Shown here piece after piece: positions 1 through 64,000 of a stretch of 64,000 nucleotides of DNA (positions are counted from its first letter, which is position 1; each line of letters starts with the position of its first letter). This DNA comes from Saxidomus purpurata (taxonomy: Eukaryota > Mollusca > Bivalvia > Venerida > Veneridae), in NCBI GenBank assembly GCA_022818135.1, contig JAFMSR010000016.1, positions 6,740,127-6,804,126 on the forward strand, written 5' to 3'. The notes beneath the pieces were generated by a model. That model did no database searches. It saw only the letters and a program-made list of their open reading frames with translations, and had not been told where the DNA came from. The position numbers were made by a program, and so were the translations under genes.

Positions 1-640
1 TCATTTCTTCACTAATTCTGTTTATATATCTAGAGCTTAGATATTTGGTATGTATCACTGTCTAGTGGCCCTCTACCAAGTTTGTTCAAATCAAACCCCC
101 AGGGTCAAAAATTGACCCTGCCTGGGCACCCTCTTCTGAAAGCCACACTAAAGCTTAGAATGTCTAAACCTCTATTGCCCCTGGGGTCTGTATTGGCCCT
201 GTCCTCTGGTCACTTGTTTTGCATAGATTTTTGTGTAGGAAAACCTTTTAAAATCTTTTCCAAAATCACAAGGCCTTATTTTAAGATATTTGGTATGTAG
301 CATTGACTAGTGGTCCTATACAAAGTTTGTTCAAAGCATGCCCCTGGTGTCAAAATTGACCATGCCCACTTGTCTGTATATTGAGTTATAGGAAAAACCT
401 AGCTTTCAATGAGTTCCTATAGCAACCAGTGACTTCCCATTTGAACAAGTGATCTCCTTGGCAACCATTGACGTCCTTAGCAACAATTTAGTCCCCAAGC
501 AACAAGTGATTTCCTTAGCAACCTTTAGCATCATCTTGCCACCAGTTTGGCTATCACTGACTTACTGTTGTGACCAGTGATTCCTAAAGTGACCAGTGAC
601 TTTCCCTAGCAACCAGTGACCTCCTTAGGTAAGTTCAGTG
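1..640. repeat. Diverged repeat copies and an AGCAACCAGTGAC minisatellite
   Basis: Two related segments starting AGATATTTGGTATGTA occur near 46 and 283, each followed by a CAAGTTTGTTCAAA-type motif (the second reads CAAAGTTTGTTCAAA); they look like diverged copies of an interspersed repeat. From about 410 to 630 short, imperfect units such as AGCAACCAGTGACTTCC repeat. The 72-codon open frame here is inside the repeat and is not credible as a gene. Confidence 0.5.
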
Positions 641-3600
641 GTACTCAGGTGAGCGATATAGGGTCATCATGGCGCTCTTGTTTAGGCTCAGGTTGATTTT
701 TTTTTTGTTCTTTTGTTACCTCAGATATTAATATTTAAGAATGCTTTAAACAACTTGTTGAACTTGATTTACAAGGTGGCAAAGGATTTATACATTCTAT
801 TTTAAATATGAAATGAAGCATTTATATAAACAAGTATTTATTCAGAACAATAGCAGTGTTTAAACAGAATTATATTATAAAGTTCTTATTTTCTATCTCT
901 GACAAATGGTTATATTGTAAAATGAATATAATGTTACAGACTTGCTTAAGGCGTATGGAGAAAATAAACTGGAATGGCAAGGGGATGCAAGGAAAGGGTG
1001 TGGTGAGGGGTTAGTGCACATTGTTTTCCTGAACACCACCAACTGTGAACTGTCAGTATTCTAGTGTGAACTATACATGCATAACTGCTTGTAACTAACA
1101 GCAAACTGTAATTAGACATTGGCCTATTTGCACATTAGCTTTTAGCATTGTTGTATACCTACAAGATGTATTAAATGACATTTACTGATAGTGTAAAGAA
1201 TGTTTTTGAAAGCATATGAAATATCGTTGCTAAAATATGTTAAGATAATCTATGGTACCTCTTTCATGCGTAATGCTGGCTGTAATCATTATGATGAATT
1301 GAAGGATCTCATGCTGGTGGAATTAGTTTTTTTGACACAATATATGGTAAAAGTTGTTTATTGCGAGGTTTTTATTTCTGCAAATGTAGCAATTCGTGAA
1401 TTCATAACACTGACTAAAATAGCAAACATACAATGATCATGAATAAAACAGTACTTGCTTGTGATTTCAAAACCTCTCGAATAAATAAAAAAAATAGGAA
1501 AATTGCGAAATAAACAACTCGCGAATATTAATATTTTTACAGTATGCTACGACTGTTTTACCTGATTAAAGTCAGGTGATACTAGGTCATTCAACTAAGT
1601 ATGATATATTCTGTGTCACAGTTTAATACATAGTGTTTATTGTTAACCTAACAGACGAATGTTATTTATGACGAGGCAGATTCTGTTTTACATTCCACAA
1701 ACAGACTGACTAGATGGACCCTGAGAAATGTTGGACATCTGGCCCCATGATTAAAAAACTTTTTGTCCACTTAGGCTAAGCATGAGATGTTTTTCACCTG
1801 GAGCTTTGTACATACCAAAAACAAAAGAAAAGCCATGATTATCTCAATAGCCCTTTAAAAGTTGTTATGAAAGCATGTTACTTATACTTATAAATATTAA
1901 GAATTTATTAAGTTATGTTCAAATACTATATTGTTTCAAAGTTTGAGCAGCATGAAAATAGTTTTATATTCACCAAGCCTGGTATCAAGCCCATTCTGTT
2001 GATTCATATTTAAAAGGCAGTAAGTTTTCGAGTAGTGCCCGGCTTACCATTCACGATTCAAGCGTTTTATTACATGATGACGGTATGAATGTTAAGTTTG
2101 CTAGTATTGACTAATAGACTTTGGTTATCATTGCAACATTTTATATTTACGAAAAGGTGAAACTAGAAGCTGATCCACTTTTCCGAAACAGAGTCCAAGA
2201 GCATGTGAGGTTGTGACGACAGCATGGCATAGACATGGCCCAGCTTAATGTCTTACGGACTTGGTTGAGCACAGGACTGACTGGTTAGGTACTCGATACA
2301 TTATTGACCAATGCGCTCACTCGACAGCTTTTTAATACAATAGAAACTTAAAACATACAGACTAGGTTGTTAATGTATCCTAAGCTTACAGGCTACGTTG
2401 TTAATATACATGAAATCGTGAAACATTAGGGAGAACTTCTATTCGTGTTTTTTCACACAAGCAATCCTTCATGCTTCAAAGTTCTCCAGAAATTATTGAT
2501 GTTGTTACAACAGTGTTATAGCTTGTTCATGAATTCATGGTCTAGTTGATTCACCCTCAGATAAAAAAAAATCAAAGTGATCAACAGTTACCTAAACTTA
2601 CAGGCTATGTTGTTAATATAATCTAAACTTACAGGTTAGGTTGTAAATAGATCAGAATACATATAAGTTGTGACAATGTATTACAGTATGCCACGATACT
2701 AAAATCAGCTTATTATAACTTCATAATATATATGCGTTTTAACTTTATATTATTTATTAGCTTTATTCGAAATCCAGCGAACTTGCTCTCAGTTGTTTAA
2801 AAGTTTTCTTTAATCATCACCATTATTAGACTGTTCTTAGTCCCACCTAAGCCACGGGAGCCACAGGTCAAACCATTATTTCAGTTTCTTTTACAACTAA
2901 AGCTGACGTGAAAAGGAACAAACTTGCGCCATTTACTTGCTTCCTTGTGTTGAACTTACTGGTGAAAGAGTAGACGGGTTAACATTTTTACCTCAAATCT
3001 GTAATACTACTTTTCATTTTGACCTGTGGAAGTCTGATCATATCTCTTCAGATATTTTGTCCTTGCATTTTGAGATTTTGTTAATATCCTCGGGTCTTTA
3101 AATGCCCATCACTTAGACTTGTTTTTCGACAAAGATGTAAAGAACATGGACCAAGGTGTCCGGATTTCCTGTGAAATCCACGTAGACAGTTTGTAAATGA
3201 TATGTTTGTGTGCTTACAATTTTATAGAATTCCATATCATAATTTTGCTTTTGCTCAAACATTTTTGTGTTTTTACTTACTTTGCTGATGTTTTATGTTT
3301 TGTGTAATTCTGTAATCTTTTCTGGATTCTTTGTTTTTAGTACATTATAAATGGTATTTTCACTTGAGCGAATTTGACCTGTGAAAGCACTTTACATATC
3401 ACAGCTTAATGTTTGTAAACCTTCCCCGTAAAGCTAGGTCCGTTCCCAGGTATCAGGGCACAGACTTGTATCTTTTCAAACTGAGCTAATTTCCAGCCAA
3501 TCAAGAGCCATCTGTATCTGTTTTGAATGTAAAATTTTTGGTAGATGTAAGATTTTTGAAAAATCTTGTGAAATTACTGAATGTCGATATAAAAAGAACT

Positions 3601-5380
3601 AGACTTGTTAAGTGAAGTTTGTACAGGTGATTTACCATAAGGTTTTGAAATTTAAACGCTTTAGCAAGTCAAGTTGATATCACAGGCACTCCTTCCGCTG
3701 AAGTTTTAGCATACTGAAGCCGTGTGCAAACAATATCAGGCAGTCCCTTTATCAATATGTCGCAGTCAACGACAAATCTTTGTCGCAGTTTGCATTTTCT
3801 GTTACATTCTAAGCTACAACAAACTTGGATTTAACAGTAAGCAAAAATCTGTGACAATTCTGTTAACACATTGACTGTATGTAATTAACGTGTTGTTTCT
3901 ACTTCTGAAGTCTTTACTTACAGTCTGATTGAAGTATTTGTGAATTTTGCCTTGTGATTTCCTAGTTCTTTCATGTGATTTGTTGATGTGATTTTATGTG
4001 TTACTATAGTTACGGAATATCTGTTACGATTACGGAATTTATGTTACCATAGTTTCAAAATATCTGTTAACATAGTTATTGAATATATGTTACCATAGTT
4101 ACGGAATATATGTTTACATGTTTATATAGGATAATTAAATTGTTGCCCAATGCCCAACATGGTGTATATTATAATTAGAGAACAGTTACGTTTAAGAGAT
4201 AGTGTATATAAAGATGTTAATGTTTTTTCTGATTTTAATTACGTAACAGTGATATAAATTGCTGTCAAACGTTGTATCTTCATACATATACATGTCATAA
4301 TTGTTTCAGCATTTCAGCAGAGCTCTGTTTATAGCTACTTCTTGTATTTTTTGTTTTTTGATGTAATAAATGAAACTTGTTGTTTGAAACTTTGATACTC
4401 GGTAGCAACAGTAGAAGATTTAACATAAAATTGTCCTTTGTTTTTATGACCTTGACATTTTGAATGAAGATTTTTCGCTGTAACTAACTGCATTCTAAAG
4501 CTTCTTGTGTTACACTTTCAAGCTCATGTGAAATTGAGGTTCATTAGAGCTATTGCAGTTTCTGTTGGCAATTTGGTCATCATGAACTTCTTGTTAAAAC
4601 AGAGATTGTTTTGTTTAAGTGAAGTTACAGTTGTCGCGATGGTTCTTAAGATTTTTTTTTTCTCATTTGTGTGAGTTTTTCTGATTAGAAATCAACTGAT
4701 TTTAGGAAATATAATTTCCCATCGATATAAATGTATGGATAGAATATTGGTTGCTGTTATATTCAGTCAGAGTTTTTGTATTCCCCGTTAGCCGAGTTGC
4801 ATTTGATTGGAAACGTTCATTTTGAAATAAGTAAATGGAAGGAGGTTTAGTGTAAATTATTGTCAAATTTTTACGCCTGTTACCTCACAAACAAATTACC
4901 TGTCCTGAATAGATTACCTCCCTTGTCAGGAATACGTTACCTCCCTTGTTACAGAAATGATATTGACATGTTTCATTCACTGGATTTTATAAGCATTTTT
5001 GTTTGCCAGAAAAAAAAACAATGCCACAATCACGATTTTAATATTTTTTCACAGTCGTGTATACAAAAATGTAATTATGCCAAAAATTACCTTTGATCAA
5101 GAATTTTACTCGATACTTCTGTATTTTATTCATACATTATATGTACAATGCATCCACATGAAGTAAAGACAAAAGTGTAAGTAATCGGCCCATATTGATG
5201 ACCCAATTAATGATGTATTTGAAATCATACCTTTGATTGTGTTTGCACAATTTGTCTAGTTAAATGTGTACAGTGGTAGTGTGGTTTTTAAATTCTGTAG
5301 GGTAACAGATTTACACATCATTTCAAATAATACTTCAACTGTAGACATAGACTTTTTATGACTTTCCAGATATGAGAGGA
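641..5380. other. No gene recognised
   Basis: This stretch is AT-rich with only short open frames. About four imperfect copies of GTTACCATAGTTACGGAATA lie near 4008-4118. AATAAA occurs in ATGTAATAAATGAAAC near 4370, so part of this could be the 3' UTR of a gene lying to the left, but no coding exon supports that. Confidence 0.4.
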
Positions 5381-5384
5381 TGCT

Positions 5385-5840
5385 GGTTTATTGACTCGGT
5401 CCATTGGTAGGTTTTTCATGGACATTTTCCATAAGAAGTTGTGTCAGAGACTATCCATGGGTAGTTCTGTCACTGACTTTATCCATTGGTGGTTCAGTCA
5501 GGATAGTTGTCAGTGACTTAATATTCATGGGTTCTGTCACTGAGTATCTACAGGTAATTCACTTATGTCACTGACTTTATCCATATATATATATACTTTT
5601 GTCAGAATAGTTACCAATGACTTTATCCATGGGTAGTTATGTCATTGACTTTATCCATGGGTAGTTATGTCTTACATGTGGATAGTTCTGTCAGAATAGT
5701 TACCAGTGACTATATCCATGGATAGTTCTATCCATGGGTAGTTATATCCAGTGACTTTATCCATGGGAAGTTATGTCACTGATTTTATCCATGGGTAGTT
5801 ATATCACTGACTTTATCCATGAGTAGTTACATCGGTAGGT
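5385..5840. repeat. Minisatellite based on CTTTATCCATGGGTAGTTATGTCA
   Basis: Roughly 26-bp units built from GACTTTATCCATGGGTAG and TTATGTCACT are repeated imperfectly more than ten times. Many open frames are broken and no coding function is visible. Confidence 0.75.
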
Positions 5841-6559
5841 AGATCACTACATAGTTTATAGTAATTTTGTCGATTGTGATGAATTAGAAATCCAGAATGT
5901 TCATTTTGTATCTTCATCGTTGATGCTTATATTATGCCAGTATATATCATGTTCATTAAGAGATTTAGAAATCATATTTTTGCAGATATTTAGATTGTTA
6001 AAATTAAGTTTTAGATTTTATTGAACTGCTTGTTTTCCTGAAAAATTACTGTTAATAGGTTATGTGAAAGTAATGCCAGCAGCAAAATCAGTCTTTTGTC
6101 ATACATTAACTCGCATATTTTGAATTAACTTAATATTACATGGAATTATAATCCATTAAATTAAATGGTGTGTAAAAACTAAAATTGATTTTGGTATGAA
6201 AATCTATCCATGAGTCAAATGCTTGTAGGACAAAGTGCATTTGTACATGTAAACTGTAAATCGCCCAGATTGTGTCCTAATATAGTAAGATATATAAATG
6301 AGTCTGGCTTCTGGAACTATTCTGTAGTTATGTATTTTGAGCCACCTGCGACCTTAAAAGAAGTATTATGTTACTGTACATTTTCAATATTTCTGCAAAT
6401 TCTGCTTCTGAATTGCCGAGCTAAAAAATTGGCCAGGATACTGTTAGTCAGGCATTGAAATCAATAACCATGGTTAAATGGTCAAATGTAATATATTTAC
6501 TGATAAAAACTAACCTTTTATTATGTCTAACAGCTTATCTTAAATATAACAAATGCTGT

Positions 6560-7085
6560 ATAGTATAAATCAGAAAACACTTGTATCTTGGATTTCTGAA
6601 TTAGAAAATACCAGTACTTGGTTTTCTAAATCAGAAAGTACCTTGGTTTTCTAAATGGGAAAATACTTGTATCTGGGATTTCTAAATTGGAAAATACTTG
6701 TATCTTGCATTTCCTTATCTCAACTTGGTCATTACCTCAAAATAGCATTTACCTCAACTAAGGTCCTTATCTCAACTTGGTCATTACCTCAACATAGCCT
6801 TTACCTCGACTAAGGTTCTTATCTCAGCCTGGTCATTACCTCAACATAGCATTTACCTCAACTAAGGTCCTTATCTCAACTTGGTCATTACCTGAACATA
6901 GCATTTACCTCAACTAAGGTCCTTATCTCAACTTGGTCATTACCTGAACATAGCATTTACCTCAACTAAGGTCCTTATCTCAACTTGGTCATTACCTCAA
7001 AATAGCATTTACCTCAACTAAGGTCCTTATCTCAACTTGGTCATTACCTCAACATAGCCTTTACCTCAACTACGGATCTTATCTC
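6560..7085. repeat. Two adjacent minisatellites (about 31-bp and 53-bp units)
   Basis: From about 6575 to 6710, units containing CTTGGTTTTCTAAAT and TTAGAAAATAC repeat about four times. From about 6712 to 7085, a unit of about 53 bp with TTACCTCAACATAGC, TTTACCTCAACTAAGG and TCCTTATCTCAACTTGG repeats about seven times with few differences, which suggests recent expansion. Confidence 0.8.
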
Positions 7086-7703
7086 AAGTAAGCAAGTTTA
7101 GGAGATGCAAAATCATTTTGCACTTTAATCCATGTTAGTAAAGCATCTAGTGGGAAATAGTTGCATGTAGCTGGAAATAGTTGTCATGGGTTGACCCATT
7201 AATGTACAATGTCTTAGACTAGAAATAGCCTTGAACCGCAGATGTGCACAAACAATTTTCTTTATATTGATTTGAACATGGATACAGAATTGTCTTAGTG
7301 TAAGGGGGGGCGGGGGGGGCTAGGCAGGGGGTAACTAAGCAGAAATACAGGATAAACGTCACTCGTGTCATAACTAGCGAGTGCACATTTTTTACCAAGG
7401 GTATCAGGATGTTTTACTTATGCCATAACAGGGCAGAGTTATCACAAGATGTTTTAGTAATGCTGCAACTGGGCAGAGTGACCATAAGATTGTATTTACA
7501 ACAAACTGGTACTGTCGAGATACAAGTGTTTTCAGATTTGCTCTTATCTTCATGTTAGCATTTTTTCATAAGCAGACGTTTGTTCTACCTCCGTGGATAA
7601 TTGTAGTATATAGTTATACTTTCAACTATGGTGAAATTAAAATGTATCTTTTATGTTTAATTGTGTTCATTTGCCTACCTCCCAAATGCGTTTAGTACCC
7701 CCC

Positions 7704-8760
7704 AAAATAAGCGAATGTGTTTATAGGTACGAATAGTTGTAACCTGGTGGTCTATAGTTATGCACCTTTAGTTTATAGAAGATAACGTATTTCAAGAGTT
7801 GCAACGCCGTGGCACCTTTATTGTACTCCGAAATATGAAGTGTGCGAGGTCTGCTTTGGAATCGTGTTCATCCGTCTATCTGTAGACGAATTCCTCGGCA
7901 ACTAAAAGCAGGGATTTAATGAAGCATCACCGAGTAATTTAAAAAATAAGCGAATGTGTTCATAGGTACGAATAGGTGTAACCTGGTGGTCTATAGTTAT
8001 GCACCTTTAGTTTATAGAAGATAACGTATTTCAAGAGTTGCAACGCCGTGGCACCTTTATTGTACTCCGAGATATGAAGTGTACGAGGGCTACTTTGGAA
8101 TCGTGTTCATCCGTCTATCTGTAGACGAATTCCTCGGTAACCAAAAGCAGGGATTTAATGAAGTATCACCGAGTAATTTGTACCAAGATTAGTTGTCTGT
8201 ATCGTCGCCAAATCCCATTTGATTTTTCATACTAAAGTAAAAATGCTGCATCTTCCCAACCTCTAGCCGAATTTTGATGAAAATTCACAGGAGCCTTGTT
8301 ACTTAGTTCTGTTTTTTGTCCCACCATATCAATGTGTACGTGTTATGACATAGAGATGTTTGTCTGTGTCATTTTCTACATACAAGAAAAGGCCGGAATT
8401 CAACGAAAGTTCACAGGAGTGAGTAGTACCAAGCCAAGTTGTGCACATAGTCTGCATGTTACACCGAGGTTATTTTTCATGCAGTTATGACCCTTTGCAT
8501 TTTTCACACATAATCGTATAATAAAGCGTACCTTGACTTTCGTTTTGGAGAGGTCTCATCCACAAATACAAGCTAACATAGTTGCTCTTATGGACGGGCC
8601 TTTATAACATTTGCTTCAAATCACTCGTTTTGGCGCGTGACTGTCTGACAAGCGAGTGATTATTCCAAACTTAGTTGTGTATACCGTCGGCATGTTGAAA
8701 TGGCTTTAATGTGTCGAGCTGCTTGCAAAAGTGTAGAATGATTGCTCTTCTGTGTCTTTG
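7704..8760. repeat. 239-bp tandem duplication followed by diverged related copies
   Basis: A segment beginning AAAATAAGCGAATGTGTT occurs at 7704 and again at 7943 and runs to 8179, so two nearly identical 239-bp copies lie head to tail. Downstream, about 8400-8690, older copies share motifs such as GTAGTACCAAGCCAAG and CCAAACTTAGTTGTGTA. This looks like a dispersed repeat family that also forms local arrays. No open frame of note is present. Confidence 0.7.
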
Positions 8761-10249
8761 AAATCACACTGAACATTTTAAAATAATATAGCTTGGCACA
8801 CATGTGTGAAACGTACCGAGTCGATGTTTCACTCGTGCAGTCCAGTGATCAGCGACGAAGAAAGGGACGGGGAGAGGAGAGGCCGGGCATAGGTGAAGAG
8901 AGAGAAGGGAGAGGTACATAGACCTTTATATTTATGAAACGTGGTCAAAGTTTTGTCTTCGAAATATACAAAGCTTGCTTTCCAGTTCCAGGCCAATGTC
9001 ATACTTCAATGTGAAACATGATTCCAATTTAAATGTTTCTTCTAGTCTAAATTATGGTCAGGTTTATGGACTTGTAGTTTCAGACCCAGCCCTTCAGGTA
9101 TCCATTTATGAAACTATAATAATCACTGATATTCTCGGAAAATAGATGTGTAAACTTAATAAATCTATAAAGTGCATTGAGGTGTATTTTCGTTTATATG
9201 TTTGACACCTTAAATCTAGGTCGAGATAATCTTACAGCACGCAATAGGTTATGTAGGTGGAGTAAAGTGACATGTCAGCTCCTGACAAGATTTTGATGAC
9301 TTTAAGTTGTTATTCCATACCAGTGACTGTTGCCCTTGCGTCGGTCAGCTCGAGTAATTCAAGTTCAACGTAAAAAGTAAGAACAAAATTAACGAAAAAT
9401 GATCGTAAACTGAAATTGCAGATCGGTTGATTTTTCAGTTAAAAACGGGCCGTTTCAGTAATCTTACAGGGAAAAACAAATCTAATCAATGTTTCCCCCC
9501 TTCGATACCGTTAATCAAAGGGAAATTTTCTCGGTCAAAACTAATAGATTAAAACTAGAAACAGGTTATCAGGATGTTATATTACATGTATGACCCAGTA
9601 TGGACTCAAACACATGTATAGTACATGCACATCCTCCTCTCGTGATTAAACATGAAATACAATCCCTTAAACTGTTGAAATAACAAGTCATTGCCCGAAA
9701 CAAACAGCCAATTTCTATCCTGTGTGGTCCATGGAAGAGTCAAAATTGCATCTTTAAACATAATAAATCCGAGTCATATTTCTAAAGATCTTAATGTAGC
9801 ACACCGACGCTAGAAGCCGTCAATATGTACCCGAGACATTCACAAGCATATATCCTATAAAAACACAATTGTTTCAAATAGTTCGTAATAATTCCAGAAC
9901 TGAGCTTCTTTCCTAGCTATGAAACATCTTACATTTAAAGTGTTGGCATTATCATGCAAAAAGTAATGACTTCGTGAAGGTCGTAACGTAATCCGTGTCA
10001 TGTATACGTGTATTCACTCACGTATTTTATTTATTGAATATGTATCAGTCATTTTGTTTCCTATTTATTAACGCAAGCTAAAAACAGTGTACACATATAG
10101 TTGGTGCACCCAGGATTTATTAGATTGTATATACGATTCCTGGACACCGCAGAAGAAATGTTATAAAACGGTTTGTGGATGTTTAAGCGGGTGGATAGAG
10201 GAGAGTTTTAGTGTTTATATATGTTCTCAAATATGCTATTTCGGAAAAT
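8761..10249. other. Intergenic upstream of RBBP5; nothing recognised
   Basis: No protein-like frame, RNA gene or clear repeat was seen. The stretch ends in the region just before the RBBP5 first exon. Confidence 0.4.
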
Positions 10250-10416
10250 ATGGAATCTTTTGAATTTCTGAGAGAACAGTTCCAGCTTAGAGGTAATTTA
10301 AAAGGCTACTTTTTTCGTATTTGTATACTGTATCTACTACCTGGTATTTTTTTCCCGCTTGCGAGATGACAACAATACACAAAATCTCCTCGTAAAAATG
10401 TATTAGCCGGGATCGG

Positions 10417-10424
10417 ACTTCCGG
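10417..10424 (-). promoter_or_regulatory. ETS-type site just upstream of the RBBP5 start
   Basis: ACTTCCGG on the plus strand (CCGGAAGT on the minus strand) lies 16 bp before the RBBP5 ATG inside a small GC-richer patch. ETS/GABP sites next to the start are typical of TATA-less housekeeping promoters, and no TATA box is visible here. That this is the functional promoter is inference. Confidence 0.4.
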
Positions 10425-10439
10425 CGAAAACAAACCACA

Positions 10440-13400
10440 ATGAATTTGGAACTTTTAGGTATTTTTTACTGTTTCACTACCAGAACTGGAACAAAATGCA
10501 ATGAAAAAGAAAGAATGTTTTAATTGCCAATGCACTGAATAATTTGATTCCGTATATTTCTTTGGATTTTGACATGTTTAGTTGTTTTCAATTGGAACAT
10601 TTGTGAGAGCTGTTAATTTTAGTGGGTGGGGTAACACAATACTGGTCTAAAATTATCAGCAAGCTGCCAATGGATCATGTCAGCAAGTTGAACTGCCATT
10701 AAAGAAATGTTGAATCCAGATACAGTACAATCAGTGCAAGAAGAAGTGCACATATATTTGCTATAATTATTAATGCCCCTCCCTGTGTTCCCTTTGCCTT
10801 TGGATCAATTTAAATTTGCACCAACAGATTCGCCAATCAGCAATAGTGTGTGCCAGTGGCTCCAAATGTTGAGTTTGATTACGACCGAGACAGCCACATG
10901 CTTGTTGGAAAGTAGTGCAAATTAGCTCGGCCGTATAGCAAAATTGCCGAGGTTTTTTGTTGGCCCCATTAAAATTCGCCAACTGGAGGAGATAAGTGGT
11001 CTAGTGGTTTGCGCTGGACTTGTAATCCAGGGATCGCTGGTTCTATCTCCCACTCTTCTAACTTATGGTCTTTTGGACAAGACCTAAAACTGAAGTCCTG
11101 TGTAATGTATCGGTGCTGTCACTGGGCATGTTAAAGAACCAGGGGGTGTCTCTGGTATGGGATGTGTACTGTATCTTGCATTATAGCCTGAAATCTAAAA
11201 TAACTAAACACTGCTGGGGGCGTTGCTCATGGATTATCCGGTACCAACAATAAAACTAAAATGCATGATACATACAAATTTTAGCACCAGAATTTAGTTT
11301 TTGATGCATTTTGCAGAGGATAAGATTACATATTAGATGTAAAAAATGGACAGGAATGGGAAAGTTCGACTGAGGTGAAATGGCCGAGTTTCTTCCCTTG
11401 TGTATACTTTATATAATGGACAATGATTTTTTTGTGGGGCCCGGGTGTCATCATTTAGGAATTCAAAAATCTTCAGAAAGTCACAATATACCCCCACTGT
11501 GTTGATGATTGATCTGCTAAGGCACAACACAGTCAGAAACTTATATTGAATTTTTCTTTTTTCAGAGTCTTTTGGACAGAATTATCCTGAGGTATGTATA
11601 TTATTCCACTTTAGGGGCCCTTTCAGTCTCTAGAACTGAATTATACAATAGAGAATTTTGAAGGTATGACATCAATCATCCCAAAAAGTGCCTGTCTGCC
11701 TGACATGTCAGGCAAAATCTTAGTGCTGCTGCCTGACTAAGTGTCAGGCACTAATAATAAGGCCTTTTACACAATAGCTTCCATTATTCTGTCAGGCAAA
11801 ACTCTTACTGGTCAGGCAAATTTTTCAGTTTGCCTGACCGAATGTCAGGCACTGTAAAACAATTTTTAGGGAAGACATTATCTTGAACTTGTCAGCATTT
11901 GCAGGTCTACTACTTTTGAATCCCAATGGTATGGCAGTTTTTACTGTACCTGAACATCTCGGTAACTTCCATAACCTGGAACATTGTGTGGTGCCCCTCT
12001 TTCTCTAAACCAAGTTTTTGCCACCTAGATAAGGTCAATGGTAGTATATACACAAGTTATGCTGTGTTTTTGTATATATATAAAAACCACATTCGCAAGA
12101 AAACCTGACAGTATGCATAAATTCTGAATATATCGTTGTACCAAATCTGATAGTTGAGAATAACTTTATTTTCTTTCTAGATAAGTTTTCTGAAGTTTCA
12201 AGTACACAAGTCATGCTCATCGTAAATTTATTCTAAATTATTTCAGGATTTTGATGGCACATTAGACTGTGTTAGCATTGCGATCACCTGTGCATTTAAC
12301 AGACAAGGAACCCTTCTAGCAGTGGGATGTAATGACGGGAGATTGGTGCTATGGGATTTCCTTACACGTGGCATTGCTAAAATTATTAACGCACATGTAC
12401 ACCCAGTCTGTACTCTAAGGTAACAGTAGCACACAGACTGGTTTATGAATGGGACAATAATGATAAATATAATTTAAACTACTCTTCTACTCATAGATTT
12501 AAACATACTAATGAATAAACATTTAATATTAAATTCAGTATAAACGTTTCTTTGTCACTAGTATTTAATCCACGTCTAGTATGAAAAGATTGAATTGTAA
12601 AGACTTATACCAGAAGATAATTAAGAGACAGGCAACAGACCCAACAGGGGTATTAACTTTTAATGGAACTTTCTCCAACCATCACTCAGACACCACAAAA
12701 GACTGAAAAGAGATGAATTTTAAAAAAAAATATGTAGTTAATGTCACTGCATCATGAAGGTGATATATGTAATAGTTGATATTTACAACTCTGATTTTAA
12801 GTATGGTCAGGAATTGGTGGCCTTAGTCATTTTGGTTCTGATAAAATATAACATGGTGATACTGCCTTATTTGTATAATATTTCAACAAAATACAAAGGT
12901 GGGAAAGGGTACTAATATTTATTAATGTATAATATTTGTTCATTTAATTTGACTTATTTTCTTAAAACAGTTGGAGCAGAAATGGTCGTAAGTTACTTAG
13001 TGCGGCCACAGACAACACTGTCTCTCTATGGGACATCCTCACTGGTGAAATAGAGAAAACATTCAGGTTTCCGTCACCTATACTCAAAGTACAGTTTCAC
13101 CCTAGAAGCAGGTAAATACAGTCGAACATTTGAACTGTTAGACAGACTGTCCCGTCTGGAATTTCTAAGCTTACTAGATGCTATTCATTCAAGGTGGTAA
13201 TGTTTTAAACTAGAAATTATTTGAACAAAGTAGACTATATTGATGCATTTTAATTGCAATTTTAAACCAAAATTTGATTTATCAGTTCCTTAGATCATTG
13301 TCAAAAATAATTATGTCTCCCCCACCTCGGGGGGAGACATATTGTTGTCTTCCCCCTCCCCCCCCCCCCCCCCCCCCCCCGTCCGTCCAGTCCGTCCGTC

Positions 13401-16400
13401 CATTCTTCGTTTCGGACGATAACTAGAGTTCCTTTTTGACCTAAGCTCTCAAACTTCATAGGATGAATGGTCTTATTGAGCAGATGATCCCTATTGTTTT
13501 TGGGGTAGTAGTTCAAAGGTCAAGGTCACGTGACCGTTGGTCAATTTCTCGTTTCCGGATGATAACTAGAGTTCCTTTTGACCTACAGCCCTCAAACTTC
13601 ATAGGATGATTGGTCTTATAGAGCTGATGATCCCTATTGTTTTTGGGGTCAGTAGGTCAAAGGTCAAGGTCACACTGACCGTTGGTCAATTCTCGTTTCC
13701 GGATGATAACTAGAGTTCCTTTAGACCTACAGACCTCAAACTTCATAGGATGATTGGTCTTATAGAGCAGATGATCCCTATTGTTTTTGGGGTCGTAGGT
13801 CAAAGGTCAAGGTCACAGTGACCGTTGGTCAATTTCTCATTTCCGGATGATAACTAGAGTTCCTTTTGACCTACAACCTCAAACTGGGGGAGTCCGTCCG
13901 TCCGTCCGTCCATTCTTCGTTTTCCCGGACGATAAGTAGAGTTCCTTTTTGACCTACAGCTCTCAAACTTCATAGGATGAATGGTCTTATTGAGCAGATG
14001 ATCCCTATTGTTTTTGGGGTAGTAGTTCAAAGGTCAAGGTCCAGTGACCGTTGGTCAATTTCGTTCCGGATGATAACTGAGTCCTTTGCTCCTTTTCCCC
14101 CCCCGCCCCTCAAACTTCATAGGATGATTGGTCTTATAGAGCTGATGATCCCTATTGTTTTTGGGGTCAGTAGGTCAAAGGTCAAGGTCATACTGACCGC
14201 TTGTCAATTTTTCTTTCCGGATGATAACTAGAGTTCCTTTACCCCTACAGACCTCAAACTTCATAGGATGATTGGTCTTATTGAGCAGATGATCCCTATT
14301 GTTTTTGGGGTCAGTAGTTCAAAGGTCAAGGTCACAGTGACCGTTGGTCAATTTCTCGTTATAATTTGGGGTCACTAACTCAAAGGTCAAGGTCATAAGG
14401 GGGGAGACAAGTTTTTTTGTGAAAAACAATCTCTAGTTTTAAATTATATTAGTCTAATTGATACCCAAAATCTACCAAAATTTGTGATGTTTTGTTGGCT
14501 AATTGAGTACATTATGAGTACATAATATTAATCTAAATGTTAGAATGATGTGTAGGAGTATTCGAATAAGAACTGACTACTGAAGTTATATTTATACTAA
14601 CTAAAATTGTGTTGGGAAAAAATACATAAAATCCAGTGAGCAAAGATTGAATATTTTGATGGACATAGTTGAAAAATCTGCAGTGTTGAACTGTGTTCTC
14701 AGCGCTAAAAATGTTTTACATTGCTCGTCAAAACCTTTTCAAAGCTTCTTCTGTGCATAGAAAAATGCAGCTTTTTCTCTCTCTTGTGGTATACTTAGTA
14801 AATTTTGACATACCCGTATACATGTATATGTTTTCAGTGAGAAGTTTTTGGTGTGTCCAATGAAACATGCATCTGTTGCTATGGATATGGAAGGTTCACA
14901 TAAATTAATACCACTGGATGAAGATGTAAGTTTTAATCTGCCCAATAGTAAACAATAGGAGATGGTTATGAGAAATAATGAACTTAGAGTCAACATAGTA
15001 AAATTGCCGGGTACCAATGTTTAGATTTATTGCATGATACAAATTTTAAGCTCTTTGAATTTGCATAGAAGAATGTGAACTGTTATTGTTGTACGAGTTT
15101 TAAGCCCGTTCCAATCGTGGACATTTTGACAGGCAGACTGTTTACTGTAACAATCGTTCCGGGGAAGAACTAGTACCAGACTCCTATCCTCCGTAAGAAA
15201 CTGTCAACTTTCTCACATGAAGAGACATGGTCGGTAGCAGGGCTTGAACCCATGGCCCCTCAATCTATGAGAGGTTACAGTGAGTTTATGTCAGCGACTC
15301 GTAATATAATAAACAAACATTGTAATTACTTTTATACATATATACTGATTTAGTTATTCTTGATTGCGAAACAAGTTCTTACAACTTGGATTTATTGCTC
15401 TCGAGACTGCCACCCGAGATTGAATCAATCTAGAAAGCGGCAATGTGGAATAATTTGTGTCTTGCCTAAGCTCACTACCACCATGGCAGTGGTGGGGATC
15501 AAATCTGGGACCCTCTTATCCTCAGGCAGACAAGCTTCCACTGTGCCATAGCGGCTCCACTGCAAATACTTCATTTTTTATATCAAAGAAAACATATGAC
15601 TTTTTCTGTTGCAGTCTGACTTGAACATTATATCATCATATGATAGAAGGGGCAAAAACATCTACACTGGAAATGCTAAAGGAAGGGTAATATATTCTAG
15701 AATCTTTTGAAAATGTTTACTGTGTGCATAGTTACTGTAAATTAGGTAAAATTTGCAATGATTCAGTCTTCACTATTTTCGCGAATTTCCCACTTCGCTT
15801 ATCTCCTTGCGGAGTGATGCAATCACTGGAGATGATGATGATGATGATGATCCAAAAAATCCCTGAAAAAGTTTCTTTCACATAGATTTACTATTAGAGA
15901 AGTCTTCTTTCAAGATTATAAAATTAGCGAATAAGACTGCCCGCTCACAAATAGCGAAATTTTTGCCAGAGGAGAAATACCCAGTATACAGTATGCAAAT
16001 ATAAAATCTAAATGGAATACAGATGCAAAGGATGTGTTCAGCTTCTTGGATTTTGACTTTATCGCCAGGGCCCTGCTTGAAAGGTCAATGCCAGGGCTTG
16101 TGTGTTGAGGCTTAGTTAATGAAATCAGATAATAGATGCTTTCATTGTCTGATTGCTAAGCTGTAGACAGGTTTCATAAACCTCAAGTTGTCCATTCTGT
16201 TTCATGTAATGAAGTTTGTTATTTGCAAGCAAGTACTTTCACACTATGTTATAGAAACTTGTGTATTGGACTATTTTTGTCCTTTTTTGGTCAAGTTTTA
16301 GTCATTACAAATGATATTTTTGTCAATGAAGTTGTTTAGTTCAAACGGGAAACTACTGCAAGTGTGTTACTGCATATATTATAGGTGTGTTACTGCATAT

Positions 16401-19400
16401 ATTAATAGGTGTGTTACTGCATATATTATAGGTGTGTTACTGCATATATTGTAGGTGTGTTACTGCTAATTGGTGTGTTACTGCACATATTATAGGTGTG
16501 TTACTGCATATATTGTAGGTGTGTTACTGCATATATAATAGGTGTGTTACTGCACATATAATAGGTGTGTTACTGCATATATTATAGGTGTGTTACTGCA
16601 TATATTGTAGGTGTGTTACTGCATATATAATAGGTGTGTTACTGCATATATTATAGGTGTGTTACTGCATATATTGTATGTGTGTTACTGCATATATTAT
16701 AGGTGTGTTACTGCATATATTATAGGTGTGTTACTGCATATATTGTAGGTGTGTTACTGCATATATAATGGTGTGTTTGCTATATATAGGTGTGTTCTGC
16801 ATATTGGTGTGTTACTGCATATTTATAGGTGTGTTACTGCATTATTTAGGTGTGTTCTGCATATATATAGGTGTGTTACTGCATATATTGTAGGTGTGTT
16901 ACTGCATATATTGTAGGTGTGTTACTGCATATATAATAGGTGTGTTACTGCATATATAATAGGTGTGTTACTGCATATATAATAGGTGTGTTACTGCATA
17001 TATAATAGGTGTGTTACTGCATATATTGTAGGTGTGTTACTGCATATATTGTAGGTGTGTTACTGCATATATTATAGGTGTGTTACTGCATATATTGTAG
17101 GTGTGCGTGTTCACAGAGGGTGATCACAAACTGAAGGCCTCGTTCAGGGTGACTACAGGCACACTTAATACCACAGCAATAAAATCTATAGAGTTTGCTA
17201 GGCGGGGAGAGTAAGTCTATACTGGATCTATGTATAAAGTGATATTACCCTTCTAAGTGACCTTAATAACTCCAAGAGAGAAATAAAGCACTGATTTATA
17301 CTCCTAGAAAATGAATATTACCTAAGTTACAACCTAAATACATGAACCTGTAGTCCAACTTTTTCCCTTTGAATATAAAAAAAAATCGTATGAAAATCTG
17401 TTTTGATGATGTAGTCAAAAATCGGAAATCCACCCGCCCTTTCTATAAGGTATTTTTTTTTTATGTTTGTCAATAAGAGAAGTATATCAGATTAACTGAT
17501 TTCTTAATTGTTTTCGGAGTATCTACTGTGTTTTCAGTGTTCTTGACCATGACTCAATTTGGTCATTACGCAGGGTAACATAACTTTTAAATTTTTACCA
17601 CTCAAGTTTCGTTGTATTGAATGTTTTTTTTTAATTTATTCATTCTGAATGAAACAAGCTTTAGTTATAATTTCTCATTAATATCCATGTTTATACCCAA
17701 AAAGTTGGGGAAGGAGCGTGGTTGGTGTGCCGGTGGGGGTCTTTGCTTTTCCTTTCGGTCAAAACTAAGTTGGATTAATTATAAAGGTAGCTTGAGGGAG
17801 GAGCGACAACCATCTTGACTAATTAAGAGTTATTGCCCTTTGTTACTTTTCCTTGTCCGAGCTAACTTGAAACTACTGGTTGTTATTTATACAAGGTATT
17901 GGAGGAAGTGAGGCCAGACCACCCATCTTACTTTCGATTGCCCTTTGTTACTTTTCCTTGTCCGAAGATAAGAAATCACTAGAATTTAATCACTCAAGTA
18001 CCACAGGGAAGGGTCGAACTATCCTTCTTAGTTCGATTCCCCTTTTTGTTTCCTTTCCAATCGAAAAGTACTAGTTATTATCTCTCACATGGAAGGTGCA
18101 CAAGAACTACCCATCTTACTTTCAGTTTTGCCCTTTGTTCTTTTCCTTGTCAGAACAACATTAGTTGTCACTTAATTCACCCCAGAGAAGTGGGTCGCTA
18201 CTCTATCTTTTTTCTGTTTCCCTTTTTCTTTTCCTTTCAGCCCCCCCCCCCCCCCCCCCCCCCCCGTTCAGTACAACCTCATAAAGGTAAGTCTTTAGAG
18301 GAGGAGGCAGGACACCCATCTTGCTCATTACAGGTTTTTTTTTACTTTTCCTTGTCCGGAGCTACGAAAACTTCTGGTTATCCAATGGTAGTGGGGGGTG
18401 GGGACATTCCATCTTGACAATTAGGTTATTGCCCTTTGTTCTTTTCCCAGTCTGGGCTTTTACACAAGTTTATTTCTCCGGTCGATGGAGGAAGCACTTT
18501 TTTTTTTTTTAGGTTTGTTAACTCTCTTCTTGACTTTATCGTTAAATATTAACCTGTCTTTCTAGATTTTCAATGGTGAAGAAATTAGATAAAGTCATAT
18601 GATTTCCTCTATTGCATAATCATTAAACTCTATAAAGGTTGCTGACTTGGCAGTCTAGAGTGGACATAACTGTTTGAAAATGATTTTTATATTATTTGCT
18701 ATCACATTAGCACATTTTTTGAGAAAAAAATTCATCTCGGGAATATGGAAGATATGAAAGTATTTGAAAAAACATGTGGTTTTCTTGTTCTGTGTACTAA
18801 AAACCTTTCTACCTTTCTGTGAACAGCTGTTTCCTAGTGAATTCTGCGGACCGTGTGATCCGGGTGTATGAGAGCGAAGAGGTACTGGCCTGCAGTAAAG
18901 ACGGGGAACCAGAACCTATACAGAAATTACAAGATCTTGTCAATAAGTAAGTTCTTATTTCTCTTTCTTGACTGCACTAAAACAGCTATACAGTATTATT
19001 ATACAGAAATTCCGGATATGAGAAACATCTTTGCGGGCTGGATTTTATTCCGTCTTTATTTAATATATGAAAATGCTTGTGGAAAAAACATACCCAGGAT
19101 AAATAAGGAACAAGTTTGAAAGCTCCAAAGGAGTTCGTTATATGGAGTTTACTGTAGTTATAAAGAAAACAAAATACAGTACTGTATGAGGTTGTAGAAT
19201 CACAGTATTTTGCCCCTGTTGTGAGATTGTATTGTTACATGAAAGTTAAGAAGTCATAAACAATAATGAAATGAGTTCACTGTCTTGGTCCAGCTGTATT
19301 TATGTAGCAGATGCTGTGGTATGAGCTTTATGCTTTCAAGACCAAAACTAGTTACCTCCCTTGGATTAAAACAGAAACTGTATTGCAGAACAATGTGGAA

Positions 19401-22400
19401 AAAATGTTGTTTTTCTGGAGATGGGGAATACATAGTTGCCGGATCAGCGAAACAACATTCACTGTATATCTGGGAAAAAAGTGTCGGAAACCTCGTCAAA
19501 ATTTTACATGGAACTAAAGGAGAACTTCTGTTAGATGTTGCAGTAAGTACACAGTTAAAAACAACCACAGTCATTAATGTTAATTGACAGTCAGTTACAG
19601 GAGGTATTAAAATTATATTATTCTGTTAGTCTTTGACCTGTTAATCTTTTTTTCCTATTGCAACAGACACTCATGTTAGCCTTTGTTTGTTGTAGGAGTT
19701 TACAATCGTTCCTGGCTAGAACCAGTACTAGACTCTTATCCTCTGAAAGAAACTGCCAACTTTCTCACATAAAGAGACATGGTTGGTAGCAGGGCGCAAA
19801 CCCATGACCCTCAATCTACGAGAGGTTACAGTGATCTCAAGTCAGCGACTCTTAACCACTCGACCACGGAGGCAGACCTTAAATTTTAGCCTTGAAGATA
19901 AAATGATCACGATATCTTGTGTTCGTTTTTAATAGTTTGTTTTGAAGTTAGAAAACATATGCAGAATTGTTCAAAATGCCTTAAGGCAGTGAAAAATAGG
20001 TTGCAGAGTCAGGGTATAAGTTAAGACTTCTTCCCGAGAGTTGTCTTTGTCATTTAAGGTATTGTTTTCTTTCAGTGGCACCCAGTGCGTCCTATAATAG
20101 TGTCTATATCAAGTGGTGTGGTATCTGTCTGGGCCCAGAATCAAGTGGTAAGTTTCGTACTATTGTACTCTATATGGCAGTTTTACGTAAATATTACTTA
20201 CTTATTTGTAAAGAATCCTTTCCAAAATCCTTTGATTTGAGTGATTTGACTTCAAGATGTGTTTGTTTATTTGAAAAAGATGATAATTGGTGTTGTAATA
20301 TATTGTTTGTGTTGCCATGGTTACAGGAAAATTGGAGTGCATTTGCACCTGACTTTAAAGAACTGGATGAGAATGTTGAATATGATGAGAGAGAATCTGA
20401 ATTTGATATAGAAGAAGAGGGCAAAGAAAAGGAAGACTTTAAAGGTAGGTTTTGTGCTTTACCTGTATCAGAATGGCCACATCTTCATATTAGTGTCCTT
20501 AAAGGCCCATTGTCACTTTTAATACTTGTACAGTAAACTACATATATAACAAACTCCTTGGGACCATTTTAGTTTGTTCCTTATATCGGGAGTACGTGAT
20601 ATCCATATAGCATTTTCATATAAAATAAGGAGTGAACAAAATCGGGCCCACAAAATTTGTTCCTTATATCTGAATTTTGGTTATATTCTGAGTCGTTATA
20701 TACGGAGTTTACTGTATATCAAGTAAAGAATTTATGGAGAGAATAATGACACAGCTATGTTCTGTTAACACTTATACATATAGACGGTTACCTTTCTTTT
20801 ATAATTTTGTTGCTTTTTCACTGAAAAGTGTTGTCAGAAAAATGAAACCTGTGCTGTAAATATATTTATAGCAAGTACTTTTTGATTGAAAATGCAACGT
20901 TTGTCATATTTTACGTACCATTAATGGTAAATTTCAGTGGTAAGGCAAGTTTTTGAGCTACAAGTAATTTCATATCCAAAGTGCTCCAGGGACTTTAATG
21001 ATAGTTTACTTGATAGTTTCAGTAAGTAGTTTAAAGATTTGATAGATGCTATTGAGTAATTGAAAATGTGGAGTTGTCAGGAATAATTGGTTTTCACGTG
21101 TCTGACTTTCCAGAGGAAGAAGAGGATGTTGAAGTAGATGTAACCACGGTGAATGCGATACAGGCATTTGTGAGTAGGTACGTACCTCATACATCATGTA
21201 TATCATTTTATTATTGTAACACATGGTAACTCACATGATGATTTGTACAGGTTGCAAAACAGTGATCTTGTACACTGATAAAAAGACAGTAAACTGTGAT
21301 CAACTTCTAAAAAGGTCTTTTATGTTATTTTTAGCTCGACTATTCGAAGAATAAGGAGAGCTATCCTAGTCACCCGAGCGTCGGCGTCGGCATAACCACT
21401 TATGTTAAAGTTTCCGTACCACTTATGTTAAAGTTCCCCCCCCCCCCCCAAAAATATTTTCAAAGTCCATTGAGATATTGCTTTGAAACTTTGCACACTT
21501 GTTCACCATCATGACCCAACCTGTACACAGGAGGAGGTAACTCTATCAAGCATTTTGACAGAATTATGCCCCTTTTTCGACTTAGAATTTATGTTAAAGT
21601 TTGCATACCACCTCAAATATTTTCAAAGTGCATTGACATATGGCCTTGAAACTTTGCATACTTGTTCACCATCATGTCCCCAATCTCTACACAAGAGGAG
21701 GTAACTCTATCAAGCATTGTGACAGAATTATGCCCCTTTTTCGACTTAGAATTTATGTTAAAGTTTGCATACCACCTCAAATATTTTCAAAGTGCATTGA
21801 CATATGGCCTTTAAAACTTTGCATACTTGTTCACCATCATGTCCCCAATCTCTACATAAGAGGAGGTAACTCTATCAGCATTTTGACAGAATTATGCCCC
21901 TTTTTCACTTAGAATTTATGTTAAAGTTTGTTCCAAGTTCATATTGCAGCATGGATTATTACATCCATTACACGCTTGCAGACCATACAGACGTTTGAAT
22001 AAAGGTGCTTATGCTCATTTCATATTGATCATATGAAATTAATTTATTTTCATTTCATGGTACTTATTTCATCTAGTTTTACATGTGATTTTTCTACAAA
22101 TCTTACATAAAAGTATAGGTATGTTATAAATTGTGAAAGACAATTAGTAATCTATTATTGTGGCTTTGGTTTTCTAACTTATGTTGATGATGTTTCATTT
22201 ATTGTAGCACCACCTGTCATATTGCTTTTTATACTTAACACTACTTCACCTCAAAATGTCAAACACTACTTCACCCCAAAATGTCAGCAGGTGATATTTT
22301 AAAATTATGGTCTTCTTTTTCTTTGGTTTAGAATTGGGCCTTTTACTTATAGCTTATATTATACAATCAGCACTGAGAATAGTCGAGCCCCCTGTCATGA

Positions 22401-24929
22401 ACTTTGTTTGAAGTATTTTCTTTTTGAGTTTTAGGGCAGGGCTGTTGTATAGTGAGCTATCTAAGCTTTATGTCATTAATTCAAGGGCTGGTGGTGGAGA
22501 CCTTGGTTTTAAAGCATGGTTGTAATAAAATAAAATTGAAGTATTGTTTAATAGGTAAAACTAGTTGTCAATACCCGCATAACCCATATTATCCTGCTGT
22601 ATTTCTAAAATGGACTTGTCCATCTTTCCATTTGGGCATTACCATTTATTGTTTAAAGGGGTGTTCATTAAAAATTTGATGACTGAATAGTGAACAGTGC
22701 AGATCATGATGAGATTGCATGGATGTGCAGACTGATCATGATCTGCACTGGTCATAAAGGCCATATTATTTTCCCGCCAGCATGGTAAGAGTCCATATGT
22801 TTTTGTATATTGTAGCGATGAGGAGGAGGAAGATGGTGAAGCGTTGCTGTATTTACCTGTAGCACCCGAGATAGATGAGCCCGAGGAAGGCTGGCCAGTT
22901 GCCTCAGAAATGGTACGCTTCTATATTATTTACTGACACACTGTTTCTCTTTTTCTCAGGGTTTCATGCTCATTTCAACCATAACTCAGTTTTTTTTATG
23001 CGCAGGCAGGTTAAAACCATCGTTCCTCGTAAGGACCAGTACTAGAACCTCTGTAAGAAATTGGCAACTTTCTCATATTACGAGACATTGCATTGTAGTA
23101 ATGCTTGAACTCATGACCCTCAATGAGAGGTTACAGTGAGTTCAAGTCTACAACCACTCGTCCATCAAAGTGGTTTCTACACTCTCTCAGTAATTCTTAG
23201 TGTCTAATTAAAATATCTATCTTGTCATACTGCCTCACATCTCTCACGGGTATTATGGGCAGGGTACTCGCATTATATAAAGTTACTTAGGGTCTTAACA
23301 TTTTGTGTTTGTTTAAAAAGACTTTGAAACCTTAACAGTATGCATACTGAACCATCTGCTTTTCTGCTGAGTGTTAAGTTTTCAACATCGGATGAAAATG
23401 AAGGTTGAAATTATTAATAAAAGGGGGGAAAAAAACAAGGGAAAAATTGAATATGGATGCCTGGATTAGCCAGTGGCAAGTGATTCTGCCTGTAGATCAT
23501 GATCTTCACTGATTGTTATTTAATCAGTCAATTTTCACTAAGCACGCCTTTGAAAAATTAATGGTACAGTTCAAATTGAAGGATGGACAAGTTCAAACAT
23601 TTTTTCTGTTTCTTCTATTTTCACAGACACAGACAGTAGAAGAATCTCAACCCAGAACAGAGAAAAGAAAAAACAGTCAGCAAACTCCTGACTCGTCCAA
23701 AAAATCAAAGTTAAAACCTCTTGAAGTGGATCTTGAAAATGCTCCCTCTGATGGTAAATAAGTAAATAGAATTAAATAGAATTTAAAATGGAACTGGATG
23801 GAAAAACAGTACATCTGCATTTATCTGACGCAGGTTTTCATGCGGTGCTGAAGCAAGTATCGGATTACTTGGTTAACTGTTAGCTCAGTCTGAAGATGGA
23901 GCACAAATAATCGTAACGACCTAGATTGACGGACCGCAAATTTTCTAGTCCCTTATGAATGCATTAATTTTTATTTTCTTGTCTAACTTGGAAAAAGTGA
24001 AAGAGGAATTTAATTTTAATCATATAAAGATAGCCGCAGACTTGTTTTCGAATGCAGGTTGTCAGTATTTTCAATATACAGATAAATCTGGGTTTTTTGA
24101 TCTGTGAATTGTTAGCCCCAACTGGCAAATAGGTCTGCCAATCTACAGCTCTTGACAGCTCAGTTGTTAGGGCTTCAACCCCAGGTGTTTCCCTGGGCAG
24201 AGACTCTGATACACAGGTGCCTGAGTCCACCCAGTTGTAAAATGGTAGATGCGATGAACACCTTGCTGCCTCTCTCATGAGAGGGATAACATCTGGAATG
24301 AAGTCAAGAGTGATTCAATATTTTGCAGAAACCTTCTTCGTAATGGGACTGAATAAATTGTAGAAACTAGAACTCTTACCTAAGGCCAAAGTCGTTTGTC
24401 GCTGTAAACTGTTTTTTGTTATTTCAGAGATACATCCTCTACTCAATGTGAAGAAGCCAAATGAGAAAGTTCACAAGAAACCAAGTACCAAAACAAAACA
24501 GAAATCCGGCAAGTCAGACCGATCGAAACATAAAGGTAATGGCATACATAGCTTCACTTTTGATTTTGTATGAATACTGGTCACAAGCTTCATTAAATAC
24601 AATGTGTTTGTATCTGTACCTTGGTCTTGAGTTAATAATCACCTTTTTCTAGAATCAGATGTGTATTTTGCATTTGATTTGCAGAAATGGCCTCAATTTT
24701 AGAACAGACCTTAGTTGGGTAGTATAGATGGGTCACATTTTGCCAGACTGGTTGGAAAAAATTAGTAATCTTAGATTGAGAATTTTTTGTCATAAGTTGA
24801 AAAGGTTTAATGTAAGCATCACTGACAGGAAATGATTTTCATACAGCATTGATATTACTATTTCAGGTGATTGACTATATAGCTAGGACAAAAGGAAAGG
24901 GAAAAGCAAAGAGAAAGCTGAGAAGATGA
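10440..24929 (+). CDS. RBBP5: RBBP5, WD40 subunit of COMPASS/MLL H3K4 methyltransferase
   Basis: Sixteen coding exons were read by homology and GT-AG sites: 10440-10458, 11566-11591, 12247-12419, 12971-13111, 14838-14925, 15615-15686, 17101-17210, 18827-18946, 19389-19542, 20076-20147, 20327-20444, 21114-21177, 22816-22912, 23627-23753, 24428-24535 and 24883-24929. Phases join cleanly to about 511 aa (human protein is 538). The N terminus MNLELLESFGQNYPE matches vertebrate RBBP5. Residues about 20-320 form the WD40 propeller (motifs LAVGCNDGRLVLWDF, FSGDGEYIVAGSAKQHSLYI). Exon 11 carries WSAFAPDFKELDENVEY, the segment known to contact ASH2L and nucleosomes. Exon 12 carries EVDVTTV, the WDR5-binding motif. 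Exon 15 carries EIHPLL, and the C terminus is Lys-rich. Known role: nuclear scaffold that, with WDR5, ASH2L and DPY30, activates SET1/MLL methylation of histone H3 lysine 4. The last acceptor is uncertain: the stronger-looking site at 24866/24867 would give a stop at 24872-24874 and about 498 aa. Confidence 0.95.
10985..11262 (+). mobile_element. tRNA-derived SINE in RBBP5 intron 1
   Basis: The head begins GGAGATAAGTGGTCTAG. A perfect 5-bp stem CTGGA/TCCAG encloses the loop CTTGTAA (anticodon TGT, threonine type), followed by a TTC-loop-like stretch. The body contains CATGTTAAAGAACC, which resembles the conserved central domain shared by many invertebrate SINEs. The copy ends in an A-rich stretch with AATAAAACTAAAA. 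It lies in the sense orientation of RBBP5. Confidence 0.65.
11690..11853. repeat. Cluster of TGCCTGAC/GTCAGGCA inverted repeats
   Basis: The octamer TGCCTGAC and its complement GTCAGGCA occur eight times in about 160 bp. Three of these are back-to-back pairs that could form hairpins (for example TGCCTGACATGTCAGGCA), and two are single copies. They lie in RBBP5 intron 2. No known element is recognised. Confidence 0.6.
13312..14408. repeat. Tandem repeat element (about 145-bp units) in RBBP5 intron 4
   Basis: About seven imperfect units each contain TTTCCGGATGATAACTAGAG, CTTCATAGGATGATTGG, GATCCCTATTGTTTTTGGGG and GGTCAAAGGTCAAGGTCA. The block begins TATGTCTCCCCC and ends GGGGGGAGACAAG, so it has short inverted ends like a mobile element carrying internal satellite units. 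A poly-C run near 13358 precedes the array, and some units are truncated. Confidence 0.75.
15103..15305 (-). mobile_element. tRNA-derived SINE, family A, copy 1 (RBBP5 intron 5)
   Basis: This is one of four copies (also 19694, 23007 and 29490) sharing TCCGTAAGAAACTG, CCAACTTTCTCACAT, GAGACATGGTCGGTAGC and AGAGGTTACAGTGA. On the minus strand the tRNA-like head faces right, with a long variable arm of leucine/serine type and a B-box-like GGGTTCAAGCCC. Confidence 0.65.
15385..15562 (-). mobile_element. tRNA-derived SINE, second family (RBBP5 intron 5)
   Basis: On the minus strand it begins GCAGTGGAGCCGCTATGGC and includes a B-box-like sequence, GATTTGATCCCCACC. It lies directly after the family A SINE and before exon 6. 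The family was not identified. Confidence 0.5.
16370..17100 (+). repeat. 23-bp minisatellite ending at the RBBP5 exon 7 splice acceptor
   Basis: About 30 copies of a 23-bp unit (GTGTG followed by TTACTGCATATATTGTAG) fill the last 730 bp of intron 6. The final unit supplies the acceptor ..ATTGTAG|GTGTGCG of exon 7. Each full unit therefore repeats a TAG|GTGTG acceptor-like site. Units near 16760-16870 are shortened. Confidence 0.85.
17690..18515 (+). repeat. Imperfect repeats with CCCTTTGTTACTTTTCCTTG (RBBP5 intron 7)
   Basis: About five degenerate units of 100-190 bp share CCCTTTGTTACTTTTCCTTG and a nearby CATCTTACTTTC or CATCTTG motif. A poly-C tract lies near 18241. The 123-codon open frame here is made of repeat and homopolymer sequence and is not accepted as a gene. 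Confidence 0.6.
18991..19154. mobile_element. Diverged TA-flanked MITE, copy 1
   Basis: This decayed copy of the CAGTAAACTC family lies between RBBP5 exons 8 and 9. The right end GAGTTTACTG is intact and the left end is mutated (CAGTATTATTATAC). Confidence 0.5.
19694..19878 (-). mobile_element. tRNA-derived SINE, family A, copy 2 (RBBP5 intron 9)
   Basis: It shares AAGAAACTGCCAACTTTCTC and GAGAGGTTACAGTGA with the copy at 15103. The head near 19850-19876 reads, on the minus strand, GCCTCCGTGGTCGAGTGG, a typical class II tRNA A-box region. Confidence 0.7.
20531..20714. mobile_element. TA-flanked palindromic MITE, copy 2 (RBBP5 intron 11)
   Basis: It begins CAGTAAACT and ends GAGTTTACTG, with TA on both sides, and much of its length is an imperfect inverted repeat. 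The size (184 bp), the TA duplication and the absence of any open frame fit a Tc1/mariner-type MITE. Confidence 0.75.
21333..22390 (+). mobile_element. Element with AGCTCGACTATTC ends and internal repeats (RBBP5 intron 12)
   Basis: The left end is AGCTCGACTATTCGAAG and the right end is GAATAGTCGAGCC, the inverted complement. Inside, about three units of roughly 180 bp share GAAACTTTGCACACTTG-type, GAGGAGGTAACTCTATCA and ATTTATGTTAAAGTTTGC motifs, after a GTCGGCGTCGGC start and a poly-C tract. No transposase frame is visible, so it is probably non-autonomous. Confidence 0.65.
23007..23170 (-). mobile_element. tRNA-derived SINE, family A, copy 3 (RBBP5 intron 13)
   Basis: This is the most diverged of the four copies. 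It keeps AACTTTCTCATATTACGAG and GAGAGGTTACAGTGA. Confidence 0.55.
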
Positions 24930-25439
24930 CGGTTCCCATGGAAACCATGTATAGAAGTATCAGCTGCAACAATTGACAGTGTCATTGCAGCAGATATAGT
25001 GTACAAATCTACTGTTGAGTCGGGATGAAATGTGCTTGAAAAATGTTTTACATACATGACTGTATACATAGTATGATCACAGACACAAATTGAAGGAAAG
25101 TGATATAATAGTGCTGTTTTGTTTTTATGCATGTGGTTGTTAAGAGCAACCGTCACTACAGCAAGTATGAATCTCGTATGTCAGTGCGCCGAGTTGGCCA
25201 GTCCTCAAGGTTCCTCAGTATTTCTGTGTGTAAGATGGGTATTGAATCTAGGTTATGTTGAGAACAGATTTGTCAGTGTTGTGTATACTGTAAAACCTGT
25301 CTCATCCGGTGCCTGGTGTATACGGAAAACAGTTCATATTTGAAACGGTCTTTTTGGTCCTAGTTACATTAAATGTAAAATAGAGAACCTGGTTTAATTG
25401 TCAAATTGGTATAGTTTAGTTTATACTTATTTATTTTAG

Positions 25440-25622
25440 CTCAAGTGTGAAGAAAGCTTGAAGCTTATCAAGTCACTTTTGAGTCTGCTTTCTGGCAAAA
25501 CAAGTACTGGTGTCACTTGAGAAAGCACGGTCATGACCCTAATGGGGCTTGAACCCTTAACCTTGGGGATGAGCAGCAGACACCTTAAACTCTACACCAC
25601 TGCTTTGATCTGCATGGCCAGG
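25440..25622 (-). mobile_element. Possible tRNA-derived SINE downstream of RBBP5
   Basis: On the minus strand it reads GATCAAAGCAGTGGTGTAG, then a B-box-like GGTTCAAGCCCC about 50 bp later. The remainder shows no strong feature. Confidence 0.4.
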
Positions 25623-25959
25623 TGGTTCCGTAGGGTACCAGATGAGACAAGTTTTACTGTTATACTACCATTGATTTGCCATGTTCAGGTGTATTTTTTT
25701 GTGTGTGTTATTCATGCATTAAGGTGTATATATCTATACATGTGATGTACATTGACCTCTATGCACTCACAAGCATAACAATGTCAACCTTGACTGTAAC
25801 AGTACTGTTTATTATAAAATAAGAATCAATTATTACATGAGAAATACACATCTGCTTTAAATGTAACGAATTTACTAAAACTATGATGACAACGGCATTT
25901 GTATTACTATTGTCACGGTAACGGACTTTATTATGAAAAAGGGGAGAAAATGTGTAGGT

Positions 25960-26032
25960 GGCTGGATAGCTCAGTCGGTAGAGCATTCGCCCTGTAAGCG
26001 AAGGGTCCTGGGTTCAAGTCCCGGTCAGGCTG
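25960..26032 (+). tRNA. tRNA-like sequence, Thr-type anticodon TGT, probably a pseudogene
   Basis: A near-complete cloverleaf folds by eye. The acceptor stem GGCTGGA pairs with TCAGGCT with one mismatch. The D arm is GCTC..GAGC, the anticodon stem TTCGC/GCGAA is perfect around loop CCTGTAA, and the T arm is CTGGG/CCCGG around TTCAAGT. The loop gives anticodon TGT (93-95 of 25901-26000), but position 33 is C instead of the near-universal U. That argues for a tRNA pseudogene or SINE head rather than a working tRNA. Confidence 0.4.
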
Positions 26033-26894
26033 CACATTTTTCTCACCCTGTGACACTATTTTTATAGATTAGATAAGACTCTAGAGGAGCAGTTTGGCAA
26101 ATTTACTTACCTCCCTTTGAATGTACTGTTAACTGTCTGGTAAATTTAACTGTCTTATAAATTTGATAATGGAGATGCAAATATATTTTATCGGCAAAAG
26201 TATAACCCAGTGAATTAATGGTCCCTGGTATTTTTAAAAAAAACAGGAAGAACATAGTCAGTGGCCCTTCTGCTCATCGTGTCAGTAGTTCACTGTACGT
26301 TTGATTGTCTCATTAAAGTAATTTTGAACCTGGCAGTTTGTCTGCAAACATATGTACAAAAGTCGTAGGCAGATTGTTTGTGTCAAGTATAATTAGAAGC
26401 CTGTTCACCACAAATAACAAGTATTATTGTCCATTGATTTGAATTGTAATTTTAATGAATTTGTATTAATTTTGCTATTTATACCAGTCTCTGTCCATCT
26501 TGACACTAGATCAGTTGCCTATGTTAAATTCCTGTGTTAAAGTTAATTGGGGAACAAAGTTAGCTCTAATATAATTCTTATATTATCTATCCTTCGCCAC
26601 TTTTATGTTGTCCACAGCATGTTCCCACTAGAGAAATCAACATCTTTTTAAATGCATTGTCATTCACTCACTCCCCTACTCACACGCTCAGTCCAGTATG
26701 TCTGAATTCACACACCTATGTATACATAATATGTAAACATACCCACACCAAGTTTGCCAATGCTTGACAAGCACCAATTTGTACATGAATGACCTTTGAT
26801 TTTGTTATTTCAATTAATTTGTCAGGAAAAAAAGAGATAATTTTTGAGAATCAAATTCACAAGTGCAGGATTGGTACCTGAAGCTGTCGTTGCT

Positions 26895-27080
26895 TGAGGT
26901 TGTTAGGCAAGTAGTTACAGTTTGGCAAGTAGTTACAGTTAGGCAGATAGTTACAGTTAGGCAGATAGTTACAGTTTGGCAGATAGTTACAGTTAGGCAG
27001 ATAGTTACAGTTTGGCAGATAGTTACAGTTAGGCAGATAGTTACAGTTAGGCACATTGGTACAGTTGGGCAGATAGTTAT
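26895..27080. repeat. 15-bp minisatellite (GTTACAGTTAGGCAGATA)
   Basis: About eleven units of GGCAGATAGTTACAGTT or a variant repeat in tandem. They create open frames on both strands (for example repeated NYLPNC), which are by-products of the repeat. Confidence 0.8.
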
Positions 27081-27347
27081 ATCCTGCCCTCATAGACTGA
27101 AGAATATTAATTGCTTGATAAAGTTGAATTGAGAAATGGAAGTGTAGATATTTTTGTATATATTTACTGTAATGTATATAGTATATTTGCAAGTGAGTTT
27201 TTTCACTCATTGCCAGTATTTTGTAGAAAGTTTATTGTGAATATTTGTTAATGAACTTTGAAGCATTGTTGTCAGTACAGACTGTATCTGTACTTAGCAT
27301 TTATCATGATCATCTCGTCATCAAATATCTTGTCATTTTTTTGACAA

Positions 27348-27353
27348 AATAAA
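27348..27353 (+). terminator. Candidate polyadenylation signal downstream of RBBP5
   Basis: AATAAA lies about 2.4 kb after the RBBP5 stop, in TTGACAAAATAAAAG. No plus-strand gene follows it, so it could close a long 3' UTR. Earlier variant signals could be used instead. Confidence 0.3.
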
Positions 27354-27572
27354 AGAACAATGAAATTAACACTATTTTTTTATTATTTAGTATTAGGCCA
27401 GAATAGAGGAAAACCTGATTTAACTTACAGACCGTCATTTTTGTGTGGTCAAAGCCCTAACAACACAATGTATATGGACTGCATCTTGTCGCAGTCACAA
27501 CTATGCTACTATGTATTGGATTTTGAATGAAATTTCACACAAAGGATGATGGGAAGGTTTCTGTTATGCATA

Positions 27573-27757
27573 CAGTAAACTCAGTATTTAATGAACTCCT
27601 TGGGACAATTTAAACTTGTTACTTTTATCCGGAGTATGTTTTATCCATATAGCATTTTCGTATTTTATGAAGAAGAATAAAAAATCAGGCACAGAATATT
27701 TGTTCCTTATATCCGAACTTTCGCTATATCCGAAATCGTTATATACAGAGTTTACTG
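27573..27757. mobile_element. TA-flanked palindromic MITE, copy 3
   Basis: The ends CAGTAAACTC and GAGTTTACTG are intact and flanked by TA on both sides. Same family as 20531 and 33413. Confidence 0.75.
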
Positions 27758-27799
27758 TATCTTTCAAATCCAAGGTTGAGGTTACCCTTCGATATTAAT

Positions 27800-29480
27800 G
27801 CCTTCATTGCATATGAAACTTTTACACTGACAGCTCAAGTTCATATTCCAGATGTTTTGCAATGAGATTTGGCATACCGTTTGAATCTAACATTCTGTTC
27901 CTTGTCTATCAATCTTTTAAAGTTTTATAGACTATGTGGTGCGATCTACTTCTTTTTTTTTAAAATCAATCATTTAAAATTTATTTCATATGTCTGGTTT
28001 TAAAATTTATTGTATAGGAAAGAATAAATCCTCACAGCTGCAGTGAAATGGAGAAGATGCCGACATCATCTGCTCTTCTATTTAAAGATCTGCCAGACTC
28101 ATGGTATTTTGATAACAGCCAAGGTTCAGTATCATACTCTGTTAAAAGCTGAGAGATACAGGTGTGCTTGTCAGTTTTTGGAATTGTTTTCTATCCAGAC
28201 CTTCTTTTTTCATGTATGGAAGCTGACCCCTCTACAGTCAGTCATCACACATCTATGTTCGATGACACGATGATTATTCAAGTTTAGGACTCCATGATGC
28301 TCTTCCCCAAAATCTTGTTTGTTTTACACTGGACGGAGGTGGGTAGGTGTACCCTTAAAAGTCATGTTCTAGTCGTACTTTTAAAAGTGACGTTATAGTC
28401 GTATCCGTAAAAGTTAAATTCTAAGTGTATCGTAACTTTACGTTCTAGTCGTACCTTTAAAATAACGCGATAGTCGTGTCTTTAAAAGTTACGTACCTGG
28501 TTGAGTACATTGGTGAACAGTTGTCTTTTTATGAAGTTTTAATTTTTGGTTTCAATTTTAAGGTTGGCATGCTGCCAATAGGTTTAAACCCATAGTTCCC
28601 AATATTTCGGGTAACTGACCTGTTCAAGGCTGCAACATCGACTTCAACCTACATGTATTGCTTATAATGTGTATTTGTTGAAGTTCTTTGTGATGTGTCG
28701 TCATTAAAAAGTATTGTTCTTTTACTTTTGTACTTTGCAAAAGTGTTGCCTTGATGTGGTTCATATTCAAGCTGAAGTATGCGTTATTACCCGTTAATTG
28801 TCGATTTGATTTCAATCAAACGGGCCGTGCTTACAACTTGCAGATTATTTCCTTAAATGTACATGAAACGATAAATAAATATTCTCTTCAAGAATATATA
28901 ATGCATGTGGAGAAATGTCTCGTTTCTACACAAAGTGCCATGTATAGCAACCTCTTGTAATAAATCGCTATTCCACCCAATCATGAAACAAAGTGTTCAT
29001 GTCGGTTTTATCAAACTACAACACGTATGATTATGAGGATTTTACAGATGTTTGCTGAAGATTTTAGTTGAAGCTTTCATGGTTGGTGGCAATACATTCA
29101 AAATACTTTGAAAATGTAATCGAAAATGCTTCGAGCCGCAGGGTATGTTTCTTTTATTTCTCATACTGTGTGGCGCTTTAAATATGCGGTACCAAATGTA
29201 GCATGTTCAAATTTATATGTATTAGTAGCAACTTCTTGCCAAAGGTTTGGAATAAATCATATAGTTGTATACAAGATATTCAAAACAGTTGTTATACAGC
29301 ATGGATACACCTTCAGACAAGGGGCCACTTTTTGACTTAACCATTTAACGACGTAGCGAGAAGTGCTGCAGGACATGGAATATCTGAAAGGACATCTGTC
29401 ACGACGATGGTTTTGCTTAGCATCCTATATACACTGCACATTCTAAGCCCAAATGTTGTTTCTTGATGCGTCGTTGATTT
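27800..29480. other. No gene recognised
   Basis: Only short open frames are present. Near 28370-28490 a motif like AGTCGTACTTTTAAAAGT(G/T)ACGTT repeats imperfectly about five times. Confidence 0.4.
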
Positions 29481-29489
29481 CTGGTTTAA

Positions 29490-29712
29490 GGGCCGTTCCA
29501 ACCACAATTTGGTTATTTTTACAGACAGGCAGTTAACCTAACCATCGCGGAAGAACCGGTATTAGATCTCTATCCTCCGTAAGAAACTGCCAACTTTCTC
29601 ACATAAAGAGACATGGTCGGTAGCAGGGCTCGAACCAATGCCACTCAATCAGTGAGAGGTTACAGTGATTTCAAATCGGCGACTGTAACCACTTGACCTA
29701 GGCGGCGGGCTC
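29490..29712 (-). mobile_element. tRNA-derived SINE, family A, copy 4
   Basis: It shares CCGTTCCAACC, CCTCCGTAAGAAACTGCC, GAGACATGGTCGGTAGC and GAGAGGTTACAGTGA with the other three copies, and is the longest of them. Confidence 0.7.
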
Positions 29713-29869
29713 TTGGTGCGTCAGTTAAGTTATGATCAGATATTTTTTTCATAATTTAGAATGTCGATCGTGAAGTGGCTACCTTAAATCGTCCCTTTTT
29801 CTAAGATGTGTACTACATACAGAAAAATGAAACCTCCGGCTATGAGAAAAGACAGCAGACATATCATTA

Positions 29870-30026
29870 CAGTAAACTCCGTATATAAAGACTTCGGATA
29901 TAGCGAAATTCTGCATATAAGGAACACACTTTTGGGTCCCAATTTTTTTCATGGATATGACATACTCAAGATATAACGAACATATTTAAATGGTCACAAC
30001 GAATTCGTTATATACGGAGTTTACTG
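29870..30026. mobile_element. TA-flanked palindromic MITE, copy 4
   Basis: Ends CAGTAAACTC and GAGTTTACTG. The left flank is TA, and the right TA is lost (CA). Slightly shorter than its relatives. Confidence 0.7.
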
Positions 30027-30934
30027 CACGTGACATTACATTACAGTAAATGTTTTGGTTGCCCCGTTAATTATAATGGGTCACTGCAGATTGTACATTA
30101 CTGCCTTTTCTCATAGTTGGACGATTCATTCTTTTGTGTGTAGTTGACTTTGGGTGCTGTTTGTTATGATACGTAGGGATTATTTTCCACATTTTACATT
30201 CCAGTGATTGAATATTTTAAATACGTTTTTGGACCGTTAGGATTTCTGGGTGAATATACGAGAACTAGTCATTGTAAAAGGAATATCTTTGGAGCATCTA
30301 CAATATTTACCTCCCTTGTTCTGAGTCGTCGGCCATTTTGATAGGCAAAACTGATAAGCATTCGCAGGAGTAAGTCCCAAATATGAGACAAATAAGAAAA
30401 AAATAGCAAGAGAATTTGTGTGTGCATATAACAACATTTTCTTGAACCCGCTGAGCCATTTGCCTATATTACCGTATGCTCATAAATCTGATTATTAAAT
30501 ACAATCGTTTATTTGATTTTTACCTAACGACTTAAAGGAAAGTATGGCTGAAGATTCAGAACAAAGGAGGTAAAATTGTAGATGTAGGAACTATCTATAT
30601 GAGTAAAGGAAACGCTTCAATTTAATCTATAAACGTTTGTGAACAAATACATACACTCAACAAAATTCCTAACGGGTCAGTTTATATGGTATTAGCATTT
30701 TTCTAATAATGCATGTATTCACACAAAATCTCACATACCGATATTTGAACGAATAATATAGCGAATTATTGATTTTTTTAGCCGGCTCGCGATGAAAGTA
30801 ATTGAATTAGGCATGTTGACCATTATAGCACGTTTTGCACGTGCGGGGCATGAAAACCTATTTGCATATAACTGAAGTGACCGTTTAGGAATTTTGTTGA
30901 GTGTAGTGTAGTTTGCCGAAGAAGTGTTCTATTT

Positions 30935-31285
30935 GTGACAGATTGGTTAAGGTCGTTTGGTTGAGAAATCCTAACCTCTGATCGCTGTGGTTCGACTCCT
31001 ACCAGGTTAATCAGGTTCATGATTCCTTGCGAAGTAGCGATCAGGTTGCTTCCGGAAGATCGGTGGCTATTCTTAGATCCATTTCATGCTATACAACAGT
31101 GTCATGTAGACATAAAACACGGAGATTTGTTGAAGTCCACAATACAAGTGCACAGTGCTTACAGGGAATTGCAAGTGTATAAAACTAACCAGCAACTCTT
31201 CTTTTCTTTCACTGGTCACATGTTTCTCTTACTTTTGTTGACTCTCTTAATTTTAAACTACAAAAACAACAACAACAAAGAACGG
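30935..31285 (+). mobile_element. tRNA-derived SINE with an (AAC)n tail
   Basis: A tRNA-like head (GACAGATTGGTTAAGG, then GGTTCGACTCCTACC) is followed by a body with GATTCCTTGCGAAGTAGCG and GCTTCCGGAAGATCGGTGGC, and ends in AAAAACAACAACAACAAAG. The 90-codon frame starting near 31019 lies inside the element and is not treated as a gene. Confidence 0.65.
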
Positions 31286-31648
31286 TCTTGACTACGTTTT
31301 ATTCTTCTTTAAAGAATGCATAAGAATACTGAATACATATATATATGAACATGCAACAATGACGTCTCATAACTTTTATGGCGTAGCTATTGTTTTTTTT
31401 TCTTCAGAAAATTACCATGCTCCTGAACGAAAATCATTTGAGTTTACTTATCTGCTTAGTTTTTAGAACTGTTTAGGAGATGAAGTTAGAAATGACAGAG
31501 GTAGCGAATTAGAGAGCACACTGGAGTTCAGCAGGCAGTGTATCAACAAAACGTCCAGAATAACAAAACGTAGTTAACATATGAAGCGATGCTAGCAATG
31601 GTAGGCGAGACTGCAACCGCCCGGATATTTCTCACGTGGTAACCATGG

Positions 31649-34600
31649 TTACTCGTCACCACCTCCTCCTTCCGGGTACTCGTCGTCTTCACCTTCCTCG
31701 TACAGTTCCCGCACTCTGATATCTGGGCCGTGACGGACAGCACCGTAGCATCTCATACCTGAAAAACGTAACACATGCTACATATACGTGACACTCATTT
31801 AAAGATTGGGGGAAAAAAATCTGTTCTAAAGCAATATGTAATTTCAAAACGTTATATTAGCAATTACTTGGAAAGAAACAAAGATTTGGCTAGCATTTAT
31901 ACATATAATGTATGTACTTTCTTGCTTGACCATTGGTAATACATTAACTTATTTGCTTTTAAGTCTAGGTCAAACCTTTTATTGGAAATAACGTCAAATA
32001 ATAAAAACTGCAATCGTGACCCAATTCGGTACAACGCTTTTGTAGCAATGGTGCTAGTATATAAATATGTCGTAAAATGGTTTTGGAATGAATGTGGGGG
32101 GAAGGGGGATCCAGGTTGATTTACCATATGCCTTTAAGGAATCAGACGAGGTCAACCAATAGTTCACAAACCCCTCCATAAATGTTGACTGTCGCCAAAC
32201 AAGCCGACTGTTTAGTGTTGGAATGAATGTGGGGGGAAGGGGGATCCAGGTTGATTTACCATATGCCTTGAAGGAATCAGACGAGGTCAACCAATAGTTC
32301 ACAAACCCCTCCATAAATGTTGACTGTCGCCAAACAAGCCAACTGTTTAGTGTAAAATATAAGATTTAAAATATTAGAATCTGAATTCTACAAAGGGCGC
32401 TCGCTCGAGTTTTTATAAATCATTACCTTTCTGAGAGTCGTAGATATTGGTAAGCGTCTGCTGAGTAAGCATGCTTTCGCTTTCCTTGGTACTGTCGTCT
32501 GCTCTGATATCAGGTCCGTGACGGACAGCTCCATATGCGGTCATACCTAAGAAAGGTCAAGGTCTTTAAATAAAGGTTAAATAAAGATCATACCTGTAGC
32601 GGGTCAATGTCAAAAACCAGCATCTCTTGTAGTAAGCTGTCAATGTAAGTCTGTACGCATGCGCACTCGGATAATGTGTGTGACGGTCGAAAGTGTTCTG
32701 CAGTTAGTAATTGTGCCAAATTTTTCTCAATGTTTTGCGAATGCAGAATTTTAACACTCTCGCAGAATGTACTTTTGCTTATCAGAAAGGTTTCAAATTA
32801 ACAAGCGTGTTTTACAATCTAAAACGTGAACATGTTTATTCTGCTTTGCAGTTATAAACTTCCCCCCTCCAAACGTCCATGGTCGAAGTTAGCCAGCCCG
32901 TATACCCATTTTTCGAAGATCCAAGGACACATTTATAACGCGTTTTACTATCATTTTCTTTCAAATATGATTTAAAAATGTAATTTACAATATATTTAGA
33001 TGTTCTAGATACATTTCTTTGCGATTTGTTTTATGGAAACATACGGTCAGAAATCATTACCTTTTTGGGAGTCGTAGATATTAGTTTTTGTCTGCTGAGT
33101 AAGCAGACTTTCGCTCTCCTTGATACTATCGTCTGCTCTTATATCAGGTCCGTGACGGACAGCTCCGTAAGCAGTCATACCTAAGAAAGGTCAAGGTCTT
33201 TACATGAAAGTTAAATAAAGAGCTCATACCTGTAGCAGGTCGAGGTCAAAAGCCAACATCGACTAGAAAGCTCTTGGGTATGTCTGTATGCATGCGTGGT
33301 AAGGGCGGTAAATATGATGGTTACTTTTGCATTGCTTTCTTTCCATTCAATAAAACTGCGCTAGCTAATTTTCTGGTGTTATTTAAACTGCTAGCTGTCT
33401 AGTTTTACTATACAGTAAACTCTGTATATAACGAACCCCTTCATGTTCCTTATATCCGGTGTTTGTTATATCCAAAGTGAATTTTCAAATTAAATAAAGA
33501 AGGAATAAAATCGGGCCCAGAAAATTTATTCCTTATATCCAGAATTTCGCTATATCCAGAGTCGTTATATATGGAGTTTACTGTACATGTAAAGTAAAAC
33601 GGTTTAAACTAAGGGGTAATTTTTTAAACGAAAGAAGAAAGGACGCTTTCCAGTTGGTTTAAGGTGGCATAAAACCTGCTTTGCATTTGAACATTATATG
33701 CTTAGTTGATCTGAGTCACCTTTAGAAGCAGTGCAAAAGTAAATGGAAAACTTGAGATGAAAGTCGGTTTAAATACGATTAGTTTTGCATGTATATTGCC
33801 TTCAACTTACACAGATTTCAAACATTCTTGGCTTTCTAATTCGGTTAGTATTTTTTACATATTCTACTTACAGGCAGTATAATAAATCACATTAACTGAT
33901 GCATTTTTCATAAATCTTAGATATTTTTTTTTTCATAAATGAAAAATCAAGCACATCGGATAAAAGGTTCATTTTTTTAGCTGATTACAAGCGAGAGCAA
34001 CATTATCAATTTTGAAAAGCAGACGGACGAACAAATGGAAAAAAAATTCTTAAAATCATATACTGTAGCAACAAAACTGAAGAAGCTGAACATCAAAGGC
34101 ACATTGACTGCATCACTAAGAGCATTTAAACACATGTGGTTAGTTAAAGAAAGTAACTCACTGTTCACATTGACGCCACATTGAAGTCCACAGTCATCAA
34201 AGTTCTAAGTCAGATTCTAAACATGGACTTGAGATAACACGTACCGAACTTTTCTGTTTTCTACACGTATACTCCGAGCATTTCTTTGTTTGCATACCCT
34301 TTAACATATTTTTTTTCTGTTTGCCTAGCCTTAACCCAAATTATTTTTCTGTTTCCTCACCATTGACCCAAAGTATTTTTCTGTTTTCTCGCCCTTTACC
34401 TAAAGTATTTTTCTGTTTTCTCGCCCTTGACCCAAAGTATTTTTCTGTTTTCTCGCCATTTACCTAAAGTATTTTTCTGTTTTCTCGCCCTTGACCCAAA
34501 GTATTTTTCTGTTTTTTTCGCCCTTTACCTAAAGTACTTTTCTGTTTTCTCGCCCTTTAACTAAAGTATTTTTCTGTTTTCTCGCCCTTTACCCAAAGTA

Positions 34601-35349
34601 TTTTTCTGTTTGCTTAGCCTTAATTATTTTTAAAATTGCTAACCCTGTTGCCAAGTAGTTTTCTGTCTGGCACAGATTTAAGATGTTACTTCCAGTGTTT
34701 TAATAAAGCTGTAGTTAAATGTGTAGCCGTTTAACAATATCTTTCGTGTAGGAACGTTACACTGACTTAGAACAATGATGGATGCTGACGTAGTTGCCGT
34801 TTGTTGCGTTACGTCTCCGCATGACCGACACAGAAAGCTGTATACATGTAAATACTAACCTTTCTGAGAGTCATAGATGTTAGTTAACGTCTGTTGCGTC
34901 AGCAGACCCTGTGCTTCTTTGATAGTGTCGTCTGCAGCAATATCTCGTCCGTGACGTACAGCGCCGAAAGTCGTCATTCCGCTCTGAGAGGCGTAAATAT
35001 TGGTCTTTGCCTGCTGTGTCAGTAACCCCTGGCTGGCACGGAGCTGCTTCTTAGTCCATCGCTTCTTTGGCTTTGACTCCGACATCTCCTATAAAAGGGA
35101 ACAATTACCACATCTTTAAACAAAAAGTACATGTTCTAATTTTGTGAAAGTTCTAAGAAAATTAGAAAGCTGTAACAATATAAATACATGCTTCTTCAAC
35201 AGATCTTGATCAACAGACACAGATAATAATATGTTATTGTTCACGTCACCAAAGCAGGTTTAGGAGCTTAACGTGAGTACTAGCAAAAAACAAGTACAAC
35301 TTGTAATATAACTTTTGAACTACAGAATAATCGCAAAAATACTTACCAT
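31649..35349 (-). CDS. CLIK-repeat protein, unit 12 (four repeats, five exons)
   Basis: Exons in transcript order: the ATG at 35349-35347 (last codon of a first exon with donor ATG|GTAAGT), 35088-34860, 33180-33061, 32546-32427 and 31758-31649 (stop TAA). The protein is about 193 aa: leader EMSESKPKKRWTKKQLRAS, then four calponin-family repeats (TNIYASQSGMTTFGAVRHG and TNIYDSQKGMTAYGAVRHG types), then an acidic tail after VRELYEEGEDDEYPEGGGG. Each inner exon is 120 bp, one repeat, phase 1 at both ends. CLIK repeats bind F-actin along calponin, transgelin and UNC-87 proteins. It is the only unit whose repeats are split by introns. AATAAA on the minus strand at 31298-31303 could end the transcript. 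Confidence 0.8.
32085..32354. repeat. 135-bp tandem duplication in the last intron of unit 12
   Basis: Two nearly identical 135-bp copies start GGAATGAATGTGGGGGG at 32085 and 32220. Confidence 0.85.
33413..33583. mobile_element. TA-flanked palindromic MITE, copy 5 (intron of unit 12)
   Basis: CAGTAAACTC and GAGTTTACTG ends with TA on both sides, in the intron between the first two repeat exons of unit 12. Confidence 0.75.
34235..34625. repeat. 31-bp minisatellite in the first large intron of unit 12
   Basis: About ten units of AAGTATTTTTCTGTTTTCTC plus GCCCTTTACCT repeat with small changes. They lie in the same intron as the MITE at 33413. Confidence 0.8.
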
Positions 35350-35409
35350 TGTCCAATCAGTGCATTGCGTTCTTATTTGGTTGTTTAAGTTCTTTTTGTG
35401 TGTGTTGTG

Positions 35410-35416
35410 CTTTATA
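35410..35416 (-). promoter_or_regulatory. TATA box of unit 12
   Basis: TATAAAG on the minus strand, 61-67 bp before the donor-adjacent ATG. A start about 30 bp downstream would give a first exon of roughly 40 nt ending exactly in ATG. A MITE begins 18 bp further upstream. Confidence 0.55.
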
Positions 35417-35433
35417 TTCGGGAATTGCTACTA

Positions 35434-35617
35434 CAGTAAACTCAGTATATAACGAACCCCTTTGGATCATTTTAGTTTGTTCCTTATATCCGGAGTACGT
35501 TATATCCATTTAGCAATTTCATTTAAAATAAGGTGTGAACAAAATCGGGCCAAGATAATTTGTCCCTTATATCCATAGTATCGCTATACCCGGCGTCGTT
35601 ATATACGGAGTTTACTG
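35434..35617. mobile_element. TA-flanked palindromic MITE, copy 6, at the unit 12 promoter
   Basis: Intact CAGTAAACTC and GAGTTTACTG ends with TA on both sides. It lies directly upstream of the unit 12 TATA box. Confidence 0.75.
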
Positions 35618-36075
35618 TATACCTTTATTCATTCATAGCTGACAAGATATAGCATTTTCTTTTCCCAATTTAATATAAAACGATAGAACAAACATAACTC
35701 AAAAACATGTGTTGTCGAAATGCATATACAATGTAGTTTCTGTTTTAGTTTGACGGATTTACAGATTGACTCATGAAATGAATTTTATCCAAATTTGAAT
35801 TACAGTTAATAAGTGAATGTTTTTTTCAAAGACGTGTGATTTTCACTCAGTTTTAAAGTTTATGTTTTCCTTAATATATGTACTACCACTTTACGTCATT
35901 CTTGCGCCGCCGAAAATTGTACATATTTAGAGTGTTATGAAATCTATATTCTAGATAAAGTTTGATCACAATATATGTAATTGTTCTCTCTTATTTATCT
36001 ACATTTATTTTACAATCTATGTTTGAATATTATCGGTATTCTCAAAGGTAATTATATAGTTTTGTTTGTTTTTCA

Positions 36076-36339
36076 TCATTGTTCCTCCCCGCCCTCGTCT
36101 TGAGCACGACGTGACCTCGTCGGTTTCACTTCTTCTTCTTCGTCCGTTAGAAACTCGTCATCTTTTCCCTCGTACAGTTCACGTACTCTAATGTCTGGAC
36201 CATGCCGGACAGCTCCAAAGGTTGTCATGCCCGTCTGAGAGGCATAGATATTGGTCTTTGCCTGCTGTGTAAGTAACCCCTGGCCAGCACGGAGCTGTTG
36301 TCGTGTAAACCTTTTCTTCTTTTTTTCTCCCTCCATCTC
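36076..36339 (-). CDS. CLIK-repeat protein, unit 11 (one repeat)
   Basis: The exon opens after acceptor AACAG|GAG in phase 0 as EMEGEKKKKRFTRQQLRAG. It holds a single repeat (TNIYASQTGMTTFGAVRHG) and ends in an acidic tail after VRELYEGKDDEF with TDEEEEV. The exon codes for 87 aa; the ATG at 36336-36334 could itself be the start, giving 86 aa. A TATAAAG at 36662-36668 lies upstream, but a TTAA-flanked element (36352-36658) sits between it and the coding exon. AATAAA at 36004-36009 follows the stop by about 70 nt. With one repeat it resembles the C-terminal part of transgelins; its upstream exon was not identified. Confidence 0.7.
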   Translation of the reverse strand, partial: EMEGEKKKKRFTRQQLRAGQGLLTQQAKTNIYASQTGMTTFGAVRHGPDIRVRELYEGKDDEFLTDEEEEVKPTRSRRAQDEGGEEQ

Positions 36340-36351
36340 CTGTTTTAAAGT

Positions 36352-36658
36352 TTAAAGGTGGTCAATAGGCATCACATTAAAACTACCACATAAAGACATG
36401 TTTAGCGAACCCGCTTTCCTCTCCCCCCCCCTTTAAACTCCCTTTAAAGAAAAAAAATCGAAGTATATCAGTAGTTTTTGAGATTTTTTATTTGGCTTGT
36501 GTGAAAAATAGAATATATTTTTGTAGTATCTATGTCTTCAGATTCAATCGTATTTTTCATCACGATATATTTTCTATGCAACAAATAAAAAGCCACCCAT
36601 ATTTATTCCCGAGTTTTTGGATCACCATAGTTATGCGATTCCGTTTGACCACCTTTAA
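36352..36658. mobile_element. TTAA-flanked MITE in the unit 11 upstream region
   Basis: TTAA then AGGTGGTCA at the left and TGACCACCT then TTAA at the right. The inverted ends and TTAA target site fit a non-autonomous piggyBac-like element of about 300 bp with no transposase. Confidence 0.6.
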
Positions 36659-36661
36659 ATC

Positions 36662-36668
36662 CTTTATA
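36662..36668 (-). promoter_or_regulatory. TATA-like box upstream of unit 11
   Basis: TATAAAG on the minus strand directly outside the MITE. The predicted start would fall inside the MITE, so function is doubtful. Confidence 0.3.
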
Positions 36669-38232
36669 ATTAGCTCGTGCTATCGACTGGTACCTTATGT
36701 CTTGAAGAAAGAGTGTAATTTACTAAATCATACTCAATACTATCTAATTTCAATAGTATTAAGCACTGAAACCATTTCCATAGCAACGGATCAGTTTTAC
36801 TGAACTTGCAATTCAGACAACTGTGTTTGGATTTAGATTAAGTGTGTCGGTTCCTTCCTTAATACATTGAGCGGTAACACAGGCGGCTCGAATATAACAA
36901 GTTTGGAGCAAATTGCGGCTAGCTAGCTGGTTAATTGTGCAACATAGAGCCATGACAGACGGTACGATAAAAGTTTATACATGCATCAGGAAATGTGTTT
37001 CTTCTGCACTAGTAGCAGGAGTAGTTGTATACCTTTGTCATAAACAACTGACCTTCCAAAAACTTTGAACGTCGTGTTCGGATAAAAGTACGCTAACATT
37101 TAAACTCCGCTGTGTTTAAAGACCAACATGTTAACTTAAGTCCATTGTAGATCTATCTAAAGCGGTGCATCGGAGTTTCGTAGTCAAATTTTAAATGACT
37201 GGTATTTAAGTAATTTCATAGGCACATTACAATGCAAATTCAGGTTTGCTTCCACAAAGCATACCTCAAATTGAATTAAAAAAAAAAACTATTTAGTAAG
37301 GTCAAAATTGTTACAACAAAGGTATACATTCAAGGTCTTATTGACTTAGGGTCCTTTAGGTAACGCATTTCTCCCAGGCGATTAATCGCCTACTAACTTA
37401 TTTCTGCTCAAATTGAACTTAGCTTTCTTGAACTTCAGTTTGACACAGTCATTCTAATAATCTAATTCATTGTCGTATCTCTGTCACAAATCGAAGCCAA
37501 GGCATGTCTTGTTTCAACAATTAGTTGACACCTAGCCAAGAATATGTTTACGTTCCCTCGATCGATTGAAAACACCTTTTACTTTTTGTATGCCAAGCAC
37601 ATCATGTGTACAGATCCTTAAAATATCGGGAAATATCGTGTAATGTCGGAATGTTCCGTAAATTGCCGGACATCGGTTTGTCTCGGTCAATATCATATTC
37701 AACGAATATGCCGGAACAGACCGTAATTACACAAAATCCTGTGCCTATCAGACATCGGAACCGGAAGTCAGGGGATTTCTCAACGGAATTTTATATCTAT
37801 GTGTCAGCGTGCATTATCTTAAATATGTCACACATGCCAAAAAGAACAATTATTCTAGTTTCAATAATTTTACTACGTGTGTATATTATACAATTTGTAA
37901 GAATAAATACTTGTAAAATCTAAAGTATGAAAACTTTCTAACAAAGTTGAACGTTTCTAACACATGTGGTATATATGATTAAAACACGGAAACTCTAATA
38001 AATCATAATTACGTTCTATTAATACAAGATGCATTTATGTTAACATCCTTTTTGTATTTATCCAGTTTTGACATGACATTTGTCATAAATTATGTAACCG
38101 TTTTGAGTAATTTGTCTTTTCTACATGTAAGTTTTCAGTTACAAAGTAAGTTAATTAACAGGTCACCATTCCTATCAGAGCAATCATTAAAGTAACTTTC
38201 AGCAGTCTTATGCTTTGTTTACTACACGAAAT

Positions 38233-38961
38233 TTAATCTTCAGATTGTTCTTCTTCGACCTCTAATTCTGCCTGTTCTTCTAGTATTTCTTCAAGTGTTC
38301 CATCATCATTTTCATCAAGTGTTGCATCATCATGTTCATCAAGTGGTTTATCCTCTATTTCATTCATAGCGTTTGTACCTTCTGGTGATTTTTCATGATA
38401 CGACTCTGGTTCGGATGTGCGTTCAAAGTCGCCATTTTGCTGAGGTGGTTCACTGACCTCACTGACTTCTTCTCGAAACTTCCTTGCTGGTTTTATCGGT
38501 GTAGGTTCATCCTCATCCGTCGGATATTCGTCGTCATTGCCTTCATCGTAAAGTTCTAAGATTTGTATGTCAGGTCCGTGTCTAACCGACCCGAACCCTC
38601 GCATTCCGGATTGAGAGGCATATTTATTAGTCCCCGTCTGTAGTGTAAGTGTGGAAAGTCCCTCAGAACTAGCATCGTCGGATCGTATATCAGGCCCATG
38701 GCGGACAGACCCAAAACAGACCATTCCTTTCTGACTAGCGAAAATGTTTGTTTTCGCCGTCTGTGTTAATTCTCCCTGACCCGCCGGACACGAATCATCT
38801 GCTCGGATATCAGATACGTGACGCACGGCTCCAAAACAGGTCATCCCCGCTTGACTGGAATATATGTTTGTCTTTGCCTGCATCGTAAGGACCCCTTGAC
38901 TTGCCCTCAGCTGTTTCCGGGTGAACCGTCTCTTCGGCTTCTTCTCCGGCTCCATTTCTTC
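38233..38961 (-). CDS. CLIK-repeat protein, unit 10 (three repeats)
   Basis: After acceptor TTTTCAG the exon reads EEMEPEKKPKRRFTRKQLRAS in phase 0; the ATG at 38955-38953 could also be the start. Three repeats follow (TNIYSSQAGMTCFGAVRH, TNIFASQKGMVCFGSVRH, TNKYASQSGMRGFGSVRH), then ILELYDEGNDDEYPTDEDE and a long acidic tail rich in E and D (about 95 residues, roughly double that of its neighbours). The exon codes for 242 aa. A strong donor AACG|GTAAGT at 39639 could end an upstream exon, but an ATG in it reads in the wrong phase, so that exon is probably untranslated. ATTAAA overlaps the stop codon. Confidence 0.8.
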   Translation of the reverse strand, partial: EEMEPEKKPKRRFTRKQLRASQGVLTMQAKTNIYSSQAGMTCFGAVRHVSDIRADDSCPAGQGELTQTAKTNIFASQKGMVCFGSVRHGPDIRSDDASSEGLSTLTLQTGTNKYASQSGMRGFGSVRHGPDIQILELYDEGNDDEYPTDEDEPTPIKPARKFREEVSEVSEPPQQNGDFERTSEPESYHEKSPEGTNAMNEIEDKPLDEHDDATLDENDDGTLEEILEEQAELEVEEEQSED

Positions 38962-40753
38962 CTGAAAACCAAAACGGCAGCTAGATTCCGATACATGAAA
39001 CTTGACTAAAAGACTGTTGTATATATGAAACTATTCAAGTTAAAAGAGTTTTGAGATTCTTCGAAAACTACATTATTACTCTTAGCTAAAAAAATATCAA
39101 ATACACTTTAAATTTAGCGGAATAACTGTCATTTACGGTAACAAAACTGTACTTAAATGAAATATTAATAATTTGTTGTCTTTTACTATTAAAAAGTAGA
39201 TAGAAGCTGTATTAAGTTAACGATAGTAAAGAAAGGAACTAAATATATGTCAGATGCGAAACGATAAAGTGAAGAGTTTTTCTGAAGAAAAATAAGCAGG
39301 TCTGACTACGCAAGCAAAACACACAGTAGAAATAGAAAAGTAGAGTACTAGATAAATAAACTAAAGGTAGGTCAAAATATACACAGAAACAAAATGCAGA
39401 CAAGAGAGAAAAACAGAAACACATAACAGCAAAAGATAGTATAATAAAAATAAAGAAGAAAGGACTTAAAACTATCTCTAACACCAGTCTTAAATATCTG
39501 ACTTCCGATTGTTTAGAAATGAGCTAATTTGCAAAACTAAAACAATCGTCAGACATTTAAAACTAGTACCAGAAATAAAGTTTCATAAGTCTGAAAACAG
39601 AGTAAAGACGAAAAATGGTATTATAATATAGAACTTACCGTTTCTGTTCAGTATAATAAAAAGTGTATACCAATGTCTTCCTTTCAACGTCATTCCGTAG
39701 CTTCTTTTCCTTGAAGATTGCAGTTTTCACGTGCGGGATATAGGTAATGAAGTGACAATAGAAGGAAATGCAAACGGAGATGATAAACATGGTCGTGATA
39801 GATGTGAAAATCTGGAAAATGGTTATGCATAAACATGAAACGTGTTATTAATATTGACGTGTGAGCCGTCGAGGAAGGGAGGCACTGAAAGTGAAAAAGA
39901 GTATTAAATATTTATATATTTTAAGTGCAGTATTTGGATTCACAAGGAGGATCGGTGAATGGGATAGATCATACGTAGGTAGGAGTTCCAAGACGATGTT
40001 TCCAAGTTCCTCGAAATTTAACACAAGAAATGTAGCTCATTGAATCCTGTCGGTTGTTTGTCTCTGATATCCGTCATGTTCTATTATCCAGTTACTCCCA
40101 TCATTTATCGATATTGCCGGTTTCGAATCAGAACTAGCCTTTCAAGTTAATTAATCTTTAACTTTATTTTTTATTTTCTTTCAACCAATAAGTTACTAGA
40201 TCTATACATATTTTTAATTTACATATTTCAATTTACATACTAGTAAATAGCCTTGTTTTCCGATAGCAGTCTTATTAAAAAACAATTTAATCCATCCATC
40301 GGTCGAAAACGCTTATATACAAAATACCTGTGCAGCATTTATACGGCCTCTATGAACGTGTTAAGATGAAAGAAAATACTCATCGGATAAAATTAATATG
40401 TAGTGAATAACTGAATTTAATGAATAACAATATTCATGAAATTTGAAACAATCTATTGATGGACAAGGGTTATCTCAAGGCATTTCAAAGTTAATAAATA
40501 ATTTCAATTCTCATAAAATAGAACATTGATGAAATAAATATGCCACCTATTCGCAAGAAAAAGGGTTTTCAGTTTTATCAAACGCGCAATAGAACTTAAA
40601 CATTTGAAAGTCTAGCGCGCTTACTAAAAGTCAATTTTTTTTTCGAAACTTTCGAAATGTATTCACAGACATTCAACAGTTTTGAAATGCTCGTTACATG
40701 AATTTAACATAATAGTTTTTAATTGAAATGTTTTCTTAAATGTCTTATTTCCT

Positions 40754-41626
40754 CTACCAAGCGAAACCTCCGTCACCGCCATCATCTGCTTCTGGTTCTG
40801 GTTCTGGTTCGGGCTCTGGTTCTGGTTCCGGTTCGGGCTCTGGCTCGGCTATTACAGGCTCAGGCTCAGGGGCAGGTACGTTCTCCTTGGAGCTCTTGGC
40901 GTTTTTAGCATCTCGGCGCTTTTGACTTTCTGACACTTTTACCTCATCTTCTTCGTCAGTTGGATACGCTCCATCATCTTCATCCCAAAGCTCAGTAACT
41001 TTAATATCTCCTCCGTGTCTTACAGCTCCGAAAGCCGTTGAACCTTTTTGAGAAGCAAAGATATTTGTTTCAGCAATTTTGGTCAACACGCCCTGGCTCC
41101 TTGCATCCATATCACCTGCCTTAATGTCTTTACCGTGTCTCACTGCACCGAATGGTGCCATCCCTTTCTGTGAGGCAAAAATGTTTGTTTCTGCTACTTT
41201 TGTGAGTACACCCTGACCCCTCAAATCGGATTCATCAGCTACTATATCCTTGCCATGTCGGACTGAGCCAAATGGAGTCATTCCCTTCTGTGATGCATAA
41301 ATATTAGTTTCAGCGACTTTGGTCAGAACGCCTTGTCCTCTCTGGTCAGAATCATCAGCGACTATATCCTTTCCATGTCTCACTGCACCGAATGGCGACA
41401 TTCCTTTCTGAGACGCATAGATGTGAGTGGCTGCGACTTTGGTCAGAACTCCTTGACCCCTCATATCTGACTCGTCGGCTGCTATATCTCTGCCGTGTCT
41501 GACAGCTCCAAATGGTGACATACCACTCTGTGAGGCATACTTATTGGTGGCGGCCCACTGGTGGACAAATCCATGTCCGGCACGGAGCTGCTTTTTTGAA
41601 AACTTCTTCTTTGGCGTGTCAGACAT
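40754..41626 (-). CDS. CLIK-repeat protein, unit 9 (five repeats, Glu-Pro tail)
   Basis: The coding exon starts with ATG directly after acceptor GCTACAG (MSDTPKKKFSKKQLRAG) and codes for 290 aa. The first repeat (TNKYASQSGMSPFGAVRHG) is followed by four LTKVAETNIYASQKG-type repeats. The tail VTELWDEDDGAYPTDEEDEV leads into a run of about ten Glu-Pro dipeptides and ends GGFAW. A TATAAAG at 41770-41776 lies about 145 bp upstream, and CCCCAG|GTTGTT near 41711 could be a first-exon donor; splicing there would remove two upstream ATGs. The Glu-Pro run is encoded by a near-simple repeat. Confidence 0.85.
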   Translation of the reverse strand: MSDTPKKKFSKKQLRAGHGFVHQWAATNKYASQSGMSPFGAVRHGRDIAADESDMRGQGVLTKVAATHIYASQKGMSPFGAVRHGKDIVADDSDQRGQGVLTKVAETNIYASQKGMTPFGSVRHGKDIVADESDLRGQGVLTKVAETNIFASQKGMAPFGAVRHGKDIKAGDMDARSQGVLTKIAETNIFASQKGSTAFGAVRHGGDIKVTELWDEDDGAYPTDEEDEVKVSESQKRRDAKNAKSSKENVPAPEPEPVIAEPEPEPEPEPEPEPEPEPEADDGGDGGFAW

Positions 41627-41769
41627 CTGTAGCAAAAGAGTGGATTGAAGATTTAAAGGGATGCATGATTAAACATAATATCTATCTCTGTGTCTGATTA
41701 TTTTCAACAACCTGGGGAGCAGAACTTCGAATTGTGGGATTATACCAGTATACGTTGATGCCTGAACAT

Positions 41770-41776
41770 CTTTATA
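41770..41776 (-). promoter_or_regulatory. TATA box of unit 9
   Basis: TATAAAG within CCGATATAAAGATG on the minus strand. The expected start is near 41746, about 120 nt before the ATG. Confidence 0.5.
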
Positions 41777-42337
41777 TCGGAATAAGCAAACGACGACCGA
41801 GTGTTACATCCGAAATGCATGTAACTGAAGTACGACACAGTTTTCCGACTTAAGCCCAAATTTATTTATTCATACATTTACAAACAAATCGGAAAAGAAA
41901 TCGACCCGAAATAGTACATGTATATCCTATGTTCTATTTCATTTGCGAAAACAACTTTAATTTTGATCGAAATTAATTTTTGATTCTGAAGCGTTGTTAT
42001 GAACAAATGGTTGTCTATTTAAGCTGTATTAATCGGAATGATTTCGTAATAAATGTTTATAAAACCGTTCAAATACGAACTTCCAGCCCCACTGAAGCCC
42101 GTTTAATATCTAACTTATGAAATACGTCTAAATAAAGAACCAGTTGTTCATAACTAGGGCTTTCTAATAAACTTCAAATTCCAAGGTAATTTGTTATTTC
42201 ACTATGTATCACCATTTTTCTTGTAACATATTCTTCGGTCACAGTTTATTCAAAATGTCAAAAAGTAAATTAAACACATTTGTATTTAAAATAGTGTCAA
42301 AGTAGGGAGAAGCTGTGTAGTATGCATGGCTGTACGA

Positions 42338-43749
42338 TTACTCTTCCTCCTCTTCCTCCTGTGCTTGTGCTGCTGGTTGCTGCTTTTGTACTGGTGCAGG
42401 TTCATCTTCGTCCGTAGCATATTCGCCATCATCTTCTTCGTACAGTTCCTTAACATTGATATCCTTGCCGTGTCTAACTGCGCCGAAACATGTCATGCCC
42501 TTCTGGGAGTCGTAGATATTTGTTTCTGCTTGCTGGGTCAAGAAAGCCTTGCCTTCTTGGTTCTCATCATCGGCGCGAATATCGGCACCATGGCGTACGG
42601 CTCCATAGCCAGTCATTCCCTTTTGAGAGCAGTAGATGTTAGTCTCAGCGATCTGTGACAACTGGCCGTTGCTTTCCGTACGGATATCATCAGCTCTTAT
42701 ATCTGGGCCGTGACGGACCGAGCCATACCCGGTCATTCCTTTCTGTGAAGCATAAATATGCGTGGCAGCTTGTTGGGTGAGTATTCCCTGACCGTCAGCG
42801 TTGGCGTCATCGGCTCTTATGTCTGGGCCGTGGCGGACTGATCCATAGCCTCTCATTCCCTTTTGGGAGGCATAAATGTGGGTAGCAGCTACCTGGGTTA
42901 ACAAGGCTTCTCCCTCTTTGTTCTGATCATCAGCACGAATGTCAGCGCCGTGTCGTACTGCACCATAACATGTCATACCAGACTGGTTGGCGTAGATGTT
43001 TGTTTTAGCTTGTTGGGTGAGAATGCCCTGGCTGGCTCGAAGCTGTTTCCTCGACCATCTCTTCTTCTTGCCTGCTTCCTGTCGTTAAAAAACTTTAATT
43101 AAAAACTGTTCAACTTATATTAGTTAGGAAGACAAATTGTATTTATTAGTATATGATTAATAGATGCTCGACATATCTACAGGTGATATTATATGTTATT
43201 CAATTAAGAATTTTGGCGATGATACTAAAGCTGTAGCAATTAATAAAATATGTGAATTTTAAAGCTAATCTGACTTTATATCCTACAACAGTTGAAAACA
43301 TGTATGGTAAATATTTGTTTGAGAGTTTTCGAATATTTGCAATTGATAAAACGACACAAAAAAAAAAAAATGTGACAGATGGAAAAGTTGGAATTCGGAT
43401 CAAGACGTGCTAAAAGTTGAATTCTATTGGTTGGGGGAAAATTAAAATGAATTTTCTACATGAATTTTGTAGGGATTTTACTACACTATCTAATGACAAC
43501 ATGAGACTCTGTGTGTGTGTATTTGATGATATGAAAGGAGTGCATTCTAATTAGTATGCTAAGAAACTGCCAGTGAAAAATGTTAGATTAAAATAGGGCT
43601 TATTAATAAAAATAAAAGTGGTAATAAAACATTATTGTGTGACGGCAGGGAAACAAAAACAGTGCAGCGATAAATACACTTACCAGAATGTTATGGCAAT
43701 GCACATTCCTCGAAAAAATACATAGCGCAACACATTTCACAAGACACAT
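42338..43749 (-). CDS. CLIK-repeat protein, unit 8 (five repeats, separate first exon)
   Basis: The main exon, 43078-42338, opens after acceptor CGACAG as EAGKKKRWSRKQLRAS with no ATG before the first repeat, so it needs an upstream coding exon. One fits at 43749-43684: 22 codons starting MCLVKCVAL and ending HCHNIL, strong donor CTG|GTAAGT, phase 0, and hydrophobic with four Cys. Five repeats follow (TNIYANQSGMTCYGAVRHG, then THIYASQKGMRGYGSVRHG and similar), then VKELYEEDDGEYATDEDE and a Gln/Glu-rich end. Total about 268 aa. The first exon is inference from phase and donor quality. The CH exon at 63.2 kb would also join in frame. Confidence 0.75.
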
Positions 43750-44252
43750 GAACTTGAGCTTCGTGTAAGCAATAAAAGGTCAGAATGCGAAAACGCTCAA
43801 AAAGCACATAAAGAAACAAGTAGAACGTTTTCGCATTTGCCCTTGCTTTAATTTACTGTAAATAAAAGCTGTTAAACAAGCCAGGTTATATGTAACAAGT
43901 TAAGTCACAAATAACGATAAACGACACAAGGAACAAAAACAATTTTTAAAAATTTAAGATCAAGGAACATTGTATTTTATTGAAGCTTTTGATTATTATA
44001 AGTGAAATCACAATAGCATATTCATTCTTTAAGAATATAATTTCATCTAGGCCTTTTTTGAGGACGCGTTAAACTGAACTATCGAGAACGAGACACTCAC
44101 TCGACATTTTTAAACAATATGAGCTATTTTTAAAAGTTTGAAATTCTGTCTGCATAAAAATAACATGTCGGTCTTTGGAGAAACATATTTTCTGGAACGA
44201 AAATCAAATTATTCACATCATTTACACGAATTGTTAAGTGTAAACTGAACAG

Positions 44253-44633
<381 letters not shown>

Positions 44634-44854
44634 TCACATAACTGTTCAGTTTACCACTTAGCTTACTGATTTCACAAACATTCCATGCAACGGACATCTT
44701 ACTGGACAAAGTACATTGACAAGTTTTAAATGCAAATTCGAAATCAGGTTTGTTTTGTTATCCTTATACACGTAAATAAATAATTTTCATAAATATATCC
44801 TGTTAACAGTTGTCAATTTTACAAAATAATTTAATAAATTAGTCTAGATATGAT

Positions 44855-45421
44855 TTATTCATTTTCTTCTTCCTCTGCCTCCTTTTCTTCGTTTACTTCC
44901 GGTTCCGGTTCTGGTTCTGCCTGAGGAGCTGCTGGCTCTACTCTAGGGCTTCTTCTTATGGCTGGCTTTTTCTCCTCTTCCTCATCAGTTGCGTAATCAT
45001 CATCTTCGTCATAAAGCTCTCGCACTCTAATATCAGCGCCGTGCCTTACAGCTCCATATCCCCGCATTCCTTTCTGTGAGGCATAGATATTTGTCTCCGC
45101 TTGTTGTGTGAGCACACCATGACCTTCCTGAACACAATCGTCTGCCCGGATATCTGCGCCATGACGTACTGAACCATATCCCGTCATGCCTTTCTGTGAT
45201 GCATATATATGTGTTGCTGCCTGTTGAGTAAGGACACCTTCTCCGTCTTTGGTCTGATCATCAGCTCGTATGTCAGCACCGTGACGAACGGCACCGAACG
45301 CAGTAGAACCGCTTTGCGAAGCATATATGTTAGTTTTAGCTTGCTGAGTTAGCATTCCCTGACTAGCACGAAGTTGTTTCTTTGACCACCTCTTCTTTTT
45401 CTTTTCTCCTGTCTGTTCCAT
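44855..45421 (-). CDS. CLIK-repeat protein, unit 6 (three repeats)
   Basis: The exon starts with ATG directly after acceptor TTAACAG (MEQTGEKKKKRWSKKQLRAS) and codes for 188 aa. Three repeats (TNIYASQSGSTAFGAVRHG, THIYASQKGMTGYGSVRHG, TNIYASQKGMRGYGAVRHG) are followed by VRELYDEDDDYATDEEEEK and an acidic end. A likely upstream exon ends at 45694 (TTCATAG|GTAAGA); it contains a 10-codon frame MAFCGCKWTS closed by TAG exactly at the donor. The stop codon TAA overlaps an AATAAA (44854-44859). Confidence 0.85.
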   Translation of the reverse strand: MEQTGEKKKKRWSKKQLRASQGMLTQQAKTNIYASQSGSTAFGAVRHGADIRADDQTKDGEGVLTQQAATHIYASQKGMTGYGSVRHGADIRADDCVQEGHGVLTQQAETNIYASQKGMRGYGAVRHGADIRVRELYDEDDDYATDEEEEKKPAIRRSPRVEPAAPQAEPEPEPEVNEEKEAEEEENE

Positions 45422-46617
45422 CTGTTAAAAATCAGTTCGGACATAAACAAACATAGAAGCAAGCGTTTGAAGCGAAACATGTATAGCACGTACAATTTGA
45501 AAACAGCTTATATTAAAGTACTCTTTCGACAAAATAGCAACAAGTGTTAGATTGCGAACATCTACAACTATTTAATAGTTAAAACATTGCTAATTAATCA
45601 AACTAGTGCAAATTGTTAGTCAAGCTTTTCTACAAACTAAACACACCATTATTTGGACGAATGTGAAATAAATAACATTACTTGTTATCTTACCTATGAA
45701 GTCCATTTACAACCACAAAATGCCATTTCTCATTAAGGAATTGCCGTGAACTTTTCAGTCGATATTCTTTCAAATAAGACCAAACCTTACACATGTTTTC
45801 ATACACTTTAGATAACATGTGTAATAACGGCGGCTTTGTATTCACTATCGCTATATTTCTGGTTATGAAATATTGTTTTTATTTCGCAAACGCATACAAA
45901 AAATCATGTGAACGAAAAAACACAATAACCCACCAGCCAATAAGTAAATGTATTAAACTAATATTTCACGATCAAAACACTTTTAGTACTAGTTACTTAA
46001 TCGTCAAATATCAAAACCTCACTAAAACGTAAGCCGTCCTTCATTATTTTCGAAACATCACACATAATTTCTATGTTAAAACATTTTTCAGTTAATGTTT
46101 ACTATTTGAAAAATCAACACATACAAATTTGTTTGTTTATATTTCCCGGTATTAAATGCATAGAAACCATGTGAAGATGTTTAGAAAAAAACTAAGACAT
46201 CATTACAACAAACATTGCATTAGTTCCAACTTGCGAAAAAGACAAACGTGTTACAATACGAGACACGTTCAATTAGAAACATAACTTATTGTTGCAGACC
46301 AAATGCTCCTTAGCACATACAGCTTCTAGCAAGCAAGGTAAACAGAACATTCATTAAAAGCTTCAGCAGGCGTCAATTATGTTAGGTGAATGATATGACA
46401 ACTTTTTATGAGCGTTTCTTTCATAAACTATTTCTTAATATTCCGAGTTTGTTGATTTTTGACAATGTAGCACATAAGGTTTAAGACACACCTTTTTTGG
46501 AATTTTATACACAATTATTTCAATCAGATAATCATTTTGAAGATTCGGGGATAAGATTCCTAAAACTATCAGGTTTTCTCACATTTTCCCAGGTTTTACA
46601 TTTGACCTAGACTAGTT

Positions 46618-46727
46618 ACTAGTCTGATAAAATTTATGTTTTTTCTATATACTATATTTCCTGCACTATTTCCAGTCTATTTTATATGATTTTGCTCTAT
46701 ACACTGGGGCAGTTTTATCAGACTAGT
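46618..46727. repeat. Perfect 15-bp inverted repeat, possible small MITE
   Basis: ACTAGTCTGATAAAA at 46618-46632 is the exact inverted complement of TTTTATCAGACTAGT at 46713-46727. The 80 bp between are AT-rich. Confidence 0.55.
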
Positions 46728-47689
46728 AAAAGGCGAAATGGCCAGAGAAGCATGATTGACACCTAACAGCTATAAAATAAACCATGGCTAATTCCTCTGA
46801 TTGCTGATAACATCTTGTGGTCAGTAATTCATTTGTATAACTGCTGTGAAGTCATTTATCAAGATGCAGAATGAACTTCACAAATGTTCTCTGGTGAGAT
46901 ATTGTATAATACTAGTATTCTAGGAAAGATTGTAAGGCCTACTCTAAAATTTCAGGATTATGCTACTTACAGTTCCCCATGAAAGGATAATGTACATGAT
47001 ATGGGCCAATTTCAAAGTTCACAGGTTTTTTGTCCTTGGATGGGAATTTAAAAATAAAGTATATGAGAACTGATTATTAAAAGTCTAATGAGTTAATATC
47101 AATGAAGTGTTGTTATTAAATATTACAACACGTGTTGTTATTAAATATTACAACACGATTAATAAAAGTTTATAGTATTTTTTTACAGTATGTATAGCCA
47201 AAACTTCAACACTCTTCTGTCACAGTGCTTAGGGTGTTCCGTTTTGAACAGTAATTATCAATAATGCAACCAACTTATGTAGTTATTTTATTTCACCATT
47301 ATTTCGTACTTATTTTATCAAAATTGAAAATTGTATAACAATGAAATTGTTTTTTAGTCTTGCAACAAGTATCTGTTTCTGTGCTGTAACAAAGCCACTT
47401 AGGTACCACATACGAGAATTCAAGCCAAACAACAACTGAACTAATTTCCTAAGCATCCATTAAAATCTTATTTCCTAAACCGTATTATATTGTAATTATA
47501 TATGCGAGTCTTTTAAATGTTTAAAGCCATTCTAATTAAGAAAAAGACTAATATGATTAATTGTTACATGTACCATGTATTATGTATTGTATGTGGTATG
47601 CATGAGGATGTCAGTGTGTTGCATCTACCTGACCTATGTCGAAATTAAGCCATGTCCGGTAAAAAAGTACTCCGTCAAAGTACATAATT

Positions 47690-48180
47690 GTAAAATTATC
47701 ACAAGTCATGTTACTTTTATTCCAAAAGATATATCTTTCTAATTTTAAAGTGATACCTTTCAATATCTGTCTAATTTTAAAGTGATATCTTTCGTTCTAA
47801 TAGAGATATCTCTTTCATGCTGAGGGATAGGCATATCTTCTACTCACAGAGATAGCTGTTAAAAATCATTTGAGGGATATGTTTCTGTTCTCAAAGTTAC
47901 AGAGGTATATCTTTAAGTGTAAGATGACAACTATCTATTTTTAATAGATTTCTCTTTTATAGAGATATCTTTTGAGAAAGGAGAGATGCCTCTGCATGTT
48001 AGAGAGATATCTCTATTGCATTGAGAGACATATTTTTATTATTGGGAGATATCTTTGAAAACAAGAGAAATATCTCTACTTAAAGAAAGATATCTTCTTC
48101 TTTACAGAGATATCTCTGAATTTAAGAGATGTTTTCTATATTTTAGGAGATATCTTTATGAAATAAATCAGAGATTTCTT
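47690..48180. repeat. Block of AGATATCT palindromes
   Basis: The octamer AGATATCT, itself a palindrome, and close variants recur about every 25-35 bp over 490 bp with unrelated spacer sequence, so it is not a simple tandem array. Confidence 0.55.
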
Positions 48181-49903
48181 TTGTTTTATTAAAAAGTAAA
48201 TTGTCTTGCCATATTAAACCCTTTTTGCCTTTTTACATGCTTCATATTTTTGTATTGAATATCATAAATTTTGTCAGTTGGTACTATTCTACATACTATG
48301 TGATTACTTTATTGGACAATGTTCCCACTTCATCAATTTATGTTTATTGTAAAAATGTTCGGCAAAATATATTATACTCTACACGCTTTATTTTTCATTT
48401 GATTTTCAGAAAACTTCATTTGATGATATTATTTAGAGTCTGCATGATCTGTATAGAAACTGGGCAATTTCCCCACTTCACCAGGTTATTGCCCAGTACA
48501 GCAATACACGTCATCTTATTGTCAATACTCAAAACAATTCTTGCACACACTTTGATATATTTGATAAATGTACATGTCTTTAAATATTACTATGTAAATC
48601 AGGAACTTTTACTATGGTTAAAGTATCCTGCAAGCCAGGTTTGTTAGAAGATAGCTATATCCAAAGTAACATTAGCAGTTCAAAATGAAATCAGAATGTT
48701 TTGTGCAAAGACCCATAATTGTTAACACAAATTTTAAGTAATGTGAAAAGTGTTCTACTACATGCATTTTCATAAAAATAATACTGGCACAGTTTTTGCA
48801 TTAGGCGACAAATGTAACAATGGAGTCATTTCAAAAAGTAAACTTTTATCACTGCCAGTCTGTGAACAAAATAAAACATCATTTCAATTCAAGATTTTCA
48901 TCATGTAAATCCTATCTTCTAGTTTCAAGGTTCTAATGACACTGACCACTAGTACCACAAGGATTTTATCGGCTGTATATTAAAACACCAGGCAAATTTA
49001 ATCACCTGCTGGGAGAGAACGGTCAGATTTGGCATTGATTGAAGACACCTCAGTTTTCTGAGGTGTTTTGAATCCCTTTACCAGGCCCTGAAATCGGCCT
49101 GGATAGTAGACTGGCTCTAGAGCAAACGATGATTTTAGATCCCACTACATTTGACCTTAATTGATAATAAGCCATAGCAATTTCAATAAAGTGCACTTTA
49201 TTCAAAAATACAACTTGACATACACAAAAAATATATATAGCGTATGGATCCAAAACATTTCAAATGTATTTCGAGTCACGTGATCTCTTTATCACAACAA
49301 ACGACATATATGACGGAGAAATGTATAAACATTGTTAAATCTGCACATAAAATTACTACATCGAATGGCAAGCAAAAGGAGGAAAATGAGCATTTGGGTT
49401 AGGGAAAGTTAGCGGCTGTCAACATTCCAGATCAAAAACCATGTTAAGTTGCGGTCAGGAATGCCTCAATAAGGAAATATGAAACGACGATTGGATGATC
49501 AGTTAAAATGAATGAATTGGATGAGGTTAAAAGTAATGTACATAATGGATTGTGTCTTACTAAAACAAAATATACTGTTATTGCACCATATGTCCCGTAT
49601 GCCTCTCCCATTTTAAATGGGATAAATAACAACAAAAGTCACCGAAAAGAAAATGTTTCTTTTCGAATAAGAAAAGTTCGAAAATGTTCATGTACAATGT
49701 CTTAACCGATAATTCACAGAAAGTCGTAGCTACTGGTCCTAGTATCCATCAAAAAAATATATTTTCAATGGGCCCAGAAGTTGATTTATATACATGCACA
49801 TATATTTGTTGTTTGCCTTAATTAAACTTAGTTTCCGATAAGTACACGTTTCAAATATGTAATTCAAATGTTATATCAGGTCGTTTATAATTAATAGGTT
49901 TGC

Positions 49904-51241
49904 TTAATCAGTATTGAAGGTAAAAGATGCTTCTTCATCAGCCGCTTCTGGTTTCTCCTCTTCCACTTCCGGTATAGATTTTTCTTCAGGTGCCGCTTTG
50001 GGTAATGGATCGGTTCTTGTAGTCATGAAAGAAGAGCGTTTTCTAGTAAGTTCTGGCTTCGGTTCATCTTCCTCGTCGGTTGGATATTCATCTGAGTCAT
50101 ACATTTCATACAGTGGTTTTACTCTTCTGTCTGCTATACCACGTATAGCGCCCATTGCTGTCATGCCCTTTTGTGAGGCGTACTTGTTCGTTCCTGTTTG
50201 GAGAGTGAGTGTCGCAAGACCTTCCGAACTAGCATCGTCACTCTGGATGTTGCATACGTGCCTGAGTGCACCAACTGGAGTCATCCCTTTCTGTGATGCA
50301 TAAATGTTGGTTTCGGATTGCTGTGACAAGGTAGCCTTTCCTCTGTCATCCATGTCTTCACATCGAAAATCAGCACCGTGACGGGTAGCACCAAATCCCG
50401 TCATGCCTTTCTGCGAAGCATAAATATGTGTTGCCGATGACTGTGTTAAAAGGCTCTTGCCTTGTTCATCCTGGTCGTCACAACGAATGTCTGACACCAT
50501 TCTTAACGCCCCCATACCGCGCATGCCAGCCTGACTAGCAAACTGATTTGAGCCAGATTGAAGGCCTATTGTCGCATTTCCCTCTAGACACGCGTCGTCT
50601 ACGTTGATGTCTTTAGCATGTCGCACTGCTCCGAAAGATGTCATTCCTTTTTGGGATGCAAACTGGTTCGAGCCTAACTGCGAACTAATTGTCGCGTTAC
50701 CTTCCTGGCAGATATCTTCACATGATATATCTTTGGCATGACGAACTGCCCCGAATGACGTCATGCCTTTCTGGGAAGCAAACTGGTTTGAACCCATTTG
50801 AGGCATTATAGTTGCATTTCCTTCCATACATATATCGTCAGCGCGAATGTCAGCTGCGTGTCTAACGGATCCAAAACTCATCCCAGTTTGAGTGGCAAAC
50901 CTATTTGTGGCTGCCGACTGACTCAGCTCCTTCATTCCTTCTGGGACAATGTCATCGGATCTAATATCGGCTGCATGTCGGACTGAACCAATTCTCATAC
51001 CGGACTGGGTAGCAAATTTGTTTGTTGCCGCCTGTTGTGTAAGCTCAGCATTACCAGTGGGATCAAGATCATCAGCACGAATATCGGCACCGTGACGCAC
51101 GCCACCAAAGCTCATGCCCTTCTGGGTGGCATATATATTTGTACCCGTTTGTTTCGAGAGAAACCCATCGCTCTGTCTCAATTGCTTCCTTGAAAACTTT
51201 TGTTTGTGCTTTTCTTCTGTTCCGTTCGTCATGTTGGTCAT
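49904..51241 (-). CDS. CLIK-repeat protein, unit 5 (nine repeats)
   Basis: The exon starts with ATG directly after acceptor TTTCCAG (MTNMTNGTEEKHKQKFSRKQ) and codes for 445 aa in one uninterrupted frame. Nine repeats mix both types: early ones TNIYATQKGMSFGGVRHG and SNQFASQKGMTSFGAVRHA, later ones THIYASQKGMTGFGATRHG. The tail VKPLYEMYDSDEYPTDEEDE is followed by an acidic end closing FTFNTD. A strong donor TTCG|GTAAGT at 51972 and a TATAAAG at 52102-52108 point to an untranslated first exon of about 105 nt. Size and repeat number are close to UNC-87, a CH-less actin-bundling protein of nematode muscle. Confidence 0.85.
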   Translation of the reverse strand: MTNMTNGTEEKHKQKFSRKQLRQSDGFLSKQTGTNIYATQKGMSFGGVRHGADIRADDLDPTGNAELTQQAATNKFATQSGMRIGSVRHAADIRSDDIVPEGMKELSQSAATNRFATQTGMSFGSVRHAADIRADDICMEGNATIMPQMGSNQFASQKGMTSFGAVRHAKDISCEDICQEGNATISSQLGSNQFASQKGMTSFGAVRHAKDINVDDACLEGNATIGLQSGSNQFASQAGMRGMGALRMVSDIRCDDQDEQGKSLLTQSSATHIYASQKGMTGFGATRHGADFRCEDMDDRGKATLSQQSETNIYASQKGMTPVGALRHVCNIQSDDASSEGLATLTLQTGTNKYASQKGMTAMGAIRGIADRRVKPLYEMYDSDEYPTDEEDEPKPELTRKRSSFMTTRTDPLPKAAPEEKSIPEVEEEKPEAADEEASFTFNTD

Positions 51242-52101
51242 CTGGAAAGAATGTGTGGCGTATCACCAGTATGTTTATTCATTTCTTACCATTAAATCGC
51301 TAAATGTATACGATGCAGTAGTACGTCTTTATAAAAACTAAATCTACATCAGTCCAGATAATATATCTAAACTACCTGCAAGTGTTTTAGTAGTTCAAAT
51401 AAATTGCTAATAATAGTACATGTAAACAGAAATCCAATCGACATGACATGCATAACGTACTATTCAACTGACTGTACGATTCTCTAAATTACAATCTTCA
51501 TATTCTTACAGCAAACGCAAAATTAAGCAAAGCTTTAAGCAGAAGAGCGTTGAATGATATGATATTTTAATTCAGTAGGCGAGTTAAGCTAGCTTTTTTT
51601 TATCTATTATGTATTTAAACATTTCACACAGTTATAAATATATAAAAGCACAAAAAGAGTATGAGCGGAAAATGGAATAAACGGGATAAAAAGGGAATGT
51701 TCTATGTTTCAATTACCATGAAATGAACTGGAAATTATTCGAGGAATTTGGAAAAAAATGGCAATTCAAAAGGTTGGAAGTTACAGGGATGGAAATACTT
51801 TTGAAGGAACTTCAAATAAAACGTTTCGACGATTTGCAAGCTAAATAGAGCAATGTTATAGGTTTTGAAGTGAAGTGGCAGCAAATGCAGAAATGGTGGC
51901 AAAAGAGGTTAAAGTTAAATTTGGCAATTTGGGTTAACTTAAATTTGACAATGTAGCACACTGATACTTACCGAAGTAAGTAGAAGAAAACACAATGATA
52001 GACGGCGTATATCCGAATCTATACTGACGGCATTTATCCGAGTCTATTGACGGTGAACACGTTTTTTCCACCACACGTTCTTTGGAAAATGTGCAGGAAG
52101 T

Positions 52102-52108
52102 CTTTATA
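52102..52108 (-). promoter_or_regulatory. TATA box of unit 5
   Basis: TATAAAG within AACTTATAAAGACTTCC on the minus strand, 130 bp upstream of donor TTCG|GTAAGT at 51972. The expected start is near 52075. Confidence 0.5.
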
Positions 52109-52996
52109 AGTTCAAACATGAGAACCCAAACAAACTTCTTAATTTTTGAAGATATTTACTTTATGTTAAATATGAATAAATGAAAACGTGGATAACGTGT
52201 CATGAAATCAAAACTCTTTTTATTTATGTCTTTAACCATCATAATTACATGAATGATATTTTCGCTCCAGACAAACATTAAGTTAAATATTTAAACTCTC
52301 ATACAAAGCGAAGTACTTAGCAACAGTCCATGGAGTAAGTGCAGTTATTCAGTTTTAGTGTAAAATGTTCCATTGTAAAGCTGATCATTTCCAGCAGATA
52401 GCTTTACACCAAGAGTTCGCAAACATCTGAATGCCAGTTCTTTGCTGATAAGCACAACGGATAGAGGTGGTTAAATAAGAATTATAACGAAATTTATCCT
52501 TAAAAACTTAAGCTATTGCACATTTGTTACTTAACTGTTAACAAAAACAAATACAAATATTTAGGTAATATATACATCAAAGAACGTCTTCACTTCTTCT
52601 ATATGTTTTTCATATTCACACAGTCCTCTAACTAACACAAATATTTTGAACATTCGATAGGGTATTCTCATACAGTCTTTATGTCTAGCATCGTGCTAAC
52701 AGCTCGAAAGTTTCATGAAGAATCGAAAATGTCCTGTGCGAAAGCTCATTCATGTTTATATATGGTGCTTCACCTGACCCATGGTTTTGTGTTTATGTAG
52801 TTTTCTCCAGACTGTTAATTCAAATGTATAATTCTAAACAGCATATACATGAATCTGAAGTAATTAACCTTATTGTTTTGGCTTGAATCGAAAAATAAGT
52901 TTGTCAGTTAGTTTTAAAGAATATTATATAAATACTCCATATCTTTGTGAGTTTTTTTTTCAAGCGTTACACATTTTTACCCGACTGACTTTCACG

Positions 52997-54358
52997 TTAC
53001 ATGTCCGAAGTGCCTTGCGATGGGTCAGCATATTCAAGATCGTCGTACGTATATAGATCTTCATCATCGAACAATTCGTGCACTTTAATATCACCACCGT
53101 GCCTAACAGCCCCGAATCCACCCCTAATACCGCTCTGCGAGTCTCCCTTGTTCCATCCAGATTGGTAATTGATCATAGCATTACTCTCCTGGTTGAAGTC
53201 GTCAGCTCGGATGTCGGGGCCATGGCGTACTGCGCCATATGATGTCATACCTTTCTGGGAAGCGAACCTGTTAGAACCAGATTGGAGCTGTACCTCTCTG
53301 TTTGATTCTTCATTGAATTCGTCAGCCCTTATGTCTGCACCATGGCGTACTGCCCCGAAACCACCACGCATACCGCTCTGAGTCTCGTACTTATTTGTAC
53401 CAGCTTGTAGGATGACAATTCCCTGTCCCAATGCATTTTCATCATCGGCTCTTATGTCTGGTCCATGACGTACAGCACCAAAGCCACGTGTACCTTTCTG
53501 GGAATCGAACTTGTTTGTACCAGACTGCAAAATGGTTATAGCGTTACTGTCTTGGTTCATGTCATCGGCTCTAATATCTGCGCCATGTCGTACAGCACCC
53601 GGGGCTGTCATACCTCTCTGCGATGCAAACTTATTCGTACCTGATTGCAGCCAAACATCACCTTCGCTCTCTTTTGTCTGATCGTCGGCACGGATATCGG
53701 CGCCATGACGTACTCCACCGAAACATCTCATTCCTTTCTGAGAGTCGAACTGATTCGTACCAGACTGGAGAATATTGATGGCATTACTATCCTGGTTTAA
53801 GTCGTCAGCTCGGATATCAGCGCCATGCCTTACAGCTCCTGGTGCGGTCATGCCTTTCTGCGAGGCAAACCTGTTTGAACCCGACTGAAGCCAAACATCT
53901 GCCTCACTCTCTTTGGATTGGTCATCTGCACGTATATCTGGACCATGACGTACTGATCCAAAACCACCTCTAATGCCTTTCTGAGACTCGAACTTATTTG
54001 TTCCTGACTGGAGAATAGTCATAGCATTACTGTCCTGGTTGATATCATCTGCTCGGATATCAGCACAGTGGCGCTGTGTACCAATACGCATTCCTTTTTG
54101 GGTTTCATATTGATTCGTACCGGACTGAAGGATGACGAACCTGTTGCTCTCGTCCGTTAGGTCGTCTGCACGTATGTCAGCACCATGCCGAACTGCTCCG
54201 GGGCAGGTCATGCCTTTTTGAGATGCAAATTTGTTCGTACCATTCTGTAATATGAGAATGGATTGGCCCGCCTTCAGCTGTTTCCTAGTGAACTTCTTCT
54301 TTTTCTTCTGCTGGGGCGGAGGGCCAGCGGTGGGCCCCTCAAACTCGTTTCGTTGTGC
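52997..54358 (-). CDS. CLIK-repeat protein, unit 4 (ten repeats)
   Basis: The exon opens after acceptor CTCTTCAG in phase 0 with AQRNEFEGPTAGPPPQQ, the linker that follows CH domains, then KKFTRKQLKAGQ. It codes for 453 aa with ten repeats. Inner repeats alternate between a NQDSNA..ILQSGTNKF type and a KESE.DVWLQSGSNRF type, a two-repeat period of about 82 aa. The tail VHELFDDEDLYTYDDLEYA differs from other units. There is no in-exon ATG before the first repeat. A TATAAAG lies at 54694-54700 and a donor GTAAGT at 54646, but the short ATG frame there (ATGTGGTGTGT) ends in phase 2, so the true first exon is unresolved; splicing from the CH exon is in frame. Confidence 0.8.
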   Translation of the reverse strand, partial: AQRNEFEGPTAGPPPQQKKKKKFTRKQLKAGQSILILQNGTNKFASQKGMTCPGAVRHGADIRADDLTDESNRFVILQSGTNQYETQKGMRIGTQRHCADIRADDINQDSNAMTILQSGTNKFESQKGIRGGFGSVRHGPDIRADDQSKESEADVWLQSGSNRFASQKGMTAPGAVRHGADIRADDLNQDSNAINILQSGTNQFDSQKGMRCFGGVRHGADIRADDQTKESEGDVWLQSGTNKFASQRGMTAPGAVRHGADIRADDMNQDSNAITILQSGTNKFDSQKGTRGFGAVRHGPDIRADDENALGQGIVILQAGTNKYETQSGMRGGFGAVRHGADIRADEFNEESNREVQLQSGSNRFASQKGMTSYGAVRHGPDIRADDFNQESNAMINYQSGWNKGDSQSGIRGGFGAVRHGGDIKVHELFDDEDLYTYDDLEYADPSQGTSDM

Positions 54359-54693
54359 CTGAAGAGGAGGAGCCGTGTGTTAAAATGCTAATGATGTATA
54401 TTAAGCCAGACTATGGTGTGATGTGGTGAAACTATATTATTCATCAATCATTAAATGTGGCGATAAAAATGATAAATACAAGTGTACTTGTACGATAAAA
54501 ACTACTTAAAACTTGATTAAAAGTCTAAAGTGTTAATTGGAGAACTCAGCAAAGCAAAAATGTAACATAAAGCAAATGCTGAACAGTATCAAACGTGGCA
54601 TTCAGTCATAACACAAGAACAACATTGATTAAAAGGTGACACTTACACACACCACATGATCTACGCCGCCGCCATGTAAGAAGTCTTCTCTAT

Positions 54694-54700
54694 CTTTATA
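54694..54700 (-). promoter_or_regulatory. TATA-like box upstream of unit 4
   Basis: TATAAAG on the minus strand, about 335 bp upstream of the unit 4 acceptor. A GTAAGT donor lies about 50 bp downstream, the same layout as units 5 and 12. Confidence 0.4.
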
Positions 54701-55644
54701 TTTAAGGTAGTTTCGATTTTATTTGTAGTTTTCTCCCTTTAATTTTATGGCGCCATTTAGTGTTGCTTGCATATGTAGGTAAAATAAAACATATTCATTA
54801 AAGATATACCACTTTTTCGATAATGATAAACAAATGAAATACTGATATACCAGTTTAAATCTAAGCTTTTCATCAAAACTCTAAATGGCACCATAATGGG
54901 AGATATTTTGCATGAAAAAGACACTGCACACTCGGGACGGGTTAGTGCGCGCCTGTCGGAATATAACATACGGTATCTGTGTACTTAAAGCGTATTGTAT
55001 TACTATGTTAAAATTCTTTGAAACCAAACAATAAAGTTATAAATTAAAATATTTTATTTAAATCTCATAACAAAAGCAAAATCTATTACCTAACAATTAT
55101 GTTGTTTTTAATAAAAAACGGCGAATGTGTATGTAAAATTCTATATAGCAATATGAGTATTCTATGAAGAAAACTTATGTGACCGGTATAATAGAGTATT
55201 AAATGTATGCGACATTTTATAATGCGAGATTATACATTGTATTAAGTTTATGAAATAAATTTTTGTAACTTGAAAGTTTTTTATGAACACAAAAATATCT
55301 ATGTTATTAAAATGCAGTTGAATAAATACACTTCGATTATATTAAAGTCATAACTGATAAACCGTTACACAGTTTACAATCAACGAATTTTACTGCTTCT
55401 GTTCTAATAATCTTATTGATACAATTTCAAAATGCAGATGAGGAATTTATAACATTCTAAAAGCTCAGACAAAAAAAGCATGTCACACGGTATTTACAAG
55501 CGTATCTTTGTGTCTATCCTTTAACCACTGCTTGCCAGTTGATGGACGCCTCACTTAAATTGGTTACTGCAGAAATTAATTGTGTCCTAAAAAATTCCAC
55601 GGGCGTTCAGTAATTTATTGTATCTAGAAACGGAAATGTTCTTT

Positions 55645-56993
55645 TTAAAAATCACAGTAAGAGTCTTCTATGTTTGGAATTTGCATATCTGCCGGATGTC
55701 TCATCGCCCCAAACATCATCCCCGACTGCGAAGCCCCTTTATTACTTCCTGCCTGTAATCCAATGTACCCCTGGCCATCTTGGCTCATGTCATCCGAGCG
55801 GATATCAGCAATATGTCTCGGAGCGCCGAAACTCATTCCCGCCTGGCTGGCCCCTTGATTATATCCATATTGTCCACCAATAATCGCCTCCCCTGCACGA
55901 TTTGGTTCATTGATTCTTTGATCAGACACTTGCCTTGGAGCACCGTAACTCATACCGGCTTGCGTTGCGCCCTGGTTATACCCATATTGTCCACCAATGA
56001 TTGCCTCTCCAGCACGATCCGGTTCACTGATTCTCTGATCGGAAACTTGTCTCGGTGCACCGTAGCTCATACCGGCCTGTGTGGCTCCTTTGTTAAACCC
56101 TGCTTGACCACCGATGATCCCTTGGCTGGCTCGATCATACTCATCTACATGAGACTCTGCGATATGTCTAGGCGCTCCGAACGACATACCTGCTTGTGTT
56201 GCGCCTTTATTGAACCCGGCCTGTCCGCCAACAATACCGTGAGACTCCGAGGCCATCCCTTGCATATTTTGATCTGAGACCTGTCTAGGTGCTCCAAACG
56301 ACATACCTGCTTGCGAAGCCTTTTTATTGGTACCAGCTTGAAGACTGATGATACCTTGTCCTTGTAAAGTCATGTCTTCTGCTTTTATGTCTGCAATATG
56401 TCGGGTACCACCAATAGTCATCCCGGCCTGACTTGCACCTTTATTGTAACCGGCCTGACCCCCGATAATGCCCTGACTCCTTCTATCAAAATCATCAGCC
56501 TTTATATCGGCGATATGTCTAGAAGCCCCGATTCTCATACCTGCCTGGGATGCTAATTTATTTGTTCCAGCCTGCAGACCGATTATAGCTTTCCCAGCAT
56601 TCAGTTGATCGTCTGTGAAATGCCGTATGTTCTTGGTTGTTGGTTTTGATCCTGCTGTTGGTCCTTTAAAACCATGTCGTTGAGCCTACAAGGTAAAAAC
56701 ATCTATGATTAAAATACCTTAAATAAAATTTCCTTCTGATGCTTAGAGAAACAACACACAAAAATCATAAGTAATAAAATTTTATCACGTCAAATTACTT
56801 TTTAATTAATTACTATTTACCAATGTACCAAATGTACTAAGAAGTGTTTGGCTAAGGCATTCGTTGTTACACATTTAATGATTTGTAAGACAAGTATGAA
56901 AACAGTAATGACTTATTTTGTGTTCAAAAAGTAATACGGAAATACATTTTAATGTAATCTTACCTTACTCTTCATGTTACAGACATATGCCAT
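55645..56993 (-). CDS. CLIK-repeat protein, unit 3 (eight Gly-rich repeats)
   Basis: Exon 1 is 56993-56964: ten codons, MAYVCNMKSK, donor AAG|GTAAGA, phase 0. Exon 2 is 56685-55645 and opens AQRHGFKGPTAGSKP, the CH-type linker, then HFTDDQLNAGK. Eight repeats follow, total about 356 aa. The repeats differ from all other units: many read GGQAGFNKGATQAGMSYGAPR or GGQYGYNQGATQAGMS with SDQ after the arginine, and the usual V.ELYDE acidic tail is replaced by MQIPNIEDSYCDF. The two GGQYGYNQ repeats are almost identical, a recent duplication. AATAAA at 55614-55619 lies 26 nt after the stop. A TTATAA at 57075-57080 is a weak promoter candidate. Confidence 0.85.
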
Positions 56994-57309
56994 TTTAATT
57001 CAGTCACGAACTTGATCAAACCGTTAACGGGTAAAAGTAAAACTTAAACTTTAAATCATTTTATTTCAAAACGGTTATAAATCTATAAAACATTACACAA
57101 TTTAAACTGAGATACAAGCTGGGAACAGTGTTTCTTTCAGTGGAAATGGCATCCAAGTTTCAAAAAAGTTAGGTAAATATTAATATATTAGTTGTGAAGC
57201 AAATCACTCCGCATTCTTTCAACAGTAAAACTTGTGCCATGAGTAAAAACTCAAAACTTTGCACACGAAATGTAGCTGACATTTAGACATTTTTATGGAA
57301 CCCTGTCTC

Positions 57310-58144
57310 TTATTCATACACATACTGATGCTCCTCGTCACTTTCAAGATATTCTCCTTCATCACAGAGTTCAGTAACTTTGATATCCGAAATATGGCGC
57401 TGTGCACCAAATGACGTCATTCCACGTTGTGACGCACATCGATTTGTTCCAGCAGTCTGTAAACTTAGCATCGACATTCCCTCGATGCTTACATCATCAG
57501 CCTTTATATCAGCTACGTGGCGAACACTGCCAAACGACATACCCTTCTGTGAAGCAAACTGATTGGATCCCATTTGTATATTGATTATAGACTTTCCTTC
57601 TTCGGTTAAATCGTCAGCTTTGATATCTGAGACATGTCTAACAGCCCCAAAAGCCCGGGAACCAGCTTGGGATGCGAATCTGTTAGTAGCAGCCTGTTGG
57701 GTAAGTATAGAATTGCCCTCAGGATCGATGTCGTCACATTTTATGTCTGAAATGTGCCGAACAGCGCCGAAAGTCATTCCCTTTTGACTTGCAAACCGGT
57801 TTGTTCCGGACTGTAAGCCAATCATACATTGTCCCGCTCGGAGCTGTGATCTTGTAAATAACCGCTTCTTTTTCTCGGCTGGCTTAGGGCCACAGACAGG
57901 ACCGGGAAATTTATTTCTTTGTGCCTGCAAGGAAGTTTCAGTTTGTATTCTAACATTTTTTTGTTTTAACATTTCTTAAATTTCAGACAAAAAAAAACAA
58001 ATCGACCAAACTTTATGAACTTCAAAATTTTGATACGTTCTACTTGAAATTTTCTCGACAAATAATTCCAAAAAATTACAAAAATGATATTTCTCAAAAT
58101 ATTACTTTACCTACTCGTATTGTATATATGCATGCGACATCCAT
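57310..58144 (-). CDS. CLIK-repeat protein, unit 2 (four repeats)
   Basis: The main exon, 57924-57310, opens after acceptor CTTGCAG in phase 0 as AQRNKFPGPVCGPKPAEKKK, then LFTRSQLRAGQ. A matching first exon lies at 58144-58115: ten codons, MDVACIYTIR, donor CGA|GTAGGT, phase 0, the same length as the first exon of unit 3. Four repeats (TNRFASQKGMTFGAVRHI, TNRFASQAGSRAFGAVRH, SNQFASQKGMSFGSVRHV, TNRCASQRGMTSFGAQRH) precede VTELCDEGEYLESDEEHQ. Total about 214 aa. AATAAA at 57060-57065 follows by about 245 nt. The exon 1 call is inference: an alternative donor four bases on would break the frame. Confidence 0.8.
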
Positions 58145-58180
58145 CTACGTATACTTGTAAAGCGGCGATATCATTTTCGG

Positions 58181-58187
58181 TTATATA
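58181..58187 (-). promoter_or_regulatory. TATA box of unit 2
   Basis: TATATAA within ACATATATAACCG on the minus strand, 37-43 bp upstream of the ATG of the short first exon, which fits a very short 5' leader. Confidence 0.45.
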
Positions 58188-58794
58188 TGTGTACCAAACG
58201 TCATTCTTTTGAGAGATATATATATGTATATATGTTTTTTGTTGCATATATCGTCAAAATCATTTCGCAGTTCTATAGAATCTAGTGTTATGTTATATAG
58301 ACATATCCATAAATGAAGCGTTCCAACTACCTCTTTAAGTATATTGTTGTTGTTATAACATTCCAGAATATACTGAGAGTAATATATATTTATTAGTTAT
58401 ATTCTTAGCGCTAGATTACTATCAGTTTGACCATGTTGAGAAAATGGATACTTTTTTTTTCTTATGTAGGCATTTATTTCGACATCAATCTTACGTAATA
58501 CACTCACATTGATAAAAATAGTTTTCGAACGCGGTCATAATCTTTAAACAGTTTTGTAATTCTTTATACTTATATATAGAGGGTTTCCCTCTATTTTCAA
58601 ATTTCGATATAAATTGCTAGATCACTATGTTCAAGTTAAATAATTTCAGGTTTTACAACGTCATTTAGTGAAAAGCTGAGTCATTAGTGCTGATACGCGT
58701 TTTCTTTGTCGACAGTAATTTACTTTTTATAGTTCAATACTGTATAAAGCGTGTCCTCATCTTGATTGTTCCCTTAGTTATGTTCATGTTTATT

Positions 58795-59655
58795 TCACTC
58801 TTGCACACATTCGTCATTGTATTGTCCATATCCCTCTTCGCCCTCTTCCGGTTCGTACTCGTCGCACAATTCGGTCACCTTGATATCTGATACATGACGT
58901 GCAGCCCCGAAACCGCGCATGCCGCTCTGACTTGCTCCCTTGTTCCAACCGCTTTGGAGATTCACGAAACCTGAACTCTCCTGACTTGCGTCGTCCGATC
59001 GAATGTCGGCGACATGGCGGACCGCTCCGAACGACATTCCCTTCTGTGTTGCGTACTTGTTGGATCCCATTTGCGAACCGACTTCCCCAGCACTTTCTTG
59101 ATTGTAATCGTCGGCTCTTATGTCTGCACAATGTCGGACTGCACCAAACGACATTCCCTTTTGACTTGCAAATTTATTCGTCCCACCTTGGAGTGTTAGT
59201 TCCCCCATTCCCTCTGCGACCATATCGTCTGATTTAATATCGGAAATGTGTCGAATGGCACCAAACGACATTCCCTTCTGACTCGCGAATTTATTCGTCC
59301 CGCTTTGGAGAGTAACTTCCGCCTGACCTTCTTGTGACATATCGTCTGCTCTTATGTCAGCACAGTGTCGAACGGCGCCAAATGACATTCCTTTTTGACT
59401 AGCGAATTTATTTGTTCCACTTTGAAGACCAAGGTCTGCTTGGCCTTCTTGGTTAAAATCGTCTGCTCTTATATCAGCACAGTGCCGAACTGCTCCAAAA
59501 GTCATACCTTTTTGTGATGCGTATTGATTTGTACCGCTCTGGGGTGTAAGAATTGAGTGACTTTCCCTAATTTGTTGCCTGGTAAATTTCTTCTTAGGAT
59601 TTCGTGCTGTGGGCTTATGCCCACAAACCGGGCCATCAAAGTTCAGTCGCTGAGC
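58795..59655 (-). CDS. Calponin C-terminal exon, unit 1 (six CLIK repeats)
   Basis: After acceptor ATTGCAG the exon reads AQRLNFDGPVCGHKP in phase 0, the linker that joins CH domains to CLIK repeats in calponins, then KKKFTRQQIRES. Six repeats follow, mostly GTNKFASQKGMSFGAVRH, and the last, [18 protein letters not shown], is calponin-like. The tail VTELCDEYEPEEGEEGYGQ ends in VQE. The exon codes for 286 aa. There is no ATG before the first repeat. The nearest compatible upstream exon is the CH exon ending at 63204 (phase 0), which would give a full calponin. AATAAA (58789-58794) follows the TGA with no gap. Confidence 0.85.
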   Translation of the reverse strand, partial: AQRLNFDGPVCGHKPTARNPKKKFTRQQIRESHSILTPQSGTNQYASQKGMTFGAVRHCADIRADDFNQEGQADLGLQSGTNKFASQKGMSFGAVRHCADIRADDMSQEGQAEVTLQSGTNKFASQKGMSFGAIRHISDIKSDDMVAEGMGELTLQGGTNKFASQKGMSFGAVRHCADIRADDYNQESAGEVGSQMGSNKYATQKGMSFGAVRHVADIRSDDASQESSGFVNLQSGWNKGASQSGMRGFGAARHVSDIKVTELCDEYEPEEGEEGYGQYNDECVQE

Positions 59656-59659
59656 CTGC

Positions 59660-61200
59660 AATTACCGAAACCGCACTTATCAGGGATTTCGGAATGTTTA
59701 CTTAATCGTTTAAGTTTGTAAAAATATTTCTAACGAAAAATGCTTGTGAAATTTTCTAGTAACAATTTTAAGATAATAATTTTGAAAAGAAGTTAAATGA
59801 ACTTTCAAATTAATGATGTTATGCAAATTGTGACGCGCCAGGCAAAAAGCTGTAACGTGCAAACCGTTTTCCGTGTAATCCTCTTCGAAATGTATAAACT
59901 GTTGTATTATAAATGAGTTGAAAAGTTGAACGGTTTAGATAAAGAATCCGTTTTCGTAACTGACTTGACTAATATGTTTGGTTATCGACAACTTAGAAAG
60001 GCTGTTAAATGCCTGAAAAAATATGTTTTATCAAATGTTTATGCACCCGAATGGAACTTAGGATGTGTTAAGAGATACATATATGTATCATTTTAAATGT
60101 GTCAATAAATGACCAAATCATTCACCCTACAGCTTTACCTTCTGTCCGTTGCGTCACAGATGCTATTTAATTAAATACATCTTATATCTAAATATTCTAT
60201 TTTTGTTAAACACAATGCATAGTACATATTACTTTTTGTGCAGTTACATTTAGATTTACAAGAGATGCATGTGCATTAAGGAAAGAGACAGAGAGACACG
60301 TAAGCCCAACACAACACTATAAGCCGTTAAACAGAGTTTTCCTTCTTTGTATATTCATGTACGTCTTGTTTGAAATATGCCGAATGTTTTTGCAGCATCA
60401 ACATGTTCAGTTAGACTACTTATGCATTGTAGACAATTAAAATAAAAATTATTCGAGCAAAAATTGGTCTTGCACGGATTTTATTCAAGTAAATCCAGGT
60501 AAGTTGTTTAAATAATAAGAAGTTAAACCTATTGAGTTTTATCTAAAATCTAACTCTGAAATACGTTAACCAGAATTAAGGGTAATTTCGAGATGCAAAT
60601 ATGCGTTAAAGAGTAAGACGAATTTAGAAAACTACAAGAGAATTTTGAAGAAAAAGTACTGAATATGTACATACTATTTTAAGAATGTATCATGCTAGTG
60701 CACACAATGCTTTTGCAGTCTGAAAGTTGTGAGAGCTATTTCCTACTGACCAACGTATAGAATGTATATTATTTTCGAATATTACCGACTAAAAGACGTT
60801 TTTGATGTTACATTTAAATGCCTGGTTAACATGGTTACTACAGTGAGTTAATTCTCTTATCAGTGTATATATTCGTTAGAATGCTATCTTAGTGAGCACT
60901 ATTCTCTAAAACATGTCATCAACTTGCATTTTAATATTTCATAACCCTAATTCTGACGTATAAGCTATAATACAGAGCATAATATGAGTAAGCGTACATT
61001 TAAAGCAACAATGACGTCATTTGCCTTCCTATGCCATGGCAGACAAATCAATATTTTCCCTTGTTTTTACTTGCACTTGCTTCTGTGACTCTTCCAAAAG
61101 TTTAAATCCTTTTTCAACAGTAAAAATGATCAAAATGTCAGGAAAAAAATTATACTGAATATTCCTTTTCCCTAACTTAAATCGCAGCTAGGCACTGTAG
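59660..61200. other. Intron or spacer between unit 1 and the 61.4-kb exon candidate
   Basis: No repeat-coding or CH exon is visible. A minus-strand TATAAG (60181-60186) followed 40 bp later by donor AAG|GTAAAG (60139) copies the promoter layout of other units but contains no ATG. Confidence 0.35.
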
Positions 61201-61202
61201 TG

Positions 61203-61442
61203 TCAGGAATCGGCAGATTTGTTAATCTGTTCCAGGAAGTCCAGTGTGTCCATACATACCTGTACTATAGAAAAGTCCTTCATACACATTCCTTCCTTCA
61301 AAGTATTCAATAAAACGCGGTCTTTTAATATACCGCGTGATATAATTCCGATATAGCACGGTGATGCATTTCCACATAAGGATCCAGTCTCTCCACAATT
61401 ATTTCCTTTAAATGTGCCATTACGTTGAGGTTTAAAATCCAT
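61203..61442 (-). CDS. Unrecognised 79-codon frame, possible alternative first exon
   Basis: The frame starts MDFKPQRNGTFKGNNCGE, which resembles the unit linkers (AQRNxFxGPxCG) but without an intron and without repeats after it. It continues with GILKDRVLLNTLKEG, which faintly recalls the first half of a CH domain, and runs to a stop at 61203. A strong donor ACAG|GTATGT at 61260 lies in phase 0, so 61 codons could splice to any downstream unit. It may be a decayed sibling of the linker exon, an alternative start exon, or chance. No function is assigned. Confidence 0.3.
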   Translation of the reverse strand: MDFKPQRNGTFKGNNCGETGSLCGNASPCYIGIISRGILKDRVLLNTLKEGMCMKDFSIVQVCMDTLDFLEQINKSADS

Positions 61443-61444
61443 GA

Positions 61445-63200
61445 TGTATTCTTTTCGAATGAGATTTCATTTAATATTCGAATAAGTTTTCATTTAATAT
61501 TCGAATGTGATCATTCAGATAGAAAACACTGTTTACATCGGCGGAATTAATTCTTCAAAATCACTCACTAAACACCATCATGGTCTAACCATTTGAAGCA
61601 GTGGTCAAGTTCACCCGTAAATAACACGTCCAAAATGCGCATAGCCAAACACTTCTTATTACACCTAACTATCACAGAAAATAAATGAATAAATAAACTA
61701 TAAACTAAGAGAAATCTGTATCAAACCGATAACTCGAAGCAGGTCTAGTTAGACAAACAATATGTTTATAAATTATATTCACTACAAAGCACTTTGTTAT
61801 TTTTGTTCAGCCAATTATAACAAGTTATTAATTATAACAACAAGTTATTAGCTTACCATTGAAGTGTTATCATATAGATATCGGTGCTATAACAGCCCTC
61901 ATGCAAATGCTATGTGTGTGGACAGACATTCAGCATATGTACTTTAAGTACAGATATAGTATGACATTGGAAAAAAGGAATCGCCTTGCAGGACAATATC
62001 TGACATTCTAACAATACGGTTATTGTTAAACATTAAATATGGGACTGCTTAAACTATATACACGTTTAATTGAAAACCTTAACGTATTTTAAAATATTGT
62101 ATTGTCCTTCAAGGAAAAGTGACTCTAATATCATTGTCAGTCATTAGTAACCGTTACAATTACTTCTGAATATCTTTTTATAAAGGGATGCTTTAAAAAG
62201 TGTTGCTTTAGAACAGACTTAATAAATCACCAGGGATATATACTTATAAACAGATCGAGACATTTTGATTACCTAACTTCCTAAGAATACAGACTCAAGT
62301 AAAAAATGTCTGAATTACTTTATATGCTAATATTAAAAGCACAAAAATATGGAACAGAATGGAACACGCATTAAAACAAACATGAATTGGATTTGAAACC
62401 AAGAAATCAGGAGCATTCCCTGGCAGGTGTTGGCGAATGACGTCAGCAACCCATGTGATGACGTTCACTAAAATGCATTGCCTTAGTTTCGAGTTTCAAA
62501 AATGCATATATTGTGTATGTTAAAATCCATACATTTTCTTGTTATTATTCTTAAAATACTGTTTAAAATACGAAGGTCGTCAAAAGTGTTGTATGTGAAT
62601 GTCTGACACACACGAAAGTATACACAGGTAGAATGAAGATTATATTTTGCCATATCGTGTATGTCGGCAGTTACAAATACGACATCCAGTAGAAATGATT
62701 AGTTGTAAGCCGTATCATATGTGTATTTGTAAAACAGTTCTTGCGTCTTTAAAACTCCTACGGACTGATTGTTTTAACTACATAGTTATAAGTGTTATGT
62801 GTTAACCAAAAAATATCAAATATTTGTTTCCCCAGACTAAAGCTAGTTAAATTGAAGTAGTTTTTTTATGATAATAAAAATGTCACATTTGAAGACAAAT
62901 GAATACAATGTCTTTTTCGCATTAAATAAACTAGAAAGATGATTTACAAAAAAAAAAAAAAAAATTGAAGTAGTTTTTATGACCATCAATTTTGCATCGA
63001 ACCTTTTATAATTTGGGTACCGTTTATATAGCCCATACAAAACACTGTTTTACAAAAATGTACTTTAAAGTAGCATGCCGTATTATATTTGTTAATTAAT
63101 TACATGCACATTACTCTAGGTTTGCAGTGAAACACTACAACCTGTCAGGAGTAAGTATGTGTGAGTATATAAAACAACATTGCACGAGAAAACTAACCCT
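61445..63200. other. Intron of the CH gene; no gene recognised
   Basis: CATTTAATATTCGAAT occurs twice near 61468-61505. A poly(A) insertion flanked by a direct repeat lies at 62849-62982. No other coding signal was seen. Confidence 0.4.
62872..62963 (+). mobile_element. Small retroposed poly(A) insertion
   Basis: A segment of about 90 bp containing AAATAAA near its end and a 16-base poly(A) run is flanked by AAATTGAAGTAGTTTTT on both sides (62849 and about 62962). The direct repeats are a target-site duplication as made by LINE-driven retroposition. The source transcript is unknown. Confidence 0.6.
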
Positions 63201-63203
63201 TAC

Positions 63204-63802
63204 CTCTGATCCAACTTGCAGAATTGTCGCAATTACCATGGGCATATTCTTGCCTTCATATAAATCATTACAAGCAAAAAGACCACTCTGTGTAACTCCG
63301 TATGCAGCCGCCGCCTGTAGGAATATTTCTATGTTTGCCATCTGAAAAAACAAAATCCTTAGTTAAAGGGGAACTCCCTACATCTAGCAGATTATATTCT
63401 CCAAACATAAATAATGTGTTGAATGAACGTAAGATGATAAATATAAAGCCCTTTTAACACGAATAATCGACATAGAGGCCTTTTGTAATAAATCGCTAAC
63501 CATCGATTGTTCAACAACAACGTTCCATAGATTTGACATAAGTTTTGGGGAGTGCCTCTTTAATTTACACCTTAGCGTGTGTATAAATCTAGCGTATAGG
63601 AAAACATTGTTTTACTCCCTTTCTCTTTTTAACTAAAGAATCATTAGCCCAAAAGGTTACACTGACTTGAGATAATAAGACATTAACTTCAGGACTGACC
63701 TGTATGGCACCTCTTTCACTTTTTTTCCCCTTGGGTTTCACACTTTTGCATGCTGGTGGGAGGGAACTCTCCGGTGTGCCACTGAATATAGTCTGCATCA
63801 AC
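63204..63802 (-). CDS. Calponin homology (CH) domain, C-terminal half; partial gene
   Basis: Two exons: 63802-63700 (34 codons plus one base, ending SERGAIQ, donor CAG|GTCAGT) and 63341-63204 (46 codons, phase 0 at both ends, starting MANIEIFLQAAAAYGV). The text FACNDLYEGKNMPMVIAT matches the CH signature LFxxxDLYExKNxPxV of calponins and transgelins, where this single type-3 CH domain contributes to actin and signalling interactions. The first half of the domain and the start codon lie to the right of the window. The donor SE|GTAAGG in phase 0 suits the AQR linker of unit 1, 3.5 kb downstream, and in principle every other unit. Confidence 0.85.
63363..63563. mobile_element. TTAA-flanked MITE in the CH-domain intron
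   Basis: TTAAAGGGGAACTCCC at the left and GGGAGTGCCTCTTTAA at the right form imperfect inverted ends bounded by TTAA, suggesting a piggyBac-like non-autonomous element of 200 bp. Confidence 0.5.
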
Positions 63803-64000
63803 CTGCGTTATCAATCATAGAATGTAATCTCAAGATTGTAACAAAATTTCTTCGTAAAAATACAGTATTATTATCATATTAAAATGATAAATATTTTTAA
63901 CCAACATTCTATAAACTTAGTAAATTGTATACTGCAAAAGATAGTTCTTGTGAAATGTTTTATGTATCAAGAGTTAATTAAAACTAACACTTAAAATCCA

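Follow-up and report, generated by a model that had tools for sequence, protein, structure and literature searches.

A Saxidomus purpurata array of twelve calponin-repeat units beside one CH gene: putative alternative terminal exons and predicted CH-less genes

On the minus strand of a 64,000-nucleotide stretch of Saxidomus purpurata DNA (contig JAFMSR010000016.1; the whole stretch is hereafter called the window), one gene encoding a CH domain is followed by twelve calponin-repeat (CLIK) units, U1 to U12, with 1 to 10 repeats each. This arrangement raises the question of how a single CH domain and twelve repeat units are used: are the units CH-less genes, or are they alternative terminal exons of one calponin?

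Organization of the array

The joined CH exons match PF00307 with an E-value of 5e-15, and the first of them (encoding MDRSLTSK) ends in a strong phase-0 donor of 11.8 bits. Frames, acceptors and Pfam matches agree with the initial annotation, which had placed twelve units on one strand beside one CH domain. Each of the twelve predicted acceptors is a CAG or TAG and, as had been proposed, opens the CLIK-repeat frame in phase 0. Likewise, the claim that most units are one exon with its own stop holds for 11 of the 12; the exception, U12, consists of four exons with phase-1 introns between them. The proposed conserved acidic end is also present in most units: judged by eye, ten units end in an EL[YCFW][DE]-type motif plus acidic residues, U5 has an acidic stretch without the motif and U3 has neither. 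The features are as follows, with database proteins numbered P and a slash at the splice site:

about 70295-70272 and 64146-64022 (window numbering), minus strand: CH gene exons 1 and 2, past the right edge
63700..63802, minus strand: CH gene exon 3, 103 nt (splice reading)
63204..63341, minus strand: CH gene exon 4, ending ...LQVGSE, phase-0 donor GAG/GTAAGG at 63204
58795..59655, minus strand: U1, AQR-linked putative terminal exon, 6 CLIK repeats; 86.7% identical over 286 aa to the tail of P0039
57310..57924, minus strand: U2, AQR-linked putative terminal exon, 4 repeats; best match 54%, CH-bearing P0059
55645..56685, minus strand: U3, AQR-linked putative terminal exon, 8 repeats; best match 57%, CH-bearing P0037
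52997..54358, minus strand: U4, AQR-linked putative terminal exon, 10 repeats; linker present, small class margin
49904..51241, minus strand: U5, linker-less, exon opens CAG/ATG, 9 repeats; class profile, relative P0025
44855..45421, minus strand: U6, linker-less, CAG/ATG, 3 repeats; P0004 80% identical
44253..44525, minus strand: U7, single repeat, CH-linked class, no ATG; class profile, Pfam
42338..43078, minus strand: U8, linker-less, no ATG at start, 5 repeats; class profile, Pfam
40754..41626, minus strand: U9, linker-less, CAG/ATG, 5 repeats, EP-rich tail; tree partner P0016
38233..38961, minus strand: U10, linker-less, CAG/GAAGAAATG, 3 repeats, long acidic tail; 72% to P0001, 76% to P0014
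36076..36339, minus strand: U11, linker-less, CAG/GAGATG, 1 repeat; class profile, Pfam
34860..35088, minus strand: U12 exon 1, linker-less, TAG/GAGATG
33061..33180, minus strand: U12 exon 2, 120 nt
32427..32546, minus strand: U12 exon 3, 120 nt
31649..31758, minus strand: U12 exon 4 with the stop; 4 repeats in U12 as a whole

Counting repeat cores from U1 to U12 gave 6, 4, 8, 10, 9, 3, 1, 5, 5, 3, 1 and 4, 59 in all. This matches the per-unit list and the total of about 59 in the initial annotation, whose other, first list ("1, 1, 1, 3 ... 10-type") is garbled by comparison. The nine repeats of U5 were obtained both by reading the sequence and with Pfam. PF00402 stretches (E<=0.001 for U1-U10, E<=1 for U11 and U12) total 57, with 6, 4, 8 and 9 in U1-U4; Pfam misses one repeat each in U4 (9/10) and U8 (4/5). 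Of the 40 PF00402 matches listed for the genome of S. purpurata, 35 lie on the contig of the array, every one of them inside the window, and the remaining five on C3 and C8; these counts are lower bounds (66 candidates scored). A chance origin of the repeat units is excluded, because unit-level Pfam E-values range from 2e-85 to 8e-6 and pN is 0.09-0.23 with saturated pS (0.62-1.08) in the ten pairs formed by five linker-less units over 40 codons.

Two sequence classes and their relatives

In U1-U4, 22 or 23 residues precede the first repeat and form an AQR...G...G..P linker, as it is found after the CH domain of mollusc calponins. U5, U6 and U8-U12 are without it. We scored all twelve units against class profiles built from 76 CH-linked and 22 linker-less database proteins, P0026, which starts inside the first repeat, being omitted from the latter. 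U1-U4 and U7 fall to the CH-linked profile, whereas in U5, U6 and U8-U12 the linker-less profile is favored by 16 to 60 bits. The margin of U4 is 3.3 bits (97.5 versus 94.2), yet the linker is present there. U7 scores 77.6 bits with the CH-linked and 64.3 bits with the linker-less profile, and the AQR linker is absent: the exon opens ANPTEASGQKKRPK and its would-be linker comprises 14 residues. For U5 and U8 the class rests on the first-repeat profile, because their full-length matches include CH-bearing proteins: the seven best of U5 all carry CH and many repeats, and those of U8 include P0073 and P0012, which bear CH, along with the linker-less P0004.

The two classes also differ in their starts. 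An ATG is located at the acceptor or at most 6 nt from it in U5, U6 and U9-U12. It thus falls within codons 1-3 in six of the seven units of the linker-less class (not in U8), which is six of the eight units without AQR and none of the four with it. With a chance of 0.065 per unit, the nominal P is 2e-6 (6/8) or 5e-5 (6/12), values that are too strong because paralogous units are not independent. Of the 22 linker-less relatives, 18 have a Met at this position; gene callers favor Met starts, which bears on this count. The ATG of U10, U11 and U12 shares the phase of the acceptor in all three cases (1 in 27 by chance), which speaks against separate CH-less genes. The argument from phase 0 is weakened because the exons of U5, U6 and U9 open with ATG, and phase is mute if this is the start. 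U8 and the relatives P0015, P0020, P0023 and P0029 have no ATG at the start and depend on a coding exon farther upstream; the CH exon could serve as such.

The larger of the searches listed the best 120 of 200 matches, and all counts over the 157 fetched proteins refer to the matches listed. The 102 CH-bearing proteins among them, which include some flatworm, annelid or fish proteins, all score higher on the CH-linked profile, a count that is partly circular because the 76 training rows come from the same protein set. With the same partial circularity, a CH domain joined to the linker-less class occurs in 0 of these 102 among the matches listed. Their linker measures 22 residues in 93 of 102 among the matches listed. 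A stricter check, replacing a looser pattern that had given 100 of 102 with a linker, found four without Q[RKL] in the computed linker (P0073, P0151, P0154, P0157), P0073 because its CH end is misplaced. Among the matches listed, 87 proteins fit the CH-AQR junction pattern, and ten pairs of these share at least 50 identical residues up to the QR junction, followed by divergent tails. In five pairs (P0027/P0071, P0032/P0070, P0042/P0058, P0047/P0060 and P0067/P0117) the identical stretch comprises 125-143 residues. Some pairs combine proteins from different species, and P0032/P0070 show a low identity of 0.08 past the junction because of an indel in the ungapped count. The name of P0032, a Pinctada record, starts "calponin splicing is". 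A search with U8 used length limits of about 135-430, wide enough for CH joined to U6, U8, U9 or U10. Seven of its 35 matches are CH-bearing, all seven with the linker, and 23 are linker-less, none of them with a CH domain.

U1 is the only unit with a CH-bearing orthologue: Ruditapes P0039 (calponin-1-like isoform X4) combines the whole CH domain described here (80%, 132 aa) with U1. U2-U4 match CH-bearing proteins at 54-57%, and U2 has no clear orthologue among the proteins compared. For U1, U6 and U10, relatives at 76-87% identity extend across all or nearly all of the unit. A tree built on the first 62 residues, with 47 rows and 63 columns (P0007, P0011 and P0152, which have no anchor motif, left out), served only to define orthologue pairs. 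Well-supported forks (14 of 44 inner forks) include the pairs U1-P0039, U6-P0004 and U9-P0016; U10-P0014, at 99/76, is below that mark. Linker-less rows are placed near AQR rows with weak support.

Among NCBI records, CH-less proteins are found in Mya (P0006), Dreissena (P0011, P0025) and Ruditapes (P0001). The U5 relative P0025, named "calponin homolog OV9M-like", starts MTNGT, and both P0004 and U6 start MEQTGEKK. A CH-less record can also arise when a gene caller takes a lone exon for a gene: P0118 and P0119 have an AQR tail but no CH, and in P0001, P0002 and P0005 the leader resembles translated intron. Equal contig sizes point to linkage of array members in four further assemblies: P0001 with P0039 (82,557), P0008 with P0010 and P0016 (45,632), P0003 with P0021 (3,706,354) and P0011 with P0025 (66,979,997).

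Probable alternative terminal exons and predicted CH-less genes

The initial annotation had posed CH-less genes and alternative terminal exons as an either/or. Both are supported, but for different units, which form two classes. We favor, with a probability of roughly 0.7, one CH gene combined with U1-U4 and U7 as alternative terminal exons and with U5, U6 and U8-U12 as separate CH-less genes. That U1-U4 and U7 are alternative terminal exons of one calponin is likely: the CH, linker and CLIK make-up predicted for U1-U4 matches calponin, and the joining of CH to U1 is backed by Ruditapes P0039. The phase-0 donor of CH exon 4 (63204) would join a single AQR-class acceptor in any one transcript, each such unit having its own stop and presumably its own poly(A) site, and the alternative tails would give one calponin with 6, 4, 8, 10 or 1 repeats. 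U7 would have to be reached from the CH donor across about 19 kb. For the linker-less units, we predict promoters located 3' of the CH exons and transcripts that open with a short 5' exon, with a separate upstream exon supplying the start codon of U8. Their products are predicted to act like UNC-87, that is, to bind and stabilize actin filaments. Repeat number and tail charge would then set how tightly a product holds actin, the products perhaps acting in different muscles or cells.

We searched the gaps between the coding regions for signals of this kind. No gap-to-gap similarity indicating a shared first exon or promoter was detected on the coding strand at 1e-3. A donor scan with a generic matrix, which was not trained on this genome and provides weak evidence (cut-off 7.5 bits), gave 17 strong donors on the coding strand of the twelve gaps and 8 on the other strand. 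On the coding strand there are none before U4, U7 and U9; the U7 acceptor follows 329 bp past the U6 stop, and the gap before U9 measures 711 bp. Donors before U10-U12 number 4 on the coding and 5 on the other strand, compared with 4 and 1 in the U5-U6 gap, the longest of the array (4482 bp). Strong donors also precede U5, U8, U10, U11 and U12. Two candidates for the start exon of U8, a local phase-0 ATG exon (donor 43684) and an open frame (donor 61260) that has no Pfam family above the cut-off, were unconvincing. A poly(A) signal is located at most 1.2 kb downstream of 11 of the 12 units (not U10), but such signals prove little because the DNA is AT-rich. The solved-structure search returned one match, at the chance level (E 0.59), so no fold is predicted.

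These gap data bear on a variant of the favored explanation, in which the linker-less units form one second transcription unit whose single promoter, for example in the U5-U6 gap, would serve a first exon spliced to any of U6-U12. The length and donor counts of that gap, the lack of strong donors before U7 and U9 and the phase 0 kept in U10-U12 would fit. We nevertheless regard this variant as rather unlikely, since no common first exon or promoter was found in the gaps, strong donors are present before five other units as well, and donor scores carry little weight.

Somewhat less plausible is a single calponin gene that uses every one of the twelve units as an alternative terminal exon, reached from the CH donor or, skipping CH, from exon 1. 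None of the 102 CH-bearing proteins among the matches listed has a linker-less tail (a partly circular count), the U8 search returned the linker in every CH protein within limits that admit fusions of CH to linker-less units, and ATG opens most units without AQR, with Met in most relatives. In its favor are phase 0 at all twelve acceptors, the upstream coding exon that U8 and the four ATG-less relatives need, the strong donor of CH exon 1 and the absence of a strong local donor before U7 or U9. We are equally doubtful of a single transcription unit of about 39 kb, in which exon 1 would be joined, via or past the CH exons, to any of the twelve acceptors. In that case the same gene would give rise to CH-bearing calponins and to CH-less proteins of the UNC-87 type, with 1 to 10 repeats, and other clams with CH-less genes would show stages in the release of exons as genes, in which distal tail exons acquire their own ATG and promoter.

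Twelve independent CH-less genes next to a CH gene using other tails are highly improbable: each unit has its own stop, but isoform X4 of Ruditapes carries CH and the U1 orthologue in one protein, mollusc proteins combine identical CH heads with differing AQR tails, and no ATG is found at the U1-U4 acceptors. Finally, tandem duplication yields redundant copies and U7 and U11 are short, but the open frames and intact acceptors of all twelve units, the pN of 0.09-0.23 at saturated pS among five linker-less units and the relatives of U1, U6 and U10 at 76-87% leave hardly any room for mostly decayed duplicates or for a single uninterrupted mRNA from which splicing removes the stops.

Known calponin-repeat proteins and implications

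Both kinds of product, CH-bearing calponins and CH-less CLIK proteins, are already known. Bivalve calponin isoforms such as P0032, P0037, P0117 and P0039 likewise consist of a CH head, an AQR linker and a CLIK tail, and likewise show identical CH stretches with differing tails; here, in contrast, the putative tail exons share an array of 1 to 10 repeats per unit with seven linker-less units. P0037 is Magallana gigas calponin-2 isoform X2, and P0117 is recorded as Crassostrea gigas transgelin-2 isoform X10. UNC-87 is described in a published passage as a protein with seven CLIK repeats and no CH domain that binds and stabilizes F-actin (PMC2963174). The nematode UNC-87/OV9M proteins share CLIK repeats, and the predicted lack of CH, with the linker-less units, but the units described here have short K-rich starts, acidic tails in most cases and 1-9 repeats and are located beside a CH calponin gene. 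The UNC-87/OV9M-like matches from the U8 search, P0034 and P0035, are only 33 and 30% identical.

Published passages describe the mussel calponin-like protein CaP-40 as CH plus five CLIK repeats (PMC10285543) and as an inhibitor of actomyosin ATPase located on the thin filaments of catch muscle (PMC12040844); they deal with proteins, whereas the present case is a gene array. Transgelin, given as CH plus one CLIK repeat in a passage of the former source (PMC10285543), has the make-up of the would-be CH-U7 product, but the linker of U7 comprises 14 residues without the AQR motif, and its junction with CH is putative. The same passage cites Ono 2021 for up to 23 repeats in molluscs (PMC10285543). 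No description of such an array was found in titles or shown abstracts of the open-licence literature. Ono 2021 reportedly deals with repeat expansion.

If our predictions are correct, a single locus would provide a graded set of actin-binding proteins. Some muscles of such animals hold force cheaply (catch). Should repeat number set the hold on actin, each repeat presumably being a binding site, the tails with 1, 1, 3, 3, 4, 4, 5, 5, 6, 8, 9 and 10 repeats would represent a natural dose series, some with CH and some without. The locus would also place alternative exons next to separate genes of one family. The array may account for the disparate names given to mollusc records, such as "transgelin-2 isoform X10", "calponin homolog OV9M-like" and "C53C9.2-like".

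Organization of the array

Twelve calponin-repeat (CLIK, PF00402) units, U1 to U12, span 28 kb on the minus strand 3′ of a single calponin-homology (CH) gene, which extends beyond the right edge of the window. The window covers positions 6740127-6804126 of contig C16 in a 1.13-Gb genome. Protein searches placed its nearest named relatives in Ruditapes, Mya, Dreissena and further bivalve genera, which points to a bivalve close to the venerid clams. The CH exons were assigned by splice reading:

Next 6.3 kb of the contig, past the right edge, minus strand: CH exons 1 and 2
63802-63700, minus strand: CH exon 3
63341-63204, minus strand: CH exon 4, ending in a phase-0 donor

This locus also has a counterpart (54% over 33 residues) of an optional exon that separates exons 1 and 2 in isoform X4 of Ruditapes. 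All twelve unit frames are open to a stop, with an AG acceptor in front and a phase-0 opening in each case, as the initial annotation had proposed. Its view that most units are single exons also holds (11 of 12; U12 has four), and its total of about 59 repeats agrees with our core count of 59, with U5 corrected by eye and by the pN/pS analysis, versus 57 Pfam stretches. Among the matches listed in a genome profile search, 35 PF00402 matches fall on C16, all of them inside the window.

Between CH exon 4 and U1, the minus strand carries an open 79-residue frame (61206-61442) whose phase-0 donor, at 61260, is strong. Pfam found no family above the cut-off in this frame, which could be another first exon or due to chance. 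The first intron of U12 contains a 32-bp tandem repeat of about 10 copies (34280-34623), the last a 135-bp tandem duplication with 98% matches (32083-32353), presumably recent. Elsewhere in the window, ARAGORN places a tRNA-Thr (TGT) gene at 25960-26033 on the plus strand (Rfam tRNA at 25960-26032), and plus-strand exons at about 19270-23000 read like RBBP5, a WD40 subunit of histone methyltransferase complexes; the one exon tested gave only weak WD40 matches below the Pfam cut-off. On contig C3 of the same genome, two loci ∼32 kb apart (near 50437000 and 50470000), each with one CLIK match and a CH match on the same strand as one another, make up another tandem set, a small pair of transgelin-like genes.

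Two classes of repeat units

U1-U4 open with A-Q-R and have the G...G..P linker. With class profiles derived from 76 CH-linked and 22 linker-less database proteins, we assigned U1-U4 and U7 to the CH-linked class and U5, U6 and U8-U12 to the linker-less class, with margins from 3 bits (U4) to 60 bits (U8). Full-length comparison blurs these classes: the seven best matches of U5 are CH-bearing many-repeat proteins, and U8 is matched about equally well by CH-bearing and linker-less proteins. U7 consists of one repeat without an ATG and has a 14-residue stretch at the linker position. Its acceptor lies 329 bp past the U6 stop, and a scan of this gap revealed no strong splice donor. We infer a CH-U7 junction, whose product would be transgelin-like.

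Of the two readings initially offered as alternatives, separate CH-less genes or alternative terminal exons of one calponin, each finds support in the sequence, in different units.

U1-U4 as probable alternative terminal exons

The Ruditapes protein P0039 (calponin-1-like isoform X4) is 80% identical to the CH domain encoded here and 86.7% identical to U1 over all 286 residues. The best matches of U2, U3 and U4 are also CH-bearing, at only 54-57% identity, and therefore no CH-joined orthologue of these units was recognised among the proteins compared. Among 87 proteins fitting the CH-AQR junction pattern, ten pairs (at least 40 shared residues, identity below 0.85 over the next 60) have CH sequences identical through the QR junction inclusive and divergent thereafter, some pairs coming from sister species. 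Five pairs share 50-58 residues; the others are listed here.

Protein pairs sharing their sequence up to the junction
P0042/P0058: 142 residues (molluscs)
P0067/P0117: 126 residues (molluscs)
P0032/P0070: 125 residues (molluscs)
P0027/P0071: 143 residues
P0047/P0060: 138 residues

Identical heads with diverging tails are the pattern that alternative terminal exons would yield, and U1-U4 are likely such exons of the CH gene. Public databases thus contain CH isoforms of this kind already, and P0032, from Pinctada, carries a splicing-isoform name. P0037 and P0067 of Magallana gigas also differ in mid-CH domain, as if one exon existed in two mutually exclusive versions.

Predicted CH-less genes and their products

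An ATG opens the exon directly at the acceptor in U5, U6 and U9 and lies 3 or 6 nt inside it in U10-U12. An ATG within the first three codons thus occurs in six of the eight units without AQR (chance expectation 0.065 per unit; nominal P = 2e-6, or 5e-5 counting all twelve units, both too strong owing to paralogy). Met occupies the same position in 18 of 22 linker-less relatives and is absent in four, as in U8. None of 102 CH-bearing proteins among the 157 fetched scored higher on the linker-less profile; this comparison is partly circular, the CH-linked profile having been built from members of that set, and the 102 include some non-molluscan proteins. A search with length limits admitting CH joined to U6, U8, U9 or U10 gave 35 proteins. 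All seven that bear CH have the linker, and CH is absent from the 23 that are linker-less; of the remaining five, three have a QR/QK linker and no CH (P0022, P0030, P0031) and two are UNC-87/OV9M-like (P0034, P0035). Records of a lone exon are common: P0118 and P0119, for example, each consist of an AQR tail and no CH. CH-less records by themselves are therefore weak proof. Taken together, conservation of the ATG, the division into two classes and the lack of CH joins among the proteins fetched lead us to predict that U5, U6 and U8-U12 are separate CH-less genes.

Five linker-less units compared over 40 codons (ten pairs) gave a pN of 0.09-0.23 versus a pS of 0.62-1.08, indicating that their protein sequence is under selection; repeats inside six units behave likewise (mean pN 0.19-0.29, mean pS 0.79-0.85). 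In the tree, U1 pairs with P0039, U6 with P0004 and U9 with P0016 at well-supported forks, and U10 with P0014 at support 99/76. Linkage is suggested, from contigs of equal length, in Ruditapes for P0001 (U10-like) and P0039 (CH plus U1) on one 82.6-kb contig, and likewise for P0008, P0010 and P0016 on one of 45.6 kb; matching lengths of 3.7 Mb (P0003, P0021) and, in Dreissena, 67 Mb (P0011, P0025) suggest linkage and say little on closeness. From the tree pairs and this suggested linkage, several units therefore predate this species.

Both kinds of product, CH calponins with varied tails and CH-less CLIK proteins, are already known; in the accessible parts of the open-licence literature, we found no account of the two arrayed together next to a single CH gene. 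UNC-87, a protein of seven CLIK repeats that lacks CH, binds actin filaments along their sides, stabilises them and shields them from cofilin (PMC2963174); a mussel calponin-like protein consists of CH and five repeats (PMC10285543); a 40-kDa mussel calponin inhibits actomyosin ATPase (PMC12040844); and sixteen numbered calponin-like entries have been reported from mussel shell layers, seven of them from the muscle-attachment layer only (PMC4517812). The conserved acidic end ascribed to the units is, by eye, a common motif in ten of twelve; U5 is acidic without the motif, and U3 has neither. Products of this locus would accordingly vary in how many repeats they have, in whether they include CH and in their acidic tail.
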